Shown here piece by piece: positions 1 through 64,000 of a DNA stretch of 64,000 nucleotides. The notes beneath the pieces were generated by a model. It was given only the letters and a program-made list of their open reading frames with translations, was not told where the DNA came from and ran no database searches. The DNA comes from Eubacterium sp. GTDB taxonomy: Bacteria; Bacillota; Clostridia; Lachnospirales; Lachnospiraceae. The stretch is from positions 1 to 64,000 of the forward strand of contig JAFUVQ010000019.1 in the NCBI GenBank assembly GCA_017477505.1, given 5' to 3'. A program made the position numbers and the translations under genes. The first letter of the stretch is position 1. Each line of letters opens with the position of its first letter.

Positions 1-38
1 AAGAAGATATTAATTTTTATTTGTAGAAGGGAGTATTT

Positions 39-341
39 ATGGACGTTAAACTTATTTCCAGAGAGAACGAAGGAGAGCTTCTTCTGTCAGGTGATCTTGA
101 TACTAAGACAGCAAAGGATGCCGATGCGCTTTTTGCACAGATGGCTGAGAGATTCCAGAACATAACACTTAATATGAAGAAACTGGAATATGTATCCAGT
201 GCAGGTCTCAGAGCCATCCGTAACCTTTATATCAAGGTTAATCAGAATGGCGGAAAGCTTATGCTTACTGATGTAAATGAGAATGTTATGGAAGTTTTTG
301 AAATGACAGGACTTGCAGGACTTCTCAATATCAGAAATTAA
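39..341 (+). CDS. STAS-domain anti-anti-sigma factor
   Basis: A 100-residue single-domain STAS protein of the SpoIIAA/RsbV type. Family members bind an RsbW-like HATPase anti-sigma kinase and release its target when unphosphorylated. The conserved switch segment is visible as EYVSSAGLRAI at about residues 50-60, where one of the two serines would be the phosphorylation site. The length is normal for the family. GAAGGGAG stands a few bases before the ATG. The RsbW-like HATPase encoded at 7445-7942 is the obvious candidate partner, although four genes' worth of DNA separates the two. The gene lies at the window edge, so a PP2C phosphatase or sigma factor could sit just outside. It lies upstream of, and outside, the shared-motif promoter at 351-385. 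Family assignment is firm; the partner and target are inferred. Confidence 0.9.
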   Translation: MDVKLISRENEGELLLSGDLDTKTAKDADALFAQMAERFQNITLNMKKLEYVSSAGLRAIRNLYIKVNQNGGKLMLTDVNENVMEVFEMTGLAGLLNIRN

Positions 342-350
342 TTTTTTGAT

Positions 351-385
351 TTGTTGCGCTTTTGTTGTTTCTTAGGGGTTATACT
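351..385 (+). promoter_or_regulatory. Shared-motif promoter, copy A
   Basis: TTGTTGCGCTTTTGTTG at 351-367 is followed by exactly 12 nt and then TATACT (380-385). The start codon served is at 424, with GAGGG as ribosome site. The same arrangement recurs at 11549, 24304 and 32624. TTGTTG repeats with an 11-bp period, which resembles OmpR/PhoB-family binding sites. No TTGACA-like -35 is present at the normal distance from the -10. Confidence 0.7.
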
Positions 386-423
386 GTCTCATAACATATT
401 AGTTTAGGTTTAGAGGGTTTGTT

Positions 424-3400
424 ATGCGAATTGCAGAATTAGCTAAAAAATTCATAGTGACGACAGTAGCAGCCGCAATGGTGCTGGGATATACGCCGCT
501 GGCAAAGTCAGTGGATTCTTTTGCTGCGGGTGAAACCGCAACCGGTACAGATGCCCTGGGAGCAGGCGCAACGGTTGAGGAAAAGACATATTCTGTTACT
601 GCGGACAGTACTGTACCGGCATACACGGCGTATAAGAATATGGCAACATGGAGAGATCGTAAGTCGTATAAGGCTCCCGAGAATACTTATGATATAACGA
701 TTGCGACGGGTGCCACATCCGGCGAAAAGGTTCTTTATCTTGCAATTAAGTATAAAGATAAGGATAAAGTTTCCAGAACTCAGTTTATATTCCCGGCTCT
801 GGATGCTACCAAGAGATGTTCTGCGCTTCTTAAGTATTATTCTGATAAGGGAAATGCGGTAACAAGATCATTTGGAAAGCAGATTGCTGAGGAATTAAAC
901 TATACTACTGCAGATCCGAGCGATAAGCCGCTTGAGACCTGGACAGTACAGGATTATGCATTCCAGACAGAAGCACCGATATATACTCTTGAGGGTATAG
1001 ATATATACCTTGAGAGCGGAACATGGAACTGTCGTGGACTTGCTCTTTATAAGGTTGATGAGTATAAGGGCTACGAAGAGTATGGCATGATCAGCGGAGA
1101 GACCTTCCTTGATTTTAAGGGTACTCTTGTTGCCGAGGCTTCCATGACTATGGAAAAGACTCTTTCCGGCAGCGGTCAGGATAAAGTCTTCAGAGTTGGT
1201 GGAGAACATGGCGCTAAGGAATTCAAGGTTATAAACTACCTTGATAAGCAGAACCCTCCTGCAAGAAATTATTCAGGTCAGGATCAGCTTTATTCCTTCA
1301 GATTTGATTTTGCAGATGTATATGAAGGCGGTATTGAAGCCTTCATGAATCCGTCCGCCAAAACCGTTAAGGATTATAAGGGAATAGTTGAGGATATGTC
1401 CCTTCAGATACAGTATCTTGATACACATGGCTGGACAAGAAAAGTCACATTGCCGATTGTCCTGAGTTCTTATGGGCAGGTACTCCGGGCTGTACCTAAT
1501 AGTACAATATTTGGTTTCGCACAGCGTGGTGAGACCATAGCTTTCCAGGGAATTCTTCCTGAATTCAGCCAGTTTGTCGGAACTCCTGTTCTGGCAATAG
1601 GTGATACAGCCAGAAATACTCTTGGTGATAATGTTAAATGCAAGAGCTATACGGGCACTATGTCCTCGAATCTGTCAGATACCAGGAATGATAGGATAAA
1701 TCTTGCAGGTGTATCATTCTATAAGGGTGGTTGTATGCCTTATATCCGTGACGGAGTAGACAGTGACGGAGTTGCTCTCAGCGGAGCAAATATTGAATAT
1801 GTTTTTGAAGGGTCACCTATACAGTATTATACGACCACTCAGGGCGAAGGCAGACAGATACCGTCCGGTGCGTCCACTAAGATTGAGATGTCTCAGTTTG
1901 GACCTAACAGTACTCTGATAGCAGAGTCTTCTGTAATGTCAACCCAGTATCTTATTACACTTGATACAAGTCTGATAGGTAATGTGGGTTCTGACAGCGA
2001 CTTTACAGTACAGTTCCATTATAAGGATTTTGACGGAAAGGCAAATGTTACCCCGAGATATAAGGTTAAAGATTCTGCCAATAACTTTATGGGTCAGTGG
2101 CAGACTACATCGGGAGCTAATTTTATAGAGAAATCCGGTCTGGTTGCTGGTGGATCCATATCTTTCCTTGTTGATGCTGATAACGTTCTGGACTTCACGG
2201 GTGTTGAACTTGATATGGGTGGCGACAGCTGGACTATGAAGAATCTGACAATTTCCTATGTTCAGAGCTACCAGAAGAGACGTGCATACAGGAAGGATGT
2301 TGAATCAGCAGGAGCACATTCGAATTTCTGGGTTGAAAGATCCATGATATCCGCTCCTATATTTACACTTGTCGGTTCCAGCGCCAAAATCACCGATTCA
2401 GATGGTTATTCGGTAGATACAAGCGGAGAGAGAAAGAAAGAAGTCAGATATAAGACCGATCCGGAAACCGGCGAGATTATATATGATCCCGTTACCAAAG
2501 AGCCGATAATGGAAGATGTTCCTCAGGATGAGAGAAAAGACGACGGGGTTATTATCTCAACTGACGTTACATTTAAGAATGACGAAATATATAAAATTGA
2601 ATTCAGTGATGATTCTGATATAGATATAAGATCCCTGGAGTACTCAGACGTAAGATACAAGATGAGTTATGAGCAGACTCAGGTCAACTGGGGATTCTTC
2701 AAGAAGAGAAAGACTTATAATGTAGCAGTTTCTGTTTCAAAGGATTCTCTATACGATACAGGAAACGGAGATTCCGGTTCAAAAAACCATTTCTATTTCC
2801 AGCTTATTTTTAAGAACGGAAACAGCGGTTACGTTATGGCTAACCAGCAGATAACCAGCGATGGTTTCAGATCCGGTTACACTGAAACATTTACCATTTC
2901 GACAAATCAGAATTACGGCGAGTTGAAGGGTATAAGGATTATCCCAGAAGACGTCACCTCAGATTCCGAGCCATTCGATAAGCTCCAGGTAGACAGGGTA
3001 ACTGTATCAGAGCATAATAATGGTGGATGTTATATATCATGGATTATAGATAATATCGGCTGGATAGAGATTGACTATTCTGACGAGCTCGAAAGTGTTA
3101 CACCTAGAGGTCAGAGAGCCAGATCAGCAGCTGAATTATCCAAGCTGTATAAGGTTTCTTATAAAGAAAAGGATGTTAAGCTTGCATGTGAGATAAGCTG
3201 TGAACCTTGGATAGGAGAATTTGATCAGTTCATAGGTACCATGAGAATGGAGGTAACTTATACCTCATCTAAAGATGATAAGCAGTATGCACAGACATTT
3301 GACGCAGTTCAGTGTATGGCTGATTATATGAAAGTAAATGTCAAATCTGTTGAGACTGAAACCGATCCAAGTAAACAGATAGTCGCGGCGGAGGGACTCG

Positions 3401-5922
3401 GAACGGTATCCGATTCGAAGTGGATGTTCCGACCGTACCATACGGACAGACTGATGCTTCCGGCTATTCCGGACCTTAAGTCTATAGACAGCATATCATT
3501 CTATGGACAGAATCTGGGTGAGCATGCAGCTAAGTGGATCATAAAGAATATCAGTATTCTCCAGGTTGTTGAGGATGGGGCAGTTCAGCTGACCGCAAGT
3601 AATGAGCTCTATAGAAATATGAGCTACAGAAGAGTATGTAACAATACCAATGACGGTACACTCGAAGCATCATTTGCCATTGGTGGTGAGGGCGCTATAG
3701 AGGATATCCCACTTTCAAAGAATGAGATAATCTGGAATGCAGATGATTCATGGGCTACACCTGTAACAAGGCTTCCGGATTCTACTGATGACGAGCTGAA
3801 TATTTATGTTTATCCTGTTGCAGGTACAACAAAGGGTAATCAGGCAGATGTCAACATTTCACTTAAGTATGATATACCATTCTCACAGTACAAGATGGTT
3901 TCATCCAAGAGGCTTACACTTACAACTGATGCCAGGGGCAGAGAAGTATATGTAGCCAAGAATATTCCGGCAGCTGATTTTATAAGCACGAAGGAATTTA
4001 TAGTATATTGTGTAAGTAATAATGTGGCCTTTGATCACGCTCTGATCCAGCATTTAAGAGAAGGCACGGTCATGGGTAACTATACATATAACCTTTTAGG
4101 CGCTACTGCTGTAAGAGGTGCGAGTGGCTTCATTTCAACAGATCAGGGCAGCTATGACCTTACTGAAGAGAAGATAACCATCGGACTGGGTGCAGGAACC
4201 AAGGAGAAGATCCTTCAGTCTGAAAATACAGATATAGCGGTATCATTTATCTATACATCAACGCTGGATGATATTGATACGAAATATTATTCACCATATG
4301 TATATATAACCGACCAGGGTTATAAGAAAACAGCAGAGGGAACCTTCATAGAGCTGGAATATGATGTTCCGTTCGTAAAAGAGATAGTGGGCTACAACAT
4401 AGCAGGTTATGGAACCATTGAAGCACTGGTAACAGGCATGGCATCCGCTGTTTATGATGTTGCACCTGAAGACAGGCAGCTGAATGTGGCATCAGGTAAG
4501 ATGCAGACTATGAAGAGGACCAAGAGCAGCTTTGCCTGCAACAATGAAACATTTGCACTTACAGACAGGCTTTCATCCAAGGGTGTTACATCCAAGGAAC
4601 CATATGGAAAGAACAGCGTGACACCGGTTGAGCTTACATTTGATACAGTAGGTTCAAGTGCTACCAAGGAAAGCAAGACAAGATCTTCAGTTAAGTTTGT
4701 CTGCCACTATATTGATTCTGAAGGAAATAAGAGAGATGACCTTATCTTTGAGGATATTACATCTTATATTCAGAATGATACGCAGCAGTTCTATAAGGAT
4801 CAGTCTCAGACAGTTAAGTTCTTCGCACCTCAGATGGGTGAGGATCTGATCATTAACAGTATTGACGTTGTGCCATACAATACCAATATTGATACAGATG
4901 TAAATGTTGCGGATACGATTGCGGATAACAAAGATGATAAACCGTTGGATCAGACACTTGCTGAAGAGACAGGTGACGGAAATACTGCTAATACAACAAG
5001 TCCTGAGACAGTGGATCTTGCTGATAAGATTATAGACAGCAGGGCTGCTTATTGGGAAGTATCAGATGCACACTGTGATTTCGGTTTTGGAGCAAATACA
5101 TTTGATGCTCATATAAATAAGAAGTTTGACGGACTTGACAACGGTGGAGTCATGAGACTTCTTGATGTAACAATACGTACTACATATGCGAAGAATAATG
5201 AGCAGGCACAGACTGTTCAGGATCATAATGCACAGGTACTTGCTGAATCTGAAGATAAGATTCAGGGAACCGTCATACTTGGACCTCCTAAGGTAAAGGG
5301 CTTTACTGTTAAGGCTTATGAGTTGATAGGAGATGCCGAGAAGGACGTTAGCGAGGATACAGTAAAGATTGAGGATATGTATTATACATTCTCGATTCCA
5401 AAGTATACTGTTCCGAACGGTACCCAGGGTGAAGTCAAGAAGTATAAGCTGGAGATTTATCCAAATGATGCTCCGGACCTTATCGATACAATACTTGTAA
5501 ATGTTGCTCCGAAGGAGATAGCTGTTAAACTTACAACCAATGTGTCAGTAAATAATCTTACAGGCACAACCGTTCAGAACAATCTGGCTCAGATATTCGC
5601 TTCACAGGGAGATAAGGTACTTGGTACTGTACTTGTCGAAGGTTCGGATAAGGGCTATGATGTCAAGGTTTACAAGGTTGGAGACGGCGCAGATAACCCT
5701 GATACAGAGGTCACGGCTGCAACAACAACCAAGGATTCATATAACTTTACATTTAATGTACCTGCCGACGGTGCTGAAACCAATACACTTTATAGAATAG
5801 TAGTATCAAGTGTTGAAGAACCGAGCGTTAAGGATACAATAATGGTAACCGTTGCCGGTGTTACTCCGGCTTCTACACCTACACCGCCGGCACCGGGTGG
5901 CGGTGGAGGTACTACACCATAA
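424..5922 (+). CDS. Very large exported protein, function unknown
   Basis: An 1832-residue protein with a clear N-terminal signal peptide: positive start, hydrophobic residues about 9-24, and likely cleavage near SFA-AG around residue 36. The body is rich in Tyr, Asp, Ser and Thr and reads as beta-strand-rich extracellular domains. A motif of the form Ile-x-Ile/Phe ... Trp ... Asn-Ile/Leu-x-Ile recurs near residues 192, 590 and 1020, suggesting repeated beta-sandwich modules. Near the C terminus two related blocks of about 95 residues both carry TVQ-(D/N)-x-x-AQ ... DK-x-x-GTV ... VK-x-Y. The protein ends in a Thr/Pro then Gly-rich tail with no LPxTG or membrane anchor, so it is probably secreted or loosely wall-bound. 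The next gene starts 13 nt downstream and encodes a membrane-anchored protein, probably a partner. I recognise no named family. Confidence 0.75.
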   Translation: MRIAELAKKFIVTTVAAAMVLGYTPLAKSVDSFAAGETATGTDALGAGATVEEKTYSVTADSTVPAYTAYKNMATWRDRKSYKAPENTYDITIATGATSGEKVLYLAIKYKDKDKVSRTQFIFPALDATKRCSALLKYYSDKGNAVTRSFGKQIAEELNYTTADPSDKPLETWTVQDYAFQTEAPIYTLEGIDIYLESGTWNCRGLALYKVDEYKGYEEYGMISGETFLDFKGTLVAEASMTMEKTLSGSGQDKVFRVGGEHGAKEFKVINYLDKQNPPARNYSGQDQLYSFRFDFADVYEGGIEAFMNPSAKTVKDYKGIVEDMSLQIQYLDTHGWTRKVTLPIVLSSYGQVLRAVPNSTIFGFAQRGETIAFQGILPEFSQFVGTPVLAIGDTARNTLGDNVKCKSYTGTMSSNLSDTRNDRINLAGVSFYKGGCMPYIRDGVDSDGVALSGANIEYVFEGSPIQYYTTTQGEGRQIPSGASTKIEMSQFGPNSTLIAESSVMSTQYLITLDTSLIGNVGSDSDFTVQFHYKDFDGKANVTPRYKVKDSANNFMGQWQTTSGANFIEKSGLVAGGSISFLVDADNVLDFTGVELDMGGDSWTMKNLTISYVQSYQKRRAYRKDVESAGAHSNFWVERSMISAPIFTLVGSSAKITDSDGYSVDTSGERKKEVRYKTDPETGEIIYDPVTKEPIMEDVPQDERKDDGVIISTDVTFKNDEIYKIEFSDDSDIDIRSLEYSDVRYKMSYEQTQVNWGFFKKRKTYNVAVSVSKDSLYDTGNGDSGSKNHFYFQLIFKNGNSGYVMANQQITSDGFRSGYTETFTISTNQNYGELKGIRIIPEDVTSDSEPFDKLQVDRVTVSEHNNGGCYISWIIDNIGWIEIDYSDELESVTPRGQRARSAAELSKLYKVSYKEKDVKLACEISCEPWIGEFDQFIGTMRMEVTYTSSKDDKQYAQTFDAVQCMADYMKVNVKSVETETDPSKQIVAAEGLGTVSDSKWMFRPYHTDRLMLPAIPDLKSIDSISFYGQNLGEHAAKWIIKNISILQVVEDGAVQLTASNELYRNMSYRRVCNNTNDGTLEASFAIGGEGAIEDIPLSKNEIIWNADDSWATPVTRLPDSTDDELNIYVYPVAGTTKGNQADVNISLKYDIPFSQYKMVSSKRLTLTTDARGREVYVAKNIPAADFISTKEFIVYCVSNNVAFDHALIQHLREGTVMGNYTYNLLGATAVRGASGFISTDQGSYDLTEEKITIGLGAGTKEKILQSENTDIAVSFIYTSTLDDIDTKYYSPYVYITDQGYKKTAEGTFIELEYDVPFVKEIVGYNIAGYGTIEALVTGMASAVYDVAPEDRQLNVASGKMQTMKRTKSSFACNNETFALTDRLSSKGVTSKEPYGKNSVTPVELTFDTVGSSATKESKTRSSVKFVCHYIDSEGNKRDDLIFEDITSYIQNDTQQFYKDQSQTVKFFAPQMGEDLIINSIDVVPYNTNIDTDVNVADTIADNKDDKPLDQTLAEETGDGNTANTTSPETVDLADKIIDSRAAYWEVSDAHCDFGFGANTFDAHINKKFDGLDNGGVMRLLDVTIRTTYAKNNEQAQTVQDHNAQVLAESEDKIQGTVILGPPKVKGFTVKAYELIGDAEKDVSEDTVKIEDMYYTFSIPKYTVPNGTQGEVKKYKLEIYPNDAPDLIDTILVNVAPKEIAVKLTTNVSVNNLTGTTVQNNLAQIFASQGDKVLGTVLVEGSDKGYDVKVYKVGDGADNPDTEVTAATTTKDSYNFTFNVPADGAETNTLYRIVVSSVEEPSVKDTIMVTVAGVTPASTPTPPAPGGGGGTTP

Positions 5923-5935
5923 GGAAGGCTGACTG

Positions 5936-6703
5936 ATGAAGAAGAGATATTTTATAATAGCGATAGCAGTATTACTTGTGATACTTGGAGTGCTTGTATA
6001 TATAGGTATTGCGGGGTCATCATCGAATACAGATCTTTTTGCACAGTCTGATTATCCGGTAAAATATTCCCTTAAAAAGGGCAATATGGTAGTTAAGCTT
6101 GACGGGCACCGCTCCAGGGATCTTAAGTGGTCATTTGATATAACTGATGATACCAAGGTAGCGGTTGCCCAGAGCGGCTTCGAATTTAACGGCAAGGCTA
6201 AGTATATAATTACTCCTAAAGAGGAAGGTCTTACCAGGGTGCGTTTTTTCCGAACCAGAAATATTGCCGGATCTGATATAAATGTTGCCGAAATCCATAT
6301 GCCTATATTTGTGACAAATACAAACGGAGTACTGAATGTAACATTTCTTTCCGATCCGTATCTGGTGGATGCACCGCTTATAATAGGAGAATCTACTGCA
6401 AATCCTGTGTTTATTGAGGATAATGAAGAAGGATCCAGTGTTATCAGATTCGCTAACGGACAGGGTGACTGGGTCGTAGAGAATCCGGATAATGTATTGA
6501 GCATTAATATTTCCGCTGATGGAAACAGAACTATAGCAACTCTTACAAAGATTGAGAATGCAGGTGCTGATGGGGTTGATGTTCATAATACAAGTATAGT
6601 TCTGTCAAGTGCGTCTCTTGAAGTCAGAGAGGAACTGGCTGTTACATTTGAAAATGATGGAACAGTTACGGTAAAGAGGGCTAAGACTTCTACGAAGAAA
6701 TAG
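5936..6703 (+). CDS. Membrane-anchored extracytoplasmic protein, paralogue of 11635
   Basis: A 255-residue protein with one N-terminal transmembrane helix (about residues 5-27) and an extracytoplasmic remainder. It is a clear paralogue of the product at 11635-12588. Both have a positive-inside helix, then a (S/T)DYPV-x-Y motif, a (K/S)-x-F/Y-I-(V/I)-(S/T)-PK segment, and an (N/A)G-(K/Q)GDW-(T/V)-VE motif about two thirds along. The start is supported by AAGGAAGG 7 nt upstream and lies 13 nt after the giant exported protein, so the two are co-transcribed. Its pairing with an exported protein, repeated at the 11635/12606 pair, suggests an anchoring or assembly role; this is inference only. No known family is recognised. 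Confidence 0.65.
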   Translation: MKKRYFIIAIAVLLVILGVLVYIGIAGSSSNTDLFAQSDYPVKYSLKKGNMVVKLDGHRSRDLKWSFDITDDTKVAVAQSGFEFNGKAKYIITPKEEGLTRVRFFRTRNIAGSDINVAEIHMPIFVTNTNGVLNVTFLSDPYLVDAPLIIGESTANPVFIEDNEEGSSVIRFANGQGDWVVENPDNVLSINISADGNRTIATLTKIENAGADGVDVHNTSIVLSSASLEVREELAVTFENDGTVTVKRAKTSTKK

Positions 6704-6719
6704 AACTGAGGTATTTACT

Positions 6720-7427
6720 TTGTTAACAAAGAAGAGTAAGAAAAATCCTCTGCTTATGGAAGCAAGAAAAGTACTTCTTAATCAGGTTACACTCGGTAAA
6801 AATGATCACCTCGTAACGGTAAATGAATTCAGATTCCAGTTATGGGGAGCAGCCGATGGCGAGGGAAGTCTCAGAACCTGGGGAGTTTCACACAGGGAGT
6901 ACAAATATAAGCATAATTCAAAGCTGTCCAATAAGCAGGTAATATTTAAGGTCGCGAAGCGTTTCGGCAATATGGGAAGAGTTATTGATTTCCAGAGTGA
7001 TCCGGATGCGGTTGGCTGCCTTGTAAGGACATATATATTTTATCCTGTGGTGCTGGCTTTTCATGAGAAAGATGGGGAACTGGAGCTTGCGGCGTTTACT
7101 CCAAGATGTCTTGTTTCCGGTTTGACGAACTGGATCGTGGCGAGAAAATTCGAAAAGTCCATGGATGACATGATAGAACGAGACAGAGAAGGTGAGTCGA
7201 CCTTTAAGGAAGGACTCAGACTAAGAGCTGAAGAAGCTGAAGAGAGACGTAAGGAAAAGAAAGAAGCAAAGCTAAAAAAGAAAGAAGCTGCAAAGGCTCT
7301 TAGAGCCGGAAAGGCTTCTGCTATAAAGAACGAAAAAACGGAAGAGGATGATTATTCCGATATTCTGGAAGAGTTCAAAAAAGTCAGTGATGATTTGGCT
7401 GAAGATGAGACTGATGAAAATGAGTAA
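6720..7427 (+). CDS. Conserved-looking cytosolic protein of unknown function, TTG start
   Basis: A 235-residue protein with no signal peptide. Residues 1-150 look globular, with aromatic-rich strands (for example NEFRFQLWGAADGEG). Residues 155-215 form a highly charged Lys/Glu/Arg/Ala helix, and the tail is acidic. The start is TTG at 6720, supported by GAGG at 6708-6711 with 8 nt spacing. The next in-frame ATG, at codon 13, lacks a comparable site. It lies 16 nt after the membrane-anchored protein and 17 nt before the HATPase gene, so it belongs to the same transcription unit and may work with the anti-sigma-like kinase. I do not recognise the family. Confidence 0.6.
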   Translation: MLTKKSKKNPLLMEARKVLLNQVTLGKNDHLVTVNEFRFQLWGAADGEGSLRTWGVSHREYKYKHNSKLSNKQVIFKVAKRFGNMGRVIDFQSDPDAVGCLVRTYIFYPVVLAFHEKDGELELAAFTPRCLVSGLTNWIVARKFEKSMDDMIERDREGESTFKEGLRLRAEEAEERRKEKKEAKLKKKEAAKALRAGKASAIKNEKTEEDDYSDILEEFKKVSDDLAEDETDENE

Positions 7428-7444
7428 GGTCGGAGGTATTGTTT

Positions 7445-7942
7445 ATGGCGGAATTTGAAGAATTCCTAAATCTGGGCAGTATTGGGGGTACTGACGAGGA
7501 TGAGATAGAGTGTTCTTACAGTGATGATGGAAGGGTTATTACCATAGATGCTGTTGATGGCTCTATAGACATAGTCCAGGATTTTATAAATGATAAGCTA
7601 TTTCAATTTGGCTGTGATCATAAAGCGATGAGTGAGATAAGGCTGGCTGTAGAAGAGATAATGGTCAATATCATTTCGTATGCTTATAGACCTGGTGTCG
7701 GAAAGGCTGAGGTTGTCTGCGAAGTGACTCAGTCTCCCCTTACAGTTATAATTCAGTTCATGGATTCGGGAAAGCCTTTTGATCCGCTTGCTCAGGGGGA
7801 TGCAGATACTTCGGGAAAGCAGTTTATCGAGAGAGCCGGTGGTTTTGGTATTCATCTCGTAAAGAATACTATGGACGATGTTGAATATGAATATAAACTT
7901 GGAAAAAACATTCTTTCCATTAGGAAGAAACTGGAATCCTGA
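7445..7942 (+). CDS. RsbW/SpoIIAB-like HATPase (anti-sigma-type serine kinase)
   Basis: A 165-residue GHKL ATPase of the HATPase_c_2 group. The N box is seen in EEIMVNIISYAY, the G1 box in MDSGKPFDP and the G2 region in GGFGIHLVKNTMD. Family members bind ATP, phosphorylate a STAS antagonist and sequester a sigma factor or other target. I chose ATG 7445 because GGAGG at 7432-7436 sits 8 nt upstream. An in-frame TTG at 7439 would leave only 2 nt. The STAS protein at 39-341 is the likely substrate. No sigma factor or PP2C phosphatase is visible in this window, so the regulated target is unknown. A strong hairpin follows the stop codon. Confidence 0.88.
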   Translation: MAEFEEFLNLGSIGGTDEDEIECSYSDDGRVITIDAVDGSIDIVQDFINDKLFQFGCDHKAMSEIRLAVEEIMVNIISYAYRPGVGKAEVVCEVTQSPLTVIIQFMDSGKPFDPLAQGDADTSGKQFIERAGGFGIHLVKNTMDDVEYEYKLGKNILSIRKKLES

Positions 7943-7959
7943 ATAAGAATGAATTGTGG

Positions 7960-7999
7960 ATGCCATTGATGGGCTGCAGTGGCCGCCTGTCGATGGCAT
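7960..7999 (+). terminator. Strong hairpin after the HATPase gene
   Basis: The arms starting ATGCCAT and ending ATGGCAT can form about 15 base pairs including G-U pairs, with a loop of roughly 10 nt. Only a weak T-rich tail follows, so it could be a leaky terminator or an mRNA-processing hairpin between the gene at 7445 and the one at 8082. Confidence 0.45.
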
Positions 8000-8081
8000 T
8001 TAGTATATAGTGTTGCATGTAGATGAATAGAATAAGTTCATTTATATGAATCAGAAACTCAGTAAAGGAGGATAGGAAGTA

Positions 8082-9749
8082 ATGCAATATAGAAACCTGG
8101 ATGAGCAGATTAAGGAGTTTGACGGTTCTTTAGGACTTGAAAATGATGATTCATTTATAATTGAGAATCCGGAAGATCTTAACGGAGATCAGCTGATTAA
8201 CAATAATAGCAGCAACGATAACAATAACAATGAAAATGAAAATGATCTGGATGTCAGTATTGATCTCGGTGGCGGCGCAGTAATAGGTGATAGAGAAGAT
8301 ATAAATGATCCGCGGGCTTTCGAGGAATTTGAGGATCTTGATCCTGAAATTCAGCAGAACGAGGCTGAAGCAGAGCGTGAGAGACAGGAACTCTTTGAAA
8401 ATGAGGAAGAGATAAATGATGCTCCTGCGAATGAGGAAGAAAATCTCTATGAAGGTTTCCTGGGAGATGAGTTCGACACTATGGATGCCGAATATGCTGC
8501 TATGAAGGAAAATGAGAAGGCTGAGAGAGAAGCGGCAGAGATGGATGCCTGGCGTAAGCGAGAGGAAAAGAGAAAGAAAGATCTCGAGAAATACCAGAAA
8601 CAGCAGGAGAAGGAGCAAAAGGAACAGGAAAAGAGAAAAGCAAAAGAAGCAAAAGAGGCTCGTGAGGCTGAGACCAAGGTTGGTGTAGTCAAGATCAAAT
8701 CTTACAGAGAGCTTGGAAAATATGATTATGTTTCTGAGCAGCATGGCTATAAGGACCAGGATTTCCAGGAAGGAGTCATGACCAAACAGGCGGAAACCGT
8801 TCATCTCATGAAGCTTACCATGAAAGAGGTGGTTAAGCATGATCCGTTATATGGGGATCCGATGCGTAGACGTAATCATGCATCTGAGCCTCAGGCGAAA
8901 ATGATGAAGGACCTGAATGCTTTTGATAACTTTATGAAGGAAATAAGCGGGCGTACCAGACTTTCTCCAAGAGAGATGGAGGTATATGACAAGCTTTCAT
9001 TAAAGGCATACAGATCTGCCAAAGAGTATCATGAATATAAACTGGAACAGGATCAAAAGAAGATGGAGGCCTTTGATAAAAAACATGAGAAGGACAAAGT
9101 TAAGCCTAGATACGAGCAGGATCCTGCAGATTATGGAAAGATAGAAGGTACTAACCGGTTACTTGAAAATATTGAAAGACTTCGTAAAGAAGCATTTGAT
9201 AAGGAAATGGAAGAAAAAGCCAAAGAACTTACTGAAAAATGTAAGAAAGAGGCTGAAAAGGCGGAGGCTATCAGAGGTGACCTTAATAAGGCAACAAATG
9301 CTGAGGAAAGAAAAGCTCTTCAGAACAAACTTGAAGATTCAATTGCAAGATCCATTTATTTCGGAAAGAGGATGGAAGATCTCCAGAACAAGAACGAGCT
9401 TTCCATTAAGCCTGACGAATCCTTCCAGAAGGCTATACAGCGTATAGACAAGTCCATCGAGCCTACAGAAGCGGAATTAAAGGGAATCAAAGAAACTGAG
9501 TTCTGCAAATCACAGGTAGAGAAGGCTAAGGAGATGGTCAACAACGGTGATATACTCACAAATGACGATATACAGAAAGCACATGGTGAGTATATAAAGG
9601 CTGCCGGCAGAAAGCTTTCACTTCAGAAATGGCGTGAGCAGAATATGCGACCTGTAGTACAGCAGCAGAACCCGCAGCTACAACAGCAGAATCCGCAGAC
9701 ACAGCAGAATAAGAATAATCTACAGATACAGCAGGGACCAAAATTTTAA
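8082..9749 (+). CDS. Acidic/charged coiled-coil protein with Gln-rich tail
   Basis: A 555-residue protein with no signal peptide or membrane segment. Residues 1-110 are Asp/Glu/Asn-rich and probably disordered. Residues 130-205 are an almost uninterrupted Lys/Glu/Arg/Gln coiled coil. The middle (about 230-500) is helical and includes SPREMEVYDKLSLKAYRSA. The last 30 residues are Gln/Pro/Asn-rich (QQQNPQ repeats). A strong AAAGGAGGA precedes the ATG. It lies 140 nt after the HATPase gene and 104 nt before another coiled-coil gene. The general build (disordered acidic head, coiled coil, helical body, polar tail) recurs in the other large proteins of this cluster. It looks like a scaffold or export substrate, but no function can be assigned. 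Confidence 0.65.
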   Translation: MQYRNLDEQIKEFDGSLGLENDDSFIIENPEDLNGDQLINNNSSNDNNNNENENDLDVSIDLGGGAVIGDREDINDPRAFEEFEDLDPEIQQNEAEAERERQELFENEEEINDAPANEEENLYEGFLGDEFDTMDAEYAAMKENEKAEREAAEMDAWRKREEKRKKDLEKYQKQQEKEQKEQEKRKAKEAKEAREAETKVGVVKIKSYRELGKYDYVSEQHGYKDQDFQEGVMTKQAETVHLMKLTMKEVVKHDPLYGDPMRRRNHASEPQAKMMKDLNAFDNFMKEISGRTRLSPREMEVYDKLSLKAYRSAKEYHEYKLEQDQKKMEAFDKKHEKDKVKPRYEQDPADYGKIEGTNRLLENIERLRKEAFDKEMEEKAKELTEKCKKEAEKAEAIRGDLNKATNAEERKALQNKLEDSIARSIYFGKRMEDLQNKNELSIKPDESFQKAIQRIDKSIEPTEAELKGIKETEFCKSQVEKAKEMVNNGDILTNDDIQKAHGEYIKAAGRKLSLQKWREQNMRPVVQQQNPQLQQQNPQTQQNKNNLQIQQGPKF

Positions 9750-9806
9750 TGATCATATACACTCGCGCGTAAGGTAGGGTGCTTCGCATCCCGCACTTGG
9801 GGCGGC

Positions 9807-9826
9807 GCATGTCGTGAGTGACATGC
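9807..9826 (+). other. GC-rich intergenic hairpin
   Basis: GCATGTC and GACATGC form a 7-bp stem with a 6-nt loop in the short leader before the gene at 9854. It follows another GC-rich, partly self-complementary stretch at about 9763-9795. The base composition of 9755-9826 differs from its AT-rich surroundings. It could be an attenuator or a small repeat; no T tract follows. Confidence 0.35.
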
Positions 9827-9853
9827 TTAAATCTATATAAATGAGGGATTGAT

Positions 9854-11485
9854 ATGGCAAGTTTAGCTGAACAAAAAAAGGAAATATTAGACAAGATTAA
9901 TATGACATTAAATAATCTTGATGCCAGGAAACGTGAACTGGATGCGAAGCTTGATAAAGAGCAGAATCCTGTAGAGATTGCTCGCCTGAAGGAAGATATC
10001 TCAAACCTGGAGCAGCAGCAAGTGGCTGTTCTGGGAGCCAGAGATGAATTCGAGAAGCAGTATGCGGAAGCAAAGAAAGATGAAGAGAAGCAGAAGGTAA
10101 TTAACACGGTGAAGGCTGCAATCATCATCGGAGTTGCTTTTGGTACACTTCGGATGGCATGGCAGAGTGAGAAACGAATGGAGGAGGACAGAGAGACTGT
10201 TCATGCCGATATGGAGAAACGGGCTGTTGAAAAGGTTTTTACCGAGAACACTTTCCGTTTTGTTACAAAGGATATGATCGAAGAGATCAAGAATAATGAA
10301 AAGTTTATAGATATGGCAAAGAATGATCCCGAGCTTCTTCTTCGTGAGGAAGATGAGCAAAGAGATAAGTACAATAAACTTATGGAGAGAGTCTTCATAC
10401 AGAACGGCCAGAAAATGTCAGATGATTTTGAAGAGAATGAAGCGCATATGCGAGAAGTTTTCGCTCAGAAGAGTAAATTTGAGGAAGCGGCACAGTCTGT
10501 TGTTCTATTTATGAAAGGTGATGCTTATAATAAGTACGCTACTGATGAGGACAGGGAGTTCTTTGAGGCGGTCGAGAAAGAAGTGCTTGAAATTGCAGTG
10601 GAACACAGAAGACTCCGTCAGGAATTCGTCAACGGCGAAAGTGATTTCAAGAAAGGTAACGGATTTACAAAGGAGCTTGTCGATAGAGAACTTGCGCTTA
10701 AGAAAAAAGTTGATGAACATACGGCAAGGCTTCTTGCGAGAGTCAATGAGAAAGCTACAGAAAATAAAATGAGTCCCGAAGAACTTGACGGTAATGTCAA
10801 GGTTTACCAGGGAGCCCTTGAGGTTCAGGGTTTCATAAAGCTTCAGATTGAAAACGATATGTCATTTTCCAGTCAGAATGATTTCCGAAAAGAAACAGAG
10901 ATGTGGAGGGTATACCAGGCACTTCCTACGGGAACTGTTCCTGCCATAAAGAGAATCACCAAGAAGGCAAGTGAAGAGTCAAAGGCTCAGAATAAGATCA
11001 AGAGATTACAGCAGGCTGTTGCCCGTGAAGGCAGGCAGTCACTTCTCGGTGGCATGGCAAGTTGGGCTATGGATGAAACAACACTTGTTATGAACCGGTT
11101 GAAGAATCCGGCGCCTATATCAAAGGAAGAGCAGAAGACTATAAAGGAGCAGCTTGCTTCACTTATTGTATATCAGCTGGTTGACAATGATGACAAGCAG
11201 AAGTCAGTGGAAGCAGATAAACCATATTTCGATGTTTTGAAGAACAGTGGTGATAGAAGAGATGAGTTAAAGTCGGCGGCAAAGCAGATCGCAAAAAGCC
11301 CTGAATTCGAAAAGCTGTTTAAGAATTTCAAAAAGAAAGATAAATTCCGTGACACCTGTATCAGATTCCTGGCGAATGACGCTGAAAGGCAGATGGCTAA
11401 AAGCATCGACAATAAAGGAGTCAGAATAAATATTACAAGAGTCAAAAGACGTAACACAATTGCAGTACCATCAACGAATCAGTGA
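9854..11485 (+). CDS. Helical coiled-coil protein with one possible membrane helix
   Basis: A 543-residue, mostly helical protein. Residues 1-80 form a Lys/Glu coiled coil (start MASLAEQKKEILDK). Residues about 82-103 (INTVKAAIIIGVAFGTLRMA) could be a single membrane segment. The rest is charged helix. Near the C terminus, QIAKSPEFEKLFKNF resembles KIMDDPAFRRLFETG and KIMRQDNFKRFMSDV in the product at 19935, so the two may share a C-terminal helical module. The tail has RRNTIAVPSTNQ, similar to RSNT-containing tails of two other cluster proteins. The ribosome site is GAGGGA, 5 nt before the ATG. No family is recognised. Confidence 0.62.
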   Translation: MASLAEQKKEILDKINMTLNNLDARKRELDAKLDKEQNPVEIARLKEDISNLEQQQVAVLGARDEFEKQYAEAKKDEEKQKVINTVKAAIIIGVAFGTLRMAWQSEKRMEEDRETVHADMEKRAVEKVFTENTFRFVTKDMIEEIKNNEKFIDMAKNDPELLLREEDEQRDKYNKLMERVFIQNGQKMSDDFEENEAHMREVFAQKSKFEEAAQSVVLFMKGDAYNKYATDEDREFFEAVEKEVLEIAVEHRRLRQEFVNGESDFKKGNGFTKELVDRELALKKKVDEHTARLLARVNEKATENKMSPEELDGNVKVYQGALEVQGFIKLQIENDMSFSSQNDFRKETEMWRVYQALPTGTVPAIKRITKKASEESKAQNKIKRLQQAVAREGRQSLLGGMASWAMDETTLVMNRLKNPAPISKEEQKTIKEQLASLIVYQLVDNDDKQKSVEADKPYFDVLKNSGDRRDELKSAAKQIAKSPEFEKLFKNFKKKDKFRDTCIRFLANDAERQMAKSIDNKGVRINITRVKRRNTIAVPSTNQ

Positions 11486-11491
11486 GTTATT

Positions 11492-11521
11492 GGGACATTG
11501 GGGGCTTATCCCCGATGTCCC
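11492..11521 (+). repeat. GGGAC/GTCCC palindrome, copy 1
   Basis: GGGACAT and ATGTCCC enclose a GGGG/CCCC inner stem, giving a long hairpin directly after the stop of the gene at 9854 and before the shared-motif promoter at 11549. It is one of five related elements in this window (also 14765, 37755, 39854, 42401). It could terminate the upstream unit. Confidence 0.6.
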
Positions 11522-11548
11522 GCTTTGAATGTCTTGGGTAATGACAAA

Positions 11549-11583
11549 GTGTTGCTCTTTTGTTATACTCTTGGTGTTAATAT
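11549..11583 (+). promoter_or_regulatory. Shared-motif promoter, copy D
   Basis: GTGTTGCTCTTTTGTTA at 11549-11565, then exactly 12 nt, then TAATAT at 11578-11583. This is the most divergent of four copies but keeps the spacing exactly. It precedes the gene at 11635, and the run of genes to 24268 is probably transcribed from it. Confidence 0.6.
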
Positions 11584-11634
11584 TGGTTCAAATGAAGTTC
11601 AGTCGATGTATTTGACTGATAAAGAGAGGACAAA

Positions 11635-12588
11635 ATGAAAAAACTCATCATTATAATTATTTCTGTAGTTTTAGGACTTGGTATTATTGCCGGAATTGTA
11701 AGCGGAATCCTGTACTACAGAAGTTTTATCCGTGTATTTAAGAAGACGGATTATCCTGTAGCATATAAGGTTATTGATGGCAATCTGGTCATCGTTCTTA
11801 AGGATAAATCAGGAAGCAGTAATGAGTGGACAGCTATTACTGATAATACAAATGCTGTTTCGATGGAAACAAAGGGAAAGGCGAAGGCATCCAAGGCTAA
11901 GTTTATCGTCTCTCCAAAGAATAACAGTATTGCGAATGTTTACTTTGTAAAGAGCTTTAATCTCGGTAAACTATCAGTTGCTGAAACACTTATAAGCTTC
12001 GCTGTTTACGTATCGGATGACGAGGAAACCGGAGCACTTCGATGTGACGTTATTGATTATCCGACTCTTTCAACAGGCGGTACTGTTATCGGAGCTGATA
12101 CGGCCTATCCGATTGCACTTTCAGGTTATGCACCTTTAATAGATGATGACTATTATTATGATGAAACTGCAACTGAATCGGATGCGGCAGCAGCTTTAAT
12201 TCACGGAAATATCGATTTTGTAAATGGTAAGGGTGACTGGACGGTTGAAGCCGATACTACAGAGGTTTTTCTCCGTGAATATGACAGAGGTGACAGAGCT
12301 TATATCTATATTAACTATTTCGGATTTGGCGATGTTATTCCTGAAAACGAAGAAGATCCTGATGATGATGGCGATAACGGTGGTAACGGTAAGAGCTCGG
12401 GAGATAATTCCATAACTGACACAGGTATTGATATAAATAATAATACTGAAACAGATGCAACAGAGGAAGTGGGAAGCTGTGAGCTTACATTTTCAAATGC
12501 TACTCTCGGTATATCCGAGAAAAAGAAGGTTACCTTCTATAAGGATGGACACATGATTTTCAGTCCGGTAGAGGAAAAGAAGAAGTAA
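11635..12588 (+). CDS. Membrane-anchored extracytoplasmic protein, paralogue of 5936
   Basis: A 317-residue protein with an N-terminal transmembrane helix (about residues 4-27) and an outside domain. It matches the product at 5936-6703 in the motifs (T/S)DYPV-x-Y, a K-x-FIVSPK segment and NGKGDWTVE. It has an inserted acidic Asp/Tyr stretch near residues 165-185 and an Asp/Asn/Gly-rich linker near 245-275 that the paralogue lacks. GAGGACAAA precedes the ATG. Twelve nucleotides later begins an exported beta-solenoid-like protein, so the pairing of a small anchored protein with a large exported protein occurs twice in the cluster, in opposite gene order. Function unknown; an accessory or anchoring role for the exported partner is my inference. 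Confidence 0.66.
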   Translation: MKKLIIIIISVVLGLGIIAGIVSGILYYRSFIRVFKKTDYPVAYKVIDGNLVIVLKDKSGSSNEWTAITDNTNAVSMETKGKAKASKAKFIVSPKNNSIANVYFVKSFNLGKLSVAETLISFAVYVSDDEETGALRCDVIDYPTLSTGGTVIGADTAYPIALSGYAPLIDDDYYYDETATESDAAAALIHGNIDFVNGKGDWTVEADTTEVFLREYDRGDRAYIYINYFGFGDVIPENEEDPDDDGDNGGNGKSSGDNSITDTGIDINNNTETDATEEVGSCELTFSNATLGISEKKKVTFYKDGHMIFSPVEEKKK

Positions 12589-12605
12589 TTCAGGGAGAAA
12601 TGAAA

Positions 12606-14747
12606 ATGATAAGAAAAGGATTATTGAATTTAAGTAAGAAGAGCGTTCTAAAGGCTGTTCTGTCAGTCTCCTTAATGATGTTATCTGCTTCATTTTCGTA
12701 TGCAGATATTCCTGCAGTATATGCCGATGGCGAGGTGGAAGATACTAAAGATAAAGATGATGGTGATGACGAAGTAGAGGAGAGTAATATTCTTAATCCT
12801 AAGCTTGGAAGAGTAGAGTTCTGGGATTGGAAGAGGATTAGAAATATAAAGGAAGTGTTTGGAGATAATAAATACCATCCGATACTCTTTCTGTCATTAA
12901 GAAATAATTCATATGGAAAAGCTTCTTTCCTTTCTTCCTATAGTGATAGAAATCATGTCATGCTTCCAACCTATACCAACAGGTACAATATGTTCACCGA
13001 TGCGTTCCCTTCAGTTCCGGGTAATCCGGAAACCACAGTCGGTGGAGATTACGGATATTACGGCAGAAATGATAACGAGGCTCATTCTCCTGCATATTAT
13101 ATGGATGCTGAAGAAAACTTTTATCTGCATCTCTCAGAAAAAGGACGTAAGGGCCTGGACATAAAATACAGAAACCAGGATCGATTCTTTACCACAGGAA
13201 CATCTATGGGAGTTCCATGGCTGAAGGCTTCACAGTTTGGACCGGATGGCGGAAGAACGATGATGTATATTACATTTCCTAAAAAGGAGCTTTCAGGTGG
13301 GGAGGCTATGCTGTATCAGCCTGACAGCTCGGACTATTTCCTTTATGTAGGAGCTATTTGCGGTCCGGGAGGCTCAAGAAGTGAGCCTACGATGTATGCT
13401 TCTCATAATCAGAACACAAGCCCGGCTCAGGATAACTGGCATCTTATAGCTTATTCTCCTGAAAAAAGAGGGATTGCAGGTGGTGACACAGTATGGGCAC
13501 TTGTAGGTCTGAATAATGATTATGTTAATAGTGTTGCCGAGACTTCGTGGGGAAATAATCTCATGATAGGTGATGATGATGCCTGTGTCATGACAATGTT
13601 CAGGGATAAGAAGATTGAGATCATTCCTCAGGGAACCAAATCAGATCCTATGAAAAAGAGAGACACAACAGATTATCTGTGGTATCCATATGCCGGAACA
13701 CCGCACCTTTTTACATCACTTGTGACTCAGACAATTGAGGAAGGCAAGATTCTTCCTATTACTGCCGGAACTTATATGGAGCAGAAAAAGGATTCTGATA
13801 CGAGCTCTGTATCCAAGACTGAAGGACTGATCCTTCCTAAGGGGGAGACTCTTACTATAGACGGTGGAACAGTTTATGTAGATACAAACTTTATCCACAA
13901 TGGAAAGATCAGGATTATAAATGGCGGAACACTTGTTGTCAAGAATGGTGGATGTATCTCACCATATACTGATCAGTGCGCCGGAGAAGGTACTATAGAA
14001 TGTGACGGCGGAAATATAGTAGTTATGCCGGGTGGCAGGATTTACGGATACTGTACCGGAATAGATAAAAACTCAAGCAATCCTTACAGTCAGACCAATG
14101 CACCGCTTCGTCTTGTAGGCGGCGGAACCATGATAAATTACGGAACCGTAGTTCTTACTTATGGTGTAGTCGGAAAAGGAAGCAAGATTGAAGTTCGTAA
14201 GGACGGAGTGCTTAAAGTCGGCTATAACAGGAAAGACCAATTGGAGATGATGTATAACAACCAAAACAATTACGGCCTTTCTGATCCGGTAAACTATCCT
14301 GAAAATGCGAAGACCATAGGACTCTTTGGTATAGGCGGATACTTTGGAGAACCTAAGGTTGATCCATATGTTCAAGCGTATACAAATACTGGATCCGGTA
14401 TTCATATAAATAACAAGATTGGTAAATCCAGTACTTCGAATACATCTGATGATCGTTCTCAGTATATTACAACTGTGTGCACAACTTCATTATCGACGAC
14501 TATCGTAGGCGGTTCTTTGGGTAATGTTGTGACTATACCTGGCGTCGGAGATGTCCGAAAAGCAACTACAGAGGATCTTCAAAAAATTGATACCGCTGGC
14601 TCAGAAAAAATCGGATTTCACACTGGCTCGGGTTATGAAAAAGCAACAGTTGTAGTAGAGAAAACCGCAACATTTGACCACAAGGGTAAGGATGGCCTGG
14701 ATACCGCTCCGGAAGACAGAGTGAATATCATCGTACCAGAGTATTAA
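12606..14747 (+). CDS. Exported protein with beta-solenoid-like repeats
   Basis: About 713 residues from the ATG at 12606, chosen because GGGAG lies 8 nt upstream; an in-frame ATG at 12600 would be only 2 nt away. A signal peptide is visible: Lys-rich start, hydrophobic SVSLMMLSASFSYA, likely cleavage after an Ala near residue 33-40. Roughly residues 400-560 show short Gly-rich rungs such as TLTIDGGTVYV, IRIINGGTLVV, GNIVVMPGGRIYG and SKIEVRKDGVLKV, the pattern of a right-handed parallel beta-helix. No membrane anchor or sorting signal is present at the C terminus. It shares a transcription unit with the membrane-anchored paralogue at 11635. Beta-solenoids often bind polysaccharide or act as adhesins, but no catalytic motif is visible and the role is open. 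Confidence 0.68.
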   Translation: MIRKGLLNLSKKSVLKAVLSVSLMMLSASFSYADIPAVYADGEVEDTKDKDDGDDEVEESNILNPKLGRVEFWDWKRIRNIKEVFGDNKYHPILFLSLRNNSYGKASFLSSYSDRNHVMLPTYTNRYNMFTDAFPSVPGNPETTVGGDYGYYGRNDNEAHSPAYYMDAEENFYLHLSEKGRKGLDIKYRNQDRFFTTGTSMGVPWLKASQFGPDGGRTMMYITFPKKELSGGEAMLYQPDSSDYFLYVGAICGPGGSRSEPTMYASHNQNTSPAQDNWHLIAYSPEKRGIAGGDTVWALVGLNNDYVNSVAETSWGNNLMIGDDDACVMTMFRDKKIEIIPQGTKSDPMKKRDTTDYLWYPYAGTPHLFTSLVTQTIEEGKILPITAGTYMEQKKDSDTSSVSKTEGLILPKGETLTIDGGTVYVDTNFIHNGKIRIINGGTLVVKNGGCISPYTDQCAGEGTIECDGGNIVVMPGGRIYGYCTGIDKNSSNPYSQTNAPLRLVGGGTMINYGTVVLTYGVVGKGSKIEVRKDGVLKVGYNRKDQLEMMYNNQNNYGLSDPVNYPENAKTIGLFGIGGYFGEPKVDPYVQAYTNTGSGIHINNKIGKSSTSNTSDDRSQYITTVCTTSLSTTIVGGSLGNVVTIPGVGDVRKATTEDLQKIDTAGSEKIGFHTGSGYEKATVVVEKTATFDHKGKDGLDTAPEDRVNIIVPEY

Positions 14748-14764
14748 TTCTAAACATCATAAAT

Positions 14765-14790
14765 GGGACATGGGGACTGTCCCCGTGTCC
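14765..14790 (+). repeat. GGGAC/GTCCC palindrome, copy 2
   Basis: A near-perfect dyad, GGACATGGGGAC and its complement around a central T, followed by TATTTTTA. It sits between the stop at 14747 and the start at 14814. The T tract means it could act as a partial terminator inside the operon. Confidence 0.62.
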
Positions 14791-14813
14791 TATTTTTATA
14801 AGGAGAAATAAGT

Positions 14814-17800
14814 ATGGGTGATCTGAGAAACAATATAAATATTACGGAAAAGGATATAAATGAGCTTTTGAAGGAGGCTTCAAAGGCATATGGCAGTAAA
14901 AATGTAGATGTAAATAATTATAAGAAGAGATTCAAAGGTCTTCATACTGTGCAGGAAAAGCAGCAGCTCTTCCTCGAGATTGTGAATAAGTATCCGAGTG
15001 CATGGGAGTTTGAAACCTATAAGGATGATCCGAAGACTGAATCTAATGATGTAATCAATAAGAGGTTCCTTGATCACGAGAAGACTATCCTTCCTTTTGA
15101 GATGCGTAATTCGGGAAATGAAGATAAGATCGAACAGTACCTTGTTAGTAATCCGAAGCTCAATATTAAGGGTAAAGCAAGACTTATGAAGCGTCTTGAA
15201 ACCATTGATAAGGTTAGGATTATAAATGATCAGTCCAAGTCCAGGAGTGAAGGGGTAGAGCCTTTTAACAATCGTCCGAAGCTTATAACGACTCCTAATG
15301 GCGGAGTGAGGCTTGATATTCATATGCCGAAATATCAGACCAGTGGCAATGGATGCTGGTCATGTACGACACAGATGCTCCTTCAGGGACGTGGCATCCA
15401 CAATGTAACCCAGGAGGATATCCGTTCTTTCAGACCTGATTACAGCGATGGAAAGCTGGCATCAGAGTCCAAGAAGCCTCCGGTTCTTGATAAGGCCTTT
15501 AATAAGGGTGAGATGCAGAATGTTATAGATATGGGTGATGCTGCGCTTAATTTTGCACCTGATACCATGATGAGATCTCTCAATATTCTTCGTCTCGGAG
15601 AGGCAGAGATAGTACTAAAAAAGAAGTTTACCCAGAAGGAGAAGGAGGACTATCTGAATAATGCTGTAAAGCTCATAAGAAAGCAGATTACGGAGACCAT
15701 CATCGATACGAGGTCACCTCTCGGAATTTCTGACGGGGGTCATTATATAACGATAGTGGGTATCGAGGGAGATGATATTCTCACTCAGAGTTCTACAAAT
15801 AATCCTGCTGATCAGATAGTACGTGAAAATATAAATACGTATTTTAAAAATATACTCAGAGGTAAGAGGCATGTCGAACTGGCATGGCTCGAGGATATTC
15901 AGCTTGCACAGAATGGAAAGACCTTCTATAACGTACCGAGCAGTACACTTGAGCTGAATCCTGACGGAACTCTTAAGATGCCGCCTGCGCTTATTCTGGA
16001 CGATAATAACCGTGAGAAGGCAGAGCAGGAATACAATGGTTTCAGAGTAAGGCTTTATGCAGGTAAGGAAGACACTGATAAAGATCGTCAGTCCAGAGAT
16101 CTTCTTGTTGACGGTGTAGTTAAGTATGAGCAGGCTTATTTCCCGAAGAAAGTAAATGCTGATAACTTAAGGAGAAAGGCAAGGGACAGGAAGCCTGAAG
16201 AGGAACAGCAGCTTCGTCAGTCTACGACTAAGCTCCTCGGCTATGATCCTATCGAGGAAAAAGTCGTCAAGGAAACTAAGGACGATTTCAGCATAAGCAG
16301 TAACAGACCGACTCTTGAAAATGTTGAAGAAGTTTCTGTCTTAAAGGATGATGCACTTAATGTTTCTCAGGCGAGACTTGACCATGAAGAAAGGATAAAA
16401 GACAGGGTCGAGAGTTATGTCCGTAATGCTTCCGTGGGACGTGTTGCAAGAACAAAAGAGATAGTTAACAGTCTCAATACTATAGTTGGGAAAAATGCTA
16501 ACTGGACTCCTGAAAAGGAAGCGGATATTACAAATAATATAGGTGCGATAGTAGCCTTTAAGTTAAAGGAGTCTTATGATGCCATGATTCCTGTTCTCAG
16601 GACCATGGGTAATAATAAGAAAGCTGATGAGCTGAAGGCCAGATATGATAAGATCATGGAGGGTCTTAGAAATAATCCGGACAATGATCTTCGCGGCGAA
16701 AACGGTAAGAAGTACAGAGGCTGGAAGGAAGGCGAAGGCATTGTTATTGGAGACGGCAAGATAAAGATCACACATGCATTTTCAAGAAATGAAGAGCTTT
16801 ACGATGCAGTTAACCTTCTTGCTTCTATAAGTGATTCAATCAGCATCGGCGTGGATCTTAAGCAGACCAAGGTCAATAATACAAGCGTGACCTACGATCC
16901 CTCACCACTCTCAAGATGCGTGGAAAGCATTCAGGAGATAGCAAGCTATGATAATGGTAATTATCTCAAGGCATGTGCAGAGAATCCGAAGCTCTATGAG
17001 ATGATGAAGAGTACGACCAAGCTTCCGACAACTGATATGAAGGTGCTGAAAACACCTTACAAAAAGAGCAGTAATATGATGAAGAGTTATCTCAAGATGG
17101 GACTTGGTGCGAGCACCATGCTTACCGGAGAATATGATCTTCAGAAATATAAGCAAAATGGTATTTATGTATATGGTACTAATGGAACTGAGTCTTATAA
17201 GAGCGGTGCCAAAAACTATATTGAGGGTTATAATGCCCTGATGAGTAAAGGCAAGCCTACCAAGGATGGCAAGAAGGTTTTCGACAGTATTGGACTGGAT
17301 ACAACTACATTTAATACTCAGAATCTTGATGTTAAGCCGGCAGTAAAGCAGCTTCCGAAGAGTGAATTCCAGATTAAAGCTGAGCAGGAAATTGCTGATC
17401 AGAAAAAACGCGAGGCTGAAGAGAAGAAGAGGCGTGAAGAACAGAGACTTGCAGAAGAGCAGAAGAGACGTGAAGAGCAGAAGAAGCTTGAGGAGCAGAG
17501 AAAGCTCGAGGAGCAGAAGAAGCTTGAGGAGCAGAGAAAGCTTGAAGAGCAGAGACTTGCAGAAGAGAAGAAGCTAGCTGAAGAGAAGAGGCTTGCTGAG
17601 GAGAAGCTTGCCGCAGAGAAGAGACTTGCTGAAGAGAAGCTTGCCGAGGAGAAGAGAATCGCCGAGGAGAAGAGGAGACTCGAGGAAGAGGCTAAGAATA
17701 AAGATCAGGACAAGAAGGAAGACAACAAAGAAGAAATCAAGAACGACATCAAAGACGATATCGTTAATGACAACAATATAAATATCATAAACGAAGCAGA

Positions 17801-19916
17801 AGAAATCCCGCAGGGAGTGGATGTTATTCCGCTTGCACATGGAAAGCATATTGTTATTGATGATGTAACTTATAAAGCAGGCTCATTTTCAGAACGATGC
17901 GCTGAGGCCGGTATCAGGGACGATAATCTTTCACGTGCAATATTCAATCTTTATAATGAGAAAACCGAACTGTATGTAAAGATTATCCTTGCAGAAGGCG
18001 CAACTCGTGACATGCAGATGATGGCGCTTGACCTGATTTCAAAAGCATCTATCAATCCTGAGGATAAAGTGGCTCTGGCTTCACGTGACTATTTAACAAA
18101 GTTTCTTGGAAAAGATATAGTAGATGACAACAATATAGACATCATTAACGAACCGGAAGAAATCGCAGAAGAAGTGGTAGTTCTTCCGCTCGTACAGGGA
18201 AAGCGTATTGTTATTGATGATGTAACATATAAAGCAGGCTCATTTTCAGAACGCTGCTCAGAGGTTGGCATCAAGGACGATAATCTTTCACGTGCAATAT
18301 TTAATCTTACTAATGAGAAGACAGAGCTTTATGTAAGGAATATTCTTGCAGAGGGCGCAACTCATGATACTCAGATGATGGCACTTGAACTGATGTCTAA
18401 GAAAGCTATCAATCCTGAGGATAAAAAAGCCCAGGCATCTCTCAACTACATAACAAAGTACATTGCAAAAGAGAGAATTAAAGACAAGGGTGACGTTAAG
18501 CCTGAATTTGATGCAAGTAAGAAATCTGCGAAGTCCGAAAGTATGGAGGATTTCATCAGGAGAGTTGAGGCAAACGACAGAGCTATCCAGGAACAGAGAA
18601 AAAAGGCAAATGAGCTGAGTGACAATGTCGACGTAACCAAACTGAACAAGAAGGATCAGAAGAATCTGAAGAAGAAACTTAATGATCTTGAGAAGACTGA
18701 TCAGAAGGCTCGTTCAAAGAACCTGAAGGAAATCGATAAGAGCCTTGACAGACTGAATAAAAATAAAAATGAAAATGTGATTAAAACGGCGGAAACTAAG
18801 TCTGCAATCAAGACTGAAGTCAAAACACCGGTAACTCCTGCTGAAACACCAAAGCCGCTTACTTCTGCAGAAAAGAAGAAGGCAGAGAAGCTGGCAAAGG
18901 AAAAGGCTGCAAATCAGGAGAAATACAAGGAATATATAAGGGCTCATCTGGGATACAGGTTTACAAAAGAGAGCCGTAAAGTAATGCAGGATAAGCTTTC
19001 AAAGGCTATAGGTGCCCAGATAGTACTTGATACAAAACCGGAAGCCAAGTATGACGTTTCAAAAATTCATAAGATAGCAGCAGTGGTAAACAAGAAATTT
19101 GCATTGGACAGTCTTTCGGATGAGCAGATTAAGGGAATTCTGAAGCACCCTGAGGATCTTAAGGACAATATGAATAATCTCTACATTACTACATACAGTG
19201 TAGTTAATGGAGATAACTTTAAGAAGAAGCTTGAGGATTTGGTCGAGATAAGTCCTTATGCAACTGAGAAGGATCCAAAGTATACCAAATTCATTGATAC
19301 CGTAAAGAAATTTGCTGAAATGCCGGTACCTGAAAAGGCTTCCCACCTCAGGGATGCGGCCTTTACTCTGACGTCTGCTGCTGAAAACTTCCTCAGCAAA
19401 AAGAGAAAGCTTGTCGGTACAGATAAGAAAAAAGTCGATTCAGCGCTGCATACACTTGCTATTCTTAAGGAAGAAGCACCTGGTATTGCAAATGTAGTTA
19501 ACCGTATCGTTGAAAACACCAATAAGCTGTATGGCTACAAGAAGACTTCGAAGAATTATATCAAGCTTGGAAACTACGGCGGGGATAAAGTGGAAGCTTT
19601 AGCTGCTGAGAAGAGAGGAGAATGGGTTAATTTCGAAATTACCGATGAATTCCTCGAAGGGCATGAATATGATCTTCAGTCAAAGAAAGACATGGAAGCA
19701 GTCAAAAAGGTCAGAAGTGCTAAAGACCTGGATAAGTATGCTACGGAGCTTTATAAGGAGTCAGATAAGGTCATCAAAAGTGTTAATGAAATGAATAAGC
19801 ATGCGGAAATTGTTCATAAAGAGACAGATAAACGCTTAGGCGAAACGAGTAACCCGACTTCAAACCTGGCATCAACGACGCCAAAGTCAAAGTTGGGAAA
19901 AGGAAGGGTAAAATAA
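14814..19916 (+). CDS. Giant protein with N-terminal papain/C39-like cysteine protease domain
   Basis: A 1700-residue protein with no signal peptide. Residues about 165-345 hold a papain-fold-type core: YQTSGNGCWSCT puts the likely nucleophile at Cys181, with an upstream Gln as possible oxyanion residue, and DGGHYITIVG gives the general base at His310. The product at 19935 has the same core. Residues about 850-962 are a dense Glu/Lys/Arg helix (EEQKKLEEQRKLEEQ type). Residues about 982-1219 are two tandem copies of a 119-residue unit containing VIDDVTYKAGSFSERC. The remaining C-terminal third is helical, ending in a basic tail. AAGGAGAAATA precedes the ATG. The domain assignment rests on the CW and GH(Y) motifs, and the true substrate is unknown. 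It may be a processing protease for this cluster or an effector. Expression is probably from the promoter at 11549. Confidence 0.68.
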   Translation: MGDLRNNINITEKDINELLKEASKAYGSKNVDVNNYKKRFKGLHTVQEKQQLFLEIVNKYPSAWEFETYKDDPKTESNDVINKRFLDHEKTILPFEMRNSGNEDKIEQYLVSNPKLNIKGKARLMKRLETIDKVRIINDQSKSRSEGVEPFNNRPKLITTPNGGVRLDIHMPKYQTSGNGCWSCTTQMLLQGRGIHNVTQEDIRSFRPDYSDGKLASESKKPPVLDKAFNKGEMQNVIDMGDAALNFAPDTMMRSLNILRLGEAEIVLKKKFTQKEKEDYLNNAVKLIRKQITETIIDTRSPLGISDGGHYITIVGIEGDDILTQSSTNNPADQIVRENINTYFKNILRGKRHVELAWLEDIQLAQNGKTFYNVPSSTLELNPDGTLKMPPALILDDNNREKAEQEYNGFRVRLYAGKEDTDKDRQSRDLLVDGVVKYEQAYFPKKVNADNLRRKARDRKPEEEQQLRQSTTKLLGYDPIEEKVVKETKDDFSISSNRPTLENVEEVSVLKDDALNVSQARLDHEERIKDRVESYVRNASVGRVARTKEIVNSLNTIVGKNANWTPEKEADITNNIGAIVAFKLKESYDAMIPVLRTMGNNKKADELKARYDKIMEGLRNNPDNDLRGENGKKYRGWKEGEGIVIGDGKIKITHAFSRNEELYDAVNLLASISDSISIGVDLKQTKVNNTSVTYDPSPLSRCVESIQEIASYDNGNYLKACAENPKLYEMMKSTTKLPTTDMKVLKTPYKKSSNMMKSYLKMGLGASTMLTGEYDLQKYKQNGIYVYGTNGTESYKSGAKNYIEGYNALMSKGKPTKDGKKVFDSIGLDTTTFNTQNLDVKPAVKQLPKSEFQIKAEQEIADQKKREAEEKKRREEQRLAEEQKRREEQKKLEEQRKLEEQKKLEEQRKLEEQRLAEEKKLAEEKRLAEEKLAAEKRLAEEKLAEEKRIAEEKRRLEEEAKNKDQDKKEDNKEEIKNDIKDDIVNDNNINIINEAEEIPQGVDVIPLAHGKHIVIDDVTYKAGSFSERCAEAGIRDDNLSRAIFNLYNEKTELYVKIILAEGATRDMQMMALDLISKASINPEDKVALASRDYLTKFLGKDIVDDNNIDIINEPEEIAEEVVVLPLVQGKRIVIDDVTYKAGSFSERCSEVGIKDDNLSRAIFNLTNEKTELYVRNILAEGATHDTQMMALELMSKKAINPEDKKAQASLNYITKYIAKERIKDKGDVKPEFDASKKSAKSESMEDFIRRVEANDRAIQEQRKKANELSDNVDVTKLNKKDQKNLKKKLNDLEKTDQKARSKNLKEIDKSLDRLNKNKNENVIKTAETKSAIKTEVKTPVTPAETPKPLTSAEKKKAEKLAKEKAANQEKYKEYIRAHLGYRFTKESRKVMQDKLSKAIGAQIVLDTKPEAKYDVSKIHKIAAVVNKKFALDSLSDEQIKGILKHPEDLKDNMNNLYITTYSVVNGDNFKKKLEDLVEISPYATEKDPKYTKFIDTVKKFAEMPVPEKASHLRDAAFTLTSAAENFLSKKRKLVGTDKKKVDSALHTLAILKEEAPGIANVVNRIVENTNKLYGYKKTSKNYIKLGNYGGDKVEALAAEKRGEWVNFEITDEFLEGHEYDLQSKKDMEAVKKVRSAKDLDKYATELYKESDKVIKSVNEMNKHAEIVHKETDKRLGETSNPTSNLASTTPKSKLGKGRVK
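17755..18470 (+). repeat. Tandem 357-bp repeat within the giant protease gene
   Basis: Two adjacent in-frame copies with a 357-bp (119-codon) period. GACAACAATATA occurs at 17769 and 18126, and long identical stretches such as TCACGTGCAATATT recur in both. The high nucleotide identity points to a recent duplication. Confidence 0.85.
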
Positions 19917-19934
19917 TAATGGGAGGTAGATGAC

Positions 19935-22900
19935 ATGCCACCAAAACCATATATACAGTTTAATCCGAAGACTCATACTTTCTATGATCAGGATGAGAAA
20001 ACAGAAAAAACTACGATTAACGATTATGCGCCGGTTCTGGAGAATCTTACTGAAGAGATTATCACAACAGGTAATCTTGAAACTCTTCAGAGTTTTTGGG
20101 ATGAGAAAAAAGATACTCTGAATGAGCAGGAAAAGGTTTATATGCAGAGCCGTATCAATGCCGCAGTAGAATTTGAGAAGGCCAGAAATAAATCCTTGGA
20201 GAATCTTGCAAAGGGTCAGAATCCGCCTGTACCGGAGACTGATAAAGTCAATGGATATACCGGTCTTTCAAATATCCATTCTGAGAATTATCAGACAAGC
20301 GGCAATGGCTGCTGGTCGGTTGCATATTCAAACCTCCTCAGAAGCCGTGGGGTAGAGCTTTCTCAGGAAGCTATACGTGGCTGGAGACCTGACCATAAAA
20401 AGGATCCGGCAACGCCTCAGGAAAAGAAAAACCAGGAAAGAATAAGGCATTCAGCTGCCAAGCGTATGAATGAGGATACTGTTAATAATATCATGGATAT
20501 GGCAGATATTATGGCAGAGGTTCTTCCAAATACAGCCATGTCTTCCATTAAAATAGATCCCTTAGATAAAAAGACTTTTTTTGTGGATGGGAAGACTCCG
20601 ACTGATGAGGAGATGAAAAAAATTCAGAATTACTTTGATATTAAGGCAGAAACTGAGCTGAAAAAGACAATCCTTAATGCTATTTCGTATAACAATTCTC
20701 CTATCGCCATGCTCGTTGGCGGGCATTATATGACCATTACGGGTATAAATGATGATATGACTAAGCTTCGTGTAGAGGATTCAGTCCAGGCAGAGTCAAA
20801 AGACCGTACCAGGGAGATGACTTTCGAAGAAATCATGAAATTAGCCTTCTATCCTCATCAGAATCCCGAAGGAAAAATGGTTGAGCCCATTGGTATAGAA
20901 TTGCAGTGGCTTCATGATTTAAAACCTATAGAATATGAAAACAAGCAAGTTGAAAATAAAGCGATTCTGATTGAGCATGATAAAGACTTTGTTAAAGTTG
21001 ATGCTGAAGGATCGGTTAAGGTAGATGTTCCTAAGACTAATAAAACGGCCGGCGTTTATGGAAATATAGGAAATGGACAGTATCTTGGTGCCGGCGTGAG
21101 TGACATAAAAACCTTTGATCTTAAGGGACTGTCAGAGTACGTCGGAAAAAATGTTACCTCACTTTATGGTACAGACGGCAACTTTCCATTTGCAAATACA
21201 GATTCATATTATCCGAAGAAGGTTATATTCCCCGGAGATCCGGAGCTGAAGAAGTATATCACGAATCCGGAAGTTACGACTACGTTAAATACAACTACAG
21301 TTCAGACAGATACCATACAGTCGAACCCTACAACTACGGTTCAGACGGATACAATAAACATCCCTCCAAACTTTATACAGAACTCCGATGTGACTCAGAA
21401 GGGTGTGGAGACTATTATAAATTCCGTAAATAATCAGAATCCACCAACGACAGAACAGCCGCATCAGTTCAGCGAAGAATTTAGGGGCAGTTTAATAGCT
21501 CTGGATGACAAGATAGAGCTTGTTCATGGAAAAGACAATAAATTTGCCAAGGATCGTCTTCAGCAGGATTTCAATCTCCTTATCGATGAGATAAAGAAGG
21601 ATCCGTTTATCCAAAACAGTATAAATGATCCTAATTGGGAAAATACTTATAGAAATGGATTTGAGAATAATCCTGAAAGCTTTACCGTGAATATGATTCA
21701 TAGTATGGTGAACAATTTCGGTCTTCAGAATCAGGTGAACCTTATAAGTAAGCCGGCAGGTCAGGTTGACCCAGCTGCTTTAAATCTGGTTAACCCTAAT
21801 CAGCCACAGCCGCAGCCACAGCCGACGATAATAGCTAATTCGGATACGACCCAGATAGTGAATAACATCAATCTGACAAACCATGCATCGAATATAATAA
21901 ATAATACAAATCCGACACAGACGCAGAATCCGAACGGCCCTGTTTATATACCTCTTCCGGTAAGAGAAGTTGGATTCAACTCAGGTTTTATAGATCACTT
22001 AAAGGAAGTAAGACAAAAGGTTGACGCGGCTCAGAATAATAATATGGCTCCGGATGCACTTGAAGCACATATGGGACCGCAGGTACGAAGGCTGAAGGAG
22101 TATATTAATACCAATCTTACTTTTAAGAATGAACTCGGGTCTGACTGGGAGCAGAATTTTGACTCACAGTATGCCCGGAATCCGCTTGGAACTGTAAATG
22201 GTATGATTAATACCATTTCAACGAAATATTTCTTGCAAAATGCAGTTCCTGTAAGCGGAACGGAGAGGTTTGTAAATCAGCCTGCGCCGGTACAGACGCA
22301 GCCAAATACAACCCAGACGCAGCCAAATACAACCCAGACGCAGCCAAATACAGACCAGACGCAGCCAAATACAGACCAGACGCAGCCAAATACAGACCAG
22401 ACACAGCCGAATACAAATCAGACACAGCCAGATACTAACCCCGATAATCCATTAAGGGATCCCAATAATATTGATATTGATGCAAAGATCAAGCAGAACT
22501 GGGATGCTATGAACTGGAAGGGAGAGGAAGCCGGGGATGATCTTGATGATGACGAATTAGACATTGACAATGATACCCGCCGGTTATCAGTTGACATCAC
22601 TGATGAAGATGCCGTACATGATAATCAGGAAATGGATGTAGAAATGCGAAGCACTATGCTCGCAGAAATCATTTCTCTTGCTGAGCTGAAAGCAAGAAAG
22701 GTAAAGAGAGGTGAAGTAAATCCTAAGGTTTCTGTGGATGAGATGAATACTCATGTGCAGAAAATAATGGATGATCCGGCTTTCAGAAGGCTATTCGAGA
22801 CCGGAAAGGATAAGCAGATCATTGAGAATAAGAGCCTGTATGACCTTAGAAGAGGACTCAGAGAATGTGTTGATGAGATAAAGAACGAGAAGAAGTATGA

Positions 22901-23702
22901 CCAGGGGGCAAGAAAAGATCTCATACAGAAGAGAAGCAGATATCTTGCCAAGAAACTGGAGGATACAAAAACCGGTTCTTATGACAAAAAGGGATGGATC
23001 AGCCGTAAGAAGAATACAACTGAGTTCGACAGCGTACTTGCTGCGATAAAGGATACCGGGAACGGAAATATATCCAACAGGGGATTAAAAGAATCTGTTG
23101 AAATCGTTAAGAAATATCTAAACGGCAAGGAAGGCGAGAGAAGCAGAGGTTTCGGTCGTGAAAGATGGGATCTCTGTATGACATACCTTAAGGAAGTAAT
23201 GCCGAGGAATGAATTTGAGGCTTACTGCAAAGAAATCAATAAAGCGCGTAAAGTCGAGAATAAGCCATCAGACGATCTATTTGTTTCACCTGAAATGTTC
23301 GGTTATCCGAAAGAACCTGTTACCAGTATGATGAATGAGTTGAAGAACCGCATCAGAAAAGGACAGGGCACCGAACGGGATTTTGCAACCGCAATCGCCA
23401 TTAGAAAGCTTTGTGATGAGAATGGAAGATTCAAGCTTAATACTAATGTTGATAGCAAGGAAGCAAGAAGACGTATTACCCGTGAGACCGAGAAAATCAT
23501 GAGACAGGATAATTTCAAGCGATTTATGAGTGATGTGCCTGCCAATGAAAGAGTAGAGATGCTTAAGGGTAACTGTAACAAGCTTCTGAAATATGAACAG
23601 CGTGTACGCCAGGCAAATATGGAGATAGATACAGGTACCATTCATAGATCCAACACTATGGTAGCACGGGAAAACAGGCCGAAACAAAGGCTCAGTATTT
23701 AA
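19935..23702 (+). CDS. Giant protein with papain/C39-like cysteine protease domain, second copy
   Basis: A 1255-residue protein with no signal peptide. The protease-like core covers about residues 110-300: YQTSGNGCWSVAYSNLL places the candidate nucleophile at Cys126, and VGGHYMTITG gives His264, followed by a possible third residue in RVEDS. The core matches the upstream neighbour at 14814, which ends 18 nt before this ATG. Residues about 430-880 are Asn/Gln/Thr/Pro-rich linkers, including seven QTQPNT-like units near residue 790. Two helical blocks related to each other surround them, both with an F-x-x-x-L-G-x-(D/N)-W-E pattern (about residues 550 and 735). The C terminus has KIM-x-x-x-x-F-(R/K)-R-(L/F) twice and ends in a tail containing HRSNTMVA. 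GGGAGG precedes the start. The partner or target is unknown. Confidence 0.68.
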   Translation: MPPKPYIQFNPKTHTFYDQDEKTEKTTINDYAPVLENLTEEIITTGNLETLQSFWDEKKDTLNEQEKVYMQSRINAAVEFEKARNKSLENLAKGQNPPVPETDKVNGYTGLSNIHSENYQTSGNGCWSVAYSNLLRSRGVELSQEAIRGWRPDHKKDPATPQEKKNQERIRHSAAKRMNEDTVNNIMDMADIMAEVLPNTAMSSIKIDPLDKKTFFVDGKTPTDEEMKKIQNYFDIKAETELKKTILNAISYNNSPIAMLVGGHYMTITGINDDMTKLRVEDSVQAESKDRTREMTFEEIMKLAFYPHQNPEGKMVEPIGIELQWLHDLKPIEYENKQVENKAILIEHDKDFVKVDAEGSVKVDVPKTNKTAGVYGNIGNGQYLGAGVSDIKTFDLKGLSEYVGKNVTSLYGTDGNFPFANTDSYYPKKVIFPGDPELKKYITNPEVTTTLNTTTVQTDTIQSNPTTTVQTDTINIPPNFIQNSDVTQKGVETIINSVNNQNPPTTEQPHQFSEEFRGSLIALDDKIELVHGKDNKFAKDRLQQDFNLLIDEIKKDPFIQNSINDPNWENTYRNGFENNPESFTVNMIHSMVNNFGLQNQVNLISKPAGQVDPAALNLVNPNQPQPQPQPTIIANSDTTQIVNNINLTNHASNIINNTNPTQTQNPNGPVYIPLPVREVGFNSGFIDHLKEVRQKVDAAQNNNMAPDALEAHMGPQVRRLKEYINTNLTFKNELGSDWEQNFDSQYARNPLGTVNGMINTISTKYFLQNAVPVSGTERFVNQPAPVQTQPNTTQTQPNTTQTQPNTDQTQPNTDQTQPNTDQTQPNTNQTQPDTNPDNPLRDPNNIDIDAKIKQNWDAMNWKGEEAGDDLDDDELDIDNDTRRLSVDITDEDAVHDNQEMDVEMRSTMLAEIISLAELKARKVKRGEVNPKVSVDEMNTHVQKIMDDPAFRRLFETGKDKQIIENKSLYDLRRGLRECVDEIKNEKKYDQGARKDLIQKRSRYLAKKLEDTKTGSYDKKGWISRKKNTTEFDSVLAAIKDTGNGNISNRGLKESVEIVKKYLNGKEGERSRGFGRERWDLCMTYLKEVMPRNEFEAYCKEINKARKVENKPSDDLFVSPEMFGYPKEPVTSMMNELKNRIRKGQGTERDFATAIAIRKLCDENGRFKLNTNVDSKEARRRITRETEKIMRQDNFKRFMSDVPANERVEMLKGNCNKLLKYEQRVRQANMEIDTGTIHRSNTMVARENRPKQRLSI

Positions 23703-23716
23703 TTTGAGGCAGCAAA

Positions 23717-24268
23717 ATGATAAAAGAATTTGAAAGTGACCGTCTGATAATCAGGGGCTCTAATATGGATTATCTGGAGGCTATAGCTTCCTATTATACG
23801 GAAAATCGTGACTTTTTTGAGAAGTATGAGCCTGAACGAGACGATGTATATTACTCTCTTGAATATCAGAAGAGACTTCTTGAGTTTGAAGTTGCAAATA
23901 TGGAGAAGATGATCTCTGTGTATTACTATTACTCGCTTAAGGAAGAACCGGATAAAGTCATAGGATCACTGAGTTTCTCCAGAATAAGAAAGGAACCTTA
24001 TGCCAGCACGATATTCGGTTATAACATTCACGAAGCATATCAGGGCCATGGTTACTGCACCGAGGCCTGTGAGGCTTCTATAGACGTGCTTATTGAAGAA
24101 GCGGATATTCACAGAATTGAGTCAAGAGTGCTGCCGGATAATCTAAAGAGTATTCGGGTACTTGAAAGACTTGGGTTTTTCTGTGAAGGATTTGAGAGAG
24201 CAAGCATACTGATAGGTGGGGATTTCAGAGACCACCTTAGATATGCATGGATAAATGAATATTATTAG
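23717..24268 (+). CDS. GNAT-family N-acetyltransferase (RimJ/RimL-like)
   Basis: A 183-residue acetyltransferase of the RimJ/RimL group, transferring acetyl from acetyl-CoA to an amine, often a protein N terminus. The acetyl-CoA-binding motif is seen as YQGHGYCTEA near residue 110. RVLPDNLKSIRVLERLGF near 145 is the usual motif B ending. It starts 14 nt after the giant protein gene and is probably the last gene of that unit, since a terminator follows at 24274. It could modify the neighbouring proteins, which is only a guess from position. Housekeeping function cannot be excluded. Confidence 0.88.
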   Translation: MIKEFESDRLIIRGSNMDYLEAIASYYTENRDFFEKYEPERDDVYYSLEYQKRLLEFEVANMEKMISVYYYYSLKEEPDKVIGSLSFSRIRKEPYASTIFGYNIHEAYQGHGYCTEACEASIDVLIEEADIHRIESRVLPDNLKSIRVLERLGFFCEGFERASILIGGDFRDHLRYAWINEYY

Positions 24269-24273
24269 TTTGC

Positions 24274-24305
24274 AAAATGGGATCAGTGTGTCTGGTCCCA
24301 TTTTT
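24274..24305 (+). terminator. Rho-independent terminator
   Basis: AAAATGGGA with its complement TCCCATTTT forms a stem of about 12 bp with a 7-nt loop and a run of T. Its T run merges into the shared-motif promoter that begins at 24304. Confidence 0.8.
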
Positions 24306-24338
24306 GTTGCACTTTTGTTGCGTTTTATCATGTATTAT
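24304..24338 (+). promoter_or_regulatory. Shared-motif promoter, copy B
   Basis: TTGTTGCACTTTTGTTG at 24304-24320, 12 nt, then TATTAT at 24333-24338. It precedes the gene at 24411 by about 70 nt and starts inside the T tract of the preceding terminator. Confidence 0.7.
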
Positions 24339-24410
24339 AGGAAAGAAACAAGCAGTCGATTTATGATACTGGCAGCTGATTTATGATACAGGCTGTCAAG
24401 GAGGTATTTC

Positions 24411-27400
24411 ATGAAGGAAAATGATTATAGCCGTGAGGAAGGCCAGGACATTCTTGATCAACAGGATGAAGAAATAAGAAAAGCCAATAATCAGCTAAAT
24501 GAAATCAGAAAAAAGAATAAGAAAAATGTCAAGGGGCAAAAGCAAACCAGACAGGAGCGTGACAAAAAAAGACTGCGTATAAGGGAAGAGACTAAGAAGA
24601 AGAATGCTGATGGCCGTGCGAGACGCGAAAAAAACAGGCAGGAGATTCGCAAGAAGTACGAGGATAAAAAGAAAGCCAAAGAGAATCAGCTTAACAATCT
24701 TTTCTCTGAGTTTCTGGATGATGAAAATGATCTTGATAATATCATCGCTCCGGGACAGAATGACCAGTATGTATTCAATCAGGAAGAATGGGATATTGTT
24801 GATGAGGCTCCGGTAGATGAAGCTGCTGAACAGCGCAGGCGTGAAGCTGAACAAAAGGCCTGGGAAGAAGAAGAGAAGCAATTAAGGGCAGAGGCTGATC
24901 AGCTTGTGAAAGATTACCAGCAGGAAGAACAGCGACGTCAGCAGGAAGAAGAGCGACGTCAGCAGGAAGAACAACACCACCAGCAGGAAGAACAACAGCG
25001 TCAGCAGGGAAGAGACGAATATGAGTGGCACCTGAATACGTTTCGTGCTGATGCAAACGAAGGTTTCAGGAGCATCACAAAAGTCTATGGCCCTGATGGC
25101 AGGCTGCCCCGTGGATTGGGCTATGAACATCCTGAAGAATATGATGATATTCAATTGGAGGTTCCGGAGGGATTCAGTAAAGAACTGATTGCGGCCATCG
25201 TTATAGGCGCAGCTATGGATAGAAGCAGGCTGAATGAGAATCTTTCAGAACCTGTAACAGATGCTGATCCGATCAATGATAACAGGAAGCATTTTCTGAA
25301 CAGCATACTTAAAGGTGATCCCAATGATAAGAATTTTGTTCCTATCATGATACTGGCTAAGAAGGAAGCGGCTCAGGCTATTAAAGAATATAAAGAAAAC
25401 GGAACTGACAAATCCATCAAGAGATATCTTCGGAATTTTGCAGATTATGCTGCCGGGAATTCCTCAGAGTTAGATGCTTCAAAAGGTATAGATACGGAGG
25501 AAATCACTACATCGCAGTTAGGGCAGATGTTTTGCCAGAAGTATGTTATTGATGGTAAATTCAAAGTTGAGCCGAATACTCATGATACAACTAAGATTCA
25601 GAAACTGAGACTGAGTTCATACTCAAAACAGATGGATAGTCTTATGAGTGCCCAGTCATCCAAGTTGAAACTGGTAAATGAAGCGGCTACACTGTCAGTT
25701 CAGCAAAAAGAAGCCCTGGCTGAGGAGATGATCCTTAATTCATTTATTTCAAATATAGCAACAAAAAGCAGGAAGGATATTCCGCAGAAAGTAGCCGACA
25801 ATCAGAAGCAGGCTTTCAGAAATATAGGAATAGATGAGACAAGCCCTGATTGGAATGGGACAGCCCTTAAGCAGGATGGAAAGACCGCACTCCAGGCAAA
25901 AAAGGCGGCTAACGCCTATAGCAGGAATCAGATAACTGAATTTGAGGCTCTTACGGGCGCTCCTACCGGAATTAATGTTATTAAGGGGAAATATCGCGAT
26001 GCGATAAAGAATTCAGACTTATACAGAAATGTAGTAAATGCAAACTCAAAAAATGCAATGCTTGATGCACTTATGGCTGTTGAGAAGGAGTCAGCAAAGG
26101 GATTCAAGGAGGTATTTCCTGATATAGAAGTTACCGGATATTCAGTTGCCTTGAATAATGGCAGAAAGGAAAAACTCAGTGAAGAGCTTAAGGAAGTAAG
26201 AAAGGCTACGGTTGATGCATCCTTATCAGAAGAACTCACATACAATGTGAATACATATGGATTATTATCACTTAATCCCCAGTCTGTTACGAATAATGCC
26301 CGGATGATAGAGGAAATCTATCAGACGGTTAAGAGTAATAATTATCGTGGCGGTTCTCCGAATTATGACGACATGAAGAATAAACTTGAGGAACTGAGGA
26401 ATTATACACGGGATCTTGCCAGGTATAATGACACCATAGGTTCCAGGGACGCAAAAAAATATCAGAAGCTTGTGAAAGAGTTTGATGATCTGTCAGAAAA
26501 GTATCTTACGGAAAAGACTACAGTAAGTGGTTCCTATGCCCGTAACAGAGTGGCAGGAGTGAAGAATGCCAGACTTAAGATTTTGGCAAGCATGCCTAAT
26601 ATAGACCATGCAGTCAAGACAATGCAGGAGGATAAGCTTGAAGAGGTCATAGGAGATAAGTTTAAAAATTTTGATGATTTCAGTTCGGAAAATCAGAAAA
26701 ATACATATTACGGAAATAAATACAGGTCAGTTCACTCGAGAACTATACCATTTGGCGCTAAAAAATATACCCTGGGAAGAACGGCCGGTATATCCGTAGC
26801 AATGCTTGCCCTTGCGGCAACCGGTGAATATACTCTTGAGGATCTCATGGATCCCGAAAAGAAAAAGAATGAAAAGGCTGAAATGTTTGATAAAGTGGCT
26901 ACCGCCATGAAGAACAGCAATAGGCCTGAAAACCAGAAGTGGATAGCTGAGCAGATATATAAGGGACAGAAAGCCACCGATAAGATATTTAACGAAGAAA
27001 TGAAATATGTGGATTTCAGCAACCCGGATGTCCTGAAGGATAAAAAGATGGGAATGCTATGTAATCTCTATGAAGCAAGATTTGATGCTGAGCAGGAACT
27101 GACAAGAGAATGTTCCGATGAATATATAGCTATTGCCCGGAAAGAAAATCCAAATATAAGGACAAAGGCAGATATAAAAGTTGTCGAGTCTCCGTTGACC
27201 GATATTTCCAAGACAATTAATACTATGAAAACTTATGCCGTTAAGGCGGTTACAGAGAAGAATCCGGATGTTTTGAAGGATGCTGTGGCAAATCTTATGG
27301 CTTGTCGTCCAAAGATTGATGCATACCTTAAGTTAATGAATGATACCCGTGAGGAAAAGGGAGACAATCCGGTTAATGAGTGGTTTCCTGAGGGTACGTC

Positions 27401-28049
27401 GGATGAATTCAAATTAAAAGTTGACGGAATGGCTAAAGCTATAACGGATACAGGTGAATATCTTGGTAAGGATCCGAAGATGATCAAGAACCTGATGCCG
27501 AAGCTTATTGATGGCAGTTATATGAAGAATGTCAAGGTTGAACCGGCACCGGAGATAGGAGCGGCCAGGATTACTTCAGGTTTCCCGACTGAGACACGTA
27601 TGAAGATGGATTCCGCTAATATGGTATTTCTCAAGAATACGGATGCTGCACTTCAGCGTCTTAAGACACAGCATTACACAAACAAGAAGGATTTTGTAAT
27701 GGATTCGGCATATGCCATATTCGGGCAGATGTATCGTGCGGCCGGTGGAAGAATGCCGTTAGATGCGAAAACCGGAAAAGAAATAACTCTTGATAAGTAT
27801 ATGGAGATTCAGCTGAAAAACGGTATATTTGAAAAGTCTCTCAAATCAAAGAAAAACCCGAAAGAGTTTACCAGACCGGTAGATGTCGCAGCTTATGCAG
27901 AAAATCACGAGAAGATGGGGAGATTGATTCAGAAGAATATAAACGCTGCACTTGATAAAAAGGGAATCAAGAATAATAATAATACTGTTGTTCGTTCTAA
28001 TACAACCAGGACGGTCAGCAGTGGAAATACAAGTATTACCCAACTATAA
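24411..28049 (+). CDS. Large helical protein with N-terminal coiled coil
   Basis: A 1212-residue protein with no signal peptide. Residues 1-100 are a Lys/Arg/Glu-rich helix, about 100-145 are acidic, and 140-210 are Gln/Glu/Arg coiled coil (repeats of QQEE). The body to residue 1180 is helical. Near residue 805, ATGEYTLEDLMDPEK followed by a charged helix resembles a block I associate from memory with large uncharacterised Lachnospiraceae proteins. A weakly similar GASTMLTGEYDLQ occurs in the product at 14814. The C-terminal tail has VVRSNTTRTVSSGN, like the RSNT-type tails of 9854 and 19935. AAGGAGGTA gives a strong ribosome site. It is transcribed from the shared-motif promoter at 24304 and followed 15 nt later by the gene at 28065. 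Function is unknown. Confidence 0.64.
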   Translation: MKENDYSREEGQDILDQQDEEIRKANNQLNEIRKKNKKNVKGQKQTRQERDKKRLRIREETKKKNADGRARREKNRQEIRKKYEDKKKAKENQLNNLFSEFLDDENDLDNIIAPGQNDQYVFNQEEWDIVDEAPVDEAAEQRRREAEQKAWEEEEKQLRAEADQLVKDYQQEEQRRQQEEERRQQEEQHHQQEEQQRQQGRDEYEWHLNTFRADANEGFRSITKVYGPDGRLPRGLGYEHPEEYDDIQLEVPEGFSKELIAAIVIGAAMDRSRLNENLSEPVTDADPINDNRKHFLNSILKGDPNDKNFVPIMILAKKEAAQAIKEYKENGTDKSIKRYLRNFADYAAGNSSELDASKGIDTEEITTSQLGQMFCQKYVIDGKFKVEPNTHDTTKIQKLRLSSYSKQMDSLMSAQSSKLKLVNEAATLSVQQKEALAEEMILNSFISNIATKSRKDIPQKVADNQKQAFRNIGIDETSPDWNGTALKQDGKTALQAKKAANAYSRNQITEFEALTGAPTGINVIKGKYRDAIKNSDLYRNVVNANSKNAMLDALMAVEKESAKGFKEVFPDIEVTGYSVALNNGRKEKLSEELKEVRKATVDASLSEELTYNVNTYGLLSLNPQSVTNNARMIEEIYQTVKSNNYRGGSPNYDDMKNKLEELRNYTRDLARYNDTIGSRDAKKYQKLVKEFDDLSEKYLTEKTTVSGSYARNRVAGVKNARLKILASMPNIDHAVKTMQEDKLEEVIGDKFKNFDDFSSENQKNTYYGNKYRSVHSRTIPFGAKKYTLGRTAGISVAMLALAATGEYTLEDLMDPEKKKNEKAEMFDKVATAMKNSNRPENQKWIAEQIYKGQKATDKIFNEEMKYVDFSNPDVLKDKKMGMLCNLYEARFDAEQELTRECSDEYIAIARKENPNIRTKADIKVVESPLTDISKTINTMKTYAVKAVTEKNPDVLKDAVANLMACRPKIDAYLKLMNDTREEKGDNPVNEWFPEGTSDEFKLKVDGMAKAITDTGEYLGKDPKMIKNLMPKLIDGSYMKNVKVEPAPEIGAARITSGFPTETRMKMDSANMVFLKNTDAALQRLKTQHYTNKKDFVMDSAYAIFGQMYRAAGGRMPLDAKTGKEITLDKYMEIQLKNGIFEKSLKSKKNPKEFTRPVDVAAYAENHEKMGRLIQKNINAALDKKGIKNNNNTVVRSNTTRTVSSGNTSITQL

Positions 28050-28064
28050 GGAGGAAAAGGGGCA

Positions 28065-30974
28065 ATGAAAGAGAATGATATATTAGAAGTTAATGAAGAT
28101 TTTAGAGATGAATTTGTTGATCTGGGAAAAGCAGAGGGCTTTTCAGAGCCTGCGTCACAGATGGATATTATGACTTTTGCCAATAGCCTTGCAGTAATCG
28201 ACATGACATTTGGAGACGATATGAAAGCTCTCAAAGAGCATCAGGAAGGATTACTTGGATTGGCATATCAATTATATGAAGCTTATTCCAAAAGGGAAGA
28301 TCATAATATTGATCAGAGAACACCTTTTACTAAAAATGATATGAAACCGGTTAATAAAGAGGTAAAAAAATTAACGGATTTTATAGATAAGCATATAAAG
28401 GAAGACAAGTATCCACCTTCTTCTTATATGCATAGAACCAAGGTTGCTTATAGAAAGCATATGGAGATGGTGTTAAATGGGGATTTTAAGAAGATAAAAG
28501 AATTCTCAGGTTCAGACGCTGAATTGTATCATGCCTCTTTGAATGAATATCCCCAGCCACGATTTATGGATGATCCAAAAGGTGATTACAAGAATGATGT
28601 TGCCAGGTATGAGGCATATATGAAACAACATCCTTTCCTGGAGCAGTTTGAGGAAAAGTATCGCTATTATGAGGAAAACCTTCTTCCACATATAAAGGAT
28701 AAAGAGAGGGGACTTTTAAATAAGGATAAAGAAAAAGAGTTTAAAAAGGCTACCTATGACCATCTTCTTAAGATGCAGGGCTACTTTTCCGAATTGAAGA
28801 AAATAAACAATGATCCGGAAACCGGTAAGGTGGGACCTTTTGCCCAAAAACGCAGCCAGGATCAATGGATTAACGGCAGAACCGGCGGGGCTGCTGAAAA
28901 AACAATAAACAGAGAGCTTGATGCGCTGCGCCATGGATGGGCTCCGGATGATTTTAAGATGATCCATCAGCTTGATACACTCATGGAACATCTTGAAAGT
29001 GGACATAAGAAGAAAACACTGACCGATCAGGAATATGAGAAGGCAAGTATCCTGTATCAGACATTTAATAATACTTACATAACAAATAAAGAAGAAAGAA
29101 AGCAGGCACTGGATAGCCTCAAGCCTGTCTACGATCTTTTGCCTAAGGTTAAAAACCCGGCGTTCGGTTTTGAACCCGCTGAATGTAAGGCACTCTATAA
29201 TACTCAGAAGAAGGCTGATGTTTCTGTAGTTTTACTTGATCGCGGGGATCGTCTCCGTAGTGACATGATAAAGAATCTTGAGAGATTCTATAAGGGACTT
29301 TCGACGGGACACCGTGTGGGAACCCATACGGATAAGGGCGAAATGAGAGAACTGAAGGATAAAACTCTGGAAGTTATTGATATGCTCAGATCTGACAGAA
29401 GAGATATCTATACGACTCCGGAGTTCCAGGAGGCATTCCGCCAGCTTAAAGTGAAGTCTGATAATTATACAAAAGCCAAAAGAGCAAAGTTTGAGCGTGA
29501 GGTAAATGAATCTATAGATGAGAACCTTCAGCAATCAAATCCGGCTGAGTACAGAAGGTTAAAGAAAGCGGCAGCTAAAAGGATTGAGGAATGGCGTCCA
29601 ACTACCAGAATGGGTGAAACCAGATACAATACAGCTCTTGAGATGAATAAACTTTGCGCACAATATGAGCAAAGCCTTAAGGAGGAAAAGAATCCGGCAC
29701 AGCTTGAAAGTGAGAAGAATATCAGGGAGGCAGGACATAATATCATTCATATGGATGATATCACTTTTAACGGCACAAAGCCATATGATCAATACGTATC
29801 CCTGATGATGAATTTTTACGGGAAGAATCCTGCATATATACCTGAATTATCAACCGGGACTAAAAAGGCAGTTAAGACTGAAGAGTTTTTGGAAAAATGT
29901 CCTCCTGTAGTCTGTGATGGAGTTTCTGATAATGATTTTGCGGTTGTTGCATTTAATGCTGCATACAATGTTGATATGTTCGATGAGCAGCAGATATTAG
30001 AGCATTGGCCGATCAAGTCAAATGAAAACAGTTATAAGGATATGCTTCGTCGCAATAGAACAATGTATACAAATGATATCGGACAGTTTCTGCCTCGAGA
30101 TAACTCTATAAACCATCATGCTGAAATATTAATAAATCCTGCCAGAAATAAGGCGAAGGACGCCTTTGAAGCATATAAAAAAGGTGATAAGGAACCGTTG
30201 GCCAAAATTCTTGCAAACGGAATTAAGGAACTGACCTATGATATAATCCGTGTTGACAAAATTGAATCCAAGGATGGAGACTTTGCCAAATCAACGGAGA
30301 TGCTTTCCAAAAGTATGGAATTTGCCAGAAAGGATCCGGAGCTTTTCAGGAAAGTAGAGAATCAGATCGGTGAAGCTAATATGGAACATGTTAAGGATAT
30401 GCTTCGTCTCAAAGGAATGTTTGACAAAAGCATCGAGTCCGAAAGAAAACTTGAGCTTGCGGCAGAGAACAAAAAACCGCTTACCAAGAAAGAGAAGCAG
30501 GAGTGTATAGATAATATAGCTATGTATGACTGGGTTTCAGCTGTACATGAAAAGTTGAGACGAACGCAGTACGATATGAGCCAGGAATGTAAAAATGTTG
30601 ATAAAGAACTTGAAGAGCAGCTTCCGCTTATCTTTACGGGACAAAGAAAAGATATTACCGAAAATGATCTTCAGGCTAAGGATTTTAAAGTTAAAGCCAG
30701 AGTAGCAACCTCCATTCCGATGATCACAACAAATATCAGAACTCCTAAGGGATTTAATGCGCTTAAGAATCTTTCACGTCAATTGACCAAAGATATCTCA
30801 GCCGGCATGTCTGAGGCAGAGATACTTAAAGCAACCAAGAAACTCCATCAATCCAGAAAAGATGCTATTAACAAGAAATACTCTGAAGCGGCAGAAAAGA
30901 AGAGAGCACAGAACAAGAGAGAGATGGAACAAAGTAGAAAGAATAATGCTCCAAAATCAAAAGGCGGCATTTAA
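28065..30974 (+). CDS. Large helical protein, function unknown
   Basis: A 969-residue, mostly alpha-helical, highly charged protein without signal peptide or membrane helix. It carries several conserved-looking aromatic stretches (for example NEYPQPRFMDDPKGDYKND near residue 160 and KKAAAKRIEEWRPTTRMGE near 500). The last 60 residues are Lys/Arg/Gln-rich and end KNNAPKSKGGI. AGGAGG sits before the ATG, 15 nt downstream of the 24411 gene, and a strong terminator follows, so the two form one unit. It shares its general build with the other large cluster proteins, and co-regulation suggests a common process. No catalytic motif is visible to me and I do not recognise a family. Confidence 0.62.
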   Translation: MKENDILEVNEDFRDEFVDLGKAEGFSEPASQMDIMTFANSLAVIDMTFGDDMKALKEHQEGLLGLAYQLYEAYSKREDHNIDQRTPFTKNDMKPVNKEVKKLTDFIDKHIKEDKYPPSSYMHRTKVAYRKHMEMVLNGDFKKIKEFSGSDAELYHASLNEYPQPRFMDDPKGDYKNDVARYEAYMKQHPFLEQFEEKYRYYEENLLPHIKDKERGLLNKDKEKEFKKATYDHLLKMQGYFSELKKINNDPETGKVGPFAQKRSQDQWINGRTGGAAEKTINRELDALRHGWAPDDFKMIHQLDTLMEHLESGHKKKTLTDQEYEKASILYQTFNNTYITNKEERKQALDSLKPVYDLLPKVKNPAFGFEPAECKALYNTQKKADVSVVLLDRGDRLRSDMIKNLERFYKGLSTGHRVGTHTDKGEMRELKDKTLEVIDMLRSDRRDIYTTPEFQEAFRQLKVKSDNYTKAKRAKFEREVNESIDENLQQSNPAEYRRLKKAAAKRIEEWRPTTRMGETRYNTALEMNKLCAQYEQSLKEEKNPAQLESEKNIREAGHNIIHMDDITFNGTKPYDQYVSLMMNFYGKNPAYIPELSTGTKKAVKTEEFLEKCPPVVCDGVSDNDFAVVAFNAAYNVDMFDEQQILEHWPIKSNENSYKDMLRRNRTMYTNDIGQFLPRDNSINHHAEILINPARNKAKDAFEAYKKGDKEPLAKILANGIKELTYDIIRVDKIESKDGDFAKSTEMLSKSMEFARKDPELFRKVENQIGEANMEHVKDMLRLKGMFDKSIESERKLELAAENKKPLTKKEKQECIDNIAMYDWVSAVHEKLRRTQYDMSQECKNVDKELEEQLPLIFTGQRKDITENDLQAKDFKVKARVATSIPMITTNIRTPKGFNALKNLSRQLTKDISAGMSEAEILKATKKLHQSRKDAINKKYSEAAEKKRAQNKREMEQSRKNNAPKSKGGI

Positions 30975-30984
30975 TATGGAAAGA

Positions 30985-31025
30985 GGGCATGGATTTGCTG
31001 ATGCAAATCCATGCCCTGAATTTTT
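30985..31025 (+). terminator. Strong Rho-independent terminator
   Basis: GGGCATGGATTTGC and its exact complement form a 14-bp stem with a TGAT loop (30985-31016), followed by TGAATTTTTA. It closes the 24411-28065 unit. The convergent gene ending at 31056 could also use it in the opposite direction. Confidence 0.88.
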
Positions 31026-31055
31026 ATAGACCTGCGGCAGAACTCTGTGTATTGC

Positions 31056-32576
31056 TTACATTATTCCAAATACGTAGCTGACCGTTAGCATGACTGCGAT
31101 AAAAAGAATCATCAGTATTATATTTTTAATATGTTTTTTCCTCTCGGCATTGAGGTTGGCAATGAATTCTCTGATAAGCGCGTTACTGTAGAAGTACCAT
31201 TTGGTCGGAGCTCCTACGCCGGAAACTCTTATGCCCTGGGAATATGCGATGTGACCGCTTCGAAAGACATGATAATTTGTGGTTGAGAAGGCTAGATTTG
31301 TTGGTGTATTCTTGTCCGTGGAATCATTTGGAACAGTATTGATTCCTTGTTCAGCTTCGAATTTCTGTATGACCTCATATGAAAATTTCATATTCTCCCG
31401 GGTGTTTGTGGACTTATCCTCAAGGAGAATCCTGTCTTCGGGGATGCCGCGGCTAAGAAGGTAATTCTTTATGGACTGTGCTTCTGAAATTATCTCGTCG
31501 TCACCTTTTCCGCCGGAGGCAACGTAGTAGATGTCTTTGCCGCTGCTTTCTTTTTGCTGTTCGGCAAAACGGATGGCCCTGTCAGCCCGGCCTTTAAGAA
31601 GCGGGGTTGCGGTTCCGTCTTTAAGCATCGCGCAGCCGAGTATGATGATGTAGTCTTTGTTAAATGTAGGTATATGATTCTGTGCAACCTTCGTACAGAT
31701 ATAGGTTCCGGTCATCAGACATTCCAGATAAGTCAGTACAGCATAGATGGAATACTCAATGAAGAAAGTTATATGCATTCCTTCGTAAGAGTGAACATCA
31801 AATACATTGTCCAGAATGTCATATGTGTGATATCCCGTGATCGTCATTGCTACAAGGAACACCCCCAGCAGTATACCGAGCATGTTGGTGATACTACGTC
31901 CTTCATGCCTGATAAGCGAAATGTTACTGATGATAAGATATACAGCTAGAATGAAGATCAGAGGAAAGACCAGCATTGAAAAGGTTGTAAATACTCCTAT
32001 AATTTCCGAATAAAGCGAGAACAGCTGGGATTGCCAGTAACGCCGGGTTACAAAAAGACCGAAAAGCCATATGAGGAGGTTGAGACTGAGGAAGACGGCT
32101 ATGCCCACGTAATACATGAAACGATATGAATACATGGTGTCGCGGACAGTCTTCCATATCATTGCAATTATGTTGATCAGCATGATCGCTACAAGGATGG
32201 GAATCTCAATCCTGATGATGTCAATATGGTCTATGGTTCCGATAAATTCATTTTCATATATAAGAAACAGGCGGGAGATATTAAAAGTATTGCTGCAGAC
32301 CGGATTGTCAGCATTTTTTAATTCTACTGTCAGGGTTACATCGCCGCTTTTTTTTGCTTTTAGATCTATTCTGGTATAATCATCTTTTTTATTATAAGTG
32401 ATGCGGGTTATGTCAACCAATTCCGGATGATCGATTTTGATGGCAGAGATTTCATTTGATTTTAGTTCTCCGAATACAATCCATGAATGTCTGCCTCTTA
32501 TGAGAAAAATATTCAGTATAGTAAATGCGGCAAGCAGGACTAATATAATGCCGAATCTAATCAAGTATTTTTTCAT
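31056..32576 (-). CDS. Multi-pass membrane protein with DUF218 (SanA/YdcF-like) domain
   Basis: A 506-residue protein. Residues 1-30 form a first membrane helix. Residues 30-120 look like a small outside domain, about 125-290 contain several membrane segments, and a final helix lies near the C terminus. Between about residues 300 and 450 is a DUF218/YdcF-like domain: YIIILGCAMLKDGTATPLLKGRADRAI, then ASGGKG, SEAQ, LEDKSTNTREN and a late TTNYHVFRSG. These match the family's conserved acidic and His/Arg positions. Family members such as SanA and ElyC are linked to envelope integrity, but the biochemical reaction is poorly defined. The start ATG has CAGGAAA upstream. It is transcribed leftward, convergent with the cluster. 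Confidence 0.85.
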   Translation of the reverse strand: MKKYLIRFGIILVLLAAFTILNIFLIRGRHSWIVFGELKSNEISAIKIDHPELVDITRITYNKKDDYTRIDLKAKKSGDVTLTVELKNADNPVCSNTFNISRLFLIYENEFIGTIDHIDIIRIEIPILVAIMLINIIAMIWKTVRDTMYSYRFMYYVGIAVFLSLNLLIWLFGLFVTRRYWQSQLFSLYSEIIGVFTTFSMLVFPLIFILAVYLIISNISLIRHEGRSITNMLGILLGVFLVAMTITGYHTYDILDNVFDVHSYEGMHITFFIEYSIYAVLTYLECLMTGTYICTKVAQNHIPTFNKDYIIILGCAMLKDGTATPLLKGRADRAIRFAEQQKESSGKDIYYVASGGKGDDEIISEAQSIKNYLLSRGIPEDRILLEDKSTNTRENMKFSYEVIQKFEAEQGINTVPNDSTDKNTPTNLAFSTTNYHVFRSGHIAYSQGIRVSGVGAPTKWYFYSNALIREFIANLNAERKKHIKNIILMILFIAVMLTVSYVFGIM

Positions 32577-32623
32577 TTTAAATTTCCTGAAATTTTATAA
32601 TTTTTTTGAAAAAAACCGTATTT

Positions 32624-32658
32624 TTGTTACGCTTTTGTTGCTATCTATGGATTATAAT
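32624..32658 (+). promoter_or_regulatory. Shared-motif promoter, copy C
   Basis: TTGTTACGCTTTTGTTG at 32624-32640, 12 nt, then the consensus TATAAT at 32653-32658. The served start codon is at 32725. This copy lies outside the main cluster, so its gene may belong to the same regulon. Confidence 0.72.
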
Positions 32659-32724
32659 AAGAAAAAAAATACAAAGCAATACTATTTTAGATAGATTTAC
32701 AGTCTGAAGAAGGGAGGGCTGGTC

Positions 32725-33333
32725 ATGAATGCAACATTTGATATTTCAACATTTGAAAAAATATCTGACTATATACAGAATAATCAGATCATCTCACTGA
32801 TCATTGGATTAGCGATAGCGGGTGGAATCATATTCCTCGTAGCTAAGAGGCTCATGACTATGAGTGTGAGAATATTACTTGGAATACTGACAATTGTATT
32901 TACGCTTTTCATGGGACCGAAGCTCAATACCTTCATAATGAATAAGATGAATCAATACGGACTTCATGGAATTATGGAGCAGAAGCTGAGCCAGATAGTA
33001 GATGGTGACATCGAGACCAAGGTAAGACGCGAGTACGAGATGGAGACAGGCAGAAAGCTTACTGAGGACGACAGAGAACTCATCGAAAGGCTTAAGAGTG
33101 AAGCTTATGTAGTTAATCCGAATTTAAATGATGAGCTTAATATGATAGTAAATGCAGGAATGCCTCAGGGCTTTACAAATACCATACTCCTTAATATCGA
33201 GGATCATGGTACACCTGACATCGAAGCTGATAACTTTGCGGATTTCGCGGCAAAGTTCATGATACTCAGAATAACGACACTTATGTCATACTTTGCAGCG
33301 TTCTCGGTAGCTACCAAGTTATTTGGAGAGTAG
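32725..33333 (+). CDS. Small membrane protein of the shared-promoter regulon
   Basis: A 202-residue protein with two hydrophobic segments near residues 21-41 and 46-65, and a third near 180-197. Between them is a soluble helical region of about 110 residues (for example YEMETGRKLTEDDRELIERLKSE). No signal peptide cleavage site is obvious. AAGGGAGGG precedes the ATG. It stands alone, between the shared-motif promoter at 32624 and the bidirectional terminator at 33388. Sharing that promoter with the three cluster units is the main clue to function. It could be a membrane component used with those large proteins. No family is recognised. Confidence 0.66.
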   Translation: MNATFDISTFEKISDYIQNNQIISLIIGLAIAGGIIFLVAKRLMTMSVRILLGILTIVFTLFMGPKLNTFIMNKMNQYGLHGIMEQKLSQIVDGDIETKVRREYEMETGRKLTEDDRELIERLKSEAYVVNPNLNDELNMIVNAGMPQGFTNTILLNIEDHGTPDIEADNFADFAAKFMILRITTLMSYFAAFSVATKLFGE

Positions 33334-33387
33334 AGAGAAAATAATCCGGCTGAAATAATCCGGCAATAGTAAAGTGATTATATATTA

Positions 33388-33422
33388 AAACGGCGGGTGC
33401 AGAAATTGCATCCGCCGTTATT
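33388..33422. terminator. Bidirectional terminator between convergent genes
   Basis: AACGGCGGGTGCA pairs with TGCATCCGCCGTT (one G-U) around a 5-nt loop. A-rich sequence precedes and T-rich sequence follows, so it can serve both the gene at 32725 and the leftward gene ending at 33471. Confidence 0.82.
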
Positions 33423-33470
33423 CGATTGCACGTCATCTGACCCGGGGATTCAATGCCGGAAGTTCGACGA

Positions 33471-34709
33471 TTATATGACTATATCGTCGGGATCGATGGT
33501 GTTCTCCGGTTCAACATATTCAGGGTATTTGAAGCCGCCGGGGCTGGTGGTATCATATCTGAATACTTCACGCATTCTTGCATAATATGAGAAATATGTA
33601 TATCCGTGATCGTCATAACGCCATGCATAACCCCATGGATTTCCGGTAAAGGAAGTCATGCAGTCGGGGTTTGCTGCGCAGAATGCATCTATCTGTTCCT
33701 GTGAAACACCGTTGCCTATGCAGCAGAATCTTTCGAGATTCATGTCATTTGCAGGGCTGATGTCACGGATTTTTGTGCTGCTTATGTTAAGGTATTTCAC
33801 GGAAGTATTTCCGGAAACCAGGGAAAGATCGCTGACTGAGGTACAGTTGTTGAGTTCGAGCCATGTGAGATTCGGGCAGTTCATAAGCGGCGAGATATCG
33901 CTGACACTGGAACCCGAAAGTATTATGCATTCCAGTTTCGGCATTTCCGAAACAAATGATATATCACTGATTCCTTCATCATGACCAATATCCATATAGA
34001 CTGTCTCAGTGCAGTATTTAAGAGGTTCGGTCATTGAATCGTCTACACCGTGCGTCATACGTATAATCGTGTCATCCGTTAGCGCAGACTGGTTTCCTAC
34101 ATGGATTCTCCATACTACCTTTGTATCAGGAAATTCATCTCTTATTCCTGCCATGACAGCGTCATCTATTCCGCAGTCATCAAGAACAAAGAGCTCACAT
34201 TTTCTGAGAATGGATAAAGCCTGACGGATTTCATCCGCCCCGTCATTTCCTATGTCGTCTTTTACATATTTGACCACGGTGTCCTGAATTGACAGGCGCT
34301 TTCCGAAGAGGTCGAATCTGTAAATGAATTTAACCGCCGGGGCCGCATCGAGCAGCTGCCTGACATCATCGGGAGTAAACGAAGAACTGTCATTTCCTTT
34401 CATGAGATTGACCTTCTCGAGTGACGGCATCTGGTTCAAGGCTTCGATGATCTCCGGAATATCGTCGGAAGTGCATTCTGAGAGGTCCAGGGAAGTTGAG
34501 TCAAGACTGTATTCTTCTCCGTGAATCGTTGCTGAAGTAGGAGGTGCTTCTGTTGTAGGTTCCTCCGTAGTTATTTCACTGGTTGTCTCAATCTGCTCCG
34601 TCACATCCACATGATTGGAAGTTTCGGTGGTTCCAGGTCCGAAAGCGCAGCCGGAGGCTGCGAGTGTGATGGCGAGCGAGTATACTGCCAATAATCTCTT
34701 TTTTCTCAT
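33471..34709 (-). CDS. Lipoprotein with leucine-rich repeats
   Basis: About 412 residues from the ATG at 34709. An in-frame GTG at 34736 would add nine residues before what is otherwise a classic lipoprotein signal peptide. The signal peptide is MRKKRLLAVYSLAITLAASGC, with the lipobox LAASGC giving a lipidated cysteine. A Thr/Glu-rich linker follows (about residues 25-60). Leucine-rich-repeat units come next, such as LEKVNLMKG, LECIILSGSSVSDISPLMNCPNLTWLELNNC and VKYLNISSTKIRDISP. The C-terminal 80 residues carry aromatic-rich GYAWRYDDHGYTYFSYYA. The protein probably sits on the outer face of the membrane and binds other proteins or glycans. No enzyme motif is seen. Confidence 0.85.
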   Translation of the reverse strand: MRKKRLLAVYSLAITLAASGCAFGPGTTETSNHVDVTEQIETTSEITTEEPTTEAPPTSATIHGEEYSLDSTSLDLSECTSDDIPEIIEALNQMPSLEKVNLMKGNDSSSFTPDDVRQLLDAAPAVKFIYRFDLFGKRLSIQDTVVKYVKDDIGNDGADEIRQALSILRKCELFVLDDCGIDDAVMAGIRDEFPDTKVVWRIHVGNQSALTDDTIIRMTHGVDDSMTEPLKYCTETVYMDIGHDEGISDISFVSEMPKLECIILSGSSVSDISPLMNCPNLTWLELNNCTSVSDLSLVSGNTSVKYLNISSTKIRDISPANDMNLERFCCIGNGVSQEQIDAFCAANPDCMTSFTGNPWGYAWRYDDHGYTYFSYYARMREVFRYDTTSPGGFKYPEYVEPENTIDPDDIVI

Positions 34710-34867
34710 TTGTCTATTCTCTTTCTGTATAGTCACTAAAATAGTATGCTCATATGACTGAATTAAGTAGAATAATCCGGGTTCATAAATCGTTTTGATT
34801 TATAATACACAATTTCATTATAAATGAAAAGACAGTTATAGAAAACTGCACAAAATATACATTTCAT

Positions 34868-34896
34868 TTCACAAATAACGCAAGATATGATAAAAT
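34868..34896 (+). promoter_or_regulatory. Possible promoter with adjacent palindrome
   Basis: TTCACA, 17 nt, then TAAAAT, upstream of the gene at 34948. The perfect inverted repeat CTATGAG/CTCATAG with a 3-nt centre at 34905-34921 falls at the expected transcription start and could be an operator or a 5' hairpin. Confidence 0.45.
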
Positions 34897-34947
34897 TTTA
34901 TAGACTATGAGTCACTCATAGCAGTTTAAATGCAGGGTGGGGGAAAA

Positions 34948-35835
34948 ATGCATTTTACAGAAGCTAAAACTATACTTACGCCGCAGAATGGGCTGAATAT
35001 CTACAGGGGAGGACCTAACATCAGATGTATCTACAGTCCGCTCAGAAATACGAGCAGTCATGTGGATGATTTTGAGGATGTCGAGGTCAAAGAGAATGCG
35101 GATTCACTTCTCGCGACAGCTCTTAAGAAAAAGCGTAACAAGACCATGATAATCATGGGGACGCTGGCGGATCCTTATGTACCTGAAGAGATGAAACTGG
35201 AGCTTACGAGAAAATGTCTCTTTGAGATCAAGAGATACGATTTCGGTGTATCCATAAGGACCAAAAGTGCATCCATCAAGCGCGATATTGACATTATCAG
35301 TGAGATAAATGAGAAGACGAAAGCGGTGGTGACAATTCCGTTTCCGACCACTGACAACCGTATTTCGGGACTTATCGATCCTGATATGTCAGCGGTTTCC
35401 GAGAGGACTCTTCTTATCGAGGCACTGTCCCGGAGGAAGATTCCTGTTATAGTTGCGCTTGATCCGATTATCCCGCATATCAATGACACCGAGGAAAGTG
35501 TTCTGAGTGTGCTGAATATTGCGGCCGGCTTCGGTGCATTTGCCATCGAATATGGCGACCTGAAGTTTACCCTCAGCCCGGGCAGCAGGGAGTATTTTTA
35601 CAAATGTATCGATGAACGTTTTCCGGAGGTCAAGCCTAAGTACAAAGATGGTTTCAATAAGGCCATGAACGTTAAGACTGAGGAAGTTGCGTCGTCGAAC
35701 AGGAAATATCTGATTCAGGAAATCGAGGAATTCTGTGAGAAGCGAAGTCTTATATCGGATCAGGACATGATCAGGGATTATAAGAGAAAGTATGAAAACA
35801 AACAGAGCGGCGAGCAGCTGTTCTTTGATTTTTGA
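34948..35835 (+). CDS. SPL-like radical SAM homologue lacking two cluster cysteines
   Basis: About 295 residues, closely resembling the COG1533/SPL-type radical SAM proteins across its whole length: AKTILTPQNGLNIYRG, FEDVEVKENADSLL, MIIMGTLADPYVPEE, ELTRKCLFEIKRYDFGVSIRTKS, INEKTKAVVTIPFPT, PIIPHINDTEESV and GSREYFYKCIDERFP. In the family as I know it, NIYRG is followed by a CxxxCxxC iron-sulfur motif. Here the reading is NIYRGGPNIRCIYSP, so the first and third cysteines are Gly and Ser, and only one remains. The frame is intact on both sides. A classical [4Fe-4S] cluster could hardly be held, so this is probably a pseudoenzyme or uses SAM differently. I chose the ATG at 34948, with GGTGGGGG just upstream, over the ATG at 34930. 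The next gene follows 22 nt later. Confidence 0.75.
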   Translation: MHFTEAKTILTPQNGLNIYRGGPNIRCIYSPLRNTSSHVDDFEDVEVKENADSLLATALKKKRNKTMIIMGTLADPYVPEEMKLELTRKCLFEIKRYDFGVSIRTKSASIKRDIDIISEINEKTKAVVTIPFPTTDNRISGLIDPDMSAVSERTLLIEALSRRKIPVIVALDPIIPHINDTEESVLSVLNIAAGFGAFAIEYGDLKFTLSPGSREYFYKCIDERFPEVKPKYKDGFNKAMNVKTEEVASSNRKYLIQEIEEFCEKRSLISDQDMIRDYKRKYENKQSGEQLFFDF

Positions 35836-35857
35836 GAGGGAGAAGGAGGATAAAGTT

Positions 35858-36526
35858 ATGCCACTTAAAGAAACTATTGATGATATTGGCGAAAGAGCAG
35901 GGGAAATATTCGACTCCATAGGGGAAGCAGCCAGCAGTGCATTTGATACACTCAGTGCAGCGGCCAGTGATACTGTTGAGGTTCAGAAGAAGAAATCCAA
36001 GATTAACAGCAACAAGAGAATCATCGATGCTGACTATACTAAGATCGGTAAAGTTATCTACGAGAGATTTGCCGAAGGCAGTTTTGCCGATGATGAGCTG
36101 GCATGCCTTTTCAATGAGATTACCGAGTCAAAGGTGAAGATACGCGACCTTCAGATTGAGATCGAGCATATCAAGGCTGCGAGGAAAGAAGCAAAGGAGG
36201 CCAAGGCCGAGGCAAGGGCAGAGGCCAGGGCTGAGAAGGCTGAAGCGGCGGCAAGGGCAGAGGCCGGAGGCGCAGCTGATATAAAGGGGCCTATAGTTGA
36301 GGTTGAACCGGAGACTGAAGAGACTGCTTCGGACGTGACGGAAGCAGCTGCGGATGTGGCAGATGTTGCTGCGGATGTGGCAGATGCTACTGACGCGACT
36401 GAAGCTGCGGTAGATACGGATGCAGCGGATACAACGGAAGCTGTAGTAGATGCAGCGGATTCAACGGAAGCTGCTTCGGATATAGCAGATGATGCAAAGG
36501 CTGAGGAGCCGAAGACTGAAGAGTAG
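35858..36526 (+). CDS. Helical protein with Ala/Asp/Glu-rich tail
   Basis: About 222 residues from the ATG at 35858, which has AAGGAGGA 7 nt upstream; an in-frame ATG inside the previous gene lacks a site. Residues 1-110 are amphipathic helix (start MPLKETIDDIGERAGEIFDS) with a central IGKVIYERFAEG-type block common in uncharacterised Clostridia proteins. Residues 110-145 are Lys/Glu/Ala coiled coil. The remainder is a low-complexity tail of Ala, Asp, Glu, Thr and Val, likely disordered. No signal peptide. It follows the radical SAM homologue by 22 nt and is probably co-transcribed. Function unknown. Confidence 0.68.
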   Translation: MPLKETIDDIGERAGEIFDSIGEAASSAFDTLSAAASDTVEVQKKKSKINSNKRIIDADYTKIGKVIYERFAEGSFADDELACLFNEITESKVKIRDLQIEIEHIKAARKEAKEAKAEARAEARAEKAEAAARAEAGGAADIKGPIVEVEPETEETASDVTEAAADVADVAADVADATDATEAAVDTDAADTTEAVVDAADSTEAASDIADDAKAEEPKTEE

Positions 36527-36575
36527 TTAATGCTACGGGGGTAGTTATAATACCAATAGAAAAGAGGAAATAAAA

Positions 36576-37745
36576 ATGGATTACAATGCAGCGAGCCTCG
36601 CTATGCACGAGGAAAATGTAGGCAAGATGGAGATTCTGTCCAAGGTGCCTGTTGAGACTAAGGACGACCTTTCAACGGCGTATACTCCGGGTGTTGCGGA
36701 GCCATGCCGTAAGATTCATGAGAATCCGCTGGATGTTTATAAGTACACAATAAAGGCAAATACAGTTGCCGTTGTTTCGGACGGAACAGCTGTTCTCGGA
36801 CTTGGTGATATCGGTCCGCTTGCAGCTATGCCTGTTATGGAAGGTAAGTCAATTCTCTTCAAGAGATTCGGAAATGTAGATGCTTTCCCTATATGTCTTG
36901 ACACTAAAAATGTTGATGAAATAGTTGAGACTGTCAAGAGGATTGCTCCTACATTCGGAGGAATCAATCTTGAGGATATTTCCGCACCTCGCTGTTTAGA
37001 AGTTGAGGAAAGACTTAAGAAAGAACTTGATATTCCTGTATTTCACGATGACCAGCACGGAACTGCTATCGTATGTTCAGCCGGAATCATGAATGCTCTT
37101 AAGCTTGTCGGCAAAAAAATGAATGAAGTTACGGCAGTCGTTAATGGCGCCGGTGCTGCAGGAATCTCGATTACAAAGCTGCTCCTTTCATTTGGCCTTA
37201 AGGATGCCATCCTTGTGGACAGACAGGGTGCTATCTATGAAGGAAGAGACGGACTTAATCCTGCAAAGGAAGAGATCGCAAAGATAACAAATAAGAATAA
37301 AGAAAGCGGAAACCTTGCCGACGTTATAAAGGGTAAGGACATCTTCCTCGGAGTTTCCGCACCGGGCGTTCTTACAGCAGAGATGGTAAGTACTATGGCT
37401 AAGGATTCCATTATATTTGCTATGGCAAATCCTACACCTGAGATTATGCCGGATGAGGCAAAACGCGGCGGAGCAGCAGTTGTTGCAACGGGAAGAAGTG
37501 ATTTTCCGAATCAGGTAAATAACGTGCTTGTATTCCCCGGTATATTCCGTGGCGCACTGGATGCAAGAGCAACAGCCATCACCGAGGAGATGAAGCGTGC
37601 AGCAGCTATGGCTATAGCTTCAATCGTCAAGGATGATGAGCTTTCACCTGATTATATCATCCCTGATGCCTTTAACCCGGAAGTTGCCAGGGTTGTAGCT
37701 GCAGCGGTTGCAGATGAGGCTAAGAGACTTGGAATTACAAAATAG
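36576..37745 (+). CDS. NAD(P)-dependent malic enzyme
   Basis: A 389-residue bacterial short-form malic enzyme that decarboxylates malate to pyruvate with reduction of NAD or NADP. Visible motifs are YTPGVAEPCR, VVSDGTAVLGLGDIGPLAAMPVMEGK, FGGINLEDI with the following metal-binding acidic residues, VFHDDQHGTAIV, the Rossmann-type GAGAAGISI and AMANPTPEI. The length is typical. AAAGAGGAAA precedes the ATG and a TATAAT-like box lies at 36546. It supplies pyruvate and reducing power. Cofactor preference cannot be read with confidence here. Confidence 0.93.
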   Translation: MDYNAASLAMHEENVGKMEILSKVPVETKDDLSTAYTPGVAEPCRKIHENPLDVYKYTIKANTVAVVSDGTAVLGLGDIGPLAAMPVMEGKSILFKRFGNVDAFPICLDTKNVDEIVETVKRIAPTFGGINLEDISAPRCLEVEERLKKELDIPVFHDDQHGTAIVCSAGIMNALKLVGKKMNEVTAVVNGAGAAGISITKLLLSFGLKDAILVDRQGAIYEGRDGLNPAKEEIAKITNKNKESGNLADVIKGKDIFLGVSAPGVLTAEMVSTMAKDSIIFAMANPTPEIMPDEAKRGGAAVVATGRSDFPNQVNNVLVFPGIFRGALDARATAITEEMKRAAAMAIASIVKDDELSPDYIIPDAFNPEVARVVAAAVADEAKRLGITK

Positions 37746-37754
37746 TAGATAAAG

Positions 37755-37785
37755 CGTGATACCGGGGACTGTTCCCGGTGTCACG
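37755..37785 (+). repeat. GGGAC/GTCCC palindrome, copy 3
   Basis: CGTGATACCGGGGA pairs with TTCCCGGTGTCACG around a 3-nt centre. It lies between the malic enzyme stop and the MoxR start, ending 21 nt before the start codon. Confidence 0.6.
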
Positions 37786-37806
37786 TCGGAATAAGGAGTT
37801 TATTAG

Positions 37807-38739
37807 ATGGAAGGTACCGGTAAGCTTGGCCTGGTCGAGCAGAATGTAAATAAGGTCATTAAAGGCAAGGATTATGTAGTGCATAAGGTGCTGGCTGCTG
37901 TTATTGCGGGCGGGCATATACTTATGGAGGATATCCCGGGAGTCGGCAAGACAACCCTGGCAACTACATTTGCAAAAACCATGTCCATGGCTTACAAGAG
38001 AGTACAGTTTACACCGGATGTTCTGCCGAGTGATATTCTGGGATTTTCCATGTACAATAATGCAACTAAAGATTTTGAATACAGGGAGGGTGCGGTTTTC
38101 TGTAATCTGTTTCTTGCGGATGAGATAAACCGAACCAGCCCGAAAACTCAGTCGGCGCTGCTCGAGGTTATGGAAGAGGGTACGGCTACGGTTGACGGCG
38201 TAACGAGAAAGCTTCCGGAGCCATTTGTTGTTATAGCTACAGAGAATCCCTACGGTTCATCGGGTACTCAGATGCTCCCGGAGTCGCAGCTTGACCGGTT
38301 CATGGTCTGTCTTTCCATGGGCTATCCGGAACACAGCGATGCAGTAGAAATCCTGAAGGGAAACGCTCATAATCTCGTTTCCAAAGTGGAACCGGTTATC
38401 ACTGTTGACGACATCATCGCTTACAGAAAAGAGGCAAATGATCTCTTCATCCGTGATGAGATTTATGAATACATCGTTGATATAGTTGAGGCAACAAGGA
38501 AAAATGATATGTTCAGTGCCGGCGCAAGCCCACGTGGAACCATCGCGCTTCTTCGTATGGCGAAAGCAATGGCAGTTATTGAAGGCAGGGACTTCGTTAC
38601 TGCAAAGGATGTACAGGATTGTGTCAGAGATACGCTGGGACACAGAGTGAAACTCGGTCAGAAGGCGCGTGCGCAGGGATTATCCATGGATAAGGCCATG
38701 CATCAGCTTCTTGAGAGTGTACGTGCGCCAAGAAGTTAA
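37807..38739 (+). CDS. MoxR-family AAA+ ATPase
   Basis: A 310-residue MoxR-type AAA+ ATPase, proposed to act as a chaperone in maturation of neighbouring gene products. Walker A is GVGKTTLA near residue 45, Walker B is LFLADEINR near 101, sensor 1 is VIATENP near residue 143, and the C-terminal ASPRGTIALLRMAKA segment is characteristic. The ribosome site is AAGGAG. It is followed by DUF58 and transglutaminase genes, the usual order of this widespread operon. Its client in this strain is most likely one of those two neighbours. Confidence 0.94.
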   Translation: MEGTGKLGLVEQNVNKVIKGKDYVVHKVLAAVIAGGHILMEDIPGVGKTTLATTFAKTMSMAYKRVQFTPDVLPSDILGFSMYNNATKDFEYREGAVFCNLFLADEINRTSPKTQSALLEVMEEGTATVDGVTRKLPEPFVVIATENPYGSSGTQMLPESQLDRFMVCLSMGYPEHSDAVEILKGNAHNLVSKVEPVITVDDIIAYRKEANDLFIRDEIYEYIVDIVEATRKNDMFSAGASPRGTIALLRMAKAMAVIEGRDFVTAKDVQDCVRDTLGHRVKLGQKARAQGLSMDKAMHQLLESVRAPRS

Positions 38740-38807
38740 CAGCCCTTCCGGAATTTGTGGACCATTAAAATTCTAAGTTCACGAAGATAAAGATTAAGGA
38801 TAAGATT

Positions 38808-39848
38808 TTGAAAACAAGAATAAGATTTGGACGAATAATAGTTTACATAATCTTATATTTGACCGCTATCGGTTTTTACAGATTTCTTCAGAGCCACTAC
38901 ACACTTATCATATTGGTAACCATGTCAGTAGCACCGGTTCTGTCTATATTATCATGTCTGATACTACGCCGTTACGTAAGCATATCCCTACGTACGGCGT
39001 CTGATATTTCAAGGAGAAATGAAATATCATATCTTACAGTTGAAGTCATAAACCCTACATTTATCCCGTCAATGGATGTTACGATTCACATAAACTGTGA
39101 AAATACATTTTATAAAAATAAAGCAGGAACAGGCGTGAGCCTTCCGGCGAGAGTACATCGTACCTCCGATGTTATGCTGCCCATGAAACTGAGTATGAAC
39201 GGGACGATCCGTTATGAAGCAGATTATATCAGAGTCCGCGATCTGATGGGCTTTATAGATATGGGCAGGAAGGTCGATGTGAGTACCGAGCTGTCCGTGA
39301 TTCCCGAGAGCACACCTGAAAGTATGATATCCATGTCGGAAATGAATCAGGGCATGACGGAATCCGAGGAAACCAAGAAGAAGGGACATGATTTTTCGGA
39401 TGTCAGCGACGTGAGAGAATATATTCCCGGGGACAGACTGATGAGCATACATTGGAAACTCTCCGCAAAGCGGGACATCCTTATGGTGAAGGATCGTGAG
39501 AGTATGTCCGACGAACAGATGGTGGTTCTTATCTCCCTTTCCGGAACACATCAGGACGTTGACAATATACTCTGCCTGGGCTACAACCTGGTCGAGGGAC
39601 TTGTGAGGGAAAATATATATGTGAAACTGCTATGGTGGAATGAAACCCTCTTTGAATTTGATGAGCGTCAGATAGGGTGCCTCGAGGATCTCCGGGAGGC
39701 TTTCGCAGGAATGTATTACGCTCCGATATATAAAGAGAGCGGACGCATCAGAGACTATATGGCAAGCATCAAGCCATTCCTTCGCTCCTACGTCGAAGTT
39801 ATGACCAACGAGAGCGGTGAACCGGATGCAGTGATTGTGGAACAGTAG
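38808..39848 (+). CDS. DUF58-domain membrane protein, TTG start
   Basis: A 346-residue protein with two hydrophobic segments at about residues 9-30 and 32-52, and a DUF58 domain. The signature is DVREYIPGDRLMSIHWKLSAKRDILMVKDRE near residues 200-230. The start is TTG at 38808, with AAGGA 7 nt upstream and no competing in-frame ATG before the first membrane helix. Together with the MoxR and transglutaminase genes it makes the common MoxR/DUF58/TGase module, which is linked with envelope processes but not well understood biochemically. Confidence 0.92.
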   Translation: MKTRIRFGRIIVYIILYLTAIGFYRFLQSHYTLIILVTMSVAPVLSILSCLILRRYVSISLRTASDISRRNEISYLTVEVINPTFIPSMDVTIHINCENTFYKNKAGTGVSLPARVHRTSDVMLPMKLSMNGTIRYEADYIRVRDLMGFIDMGRKVDVSTELSVIPESTPESMISMSEMNQGMTESEETKKKGHDFSDVSDVREYIPGDRLMSIHWKLSAKRDILMVKDRESMSDEQMVVLISLSGTHQDVDNILCLGYNLVEGLVRENIYVKLLWWNETLFEFDERQIGCLEDLREAFAGMYYAPIYKESGRIRDYMASIKPFLRSYVEVMTNESGEPDAVIVEQ

Positions 39849-39853
39849 AAAAT

Positions 39854-39883
39854 GGGACATTTGGGGACAGTCCCCGGTGTCAC
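39854..39883 (+). repeat. GGGAC/GTCCC palindrome, copy 4
   Basis: GGGACA, then GGGGAC-A-GTCCCC as inner stem, then TGTCA, located between the DUF58 stop and the preferred transglutaminase start at 39897. An upstream ATG at 39852 would put this repeat inside the coding region, which argues against that start. Confidence 0.6.
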
Positions 39884-39896
39884 ATGGTGTAGAAGT

Positions 39897-42395
39897 ATGA
39901 AAGAAAAATGGGCTAAATTCTACAAAAAGTTCAAAAAGTGGCGTAGCTGGGACGAGCAGGCTGAGACTGTTGAGATATGCGAAGGTATTGCCATCGACGA
40001 GAGTATGTATGATATACATGAGAATCGTCTGTGGACGCTGGTGCTGAAAGGTATCATCGTGTATTTTCTCTGCATGGGCGGCATGGGCTCTTACCTGACG
40101 GCTATTGGCTGTAAGTATTCGGATATTACTCTGAATATCATCATTTTTACCACCGCCGTACTCTGCGCAGTGCTTTACCACAGCTATAAGGTGGAGAATC
40201 TGGGATACCTGATATTCTTCATTATTTTTGCTGCGCTTATATATCTTTTCAGAAATTATATCAACTCAGGATTTTATGCGGTAGTAAATGATACTATAAG
40301 TGAGGCTACGGATTACCTTAAGATGGAAGGTATGCAGGAGTACAATGAGCGTATATCCAACCGTTATCTCGCCATTACGATTTCCATGTCCTTTATCGGG
40401 GTTGTGGCGAATATACTCCTGAATAACTACATTTCCCGAAGAATGAGATATATCGTCGGACTGGTCATCTCCGGCAGTATGCTGCTGGTTCCCCTCTATA
40501 TCGAGCATGAGCCCTCCACGATTTATACCATAATGCTGGTTGCGGGAATTCTCATGAGTTATTTTTACAGAGGCGGCGGCCATTATAAGCTTCACAGAAG
40601 TGAGAGTGTGATGGGCGAGAACCTTGTGGGAGTCGGGTACAACACCAATTCGGGGATAGTAAGAGAAATGATGATCGTTGCAGTCGGCCTTGCATTTCTC
40701 ATTGTTAGCATCATAACGGTTATTTTCCCGAAGGATCGTTATGATTCCATGCACAGAGATTATATCTATAAGACAAATACCAGTGAATATATGACCAGTT
40801 TCCTTGCTTACGGTGTTATGGGACTCCTTAATTTCTATCCGAATAACGGTGGTCTTAACAGCGGTGAGCTGGGTGGAGTGTCTGCCGTTCATCTGGATTT
40901 TATGACGGATCTTACGGTGTGGTACGCACCATTTTCATATGATACGCTTTATATCAGGAACTTCGTGGGAAGAACCTATCGTCCGTACAAAAATTACTGG
41001 GAGCAGGAAAATGTGGCGGATGAGGCGCGTCCTATGTACACTGATGAGACCGAAGCTCTTAAGGCAGCCTTCGAAGAAGAGGGCAAGGCTTCGGCAAAGG
41101 CCAGATTCCGCGTGAAGAATGTGGAGGCGCCTTATCTTCCTTATGTGCCTTATTATTCAGAGGATGACAATGAGCCTATTGCCTACGGCATGACCTCCGA
41201 ATATACTTTTTATCCGCGTCTTGTGGGAAATGATACGAAGGTGCCGACGAAGAAGGTGCCTAAGGTGAGCTATACCGGGGACGGAGAGCTTGTGACGAAG
41301 CTCGGCGGTTATACTGTCTACATCTCGGAGGACGGCGTTTACAGCTTTGATGACAGAGTGAAAGAGTCGGAAACCGAGGAAGTCGAGAAGAAGGTCAGAA
41401 AGCTTACTGAGGAAGAATATATAGATCCGATGTATCTCTACGTTCCGAGGGATAATTATGAGGTTATCGCAGACTTCTGCAACGAAGCAGGTTTCGGCGG
41501 GACTGATGAAGAGATAATAGAACAGGTCGATAATTATTTTGAGGTAAATATACCGTATACCATCAGACCGGGAGCCACGCCGAGGAAGCAGGATTTCGTT
41601 AATCATTTCCTGACGAAGGGGAAGAAAGGCTACTGTTCGTACTTCGCAAGTTCGGCTGTTCTTATCTTCAGATATTATGGTATTCCCGCAAGATACGTTG
41701 AAGGTTATGCGGTTTCATATGATGACATGGCCCGTGGTGAACTGGACGAAGATGAGAAGTATGAAGATTTCTACGAGGGCTATTCAGAGCTCGGTGAGAC
41801 CGGTGTTGTAGAAGTTAATGTAAGTGATGTTTCGGCTCATGCCTGGGTTGAGGTTTATGATAAGGACTATGGCTGGACTATAGTTGAGGTAACTCCGCCG
41901 GGCAGCGAAGAAGATACTGTGGACTTCTGGAGTAACTTCCAGAGAGCCTTCTCGGACGGTGATGTGGATACCGAAGCAGATCCCGGAAACGGAGGAATAA
42001 ATCTGTCTATAAATGATTCCGTGATGAGAAAGATAATCTATGTCATCTTCTGTCTTATCGGACTTTTCGTACTGGCAGTGCTTGTAAGACTTATGATGCC
42101 ATGGGTAAAATATAACATTGCCTATGGAAAGGCGGGATTAAATGACAGGCTTATCATGGAATACAGCCGGCTCATGAAGCGGCTTTCCCGCCGTGATAAG
42201 GATCTTGCAGCCTGTGTGAATTACCGCAGCAGGATAGAGTACCTGATCAAAACCGGCAGAGTCACCCTTGATGAGCGTGACACAGAGCGGTATATAGATA
42301 TCATGGAACGGGCCGGATTCTCGAAGACAGAGATAAGTATTGAAGATTATGAATTTGCACGTGGGATAAATACGCAGGTGGGACGCCGCGGATAG
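39897..42395 (+). CDS. Membrane transglutaminase-like protein
   Basis: About 832 residues from ATG 39897; the 15 residues that an earlier ATG would add are encoded by the GGGAC palindrome. The N-terminal half has six or seven membrane segments (for example ITLNIIIFTTAVLCAVLYH and MIVAVGLAFLIVSIITVIF). A large outside region follows. The transglutaminase-like core has Cys in GYCSYFASSAVLIFRYYG near residue 580 and His in SAHAWVEVYD near 648. The third catalytic position reads VEVTPPG, Glu where many relatives have Asp. A further membrane helix lies near residue 705 and a cytoplasmic helical tail follows. It completes the MoxR/DUF58/TGase operon. Substrate unknown; envelope peptide or protein processing is likely from the family. 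Confidence 0.9.
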   Translation: MKEKWAKFYKKFKKWRSWDEQAETVEICEGIAIDESMYDIHENRLWTLVLKGIIVYFLCMGGMGSYLTAIGCKYSDITLNIIIFTTAVLCAVLYHSYKVENLGYLIFFIIFAALIYLFRNYINSGFYAVVNDTISEATDYLKMEGMQEYNERISNRYLAITISMSFIGVVANILLNNYISRRMRYIVGLVISGSMLLVPLYIEHEPSTIYTIMLVAGILMSYFYRGGGHYKLHRSESVMGENLVGVGYNTNSGIVREMMIVAVGLAFLIVSIITVIFPKDRYDSMHRDYIYKTNTSEYMTSFLAYGVMGLLNFYPNNGGLNSGELGGVSAVHLDFMTDLTVWYAPFSYDTLYIRNFVGRTYRPYKNYWEQENVADEARPMYTDETEALKAAFEEEGKASAKARFRVKNVEAPYLPYVPYYSEDDNEPIAYGMTSEYTFYPRLVGNDTKVPTKKVPKVSYTGDGELVTKLGGYTVYISEDGVYSFDDRVKESETEEVEKKVRKLTEEEYIDPMYLYVPRDNYEVIADFCNEAGFGGTDEEIIEQVDNYFEVNIPYTIRPGATPRKQDFVNHFLTKGKKGYCSYFASSAVLIFRYYGIPARYVEGYAVSYDDMARGELDEDEKYEDFYEGYSELGETGVVEVNVSDVSAHAWVEVYDKDYGWTIVEVTPPGSEEDTVDFWSNFQRAFSDGDVDTEADPGNGGINLSINDSVMRKIIYVIFCLIGLFVLAVLVRLMMPWVKYNIAYGKAGLNDRLIMEYSRLMKRLSRRDKDLAACVNYRSRIEYLIKTGRVTLDERDTERYIDIMERAGFSKTEISIEDYEFARGINTQVGRRG

Positions 42396-42400
42396 TCTGT

Positions 42401-42448
42401 GATGTCCCGTACAGGCGGGACGCCGGGGACTGTCCCCAAATGTCCCGA
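42401..42448 (+). repeat. GGGAC/GTCCC palindrome, copy 5 (double)
   Basis: Two consecutive dyads: GTCCC/GGGAC around GTACAGGC, then GGGGAC-T-GTCCCC with an outlying TGTCCC. It fills the gap between the transglutaminase stop and the ATG at 42463 and ends 15 nt before that ATG. Confidence 0.6.
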
Positions 42449-42462
42449 TAAAGGAGTAAAAA

Positions 42463-44493
42463 ATGTCATTTGAAGATTACGACAGAGCCCTGAAGATGGG
42501 CAAAAAAGCATACAGAAATTCGATTATCAGGGGCGAGTATCCGTACCTTCCCGTGTTGGATGATATCCTTTCGGTGGCTGAGATAAGGGGCGATGTGAAC
42601 CTTGGGCTTGTGGATATTCCGCTGGACCGGGTTGTGGGCACAAGTAACAAGGGACGCACCTATTCATTTGCCAGCAACTTTATGCCTATCCTGGATTTCA
42701 AGACAGAGTTCGGCTCAAAATGGTCCAAACTCTGCGATGCTCATCTGGATGAAGGCATTCATGACCCGATCAAGGTATATGAATATCTTAATTATTTTTA
42801 TGTTGTAGAGGGCAATAAGAGAGTCAGTGTGCTTAAGTATTTTGATGCGGTATCGATTCCGGCCTATGTCACAAGAAAGGTTCCGAAGAAAACGGATGAT
42901 CCGGAGAATGTGATCTATTACGAATTTATGGATTTCAACCGCATTACGAAGGTGAACTTCCTGTGGGTTTCCAAACCGGGAAATTTTGAGAAGATTCTTG
43001 ATCTTACTTATCCTGAGCATAAAGAGGGATGGACAGAGGATGATCTTAAGTACTTCACGGCATTTTATTACAATTTTGCAGCGGCATTTAAGGAGAAGGG
43101 CGGTGAAAAGCTGTCCGATATAACCACGGCCGATGCAATGATCTCATACCTTGAAGTATATGATTATAAGGATGTGGTCAATCAGCTCACCGGCGAGATC
43201 AAGCAGAATATCGCTGCCATATGGCAGGAGTTTGTCATGAATACCGATGAGACTCCGGTGGATATAAATATGAATCCTCCGGAAGAGAAAAAGACTATAC
43301 CGATTTTCTCCCAGCTTTTCAATATGGGGCCGAATGCCGCAAGACCGCTTAACGTTGCATTTTTATATGATAAAGAACCTTCAAGCAGCGGATGGCTTTA
43401 CGGACATGAGCTCGGAAGAAATCACATAAAAGAGGTTTTCGGAGATTCTGTATCTACGCTTAAAGTGACCTGCACAGACACGGGTGATACTGCGGTCGAG
43501 GTCATGGAAGATCTGATTGAAAATGAGGGTACGGAGGTTATCTTCACAACTACCGCCGAACTGATCGATGCCAGCCTTAAGGTTGCGGTCAAGTACCCGA
43601 ATGTTAAGGTCCTGAACTGTTCTATCAATACCCAGCATAGATATATAAGAACTTATGATGCAAGACTTTACGAGGCAAAGTTCCTCTCCGGCATAATCGC
43701 AGGAACGCTTACCGGTACTGATAAACTTGGTTATATGGCTGATTATCCGATATATGAATCGGTTGCGAATATAAATGCATTTGCACTCGGAGCCAAGATG
43801 GTTAATCCGCGTGCCAGGGTCTATCTCAGATGGACTACTATGAAGGATGAGACCAGGCACGGAATCAGGGATGAGTTCTATGCCAACAATGTTGATTATG
43901 TTTCCGATCAGGATATGATCGCACCGGACAGGGCATCCAGAAATTTCGGACTTTACAAGCTTTCCAAGGATGAATCTCTGAATATCGCCATGCCTGCTTA
44001 TAACTGGGGTGCGCTTTACGAGAAGATCATTAATATAATCATAAAAGGACAGTGGAATTCCGGAGAAACAGAGAACCTGGGCAGGGCAGTTAATTACTGG
44101 TGGGGTCTTCCGTCAGGTGTTATCGATATAATTCTTTCGAAAAATGTACCGCAGGGCGTTGCCCGCCTCGTGGAAACCATCAAGACTCTGATGGCGAAGG
44201 AGGAATTCTATCCATTTGAAGGGCTTCTCACAGACCAGAACGGCGAGGTCAGAAATGAGGACGGAAACCGCATGTCCGCCGATGAGGTCATAAGAATGGA
44301 TTGGCTTCTGGACAATGTGGACGGAGAAATCCCGGTAATGTCCATGTTACAGGACAGCGCCAAAACCATAGTTGAGCTGAAAGGTGTAGTGAAGGATGAT
44401 ACATCTTTGGCGGCAGATGGTGCATCCGTTGATAATGCGGACAAGGGAATTGAGGGGGCAAAGGACGGTTCCGGTACAGGAACTATGAATTAG
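42463..44493 (+). CDS. Cytosolic ParB-like/BMP-domain fusion protein
   Basis: A 676-residue protein with no signal peptide. Residues about 90-155 carry YVVEGNKRVSVLKYFDAVSIPAYV, which has the look of a ParB/sulfiredoxin-fold nucleotide-binding motif. From about residue 285 a BMP/PnrA-type periplasmic-binding fold follows: LNVAFLYDKEPSSSGW, ELGRNHIKEVF, EVIFTTTAELIDAS, YEAKFLSGIIAGTLTG and KLGYMADYPIYES. BMP domains normally bind nucleosides outside the cell. The absence of an export signal suggests an intracellular sensor or enzyme instead. Proteins of this build seem common in Lachnospiraceae from memory. AAAGGAG precedes the ATG. A metallophosphoesterase gene follows 25 nt later and may act with it. 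Confidence 0.8.
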   Translation: MSFEDYDRALKMGKKAYRNSIIRGEYPYLPVLDDILSVAEIRGDVNLGLVDIPLDRVVGTSNKGRTYSFASNFMPILDFKTEFGSKWSKLCDAHLDEGIHDPIKVYEYLNYFYVVEGNKRVSVLKYFDAVSIPAYVTRKVPKKTDDPENVIYYEFMDFNRITKVNFLWVSKPGNFEKILDLTYPEHKEGWTEDDLKYFTAFYYNFAAAFKEKGGEKLSDITTADAMISYLEVYDYKDVVNQLTGEIKQNIAAIWQEFVMNTDETPVDINMNPPEEKKTIPIFSQLFNMGPNAARPLNVAFLYDKEPSSSGWLYGHELGRNHIKEVFGDSVSTLKVTCTDTGDTAVEVMEDLIENEGTEVIFTTTAELIDASLKVAVKYPNVKVLNCSINTQHRYIRTYDARLYEAKFLSGIIAGTLTGTDKLGYMADYPIYESVANINAFALGAKMVNPRARVYLRWTTMKDETRHGIRDEFYANNVDYVSDQDMIAPDRASRNFGLYKLSKDESLNIAMPAYNWGALYEKIINIIIKGQWNSGETENLGRAVNYWWGLPSGVIDIILSKNVPQGVARLVETIKTLMAKEEFYPFEGLLTDQNGEVRNEDGNRMSADEVIRMDWLLDNVDGEIPVMSMLQDSAKTIVELKGVVKDDTSLAADGASVDNADKGIEGAKDGSGTGTMN

Positions 44494-44518
44494 ATAGAGT
44501 AAACATCAGGGGAAGACC

Positions 44519-45109
44519 ATGAAGATACTGTTACTGGCTGACATAGAATCTAAATATTATTATGACTTTTTTGAGAAGAGTAAGCTGGATGACATAGATC
44601 TTATCATTTCCGCAGGGGATCTGGAGGCGGACTACCTGTCATTTCTCGCAACCTATGCGAAATGTCCGGTGCTTTATGTGCGGGGAAATCATGATTCGAA
44701 ATACGAAGAGAACCCGCCGGAAGGCTGTATTCCGATCGATGATAAGGTTTATGTATATAAAGGGCTGCGTATCGCAGGACTGGGCGGAAGCATGTGCTAT
44801 AACTATGGCTCGAATCAGTATACTGAGCGGGAGATGTCTGCCCGCATCATGAAGCTGATGCCGAAGATTCTCTGGCACAGGGGCATAGATATTCTTGTGA
44901 CACATGCCCCGGCGCTGAACCTGAATGATGGTGACGATCTGCCTCATCGCGGCTTCAAATGTTTCGTCCGTCTTATCGACCGCTTCTCGCCTAAAATGTT
45001 CATTCACGGTCATGTGCATATGAATTACGGACGGCAGTATAAGAGAGTGGATAAGTACAAGAATACTACGGTCATAAATGCTTATGAGAAGTATGTGGTT
45101 GAGATATAG
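44519..45109 (+). CDS. Metallophosphoesterase (calcineurin-like)
   Basis: A 196-residue phosphoesterase of the YfcE/MJ0936-like group. The metal and catalytic motifs are all visible: LADIES (Asp, with Glu where many have His), SAGDLEADYL, RGNHDSKYE, VTHAP and HGHVHMNYG. The length fits a stand-alone family member. AGGGGAAGA precedes the start. It is 25 nt after the ParB/BMP gene, consistent with an operon. The substrate, possibly a phosphodiester or nucleotide, cannot be read from sequence. Confidence 0.92.
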   Translation: MKILLLADIESKYYYDFFEKSKLDDIDLIISAGDLEADYLSFLATYAKCPVLYVRGNHDSKYEENPPEGCIPIDDKVYVYKGLRIAGLGGSMCYNYGSNQYTEREMSARIMKLMPKILWHRGIDILVTHAPALNLNDGDDLPHRGFKCFVRLIDRFSPKMFIHGHVHMNYGRQYKRVDKYKNTTVINAYEKYVVEI

Positions 45110-45154
45110 CAGAAATCTGCATCAGACGCATATGAATCCCGAACCCAATAGTGT

Positions 45155-45184
45155 TGGCAATAATAAGAGAAATGTGTTAAAATG
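45155..45184 (+). promoter_or_regulatory. Sigma-A-type promoter of citrate synthase
   Basis: TTGGCA at 45155-45160, 18 nt, then TAAAAT at 45179-45184, about 40 nt before the start codon at 45225. Confidence 0.6.
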
Positions 45185-45224
45185 CATTAGTTAATAACCC
45201 ATTAGAAACCGAGGTATATTTTTA

Positions 45225-46580
45225 ATGAATGAATTTGACAGCCTGAAGAAGGTAGTATCCAATTATGTAGATATTTGTCAGAGTTCCGGCAAGATCGACC
45301 AGAATCTCTACACTAAATATGATGTTAAGCGCGGACTCCGTGAGTCAAATGGTAAAGGTGTCCTTACAGGCCTTACCGAGATTTCCGATGTCTGCGGTTT
45401 TAAGAATGAAGGAAATGAAAGAATCCCAATCGAGGGTGAACTTTATTTTCAGGGTTATAATGTTTATCAGCTGGTAGAAGGCTTCAAGGGGACCAAGCAT
45501 GGTTTCGAAGAAACTACATTTCTCCTTCTCTTCGGACGTCTTCCCGATGCTGAAGAACTGAAAGAATTCATGGCTGTTTTGGGTAAGCTTCGTCCGCTTC
45601 CGGATGGTTTCCTCCGTGATGTTATCATGAAAGCACCCAGCCATAATATCATGAATATAATGCAGAAATGCGTGCTGACTCTTTACTCTTATGATGAAGA
45701 TCCGGACAGCCGCGAGGTGGCACAGAACCTTCAGCAGTGCCTTGGCCTTATTGCAAGATTCCCTGTCATTGCTGCTTACGGTTATCAGAGCTACAGACAC
45801 ATTTATAAGGATGCCAGCCTTATAATCCACAGGCCGCTTCCGGAGCTGTCTACAGCAGAAAATATACTCCGTCTTCTCAGACCTAATGCAAAGTATACCG
45901 AGCTTGAGGCTCAGGTTCTCGATATATGCCTTGTGCTTCACGCTGAGCACGGCGGTGGTAACAACTCTACATTTACCACACATGTTATAACATCGACAGG
46001 AACTGATACTTATTCAGCGGTTGCGGGTTCCCTCGGCTCACTGAAAGGACCGCGACACGGTGGTGCAAATATCAAGGTTCAGGAGATGTTCAGCGACCTC
46101 AAGAAGCATGTTAAGGATTGGGAAAATGAAGATGAGCTCCGCGCTTACCTTCAGGGACTTCTCGACAAGAAGGGATTCGACAGGTCAGGTCTTATCTATG
46201 GTATGGGCCATGCGGTTTATTCAAAGTCTGACCCAAGAGCTGTTATCCTTAAGAATTATGCAAAAACACTTTCAGATGCGGAAGGTTTCACCAAGGAATT
46301 CGCTCTTTATGACAGAGTTGAGCGTATAGCTAAGGAACTCATCATGGCCAACAGACCGGTTATGAAGCCTGTATGTGCAAATGTAGATTTTTACAGCGGA
46401 CTTGTTTATACGATACTGAAGATTCCGGGAGAATTCTTCACTCCGATGTTCGCTATTGCACGTATATCCGGATGGTCAGCACATCGTATGGAGGAACTCA
46501 TCAATGATGGCAAGATCATCAGACCTGCATATATGTATGTCGGACACCATCAGGATTATGTGCCGATTGACGAACGCTGA
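45225..46580 (+). CDS. Citrate/2-methylcitrate synthase
   Basis: A 451-residue citrate synthase condensing oxaloacetate with acetyl-CoA. Catalytic His residues are seen in LHAEHGGGNNSTFTTHV and GMGHAVYSKSDPRA. The active-site Asp is likely in ANVDFYSGLVY, and GSLKGPRHGGAN is a family signature. The protein is longer at the N terminus than many citrate synthases. CGAGGT lies upstream, and the promoter at 45155 suggests a single-gene unit. With the malic enzyme nearby it indicates a partial TCA route serving glutamate synthesis, the usual role in fermentative Clostridia. Preference for acetyl- or propionyl-CoA is not determinable here. Confidence 0.93.
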   Translation: MNEFDSLKKVVSNYVDICQSSGKIDQNLYTKYDVKRGLRESNGKGVLTGLTEISDVCGFKNEGNERIPIEGELYFQGYNVYQLVEGFKGTKHGFEETTFLLLFGRLPDAEELKEFMAVLGKLRPLPDGFLRDVIMKAPSHNIMNIMQKCVLTLYSYDEDPDSREVAQNLQQCLGLIARFPVIAAYGYQSYRHIYKDASLIIHRPLPELSTAENILRLLRPNAKYTELEAQVLDICLVLHAEHGGGNNSTFTTHVITSTGTDTYSAVAGSLGSLKGPRHGGANIKVQEMFSDLKKHVKDWENEDELRAYLQGLLDKKGFDRSGLIYGMGHAVYSKSDPRAVILKNYAKTLSDAEGFTKEFALYDRVERIAKELIMANRPVMKPVCANVDFYSGLVYTILKIPGEFFTPMFAIARISGWSAHRMEELINDGKIIRPAYMYVGHHQDYVPIDER

Positions 46581-46672
46581 AAGCGTTGATCCAGTCTGAT
46601 GCCGAAGCTAACCATACTGACCTGATTCCGAAGGAAATACCCTTTACGATAAGGTTAAGAAAAGAGGACAAA

Positions 46673-48556
46673 ATGTCATATACGGCATTATATAGAAAAT
46701 ATCGTCCCGATACTTTTGATGAAGTAAAGGGACAGGAACATATTGTAACCACTATCAGAAATCAGATAAAATTCAACCGTATAGGTCATGCCTATCTCTT
46801 CTGCGGAACACGTGGAACCGGAAAGACCACGGTGGCCAAGCTGCTTGCAAAGGCTGTTAACTGTGAGCATCCAGTGGACGGAAGTCCATGCGAGGAGTGT
46901 GCAAGCTGCAGGGCGATTCAGGCAGGTTCGTCTTTAAATGTGGTTGAGATCGATGCGGCATCCAACAATGGCGTTGATAATATCCGCCAGATAAATGATG
47001 CGGTTCAGTATTCTCCGACTCAGGGGAAATATCTGGTATATATCATAGACGAGGTTCATATGCTGAGTTCGGGGGCTTTCAATGCACTTCTTAAAACCTT
47101 GGAAGAACCGCCGGCATATGTTATATTTATACTTGCAACAACAGAGTCTCACAAGGTTCTTGATACCATCAAGTCACGTTGTCAGAGATTTGATTTCAGA
47201 AGGATTTCCCAGGAGGTTATCCAGGGACGGCTGAAGGATCTTCTCACTCGTGAAGGCATAGCTGCAACAGACGAAGCTATTGCATATATCGCTTCTGCTG
47301 CTGATGGCTCGATGAGAGATTCGCTTTCAATACTTGATCAATGCATATCATTTAACCTTGGAGAAGAACTGACCTATGAGAGGGTTCTTAATACCATAGG
47401 TGCGGTTGATATAGATGTTTATATGAATATCGCTGAAGCGCTCCGCGATGACGATGCAGGGCGCATGCTTGACGAGATTGCCCATATTACCCTGGAGGGG
47501 CGAGACCTCACAAAATTCACTGAGGACTTCGTCTGGTTCTTCAGAAACATGCTTTTCATGAAGCTCTCGAACGGTATTGAGAAGGCTATTGATCTCACTA
47601 AGGAAAATGCAGAGCGTATCAGAACGCTTGGTCAGGACTTTACTGAAACTACATTGATGAGATTTCTTGAAGAACTGCAGGAGCTGACCGCTAAAGTAAG
47701 ACTTTCAAGTATCAAGAGAGTGACTTTGGAGATGGGGCTTATAAAGCTTCTTAAGCCGGAAATGAACGGTGACATCGGAGCGCTGCAAAAACGTGTTGAG
47801 GAACTTGAAAAGAGAGAATTTGTCAGCGCTGATATGCTTGCAGGGATGCAGGGAGCGACCGGTATGACTTCGAATAGTATAGTTGGTTCGGGTGCTTCAG
47901 CAGGAGTAGGTGATACAGACAGGTTAACCGACACTGATACTGCATTAGGTCCGGGGAGTGTATCAAATATGGCTATTAACGATAGTTCAGAACTCGGAGA
48001 AACAGATGGGACTGTAGCAGGAACAGGCACAGCATCATCAACCTCATACAGTAATGGCGAATACACAGACATCGACCTCGCCGAACTGCAGAATCCGCTC
48101 GCAGAGAAGATAAAAGATAAGGTTCATAGGACGCCTGAAGAATATATTAGGGAACGGGTTGAAGAGAAAAAAGCTGAAGCCAGAAAAAACTATGGAGATG
48201 CACTCTACTCAGATATAGAGAATCTTGCCTCACAGTGGAGGACAAAGGTAGTTCCTAAACTGGGTGATCTCTATGAAAAGCAGCTTCAGATGGCAAAGGT
48301 TGTTCCATACAAGGGCGAAACCGGAGATGTGGCACTTCAGATAGTATTTGAGGATGGACTGAAGTCGACGGTTGCGTACAGCTTTATATCGACTCATTTG
48401 GATAAGATATCGGAAGCGGCATCGGACGCCATAGGGAAAAAGGTGGAGGTCACTATTCAGACTCTTTCACAGAACGAAATGCTTGAAAGGGGAGTTCAGT
48501 ATGAATCCCTGGACAGATATATACAGAAGATAGATTTTGAAGTAGAAATAGTTTAA
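46673..48556 (+). CDS. dnaX: DNA polymerase III subunits gamma/tau
   Basis: A 627-residue DnaX, the clamp-loader ATPase. The start at 46673 gives the family N terminus [15 protein letters not shown] and has AAAGAGG upstream; an in-frame ATG at 46586 is not supported. Walker A is GTRGTGKTT near residue 45. The zinc-binding cysteines are in [16 protein letters not shown]. Walker B is [10 protein letters not shown], the SRC finger is IKSRCQRF, and sensor 2 lies near [10 protein letters not shown]. Residues about 400-500 are a Gly/Ser/Thr-rich linker leading to a short tau-type C terminus. The gene is followed by ybaB and recR in the conserved Firmicutes order. Confidence 0.97.
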
Positions 48557-48572
48557 CGGAGGATTTTATAAA

Positions 48573-48926
48573 ATGGCAAAAAGAGGAGGATATCCCGGAG
48601 GAATGATGCCGGGAAATATGAACAATCTCATGAAGCAGGCTCAGAAGATGCAGAAGCAGGTTGAAGAAACCCAGGCTGCACTTGAGGCAAAGGAATATGA
48701 GGCTTCATCAGGCGGCGGTGTTGTTAAAGTAACTATCAACGGCAAGAAGGAAGTTACAAAGATGACTATAGCTCCTGAAGTGGTTGATCCTGATGATATC
48801 GAAACACTTGAAGAGGTTGTTATGGCAGCTGTAAATGAAGCTATCAGAATGCAGGCTGAGGACGAGCAGCAGCAGATGGGCAAGATTACAGGCGGTCTCG
48901 GCGGATTCGGAGGACTTGGTTTCTAG
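48573..48926 (+). CDS. YbaB/EbfC nucleoid-associated protein
   Basis: A 117-residue member of the YbaB/EbfC family, which binds DNA and coats the nucleoid. The family build is present: a Met/Gln-rich first helix ([17 protein letters not shown]), the sheet segment [20 protein letters not shown], and a C-terminal helix ending in a Gly-rich tail. A strong CGGAGGA site precedes the ATG. It lies between dnaX and recR, with the recR start one base beyond its stop, so translation is probably coupled. Confidence 0.95.
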
Positions 48927-48927
48927 T

Positions 48928-49527
48928 ATGGAAGTATACGGAGGAGAAGTCACAAGGCTCATAGAGGAATTGTCACGGCTTCCGGGTATAGGCGGCAAAA
49001 CAGCGCAGCGCCTTGCATTTCACATCGTCAATATGCCTGAGGAGAGGGCTATGGCTCTTTCTGAAGCTATATCAAAGGCGAAGAAGAATATCAAATACTG
49101 CAAGACCTGCTGCACAGTCACAGACAAGGAAGAATGTCCTATCTGCGCATCTCCTGCAAGAAATCACAGCACGATCATGGTGGTTGAAACTCCCAGAGAG
49201 CTTGCCGCATATGAACGTGTCGGAAAGTATGAGGGCGTGTACCATGTGCTTCATGGTGTTATCAATCCGGCGGCCGGTATCGGGCCGAATGACATAAGGC
49301 TGAAAGAACTCATAGAACGTCTTAAGGGTGAGGATGTGAAAGAGGTCATAGTTGCCACGAATTCCAGCGTGGAAGGTGAGGCTACGGCGATGTATATCTC
49401 CAAGCTTCTGAAACCGGCAGGAATACTGGTTACTAGAATTGCTACAGGGATTCCTGTAGGCGGCGACCTGGAAAATATAGATGAGATCACACTTCTAAGG
49501 GCGCTGGACGGAAGAACTGATCTTTGA
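48928..49527 (+). CDS. recR: Recombination protein RecR
   Basis: A 199-residue RecR, acting with RecO and RecF to load RecA at gaps. The HhH motif is [16 protein letters not shown]. The zinc finger is [16 protein letters not shown]. The Toprim domain begins at [15 protein letters not shown], and the C terminus has [21 protein letters not shown] 48928 gives the normal length; a longer in-frame reading that overlaps ybaB is not needed. GGAGGA inside the end of ybaB may serve as ribosome site. Confidence 0.97.
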
Positions 49528-49581
49528 TTCAGTTAAAGTTGAAGGTGTTTACATATTGACATTGCTAAAGGAGGGTTACAA

Positions 49582-50652
49582 ATGAAGAGAATCGGAATGC
49601 TTACCAGCGGCGGCGACTGCCAGGCACTGAATGCAACAATGAGGGGAACAGTTAAAGGCCTTCAGAATCTTTTTGGTGAAGTTGAGATATACGGCTTTAT
49701 CGATGGATACAAGGGACTTGTTTACGGCAATTATAAGAAGCTTAAGCCGGAGGATTTCAGCGGGCTTCTCGCAAAGGGCGGTACTATTCTCGGTACATCA
49801 AGAATGCCTTTCAAGGAGATTGACAATCCTATGCCGGACGGAACAGAGAAAGTTCCTGCAATGAAGAAGACATATAAGGATCTTAAGCTTGATGCACTTG
49901 TAGTTCTCGGTGGAAACGGCTCACAGAAGACTGCTTATCGTCTTTCACAGGAAGGCCTTAATGTTATAGGACTTCCTAAGACTATCGATAATGATATCTA
50001 TGGAACGGATTATACATTCGGTTTCCAGAGCGCTATCGATGTTGCAACACATGCCATCGACTGCATTTATACAACAGCTGAATCTCACAGCCGTATCTTC
50101 GTTATGGAGATAATGGGTCACAAGGTTGGCTGGATCACACTTTATGCCGGCATCGCAGGCGGCGCTGATGTTATCCTTCTTCCTGAGATTCCTTATGATA
50201 TCAAGAAGGTTTATAAGGCAGTTGAAAAGAGAGTGAAAGAGAAGCATTTCGCTATCATCTGCGTTGCAGAAGGTGCAATTTCCAAGGAGGTTGCAAAGCT
50301 TCCTAAGAAGGAGAGAAAGGCCAAGATGCTTGAACGTACATCTCCTTCGGTTGCATATGATATAGCAGATCTTATGAGAGAAAAATTTGACAGTGACATC
50401 AGAGTTGCTATTCCGGGACATACACAGAGAGGTGGAGCGCCTGATGCATATGACAGATTCATTTCTTCCAGATTCGGCGCACTTGCCGCAGAACTGATCA
50501 AGGCTAAGGATTTTGGAAAGCTTGTTGTTCTTCGTAATAATGAGGTTGTTGCTATTCCTATGGAAGAATCAGCAGGCAAGCTTAAATATGTTGAAGTTGA
50601 TAACCAGGCTATTGCAAATGCAAAGACACTGGGAATCTGTTTTGGTGATTAG
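49582..50652 (+). CDS. 6-phosphofructokinase
   Basis: A 356-residue phosphofructokinase phosphorylating fructose 6-phosphate. Recognised motifs are MLTSGGDCQALNA, LGTSR, VVLGGNGSQKTA, GLPKTIDNDIYGTD, EIMGHKVGW and PGHTQRGG. At the position corresponding to E. coli residue 104 it has Gly, which favours ATP. At the position of residue 124 it has Lys, typical of pyrophosphate enzymes. The metal-contacting Asp of GGDG is Asn. This combination resembles the mixed group III enzymes, some of which use ATP. AAAGGAGGG precedes the ATG. I call it PFK without fixing the phosphoryl donor. Confidence 0.93.
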   Translation: MKRIGMLTSGGDCQALNATMRGTVKGLQNLFGEVEIYGFIDGYKGLVYGNYKKLKPEDFSGLLAKGGTILGTSRMPFKEIDNPMPDGTEKVPAMKKTYKDLKLDALVVLGGNGSQKTAYRLSQEGLNVIGLPKTIDNDIYGTDYTFGFQSAIDVATHAIDCIYTTAESHSRIFVMEIMGHKVGWITLYAGIAGGADVILLPEIPYDIKKVYKAVEKRVKEKHFAIICVAEGAISKEVAKLPKKERKAKMLERTSPSVAYDIADLMREKFDSDIRVAIPGHTQRGGAPDAYDRFISSRFGALAAELIKAKDFGKLVVLRNNEVVAIPMEESAGKLKYVEVDNQAIANAKTLGICFGD

Positions 50653-50665
50653 TAAAGAGTAACTG

Positions 50666-53392
50666 ATGAAGAATATTTTCAGGGTGTTGGCGGGAATCCT
50701 CATTTTTGTGGGGATTTTCGCCGCTACTGCATTTACAGCTAATTTAATATATAACCGGGGACGTGATATGTCCACTGCCGAGATGACGGATGCAAAGCTG
50801 CCCGAGATATGCTTCATGTACAGGGATTACAGGGTAAACAGGATACCGGCCTATCTCGGCAAGCTTGACGTCGGCCTTATGCACGATGCCATCATTTCCG
50901 TTGATAAAGAAGAGAAGGTTACGGTTCTTATAGAGAAGGACAACAAGTATGCGGAACAGGTTCTGTATGAACTCCGTGATGTGTCGGAAGGAAACCTCAT
51001 AGAGGACGGTGAGATGACTGTCGGTGAGTCCGGTGCAACCGATGACTCGGAACCATACAGTGTTTCATTTCGTATGAACCTCACTGTGGGAAAGGAATAT
51101 TCCTTAGTTATAAAGCTTGTCAGTGAGGGACATGACACGCTTAATTATTATACCAAGGTTGTCCGTCTTGACCGCGATTATACAAAGCTTTTCATTAACT
51201 ATGCTTATTCTTTCAACAACTGTACATTTCTCCATGAAGGAGAATTCGAGGGGACTGAAGATGGAGTTTCCGAGGGAGAAACACTTGTGTATGTGGCAGG
51301 GGAGGATGAAGCGGAGGAGCCTGAGCAGCAGTATATCATTTCCACAGCAACTGATGCGGACGCGCTTCCTATCGTCACGCCTGTTGAGGAGTTTGATGAG
51401 AACAATGTTGTTAAACCCGGTACACTGTATTCACTTTTCGGTACCAATACGAAGAATGCGGCTTATGACCTGGGAACCGTAAATATGGACTCTACCTATG
51501 ATGAGGTCTGCTGGGGCGTGCTGAATCCCACGAGAGTTACTGAGGTGGTTCCTGTTCTGAGGGAGCTCAGTGACACTTCTGCATTTGTTGAAAATGATTA
51601 TATTATGAAATCCACCAAGAGTGACAGTGAAACCTATTATAAGGTGAGGGAATGCTACAGGTTGAATTATTCCGACAGTACCGGAAGACCTGTGCTTGGT
51701 GATTATCAGAGGACGGCCGAAGAGATTTATGACGGTACGGGAGTTAAGCTTGATCAGAGCAGCCTTAACCTCGGACTGAATCATCCGGATTACGTGGATG
51801 TTATCAGCACAGATGATTTTAAAATGAATGCATTTACCACCTGCGGCAGTGTCTGGGTTTATGACTATAAGGCGGCTGAGGCGGTTCAGGCATTTACGAA
51901 TCTGTCAAAAGCTGATATCAGTAATCTGTCCATGGATGGAAGATACGGCATAAAGCTGCTTTCCATCGATGAGGAAGGGACTACGTATTTTGCTGTATAC
52001 GGCCGTATCAACCGGGGTAAACACGAAGGCAGAAACGGCATAGTTCTGTATAAATATGATGACGGTGATTATTCCATAACAGAGCAGTGCTTTATTGAGA
52101 CTGAGGAACCTTATGATGTTCTTCGGGCCGAGGCTGCGAAGTTTATGTATTTTGATACAGAGAAGAGATTTTTCTATACCTGGATCAGTGATTCCTATGT
52201 CTGCTTCAATATAGATAAGAAGAGAGTGATTCAGGTGATTCCGGATCTTAATATTTCTGATATGCATGCGGCCCAGTGCGGCTATGTTCTGGCATATCCT
52301 GATACGGATGTACCGGAGGATGTGCAGAAGATAACTATCAGCAACCTTGCTACAGGAAAGGATTTTGAACTGGAGAAGAAAGGCAGGAAACTCTGCATCC
52401 TCGGTTTCCTGGGTGATGACCTTGTTTATGGTGCGGCCATGCCGTCAAGTGTCGGATTATATCCTGACGGAAGACTGAAGGCTGAATACAGTGGTATCTA
52501 TATAGTGGGACCCGACGGAGAAGAAAAACAGAGCTACGAAAAATCGGGAATAGTTGTAACCGGCTATTCATTTACTGACGGTGGAATAATACTTAAGAGA
52601 AAAGGCAGAGATGAAGAGGGCAACAAGGTCCCGATAGATGATGACAGAATAAGCTTTAACAGAAGTATGTCACCGGTATCCATCAACAAGACACTTGTAT
52701 TCAGTAAGACCAGATATTCCGAACTCTGTCTTATGATGCCTCAGGGTATCTACCTCGGAAGGGCGCCTAAGTCAATGGTTGCAGGAACGAGGGAACTGAA
52801 TAAATCTTCATTTAAGATAGACGCCGAAAGGCTCGGTTATGATTATTATGTGTATACTATCGATGGACTTTCTTATATGACGGGCGGCGCCGGAGATGCC
52901 ATTAATTATACAAAAGAGCATGAGGGCGTGGTTGTGGCCCGGGACGGAACGGCCATTTACAGAAGATCGAAACCGATACAGTACTATACTGTGGCCGGAA
53001 AGTTTTCGTATTTTGACGGCAGCGGAAAGGACGGTTCCTATGTTGCCTGTCTTAAGATGGGGCTTGCGGCAGCCGGCTATAACCTGATCGAGAATCAGGA
53101 GGAACTCAGTGGAAGCACTGACTGGGAAGAAGAATTCCGACTTGTTTCAAACGGAACTGTATACGGAATTGCGGCTTATGGAATCAATACCGAGACCGGT
53201 CTGGAATACCTCAGTAACGGCAGCCCTTTCGCAGTCCGTCTGGGTGACCGTTATGTCATGGTTGTAAGCTTCAACCAGCGCTATATCAGGTACTATGACC
53301 CGACTGCCAAAGAAGAGGTCAGAGTCGGCCGAAAGACCTTCGCCAAGGAGGTTGAAGAGAGCGGAAATGAGATTTATACATTTATAAAATAG
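50666..53392 (+). CDS. Membrane-anchored extracytoplasmic protein with degenerate C39-like tail
   Basis: A 908-residue protein with one N-terminal membrane helix (about residues 5-27) and a large outside region rich in Tyr, Asp and Gly. Repeated short strands (for example YGRINRGKHEGRNGIVLYKYDDGDYSI near 450) suggest a beta-propeller-like middle. The last 140 residues resemble a C39-like peptidase fold: YVACLKMGLAAAGYN, GSPFAVRLGDRYVMVVSFN, YIRYYDPTAKEEV and a final FAKEVEESGNEIYTFI. The expected His (as in GHYV) is Arg, so catalysis is doubtful. It begins 14 nt after pfk with only a weak AAAGAG site. Such proteins may bind or present a peptide outside the cell. Function not known. Confidence 0.65.
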   Translation: MKNIFRVLAGILIFVGIFAATAFTANLIYNRGRDMSTAEMTDAKLPEICFMYRDYRVNRIPAYLGKLDVGLMHDAIISVDKEEKVTVLIEKDNKYAEQVLYELRDVSEGNLIEDGEMTVGESGATDDSEPYSVSFRMNLTVGKEYSLVIKLVSEGHDTLNYYTKVVRLDRDYTKLFINYAYSFNNCTFLHEGEFEGTEDGVSEGETLVYVAGEDEAEEPEQQYIISTATDADALPIVTPVEEFDENNVVKPGTLYSLFGTNTKNAAYDLGTVNMDSTYDEVCWGVLNPTRVTEVVPVLRELSDTSAFVENDYIMKSTKSDSETYYKVRECYRLNYSDSTGRPVLGDYQRTAEEIYDGTGVKLDQSSLNLGLNHPDYVDVISTDDFKMNAFTTCGSVWVYDYKAAEAVQAFTNLSKADISNLSMDGRYGIKLLSIDEEGTTYFAVYGRINRGKHEGRNGIVLYKYDDGDYSITEQCFIETEEPYDVLRAEAAKFMYFDTEKRFFYTWISDSYVCFNIDKKRVIQVIPDLNISDMHAAQCGYVLAYPDTDVPEDVQKITISNLATGKDFELEKKGRKLCILGFLGDDLVYGAAMPSSVGLYPDGRLKAEYSGIYIVGPDGEEKQSYEKSGIVVTGYSFTDGGIILKRKGRDEEGNKVPIDDDRISFNRSMSPVSINKTLVFSKTRYSELCLMMPQGIYLGRAPKSMVAGTRELNKSSFKIDAERLGYDYYVYTIDGLSYMTGGAGDAINYTKEHEGVVVARDGTAIYRRSKPIQYYTVAGKFSYFDGSGKDGSYVACLKMGLAAAGYNLIENQEELSGSTDWEEEFRLVSNGTVYGIAAYGINTETGLEYLSNGSPFAVRLGDRYVMVVSFNQRYIRYYDPTAKEEVRVGRKTFAKEVEESGNEIYTFIK

Positions 53393-53737
53393 ATGTACTG
53401 AAACAAAGGCTTCGTACGTAGTTGCTTAAATATATTATGAGCGACTGTGTATGGAGCTTTTTGTATAATAGGAGACTGCGTTTTCGATTATATACAAACC
53501 TCCGGGGTTAATCCATAATATAACCAAAACTTTATATTTTGGATGAAGGTATTAGGTATACGTTCCATAAAACAACCATAAAAGCATAATAAGTAACTGT
53601 AAATTGATATAATATGGATAAATAAAGGTTGACGTATGGGTTAAAGACAGCGTATAATAAATAAAAGATGAGAAAGAGGGTAAATAGCAAGCCGAGATGA
53701 GAAAGAGTCGAGTCGGAAGAGAAGGAGGCGTCGTATT
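53393..53737. other. Intergenic region without a gene
   Basis: I find no credible coding sequence. It holds a 7-bp hairpin AGTTGCT/AGCGACT at about 53419-53446, a copy of a repeated string (AATAGGAGACTGCGTTTTC near 53467) also present near 57090, and the promoter at 53629. The long A/T-rich middle shows nothing else. Confidence 0.6.
53629..53658 (+). promoter_or_regulatory. Strong sigma-A-type promoter of the Uma2 gene
   Basis: TTGACG at 53629-53634, 18 nt, then TATAAT at 53653-53658, about 80 nt before the ATG at 53738. Confidence 0.75.
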
Positions 53738-54625
53738 ATGACTATATCTGAAATGCAGAGTCTTAAACAGGAATATGGTTTTTCGTGCAGATTCATAGCT
53801 GATGAATCCGGCGTACCATTTGGTACAGTTCAGAAGATATTCGGTGGAAGTACAGCGTCTCCAAGACAGGTGACTCTGAAGAGTCTTACAGAATTCTTTG
53901 AAAAGAATACTTCTATCGGCAAAACCTATAAAAACTATTCGGATGCCTATCAGATGAATGAACCGGAAGCGCATTATACAGGAACATCAGCATACAAGAT
54001 AACTGATGATGACCGAAAACTTGCGACTGATGATCAAAAGCATCAGAATGACGGCGGAAAGACAATTAAAGATTATCTGTCACTTCCGGAAGGTACCAGA
54101 GTGGAGCTGATAGATGGAAAGTTTTATGACATGGCTGCGCCGACAACAATTCATCAGCATGTTAGCGGTCTGATCTATTATCAGTTATTAGGTTTTATAG
54201 ATTCGAATGGAGGAGATTGTGTTCCATTTGATGCTCCTACGGATGTTCAACTGGACTGTGATGATAAAACTATAGTTCAGCCGGATGTACTTGTTGTTTG
54301 TGACAGAGATAAGATTACAGAAGCCAGAATTGTAGGAGCACCTGATCTGGTGGTAGAGGTGGTTTCTCCAAGTAACTGGAATATAGATACTTTTATAAAG
54401 TTTAAAAAGTATAAAAAAGCCGGTGTGCGTGAATACTGGATAATACTTCCTCGACAGCAGAAAATAGTGGTCTTTTGCTTTGAAAAATCCGATGATTTCG
54501 TAGAGTATACATTTAATGACAAAGTGCCGGTAGGCATCTGGGAAGGAAAATGCGAGGTGGATTTCAAACGTATATATGAAAATATAAAGTTCTTATATGA
54601 GAAAAGTGGAAATGCCTCGAATTAG
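53738..54625 (+). CDS. HTH-Uma2 fusion: Uma2-family putative restriction endonuclease
   Basis: A 295-residue protein. Residues 1-57 form a helix-turn-helix of XRE type (FIADESGVPFGTVQKIFGG). A charged linker follows to about residue 105. The C-terminal part is a Uma2/DUF820 PD-(D/E)XK nuclease-like domain: PEGTRVELIDGKFYDMAAP, QPDVLVVCD, GAPDLVVEVVSPSNW, then KFKKYKKAGVREYWIILP. The acidic and Lys active-site positions appear intact. Uma2 proteins are widespread with largely unknown roles, and the HTH fusion suggests DNA targeting or self-regulation. GAAGGAGG precedes the ATG. The next gene overlaps or abuts its stop. Confidence 0.88.
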   Translation: MTISEMQSLKQEYGFSCRFIADESGVPFGTVQKIFGGSTASPRQVTLKSLTEFFEKNTSIGKTYKNYSDAYQMNEPEAHYTGTSAYKITDDDRKLATDDQKHQNDGGKTIKDYLSLPEGTRVELIDGKFYDMAAPTTIHQHVSGLIYYQLLGFIDSNGGDCVPFDAPTDVQLDCDDKTIVQPDVLVVCDRDKITEARIVGAPDLVVEVVSPSNWNIDTFIKFKKYKKAGVREYWIILPRQQKIVVFCFEKSDDFVEYTFNDKVPVGIWEGKCEVDFKRIYENIKFLYEKSGNASN

Positions 54626-54644
54626 GGAAGGGTATAAAGATAAA

Positions 54645-55079
54645 ATGACATATTTTAAAGATATAGTTTATGGAATTCTCACCGCTATTCTCGCATGGGT
54701 GACATTGATGGTGGCTGATATTATCGATGAATTTGTGATAGATACTGATAGTTTATTGGGAGGAATCGTATTCTTCACAATTCCGATAGCTATGCTGGTC
54801 ATATACATAATCCATAACAGAAAAAAGAATCCTTCGTGGAAAAAACTTTTACTGTGGTTCGCTGGATACCTTATCGCATTCCTTCCCATATGGGGATATA
54901 TGTATGAAAGCAATAACCGCCGAGAATTCTTCATCGAGCAGCATGCCAGAAGCGGTTTCTTGGACCTGAACGGCCTGGAATACATGTTCTACGGATTCAG
55001 TGCACTTATTGCATTTTTGGTATTATGCCTGGGGTTCCATATAATCAGAATTATTATCAGACTGATCAGGAAAAAATGA
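54645..55079 (+). CDS. Small four-helix membrane protein
   Basis: About 144 residues from ATG 54645, which has GGGAAGGG 12 nt upstream. In-frame ATGs at 54597 and 54612 would overlap the Uma2 gene by up to 29 nt and cannot be excluded. Four hydrophobic segments are seen, at about residues 5-24, 37-55, 68-88 and 117-138. The cytoplasmic edges are Lys/Arg-rich (for example HNRKKNPSWKK). It probably shares the transcript of the HTH-Uma2 gene. No family is recognised and no functional residue stands out. Confidence 0.68.
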   Translation: MTYFKDIVYGILTAILAWVTLMVADIIDEFVIDTDSLLGGIVFFTIPIAMLVIYIIHNRKKNPSWKKLLLWFAGYLIAFLPIWGYMYESNNRREFFIEQHARSGFLDLNGLEYMFYGFSALIAFLVLCLGFHIIRIIIRLIRKK

Positions 55080-55307
55080 TTAAGTATGGATAAAGAGGTA
55101 TGGCAAAAAGCTTAATAAATATTGAATATACACAGTTTTTTGTGTATAATATTCCGTACGAAAAGTTATGGAAAGGACTTGATAGTTATGTATGGAAGAA
55201 ATACGCTTTTCATAGCACAGCATGGCACAGTACAACAAGGTACAGTACAACATAGCACATTTGAGTGTTTGTTTTTTGTGTGTGAAATGAATAATAATTG
55301 ATAATTT

Positions 55308-55349
55308 GCGTCAGATATTTATGAGGTCATCATAATATCTGGCGTTTTT
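55308..55349 (+). terminator. Probable terminator in gene-poor region
   Basis: GCGTCAGATATT pairs with AATATCTGGCG and the adjoining base, including G-U pairs, and is followed by TTTTT. Confidence 0.6.
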
Positions 55350-55370
55350 GTTTATAGAAAAACAAAAGAA

Positions 55371-55499
55371 GGAGTTAGTACAAGTAATCAGAATAAAGTA
55401 GTTGCTGCATCGGGTACTGCAAAGCGTGACTTGATAAAGATAGCAAACTACAACAGCTCTGATGCTAAACAGCGCTGGAATTTAATTTCTGTTCAATAA
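55371..55499 (+). pseudogene. C-terminal remnant resembling a ricin-type beta-trefoil repeat
   Basis: An open frame without a start codon encodes about 42 residues ending at TAA 55497-55499. ANYNSSDAKQRWNLISVQ has the shape of the last QxW unit of a ricin-B-like carbohydrate-binding domain (Ser/Gly-Ser-Asp-Ala-x-x-x-Trp-x-Leu). In-frame sequence continues back to a stop at 55302-55304 but crosses the terminator-like hairpin, so it is unlikely to be translated. I read it as the tail of a lost gene. The match is short, so the family call is tentative. Confidence 0.4.
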
Positions 55500-55515
55500 T
55501 AGTGTTATATTACAG

Positions 55516-55562
55516 TTCAGCCTCCATTGTATAAAGGTTTATTCTTGATAATGGGGGCTGAA
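55516..55562. repeat. 13-bp inverted repeat
   Basis: TTCAGCCTCCATT and AATGGGGGCTGAA pair over 13 positions (one G-U) with a 21-nt spacer. It ends 60 nt before the zinc-finger protein gene and could be an operator, a 5' structure or an end of a degenerate mobile sequence. Confidence 0.5.
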
Positions 55563-55622
55563 CATAGCATAGAACAAATATTTAAAACAAATTGGTTCTC
55601 TTAATGATGAAAGGTGATGGGT

Positions 55623-56852
55623 ATGGAGTTTGTTACAACTTTTTTGGCATATTCTGATTATTATTACGATGATGGCGGTGGAGGTTTATTCTGGTTGATA
55701 TGGGGACCTACGTTATTCTGGTGTCTTGTTTCTCTTGGTGTATCGCTTGGATTTGGATTTGGATGTAAAGCGATGGCAAGACGTAAGGACTTTAGTGAAA
55801 CCGGAGCTTTTTGGCTTGGCTTCTTTATCACATGGGTAGGACTTATCATTGTTGCAACAAGACCTGACATCAAGCCATATATTGAATCACCAACAGAGCA
55901 AAGGGAAAGAAAAGAACGAGAAGATGCGGCAACACTCAGAAGTGGTGGTTGGAAATGTGCCAATTGCGGAAAGGTGAATGAAAGGTACGTTGCTACATGT
56001 GGATGCGGTACATTTAAGGCAGATTCTGTCAAACTTGAAGTTTCCAGACGAAAGCAAGCTATTGAATATATGGAGCTTAAGAATCGTGAGAAAGCTGAAA
56101 AAGCTGCTCAAAAAGCAAATTCCTCACAGTCCTCAACAGACGATAACTTAAAAGTGGCTGAAGCAATCACTAAGTTTAAAGAGCTTAAGGATATGGGAGT
56201 TCTCAGCGATGAAGAATTTGAAGAGAGGAAGAAGAGTCTCCTGCTTAGTGTGAATGATAAAAAAATTCCGGAACCGGAAGCTACATCTAATACTGATGGG
56301 GATAAGGCAGAAAAAGAAGAAGAGAAAGAGTGGGAGTGCGGTGATTGTGGAACAAGCAACCCTAGTACTTCTAAATGCTGTTCATATTGCGGAAAAATAA
56401 AACTTGACTATTATTCATATCCTAAGAAAAAGATTGAACCGCCTAAGAGTGATAGTATTCAGAATGGTTATACAGAAAATGCAAACAATAAAGCGCAGCA
56501 GTATGACCAATACAATCAAGAATATAACCAGCAATACAATCAGCAGTATGATCAACAATACTACGATACATATAATGGTCAGTATGACCAGCAGTATTAT
56601 CGGCAATATAACGGACAGTATGACCAACAATATGACCAGCAGTACAGCCAGCAGTATGCGGGACAGTATGATCAGTCATACGCAGGACAATACGACCAGC
56701 AATACTATCAAGGTTATAATCAGTACGATCAACAATACTATCAACCGACTCAGACCCATCAGTACAAATACTGTACAGGATGCGGTAATCCTGTACAACC
56801 GGGTGATTCTGTGTGCCAGTATTGTGGAAAGAGTATCATTAGGAAATCTTAG
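55623..56852 (+). CDS. Membrane protein with zinc fingers, SHOCT-like and Tyr/Gln-rich prion-like region
   Basis: About 409 residues from ATG 55623, with AAAGGTG upstream. Two membrane segments lie near residues 20-40 and 58-73. A first RanBP2-like finger follows (WKCANCGKVN ... CGCG, about 106-128), then a Lys/Glu helix. A SHOCT-like segment KFKELKDMGVLSDEEFEERKKSLL comes near 185. A second finger WECGDCGTSN ... CCSYC lies near 235. About 100 residues of QYDQQY-type low complexity follow (near 285-380), and a last zinc ribbon CTGCGNPVQPGDSVCQYCG ends the protein. The pattern W-x-C-x2-C-x3-N in the first two fingers is RanBP2-like. Such Tyr/Gln tracts can self-associate. The function is not known. 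It stands alone with a terminator about 200 nt after it. Confidence 0.8.
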   Translation: MEFVTTFLAYSDYYYDDGGGGLFWLIWGPTLFWCLVSLGVSLGFGFGCKAMARRKDFSETGAFWLGFFITWVGLIIVATRPDIKPYIESPTEQRERKEREDAATLRSGGWKCANCGKVNERYVATCGCGTFKADSVKLEVSRRKQAIEYMELKNREKAEKAAQKANSSQSSTDDNLKVAEAITKFKELKDMGVLSDEEFEERKKSLLLSVNDKKIPEPEATSNTDGDKAEKEEEKEWECGDCGTSNPSTSKCCSYCGKIKLDYYSYPKKKIEPPKSDSIQNGYTENANNKAQQYDQYNQEYNQQYNQQYDQQYYDTYNGQYDQQYYRQYNGQYDQQYDQQYSQQYAGQYDQSYAGQYDQQYYQGYNQYDQQYYQPTQTHQYKYCTGCGNPVQPGDSVCQYCGKSIIRKS

Positions 56853-56947
56853 AATATCATAGTAGGGGGATAAAGTGAATATGTGTACATCAGTAGATAA
56901 TGTCATTTTTGGATGGAAATAACGGGGGATTGAAAATAAAAAACCAT

Positions 56948-57001
56948 TTCACAAATTCGTCACAGATTAAACGTAAGTTGGTCATAATTTAAGAGTATAT
57001 T
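56948..57001 (+). promoter_or_regulatory. Pho-box-like direct-repeat promoter
   Basis: Consecutive 11-bp units TTCACAAATTC, GTCACAGATTA, AACGTAAGTTG and GTCATAATTTA are followed by TATATT at 56996-57001. Repeats of 11 bp just before the -10 are the layout of PhoB/PhoP-regulated promoters. No gene lies before the terminator at 57053, so any transcript would be short. Confidence 0.5.
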
Positions 57002-57052
57002 TTAATCATTCCATAGAAGGAATCTATACCTTCCCCCACATTTTTTCATACC

Positions 57053-57085
57053 AAAAGAGCTATCGCGAAAGCGGTAGCTTTTTTG
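57053..57085 (+). terminator. Rho-independent terminator
   Basis: AGCTATCGC pairs with GCGGTAGCT (one G-U) around a GAAA loop, followed by six T. Confidence 0.88.
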
Positions 57086-57124
57086 CGTAATAGGAAACTG
57101 CGTTTTCTATTTAAAATAATCCGA

Positions 57125-57153
57125 TTGACACATTGTTTTAATGCCACTAGAAT
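57125..57153 (+). promoter_or_regulatory. Sigma-A promoter of the LysA-type gene
   Basis: TTGACA at 57125-57130, 17 nt, then TAGAAT at 57148-57153, upstream of the start at 57244. Confidence 0.75.
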
Positions 57154-57243
57154 ATGAAAATGTGTATGTAGGCACATTTGCTCGCTATGCTGGATATCAG
57201 TCATATGTGAGATTTCGATATTATTATGAAAAGAGGATTCATT

Positions 57244-58524
57244 ATGAAAACACCTAAAATCCCATTTGTAACTAAAGAAATGATTGAGGAGATCACAAAG
57301 TCTCATCCAACACCATTCCACATTTATGATGAGAAGGGCATTCGTGAAAATGCAAGGCGCCTTAAGGAGGCATTCTCTTGGAATAAAGGTTACAAGGAGT
57401 ACTTTGCTGTGAAGGCTACTCCAAACCCGAGCATCCTTAAGATTCTTCACGAGGAAGGCTGCGGTACTGACTGCTCATCAATGGCTGAACTGGTAATGTC
57501 TGACAAGGTCGGCCTAAGTGGAAATGATATTATGTTTTCATCAAATGATACGCCGGACGAAGAATTTGCATATGCAGCTAAGATCGGCGCAACCATAAAT
57601 CTTGATGATATAACTCATATTCCATTTGTCGAGAAGGCCTGTGGCGGAATACCTAAGAGAATATCCTGCAGATTCAATCCGGGCGGAGTGTTCACTCTCG
57701 GTGAGAGCAAGGAGGGCTTTCAGGTTATGGACAATCCGGGGGATGCAAAGTATGGCATGACCAAGGATCAGCTTATGGAGGCATACTCAACCCTCAAGGC
57801 TAAGGGTGCAGAGGAATTCGGAATTCATGCATTCCTTGCAAGCAATACCATTTCAAATGATTATTATCCGGCTCTTGCGAAGATTCTTTTCGAACTGGCT
57901 CTCGAGATAAGGGAAAAGACGGGTGTTTCTCTTAAGTTCATCAATCTTTCAGGTGGTGTGGGAATTGCATATGATCCTGAAAAGGAGCAGAATGATATCT
58001 ATGCTATTGGTGATGGCGTAAGAAAGGCTTACGAGGAAGTTCTTGTTCCTGCGGGAATGGATGATGTTGAAATCTATACGGAACTCGGAAGATTCATGCT
58101 CGCACCATACGGACACCTTGTTACAAAGGCAATCCACGAGAAACATATTTATAAAGAATACATCGGAGTTGATGCCTGTGCCGCAAATCTTATGAGACCG
58201 GCCATGTATGGTTCATACCATCACATAACCGTACTTGGAAAAGAGGATGCACCGCTTGATCATGTTTATGACGTTACAGGCTCTCTCTGTGAAAATAATG
58301 ATAAGTTTGCCATAGACAGAAAGCTGCCAAAGATAGATATGGGTGATTATATCGTTATCCATGACACGGGAGCTCACGGTTTTGCAATGGGATATAACTA
58401 CAATGGAAGACTCTGGTCTGCGGAGCTTCTCTTAAGAGAAGACGGAAGCGTTACCGAGATAAGACGTGCCGAAACGATAGATGATTATTTTGCTACACTG
58501 GACGGATTCTGGGATGTAGTTTAG
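57244..58524 (+). CDS. Diaminopimelate decarboxylase-type PLP enzyme
   Basis: About 426 residues from ATG 57244, where AGAGGA provides the ribosome site; an in-frame ATG at 57226 lies before that site. It is a fold-III PLP decarboxylase of the LysA family, converting meso-diaminopimelate to lysine. The PLP lysine is in YFAVKATPNPS near residue 57. GIHAFLASNT, NLSGGVGIAYD (phosphate-binding Gly), TELGRFMLAPYG, CENNDKFA and GAHGFAMGYNYNGR follow in family order. Some positions differ from typical LysA (HAFLASN in place of HIGS, TELGR in place of EPGR), so another amino-acid substrate is possible. It has its own sigma-A promoter. Confidence 0.85.
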   Translation: MKTPKIPFVTKEMIEEITKSHPTPFHIYDEKGIRENARRLKEAFSWNKGYKEYFAVKATPNPSILKILHEEGCGTDCSSMAELVMSDKVGLSGNDIMFSSNDTPDEEFAYAAKIGATINLDDITHIPFVEKACGGIPKRISCRFNPGGVFTLGESKEGFQVMDNPGDAKYGMTKDQLMEAYSTLKAKGAEEFGIHAFLASNTISNDYYPALAKILFELALEIREKTGVSLKFINLSGGVGIAYDPEKEQNDIYAIGDGVRKAYEEVLVPAGMDDVEIYTELGRFMLAPYGHLVTKAIHEKHIYKEYIGVDACAANLMRPAMYGSYHHITVLGKEDAPLDHVYDVTGSLCENNDKFAIDRKLPKIDMGDYIVIHDTGAHGFAMGYNYNGRLWSAELLLREDGSVTEIRRAETIDDYFATLDGFWDVV

Positions 58525-58529
58525 GTTTG

Positions 58530-58634
58530 TGAACGCATCAAACGTTCATAAACCGTACAGGACCCACAAACACCATCGGTGTTTGTGTCCGACCGAAGGG
58601 AGGATTCGTGAACGGCTATCCGTTGCCGTTCACG
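58530..58634. repeat. Three consecutive hairpins after the LysA-type gene
   Basis: TGAACG/CGTTCA at 58530-58548, a perfect CACAAACACC/GGTGTTTGTG at 58565-58587, and CGTGAACGG/CCGTTCACG at 58607-58634. GTGAACG and CGTTCA occur in both the first and third. No ORF is seen. They lie between convergent genes, before the terminator at 58655. Confidence 0.6.
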
Positions 58635-58654
58635 AAGGTAAAAGGAATAAAAAA

Positions 58655-58694
58655 GTCGGATGCCATTTTTGCTGATACAAAAATGACATCCGAC
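58655..58694. terminator. Bidirectional terminator
   Basis: GTCGGATGCCATTTTTG pairs with CAAAAATGACATCCGAC apart from one mismatch. It separates the convergent LysA-type and cyclophilin genes, with A-rich and T-rich flanks. Confidence 0.85.
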
Positions 58695-58701
58695 ATTCTT
58701 A

Positions 58702-59220
58702 TTATATTTTCTCAGGCTCCGGATAATCAACTCCGAAGGTATCTACAGTAACTGTTTTCATTTTCTGCTCTTCGATAGGCTTGTCGCCCCATCCGGTTCT
58801 TGTGGCAGCAATCTTATCGACGATATCAAGACCTTCGATGATCTTGCCGAATGCAGCATAGTCGCCGTCAAGATGTGCAGCGTCTGCATGCATGATAAAG
58901 AACTGTGAACCTGCTGAATTTGGGTTCATGGCACGAGCCATGGAAAGTACACCCTTGCTGTGTTTAAGGTCATTCTTAAATCCATTTGATGCAAATTCGC
59001 CTTTTATAGAGTAACCCGGGCCACCGGTTCCTCTTCCGTCAGGGTCGCCTCCCTGAATCATAAATCCACTGATGACTCTGTGGAATATGGTTCCGTCATA
59101 GAAGCCTTTTCTGACAAGTGAAATGAAGTTGTTTACTGTGTTGGGAGCTATTTCAGGATATAACTCAAGTTTCATGGTGTCACCGTTTTCCATGGTGATG
59201 GTAACTATAGGTAAAGCCAT
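58702..59220 (-). CDS. Cyclophilin-type peptidyl-prolyl cis-trans isomerase
   Basis: A 172-residue cytosolic cyclophilin catalysing proline isomerisation. Catalytic-site motifs are FHRVISGFMIQGGDPDGRGTGG, NPNSAGSQFFIMHADAAHLDG and YAAFGKIIEGLDIVDKI. The start at 59220 (MALPIVTITM) gives normal length and has AAAGGA upstream on its strand. An extra 42 in-frame codons upstream contain no signal peptide and are not supported. It is transcribed leftward, divergent from mltG. Confidence 0.94.
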   Translation of the reverse strand: MALPIVTITMENGDTMKLELYPEIAPNTVNNFISLVRKGFYDGTIFHRVISGFMIQGGDPDGRGTGGPGYSIKGEFASNGFKNDLKHSKGVLSMARAMNPNSAGSQFFIMHADAAHLDGDYAAFGKIIEGLDIVDKIAATRTGWGDKPIEEQKMKTVTVDTFGVDYPEPEKI

Positions 59221-59376
59221 TTTTCTGCCGTCCTTTCTGCGTGAAAACCGATATCTGACTCCCGCTCTCGAGGCCGGTGAGTTTGTATATGAGTTTTCCA
59301 TGTATTTCCTTGTTTTTTTTTCAAAAAGATGATAGTATAATAACATTAAAGTTTTTTCAGTTCAAGGACGAATAAG

Positions 59377-60462
59377 ATGGAAAATGTCGCCAAGTTTATA
59401 AAACTGCTTATAGCACTTGTAGCGTGCATGTTTCTTTACATGTATATAGATCAGTATATCACGGATTATAAACGTGCTTATCAGGTAGAGTATACGAATA
59501 CAGCTACCACAGCAGGAACCGACGTAGAAGTAACAATACCAAAAGGCGCATCAGCCAGAAAGATAGCTAAAATTCTCAAGAATAAAGGGCTCATCAAGTA
59601 TGAAGGAGCCTTTGTTAAGCGACTCGGAAATTCTGATTACAGAGGGAAATTGGGTGACGGTACATTTACCCTCAATACGGGCATGAACACTCTCGATATG
59701 ATGAAGGTCATGGCTACGAAGATTTCTGAGGATACCAAGACCGTTCAGCTTGTTGTGCCTGAAGGATTTACGGTTGATCAGATAGGCGCACGCTGTGAGA
59801 AGCTGGGTATATGCACCAAATCAGATTTTATAAGTGAAGTAAAATCCGTTCCAAAGTCGGATTATGCTTTCCTTGAGGATGCAGAAATAGCATCTGATGC
59901 GAGATATAAGCTGGAGGGATTTCTCTTTCCGGCTACTTATGATATTCCGGAGGGAATGACCGCAAAGGAAGTTGCGGATTATATGACCAAGACTTTCTCC
60001 AACTATTATAAGGACAGTTACAAGGAGAAAGGAGCTGCAAAAGAGCTTACTATATTCCAGGTAGTTACACTGGCGTCACTTGTTGAAAGAGAGTGCAACA
60101 TACCTGAAGAAAGAAATGTTATAGCAAGTGTATATTATAACAGATTGGCAAATGGCATGCCTCTTGAGGTTGATGCCTCTGTTCTTTATGTCAAGACGAA
60201 TGGAATGTATGATACTTCTGTTCTCAAGGAAAATGATAAGAGCAGGCAGTCAGGTTATAATACATACCTGAATACGGGACTTCCTACAGGGCCTATCTGT
60301 AACCCGGGCGTAGCCTGCATAGAGGCTGTGCTTGATCCTGCAGAAACTAATTATCTGTACTTCAGAATCAGCGATCCTGTGAAGGGTACCCATGAGTTCA
60401 GTGAGACTCCGTTTGAAGGCAATACACCGGAAGGTGAAGGCGACGGAGACGGTCAGGAATAA
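59377..60462 (+). CDS. mltG: Endolytic transglycosylase MltG-like
   Basis: A 361-residue YceG/MltG-like protein that cuts nascent peptidoglycan strands. It has one N-terminal membrane helix (about residues 9-26) and a LysM-like region (VTIPKGASARKIAKILKNKG). The catalytic block is ASLVERECNIPEERNVIASVYYNRL with the essential Glu in VERE, followed by PLEVDASVLY and TGLPTGPICNPGVACIEA. The C-terminal tail is short and acidic. AAGGA precedes the ATG. It lies divergent to cyclophilin and upstream of the FHA protein. Confidence 0.94.
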   Translation: MENVAKFIKLLIALVACMFLYMYIDQYITDYKRAYQVEYTNTATTAGTDVEVTIPKGASARKIAKILKNKGLIKYEGAFVKRLGNSDYRGKLGDGTFTLNTGMNTLDMMKVMATKISEDTKTVQLVVPEGFTVDQIGARCEKLGICTKSDFISEVKSVPKSDYAFLEDAEIASDARYKLEGFLFPATYDIPEGMTAKEVADYMTKTFSNYYKDSYKEKGAAKELTIFQVVTLASLVERECNIPEERNVIASVYYNRLANGMPLEVDASVLYVKTNGMYDTSVLKENDKSRQSGYNTYLNTGLPTGPICNPGVACIEAVLDPAETNYLYFRISDPVKGTHEFSETPFEGNTPEGEGDGDGQE

Positions 60463-60504
60463 TTAAGAGGATTTAATATACTAACATATAGGAGGACATT
60501 AACT

Positions 60505-62211
60505 GTGAGGTGTTTTGATTTTAAAGCGAAGAGTATAGGAGATTCCGAGAGGTATCTCACATATGTAATGGGAGACGGAGTTGAACTTGATGAAGATACA
60601 CTTGATATCTTAGAAGATAACAATATAGATGAGCTGGTTAAGGTAATCTTTGAAGAAGATGACGATTTTGACTATCTCACCTATGACGTAAGCGGTAAAA
60701 CGAATCTTCACGCGTTTACGGAAAACGGGGTTTCCAAAGAGGTCGTATTAAAACTCCTCAGAAATATAAGTCTCAGTATTATCGGACTTAAAGAAAGAGC
60801 TATCAAGCTTTCATATCTGGTACTTAACAAAGGCTTTATGTTCGTAGATGAAAATAACTACGACGTGAGCTTTATCTGTGTGCCTGTAGAATCTGAAGCC
60901 TTTGTTATGAAGGAATTCAAAAGCTTTGTAAAGTATTTCATGGCTGGTCTTAAGTATAACGTCGAAGAAGAAATCTCCTACGTAGGACAGATCCTTACAT
61001 ATGTTAACGGCGATGCATTTAACTTAAGAGGTCTTATCGGACTTACAGAAGCTCTTATGGATGATGCGGGTATAGATTATACTCAGACTTCGGATGCTAT
61101 TGCAACTGATGAAGGAACCGAAGTTCTTGATTCATTTGCTGCCGAGGCTGTCGGAGTTAAAGACTTCATGAAGGATTTAGGCGGCGATACAGAGCTTCCT
61201 GAAATCAAAGCAGAAGAAGATGACGATGAGATGGATGCTATCGAGGCGGCAGCAGATATGGCTGAAGCAGCTCCTGCACCTAAGATTGAGGAAGCAGAGG
61301 AAGCTCCTGCAGCTGAGAAGGAAACTCCTGCACCTGAAGTTAAGGCAGTACCTGAAACTAAGGCAGATGACGTTCTCAATATCGAGATAGATGAAGAAGG
61401 TCAGACAGATACAGATATGACTGATTTCTCACTTGACGATGCATCAAAGGTTGATGATGTTCCGGGAGCAGAGATAGAGGAAATGTCTGATGAAGAGCTT
61501 GCAGCCCGTGTTAAGCAGCTTGTAAATGGTATTGTTGATGAGTCAGTTCGTTATGATGAGCCGGAACCGGAAGCTGAAGCACCTAAAGCGCCTAATGCAG
61601 TTACAAAGCCTACCACAATGAAGAAGAACGGAAGTGTTAAGGTCAGCAGAGCGGCAATAATCCAGCAGGCAGCACATGAGGCTGAAGAAGCAGAGGAAAA
61701 CATGCCTACTCCTTCAGAATCTGTTACCGAGATTTCTTCAGAGTCAAAGGCTGAAAAGAAGAAGAATATATTTGAAACAGCAACAGCAGCACTTTCCGGC
61801 GTTACAGGCGTTGGTGCGGCTGATAAGAATCAGGATAAGGCTAAGCAGGACAAAGCAGCAACTGAAAATCTTAAACCTGAACCACCTAAGAATGATAAGA
61901 CAGGTACTCTCATGAAGAGTAATCCTTACATTGTAAGAGTTGATAATGGAGAGAAAGTTATCATTCAGAAGCAGGTATTTAAGATTGGAAAAGCCAGCCG
62001 TGGTGTTGATTATCATGTAAGCGACAATGGCGCTATCTCAAGACAGCATGCAATAATCACCAAGAAGGAAGACGGCTACTATATAAAGGACAACAAGTCA
62101 ACTAATCATACATATGTTGACGGCAGGGAACTTGGAGAGGGAGAAGAAGTTCTTCTTAAAAACAATTCAAAGTTTAAGCTTGCCGACGAGGAATTCCAGT
62201 TTAAATGGTAA
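60505..62211 (+). CDS. FHA-domain protein with DUF6382-like N-terminal domain
   Basis: A 568-residue cytosolic protein starting with GTG at 60505 (GGAGGA 8 nt upstream). Residues 1-190 are a globular domain that matches the N terminus of the next gene's product (LLRNI ... F(M/I)FV ... PVE ... F). I associate it with DUF6382 from memory. Residues about 195-470 are acidic, Ala/Glu/Pro-rich and probably disordered. The C-terminal FHA domain (about 493-555) shows FKIGKASRG, the phosphothreonine-binding AISRQHA and KSTNHTYVDGREL. FHA domains read phosphothreonine signals, so a Ser/Thr kinase partner is likely elsewhere. The N domain may be pseudokinase-like as in EssB, which is a low-confidence idea. 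It is 43 nt after mltG. Confidence 0.82.
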   Translation: MRCFDFKAKSIGDSERYLTYVMGDGVELDEDTLDILEDNNIDELVKVIFEEDDDFDYLTYDVSGKTNLHAFTENGVSKEVVLKLLRNISLSIIGLKERAIKLSYLVLNKGFMFVDENNYDVSFICVPVESEAFVMKEFKSFVKYFMAGLKYNVEEEISYVGQILTYVNGDAFNLRGLIGLTEALMDDAGIDYTQTSDAIATDEGTEVLDSFAAEAVGVKDFMKDLGGDTELPEIKAEEDDDEMDAIEAAADMAEAAPAPKIEEAEEAPAAEKETPAPEVKAVPETKADDVLNIEIDEEGQTDTDMTDFSLDDASKVDDVPGAEIEEMSDEELAARVKQLVNGIVDESVRYDEPEPEAEAPKAPNAVTKPTTMKKNGSVKVSRAAIIQQAAHEAEEAEENMPTPSESVTEISSESKAEKKKNIFETATAALSGVTGVGAADKNQDKAKQDKAATENLKPEPPKNDKTGTLMKSNPYIVRVDNGEKVIIQKQVFKIGKASRGVDYHVSDNGAISRQHAIITKKEDGYYIKDNKSTNHTYVDGRELGEGEEVLLKNNSKFKLADEEFQFKW

Positions 62212-62329
62212 GACGGTGGCAGGTAAATCTTCGAATTGCTATCGGACTTCAACTTCTGCTTGGAGTACGGTAGAAGCTGCCATGGACAAAAAGTAAAAAG
62301 TAACAAAAATGTACGGAGGGGTGCAGAAA

Positions 62330-64000
62330 ATGGTCAGATTTGATGTGACAAAACAGGGTATCAGAAACGTTTACAGCTATACGCTCGGAACTACTGAGGC
62401 ACTTGATGAGAAGGCTTTGGAAGGCCTTCGTCAGGGTAAGCCTTCAGGAGTTGCACAGATTCAGTATACTGAACGTGATGGACAGAGAATTATCGAGAAT
62501 ATTCTTGTGGAACTTCCTAACTATACTACATTTATAAAGAAGACCATGAGAAAAGGCGAAGTTCTCACTCTTCTCAGAAATATGATCGAATCATTCAATA
62601 TCGGACCTAAAGGAATTTCTGTCAGCTCTCTTATCAGAGATTTTGATTATATCTTTGTTGAGCCAAGTACACTCAAGGTATATTTTCTGGCTCTTCCTGT
62701 AGAAGGCTCTGCTCTTCAGATGGGTGAGATTGCTTCATTCTTCAGAGATGCGGTTGCCAGACTTCAGTTTGATGAAAATGATGTTGATGATTATGTTGCA
62801 AAAATCCTCACACTCATTAATTCCTACAATTTCTCAATTAATGATCTTAATATTCTTGTAAATAAACTGCTCATAGATGTTGAACCTGATGGTGCAGCTC
62901 AGATGGGTAATCCAAATGTAAATGTCAGCCGTATGGATGTTCTTCGCGCCAGAGGTGGAATGCCTCAGGGAGCTCCTATGGGACAGCCAATGGGCATGGG
63001 ACCGCAGGGAAGACCGATGGGACCAAATGGCCCAATGGGACCAAACGGAATGCCGCCACAGGGAAGACCGATGGGACCGAACGGCCCAATGGGACAGCCG
63101 GGAATGCCACCAATGGGAAGACCGATGGGACCGAATGGCCCAATGGGACAGCCTGGACAGCCAATGGGACCGCAGGGAAGACCGATGGGACCGAGTGGTC
63201 CGATGGGACCAAACGGAATGCCGCCTATGGGAAGACCGATGGGACCGAATGGTCCGATGGGACAGCCTGGACAGCCTATGGGAAGACCGATGGGACCGAA
63301 TGGCCCAATGGGACAGCCTGGACAGCCTATGGGAAGACCGATGGGACCAAATGGCCCAATGGGACAGCCGGGAATGCCGCCTATGGGAAGACCGATGGGA
63401 CCGAATGGTCCAATGGGACCAAACGGAATGCCACCTGTGGGAAGACCGATGGGACCAAATGGCCCAATGGGACAGCCTGGTCCACAGAATGGACCTAAGG
63501 GTCCGGAAGCAAAGCCCGCTGAGGAACCACATGTTCCAAAGGCAGCTGATGTACTTGATCTTAAATTAATGCATGATGAAACTGGTGAACTTACCAGTGC
63601 AGATATAATGAAGAAGCCTGAGGCAGCTGAAGCACCGAAGATGCCGGAAGGACCGAAGGCAGCTGAAGCACCGAAGGCACCTGAAGCACCGAAGGCACCT
63701 GAAGCACCAAAGGCAGCTGAAGCACCAAAGGCACCTGAAGCACCAAAGGCACCTGAAGCACCAAAGGCACCTGAAGCACCAAAGGCACCTGAAGCACCGA
63801 AGATGCCTGAAGCACCGAAGATGCCTGAAGCACCGAAGCCACAGATGGCAGCACCGAATATGCCACAGGCACCGAATATGCCACAGGCACCAAACATGCC
63901 ACAGGCACCAAACATGCCACAGGCACCGAATATGCCGCAGGCACCAAATATGCCGCAGGCACCAAATATGCCGCAGGCACCGAAGGCACCGGAAGCACCA
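62330..64000 (+). CDS. DUF6382-like protein with Gly/Pro/Met and Ala-Pro repeats, cut by window end
   Basis: At least 557 residues, open to the window end. ATG 62330 has GGAGG 10 nt upstream. Residues 1-200 match the N domain of the preceding FHA protein: VLTLLRNMIESFNIG, YIFVEPSTLKVYFLALPVEGSA, and DDYVAKILTLIN. From about residue 207 to 388 runs a Gly/Pro/Met/Arg repeat built on GRPMGPNGPMG units (collagen-like G-x-x spacing with breaks). A linker KAADVLDLKLMHDETGEL follows, then APKAPE units and finally APNMPQ units. No signal peptide. The pair may form a scaffold in a Ser/Thr phosphosignalling system; this is inferred from the FHA partner. A possible C-terminal FHA domain outside the window cannot be seen. 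Confidence 0.78.
   Translation, partial: MVRFDVTKQGIRNVYSYTLGTTEALDEKALEGLRQGKPSGVAQIQYTERDGQRIIENILVELPNYTTFIKKTMRKGEVLTLLRNMIESFNIGPKGISVSSLIRDFDYIFVEPSTLKVYFLALPVEGSALQMGEIASFFRDAVARLQFDENDVDDYVAKILTLINSYNFSINDLNILVNKLLIDVEPDGAAQMGNPNVNVSRMDVLRARGGMPQGAPMGQPMGMGPQGRPMGPNGPMGPNGMPPQGRPMGPNGPMGQPGMPPMGRPMGPNGPMGQPGQPMGPQGRPMGPSGPMGPNGMPPMGRPMGPNGPMGQPGQPMGRPMGPNGPMGQPGQPMGRPMGPNGPMGQPGMPPMGRPMGPNGPMGPNGMPPVGRPMGPNGPMGQPGPQNGPKGPEAKPAEEPHVPKAADVLDLKLMHDETGELTSADIMKKPEAAEAPKMPEGPKAAEAPKAPEAPKAPEAPKAAEAPKAPEAPKAPEAPKAPEAPKAPEAPKMPEAPKMPEAPKPQMAAPNMPQAPNMPQAPNMPQAPNMPQAPNMPQAPNMPQAPNMPQAPKAPEAP
62980..63480 (+). repeat. In-frame Gly/Pro/Met coding repeats
   Basis: The unit GGAAGACCGATGGGACC recurs about every 45-66 bp within the gene at 62330. 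These are codon-in-frame tandem repeats with high nucleotide identity, not an intergenic array. A second repeat block (APKAPE, then APNMPQ) runs from about 63630 to the window end. Confidence 0.85.

What the first reader, a model, noticed from the sequence alone, without database searches (positions are those of the whole stretch)
351..32658. Four promoters with an identical unusual architecture define a candidate regulon
At 351, 11549, 24304 and 32624 a 17-bp element (TTGTTR-C-N-C-TTTTGTTR; position 1 is G in copy D) is followed by exactly 12 nt and then a -10-like hexamer (TATACT, TAATAT, TATTAT, TATAAT). In copies A-C the element contains TTGTTG-like half-sites 11 bp apart, as in OmpR/PhoB-family boxes; copy D is more divergent. 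No normal -35 is present. The element heads the three transcription units of the unknown cluster and one solitary membrane-protein gene outside it. I saw no clear further copy in the window. This ties 424, 11635, 24411 and 32725 with their operons to one regulator.
Basis: seen in the sequence. Interest (0 to 1): 0.82.

Follow-up and report, generated by a model that had tools for sequence, protein, structure and literature searches.

The report
Shared promoter switch for secretion effectors
Four matching promoters in this stretch belong to a genome-wide set that appears to switch on, together, a cell-to-cell secretion machine and about fifteen to twenty large proteins it probably exports, in a bacterial genus with rumen members, a group where such protein delivery has hardly been documented.

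Summary
The element is two 11-bp direct repeats ahead of a -10 with no -35. The genome holds 24 copies (reversed control 0); 22 of 25 near-perfect boxes have a -10 at exactly 12 nt. One copy heads a type IV secretion (T4SS) operon on another contig. In relatives the window's first gene (STAS) directly follows VirB4, so the "unknown cluster" is the downstream part of the T4SS locus. Fifteen of the 24 copies serve large genes without signal peptide. In all 14 such products of at least 400 aa that could be tested, the last 50 residues are basic (+5 to +11; background 2 of 39), as in many T4SS substrates. A response-regulator gene sits beside the T4SS; close orthologues occur in 8 of 19 genus genomes, all with 5 or more boxes (one other genome has 8 boxes without it). 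Best reading: a two-component regulon co-expressing a T4SS with its effectors, like the Legionella PmrA regulon but in a Gram-positive. Regulation and export are inferred, not shown.

The parts
351..367 (+). box A (two 11-bp direct repeats, second partly conserved)
380..385 (+). -10 of promoter A (TATACT), 12 nt after box A
11549..11565 (+). box B (G at position 1)
11578..11583 (+). -10 of promoter B (TAATAT)
24304..24320 (+). box C
24333..24338 (+). -10 of promoter C (TATTAT)
32624..32640 (+). box D (perfect match)
32653..32658 (+). -10 of promoter D (TATAAT)
39..341 (+). STAS-domain protein; orthologue (73-85% identity) of the gene that directly follows VirB4 in relatives, so the likely 3' end of the T4SS operon
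424..5922 (+). giant protein with a PLAT domain (1832 aa, apparent signal peptide by eye and hydrophobicity), served by box A; homologues behind a box after VirB4-STAS in G002, G003, G008, G014
5936..6703 (+). protein with an N-terminal membrane anchor by eye, same gene run
6720..7427 (+). protein of unknown function, same gene run (TTG start as listed)
7439..7942 (+). HATPase_c_2, RsbW-like by family (TTG start as listed); with the STAS gene, part of a partner-switching set (a SpoIIE phosphatase is present in the similar G009 locus)
8082..9749 (+). soluble protein with a basic C-terminus (+7); a homologue in G009 (33% identity) has its own box
9854..11485 (+). soluble protein with a basic C-terminus (+8); a homologue in G002 (27% identity) has its own box
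11635..12588 (+). protein with an N-terminal membrane anchor by eye, first gene after box B
12600..14747 (+). apparently secreted protein (715 aa); homologues lie at or near the RR/T4SS locus in several relatives
14814..19916 (+). candidate effector, 1700 aa, basic C-terminus (+5)
19935..23702 (+). candidate effector, 1255 aa, basic C-terminus (+6)
23717..24268 (+). GNAT acetyltransferase, same gene run; 65% identical homologue in the similar G014 locus
24411..28049 (+). candidate effector, 1212 aa, served by box C (+5); stretches shared with other box-served proteins
28065..30974 (+). candidate effector, 969 aa, same gene run (+11); homologous to the box-served L083 protein
32725..33333 (+). 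202-aa membrane protein (by eye) served by box D; no homologue in the loci fetched up to other than itself

Best explanation
The element is a class-II-type activator site: two 11-bp direct repeats (TTGTTGCGCTT-TTGTTRYnCTT) that replace the -35 and end about 7 nt before an often extended -10. The likely activator is the response regulator (receiver plus OmpR-type winged helix plus a short C-terminal extension) encoded with a sensor kinase (PF06580) directly upstream of a box-driven T4SS operon. On the sensor's signal it would switch on three things together: the T4SS (pilin, VirD4, VirB6-like, VirB4), large surface proteins, and about 15-20 large cytosolic proteins with basic C-termini that the T4SS then exports as effectors. 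Shown here: the box, its fixed spacing, the gene set, the link to the T4SS locus, the co-occurrence, the C-terminal charge bias. Inferred: binding by this regulator, transcription, export, target cell.
For: 24 genomic sites, reversed control 0; spacing 12 in 22 of 25 boxes. One site heads a T4SS-pilin/VirD4 operon right after response-regulator, membrane-protein and kinase genes; the same order is seen in G002, G003, G008, G009 and G014, with an extra gene between pilin and VirD4 in G002 and G003. RR orthologues at 67% identity or more (8 of 19 genus genomes) are in the 8 genomes with 5-32 boxes; of the 11 without, only G012 has more than 2 (Fisher p=1.2e-4, no correction for relatedness). The RR profile aligns over receiver and winged helix with full-length regulators such as 1p2f, 1kgs and 1ys6 (most other hits are receiver only). 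In four loci whose regulator is only 33-41% identical, the regulator gene lies within about 105 bp of such a box (L103, L118, L131, L183). Basic tails: 14 of 14 box-served soluble proteins of 400 aa or more versus 2 of 39 (MWU p=2.4e-8). A kinase-like family is in 7 of 7 genus genomes with the VirD4, otherwise only as broken remains in G016. Relaxase and integrase are far from the T4SS in the single-contig G002. Pfam in 31 candidates: ABC1 (8e-15) and Ntox11 (8e-21) in one each; weak PI3/PI4-kinase, APH and Fam20C matches in two each; kinase-family profile hits FAM20A in the PDB at E=1.6e-5.
Against: No expression, binding or translocation data. VirB4 was not found in the window's own assembly (only a 26% match) and the gene after VirD4 stops early, about 135 bp before that contig's end, so this strain's system could be interrupted. 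Four of 24 sites serve ordinary-looking genes. One kinase-family member in G000 (C44) and one in G003 (C311) show no box. G012 has 8 sites but no close RR (70% complete). C-terminal basicity is a weak predictor on its own: precision 10% in a Legionella benchmark (table passage of PMC6448907). In a second set of box-served soluble proteins only 12 of 20 have C-terminal charge of +4 or more, and one of my 14 (L086) ends in what looks like repeat sequence. Mycoplasma ICEs, whose VirB4 is the best NCBIfam model, are recalled to lack a classical relaxase, so absence of one is weak evidence. Pfam BTAD was not hit.
Confidence: 0.6

Rival explanations
1. The regulon is real, but the large proteins are not T4SS substrates: they are intracellular proteins (stress, filament or signalling) co-induced with a conjugation-like or competence-like T4SS.
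For: No export data; at least 16 of 31 candidates have no Pfam match even at E 0.05; the T4SS proteins resemble conjugation families (conju_CD1115, Mbov_0395/0397); basicity alone predicts poorly.
Against: Basic C-termini in 14 of 14 against 2 of 39 background; the kinase-like family co-occurs with the T4SS and is missing from G005, which keeps regulator, kinase and pilin but shows no VirD4 or VirB4; toxin-like and kinase domains.
Confidence: 0.25
2. The T4SS kills neighbouring bacteria: the large proteins are antibacterial toxins.
For: One box-served protein in a relative (L163) appears to carry Ntox11, a polymorphic-toxin domain.
Against: Of 18 box-served or cluster genes examined, 7 have the next gene on the opposite strand and only 5 (2 outside the window cluster) have a same-strand gene within 60 bp that could be an immunity gene; ORFs under 60 aa were not considered. 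Kinase domains of the Fam20/PI3K type suggest eukaryotic targets, but do not prove them.
Confidence: 0.15
3. A different regulator (another paralogous response regulator or an AraC-type protein) binds the box; the linked regulator only serves its own operon.
For: Several of these genomes hold many paralogues of this regulator at 31-42% identity; G012, G015, G016 and G018 have 8, 1, 2 and 2 sites without a close orthologue.
Against: Presence of the orthologue tracks with 5 or more sites; distant members of the family adjoin such boxes.
Confidence: 0.2
4. A mobile element spreads the box: the sites are ends of a repeat, not a regulatory element.
For: Many near-identical copies.
Against: Outside the box, the base before it, the TG and the -10, the flanks carry almost no information; in G000 the sites lie before different genes.
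Confidence: 0.02

Closest known systems
Legionella/Coxiella PmrA regulon of Dot/Icm effectors
   Same: A response regulator with a shared promoter site co-expresses a T4SS and many effector genes scattered over the genome (PmrA as regulator of icm/dot and effectors: seen in passages and a reference title of PMC6448907; box details recalled).
   Different: Gram-positive host, different T4SS lineage (nearest NCBIfam models are Gram-positive or mycoplasma conjugation proteins), no recognised Legionella-type effector, different sensor kinase type, box with a different sequence.
Streptococcus suis 89K island T4SS
   Same: Gram-positive T4SS with evidence of protein secretion (PMC12857230 section 22, read).
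   Different: There one secreted protease is reported; here a genome-wide set of large proteins without signal peptides shares one promoter type. No sequence comparison was made.
PhoB/OmpR and SARP-type activated promoters
   Same: 11-bp direct repeats replacing the -35 at fixed distance from the -10; regulator with an OmpR-type winged helix.
   Different: Pfam BTAD not detected; box sequence is its own; about 55-residue C-terminal extension of unknown role. The SARP and PhoB spacing rules are recalled, not tested.
Gram-positive ICE conjugation systems (CD1115-type VirD4; Mbov_0395/0397 mycoplasma ICE)
   Same: VirD4 and pilin score over NCBIfam cut-offs; VirB4 close to it (533.9 against 590).
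   Different: No PF03432 relaxase or PF00589 integrase near the locus in single-contig G002; tied to a chromosome-wide regulon; other VirD4 genes, some a few kb from a relaxase, exist in the same genomes.

Membership tests
OmpR/PhoB-type (class II) activated promoter | direct repeats with an 11-bp period | tested here: met
   TTGTT at positions 1 and 12; second repeat weaker after position 18
OmpR/PhoB-type (class II) activated promoter | box takes the place of the -35 at fixed distance from a -10 | tested here: met
   22 of 25 at N12; 4-6 mismatches to TTGACA in 25 of 25; a few members of the kinase-like family in relatives have N13
OmpR/PhoB-type (class II) activated promoter | bound by a phosphorylated response regulator | not testable with these tools
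   only linkage and co-occurrence
SARP regulators | OmpR-type winged helix plus BTAD | tested here: inconclusive
   winged helix aligns; Pfam finds only Response_reg up to E 0.05
Gram-positive T4SS | VirD4, VirB4, VirB6-like and pilin in one operon | tested here: met
   in G009, and by homology in other relatives; VirB6 called by size, place and hydrophobicity only; in the window's own genome pilin and VirD4 were found but VirB4 was not
Gram-positive T4SS | VirB1-, VirB3- and VirB8-like parts | not tested
   not searched
Conjugative element (ICE) | relaxase beside the T4SS | tested here: not met
   PF03432 nearest is about 370 kb away in G002; PF02486 absent in 7 of 7 genomes; other relaxase families not searched
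Conjugative element (ICE) | integrase beside the T4SS | tested here: not met
   PF00589 nearest about 206 kb away in G002; other recombinases not searched
Effector-delivering T4SS | translocated protein substrates dependent on VirD4 | not testable with these tools
   no experiment
Effector-delivering T4SS | candidate substrates with a C-terminal charge bias and co-regulation with the machine | tested here: met
   14 of 14 against 2 of 39; shared promoter; second set 12 of 20

The most novel reading that the evidence does not exclude
Lachnospiraceae of the rumen run a dedicated T4SS without a linked relaxase, under a two-component regulon, that injects tens of large, modular effectors, among them Fam20/PI3K-like and ABC1-like kinases, into eukaryotic cells of the rumen (ciliates, fungi or gut lining): the first multi-effector T4SS of a Gram-positive commensal.
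Probability: 0.35. Interest if true: 0.92.

Novelty: new variant of a known kind. Interest (0 to 1): 0.78.

Why it matters
A 2025 review (PMC12857230, section 22) calls whether Gram-positive T4SSs evolved as dedicated effector translocators a long-standing question, with S. suis as the first case. This regulon gives a promoter sequence that lists candidate effectors genome by genome and a candidate regulator to delete. It also gives a context to an otherwise unknown 30-kb cluster.

Tried and rejected
Sigma-factor regulon: the STAS/HATPase genes suggested a partner-switching sigma factor, but the -10 is sigma-70-like and the upstream element is an 11-bp repeat, so an activator fits better (inference). 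Repeat or mobile-element origin of the box: flanks not conserved. ICE: no PF03432 or PF02486 relaxase and no PF00589 integrase near the T4SS in G002. Contexts of paralogous regulators: most of those stretches show no box, not informative. PDB sequence searches with a VirB6-like protein, two candidate effectors and the Ntox11-bearing protein gave no hit. ABC1 as a phyletic marker failed because the family is in 31 of 31 genomes. Ntox11 is in 1 of 31 genomes. I first took a 1961-aa box-served ORF of G005 for a homologue of the giant PLAT protein; the comparison shows no similarity. Structure prediction could not be run. Literature searches (open-licence PMC only, no preprints) listed no paper whose title or abstract start describes such a regulon; only parts of two papers were read.
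Full report
OBSERVATION. The four elements are in the sequence as described, each with exactly 12 nt to a -10-like hexamer. One detail is swapped: the G at position 1 belongs to the copy at 11549, while the copy at 32624 is a perfect match. The pattern with a -10 has no match in 100 shuffles of the window, and the three other loose matches in the window (up to 3 mismatches) are what chance gives.

GENOME-WIDE. The window is the start of contig C52 of a 3.22-Mb, 76-contig genome, G000. The full pattern with up to 2 mismatches has 24 sites there and the reversed pattern has 0. Of 25 boxes with up to 1 mismatch, 22 have a TATAAT-like hexamer at spacing 12; other spacings from 4 to 25 give 0-8, and no -35 is present. 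A logo of 150 sites from many genomes shows two 11-bp repeats, the second weaker after position 18, an often extended -10 (TG), and almost no information in the flanks apart from a T just before the box. That collection is biased towards a perfect -10 because the scan required TATAAT.

GENES SERVED. Of the 24 sites in G000, 15 serve large genes without signal peptide (657 to 2402 codons; one runs off its contig), one a T4SS pilin followed by a VirD4-like coupling protein, and one the giant PLAT protein in the window. Two serve membrane proteins (B and D) and one a 281-aa protein with a basic tail. Four precede ordinary-looking genes: NUDIX, Maf (with a poor -10), GNAT, and a 188-aa lipoprotein-like protein. 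Starts were taken from longest ORFs or ribosome-site logic, not from annotation; signal peptides were judged by hydrophobicity and eye.

THE T4SS LOCUS. On contig C18 of the same genome lie, in order: response regulator, membrane protein, PF06580 kinase, box, pilin, VirD4 and an apparently secreted protein. In G009 the operon continues with a VirB6-like membrane protein, a VirB4 ATPase and a STAS gene. In G002, G003, G008 and G014 the same order is followed by a second box and a homologue of the giant protein. The window begins with the orthologue of that STAS gene (73-85% identity), followed by box A and the giant protein, so the window cluster is the downstream part of the T4SS locus. VirB4 at 65% identity or more is in G002, G003, G008, G009, G011 (in pieces) and G014 but not in the held assembly of the window's genome. 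The gene after VirD4 there stops early, close to the contig end. The missing genes may lie in an assembly gap, or the locus may be interrupted in this strain; I cannot tell.

REGULATOR. The regulator's profile aligns over receiver and winged helix to full-length regulators of known structure (1p2f, 1kgs, 1ys6; that these are OmpR-family is recalled). Orthologues at 67-80% identity, plus the window genome's own, make 8 of 19 genus genomes. These eight have 5 to 32 box sites with up to 1 mismatch; of the eleven others, seven have none, three have 1-2, and G012 (70% complete) has 8. Of the 12 genomes of other families, one has a single site. Fisher p is 1.2e-4 without correction for relatedness. 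Among 93 stretches found by the scan of the species-genome collection, 16 hold a member of the regulator family reaching into the winged helix: ten at 68-76% identity and six at 33-41%. Among the six, in L103, L118, L131 and L183 the regulator gene lies within about 105 bp of the box. Whether those genomes have a T4SS was not tested.

SUBSTRATES. In G000, box-served proteins of at least 400 aa without a hydrophobic N-terminus number 14 that could be tested; ORFs running off a contig (such as L081) and nine background proteins of the window cluster were left out. All 14 have net charge +5 to +11 in the last 50 residues, against 2 of 39 background proteins at +5 or more (MWU p=2.4e-8); one of them, L086, ends in what looks like repeat sequence. 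Six large soluble window proteins (8082, 9854, 14814, 19935, 24411, 28065) have +5 to +11 as well (the one at 24411 is also among the 14). In a second set from loci, 12 of 20 complete soluble proteins of at least 300 aa have +4 or more, two of them near-identical. The other eight are L166 and L180 (SpoIIE-like), L113 twice, L138, L140 (masked), L171 (family of window 8082, +1) and L186 (kinase family, +3). C-terminal basicity alone is a poor predictor, with 10% precision in a Legionella benchmark. Candidates share stretches, often near the C-terminus. A kinase-like family with NxDRxxxN and GIDND motifs, matching FAM20A at E=1.6e-5, is found in all 7 genus genomes with the VirD4, as broken remains in G016, and in no other of the 31 genomes. 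It is absent from G005, which keeps regulator, kinase (65%) and pilin (59%) but shows no VirD4 or VirB4. Of 17 family genes of at least 600 aa examined in relatives and one further contig of G000, 12 show a clear box by weight matrix, two of them at spacing 13 and two with 3 mismatches. A 13th has a box listed inside the extended start of its longest ORF, one is weak, two lack it and one starts off its contig. The two further members in G000 (C32, C66) have boxes.

CONJUGATION? In the single-contig genome G002 the nearest PF03432 relaxase is about 370 kb and the nearest PF00589 integrase about 206 kb from the T4SS, and Rep_trans is absent in 7 of 7 genomes. The genomes also hold other VirD4 genes, some a few kb from a relaxase. 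So this T4SS does not look like a conjugative element, though ICEs without a classical relaxase exist (recalled).

TARGET. Not determined. Of 18 candidate genes, 13 lack a same-strand gene of 60 aa or more within 60 bp downstream that could be an immunity gene, which fits eukaryotic targets; the Ntox11 domain in one relative fits bacterial ones.

LITERATURE. From PMC12857230 I read passages and all of section 22. It calls dedicated effector translocation by Gram-positive T4SSs a long-standing question, with S. suis 89K as the first case. From PMC6448907 I read passages only. Other papers were seen as listings only.

VERDICT. The regulon is real (about 0.95). The linked regulator is the likely activator (about 0.75). 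The large proteins are likely T4SS effectors (about 0.6). Kind: a new variant of the known response-regulator/T4SS-effector arrangement, in an unexpected group.

Noticed in passing
L100, L110, L119, L151, L182, L181, L169: The same box with N12 and TATAAT precedes small genes that look like Nif11-type or GG-motif peptide precursors (names recalled, by eye, not searched); record titles for the ones shown include Ruminococcus sp. The box family may also run peptide production elsewhere.
   Followed up: no
window 39-341 and 7439-7942; L217:5848-7509: STAS, HATPase_c_2 and (in G009) SpoIIE phosphatase genes sit inside the T4SS locus, a partner-switching set; no sigma factor was looked for. Possible post-translational switch of the machine.
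   Followed up: partly
L241 (G005:C1:1430000-1446000): G005 keeps regulator, kinase (65%) and pilin (59%) with box, but no VirD4 or VirB4 match, and has only 5 boxes: apparently a decayed version of the locus. A 1961-aa box-served ORF there is not similar to the window's giant protein.
   Followed up: partly
L215 (G028): A related T4SS (VirD4 60%, VirB4 53% identical, the latter match with two stop codons) in another family of the order shows neither the box (up to 1 mismatch) nor a close regulator.
   Followed up: partly
G000:C18 end (L219): The gene after VirD4 stops early, about 135 bp before the contig end; assembly break or insertion.
   Followed up: partly
window 12600-14747; L148:4685-6853; L098:5338-7500: Homologous apparently secreted proteins of about 700 aa end in VPEY at the very C-terminus; L107's homologue does not. 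Meaning unknown.
   Followed up: partly
box-served genes: Many candidate effectors start MKE or MP followed by charged residues; could be shared ancestry of the 5' ends or a signal. Not tested properly.
   Followed up: no
L093:6512 and L097:3547: A GNAT-family protein keeps the box in two genomes (46% identical proteins), so it is probably a true regulon member.
   Followed up: no
The regulator family is expanded, with many paralogues at 31-42% identity in several of these genomes; their own sites are unknown.
   Followed up: partly
L168 (Poseidonibacter): One exact box-N12-TATAAT match lies in an unrelated genome; probably chance, given 257 billion bases searched.
   Followed up: no
window 33471-62211: The rest of the window looks ordinary: LRR protein, malic enzyme, MoxR/DUF58/transglutaminase set, citrate synthase, DnaX, RecR, PFK, YceG, FHA protein.
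   Followed up: no
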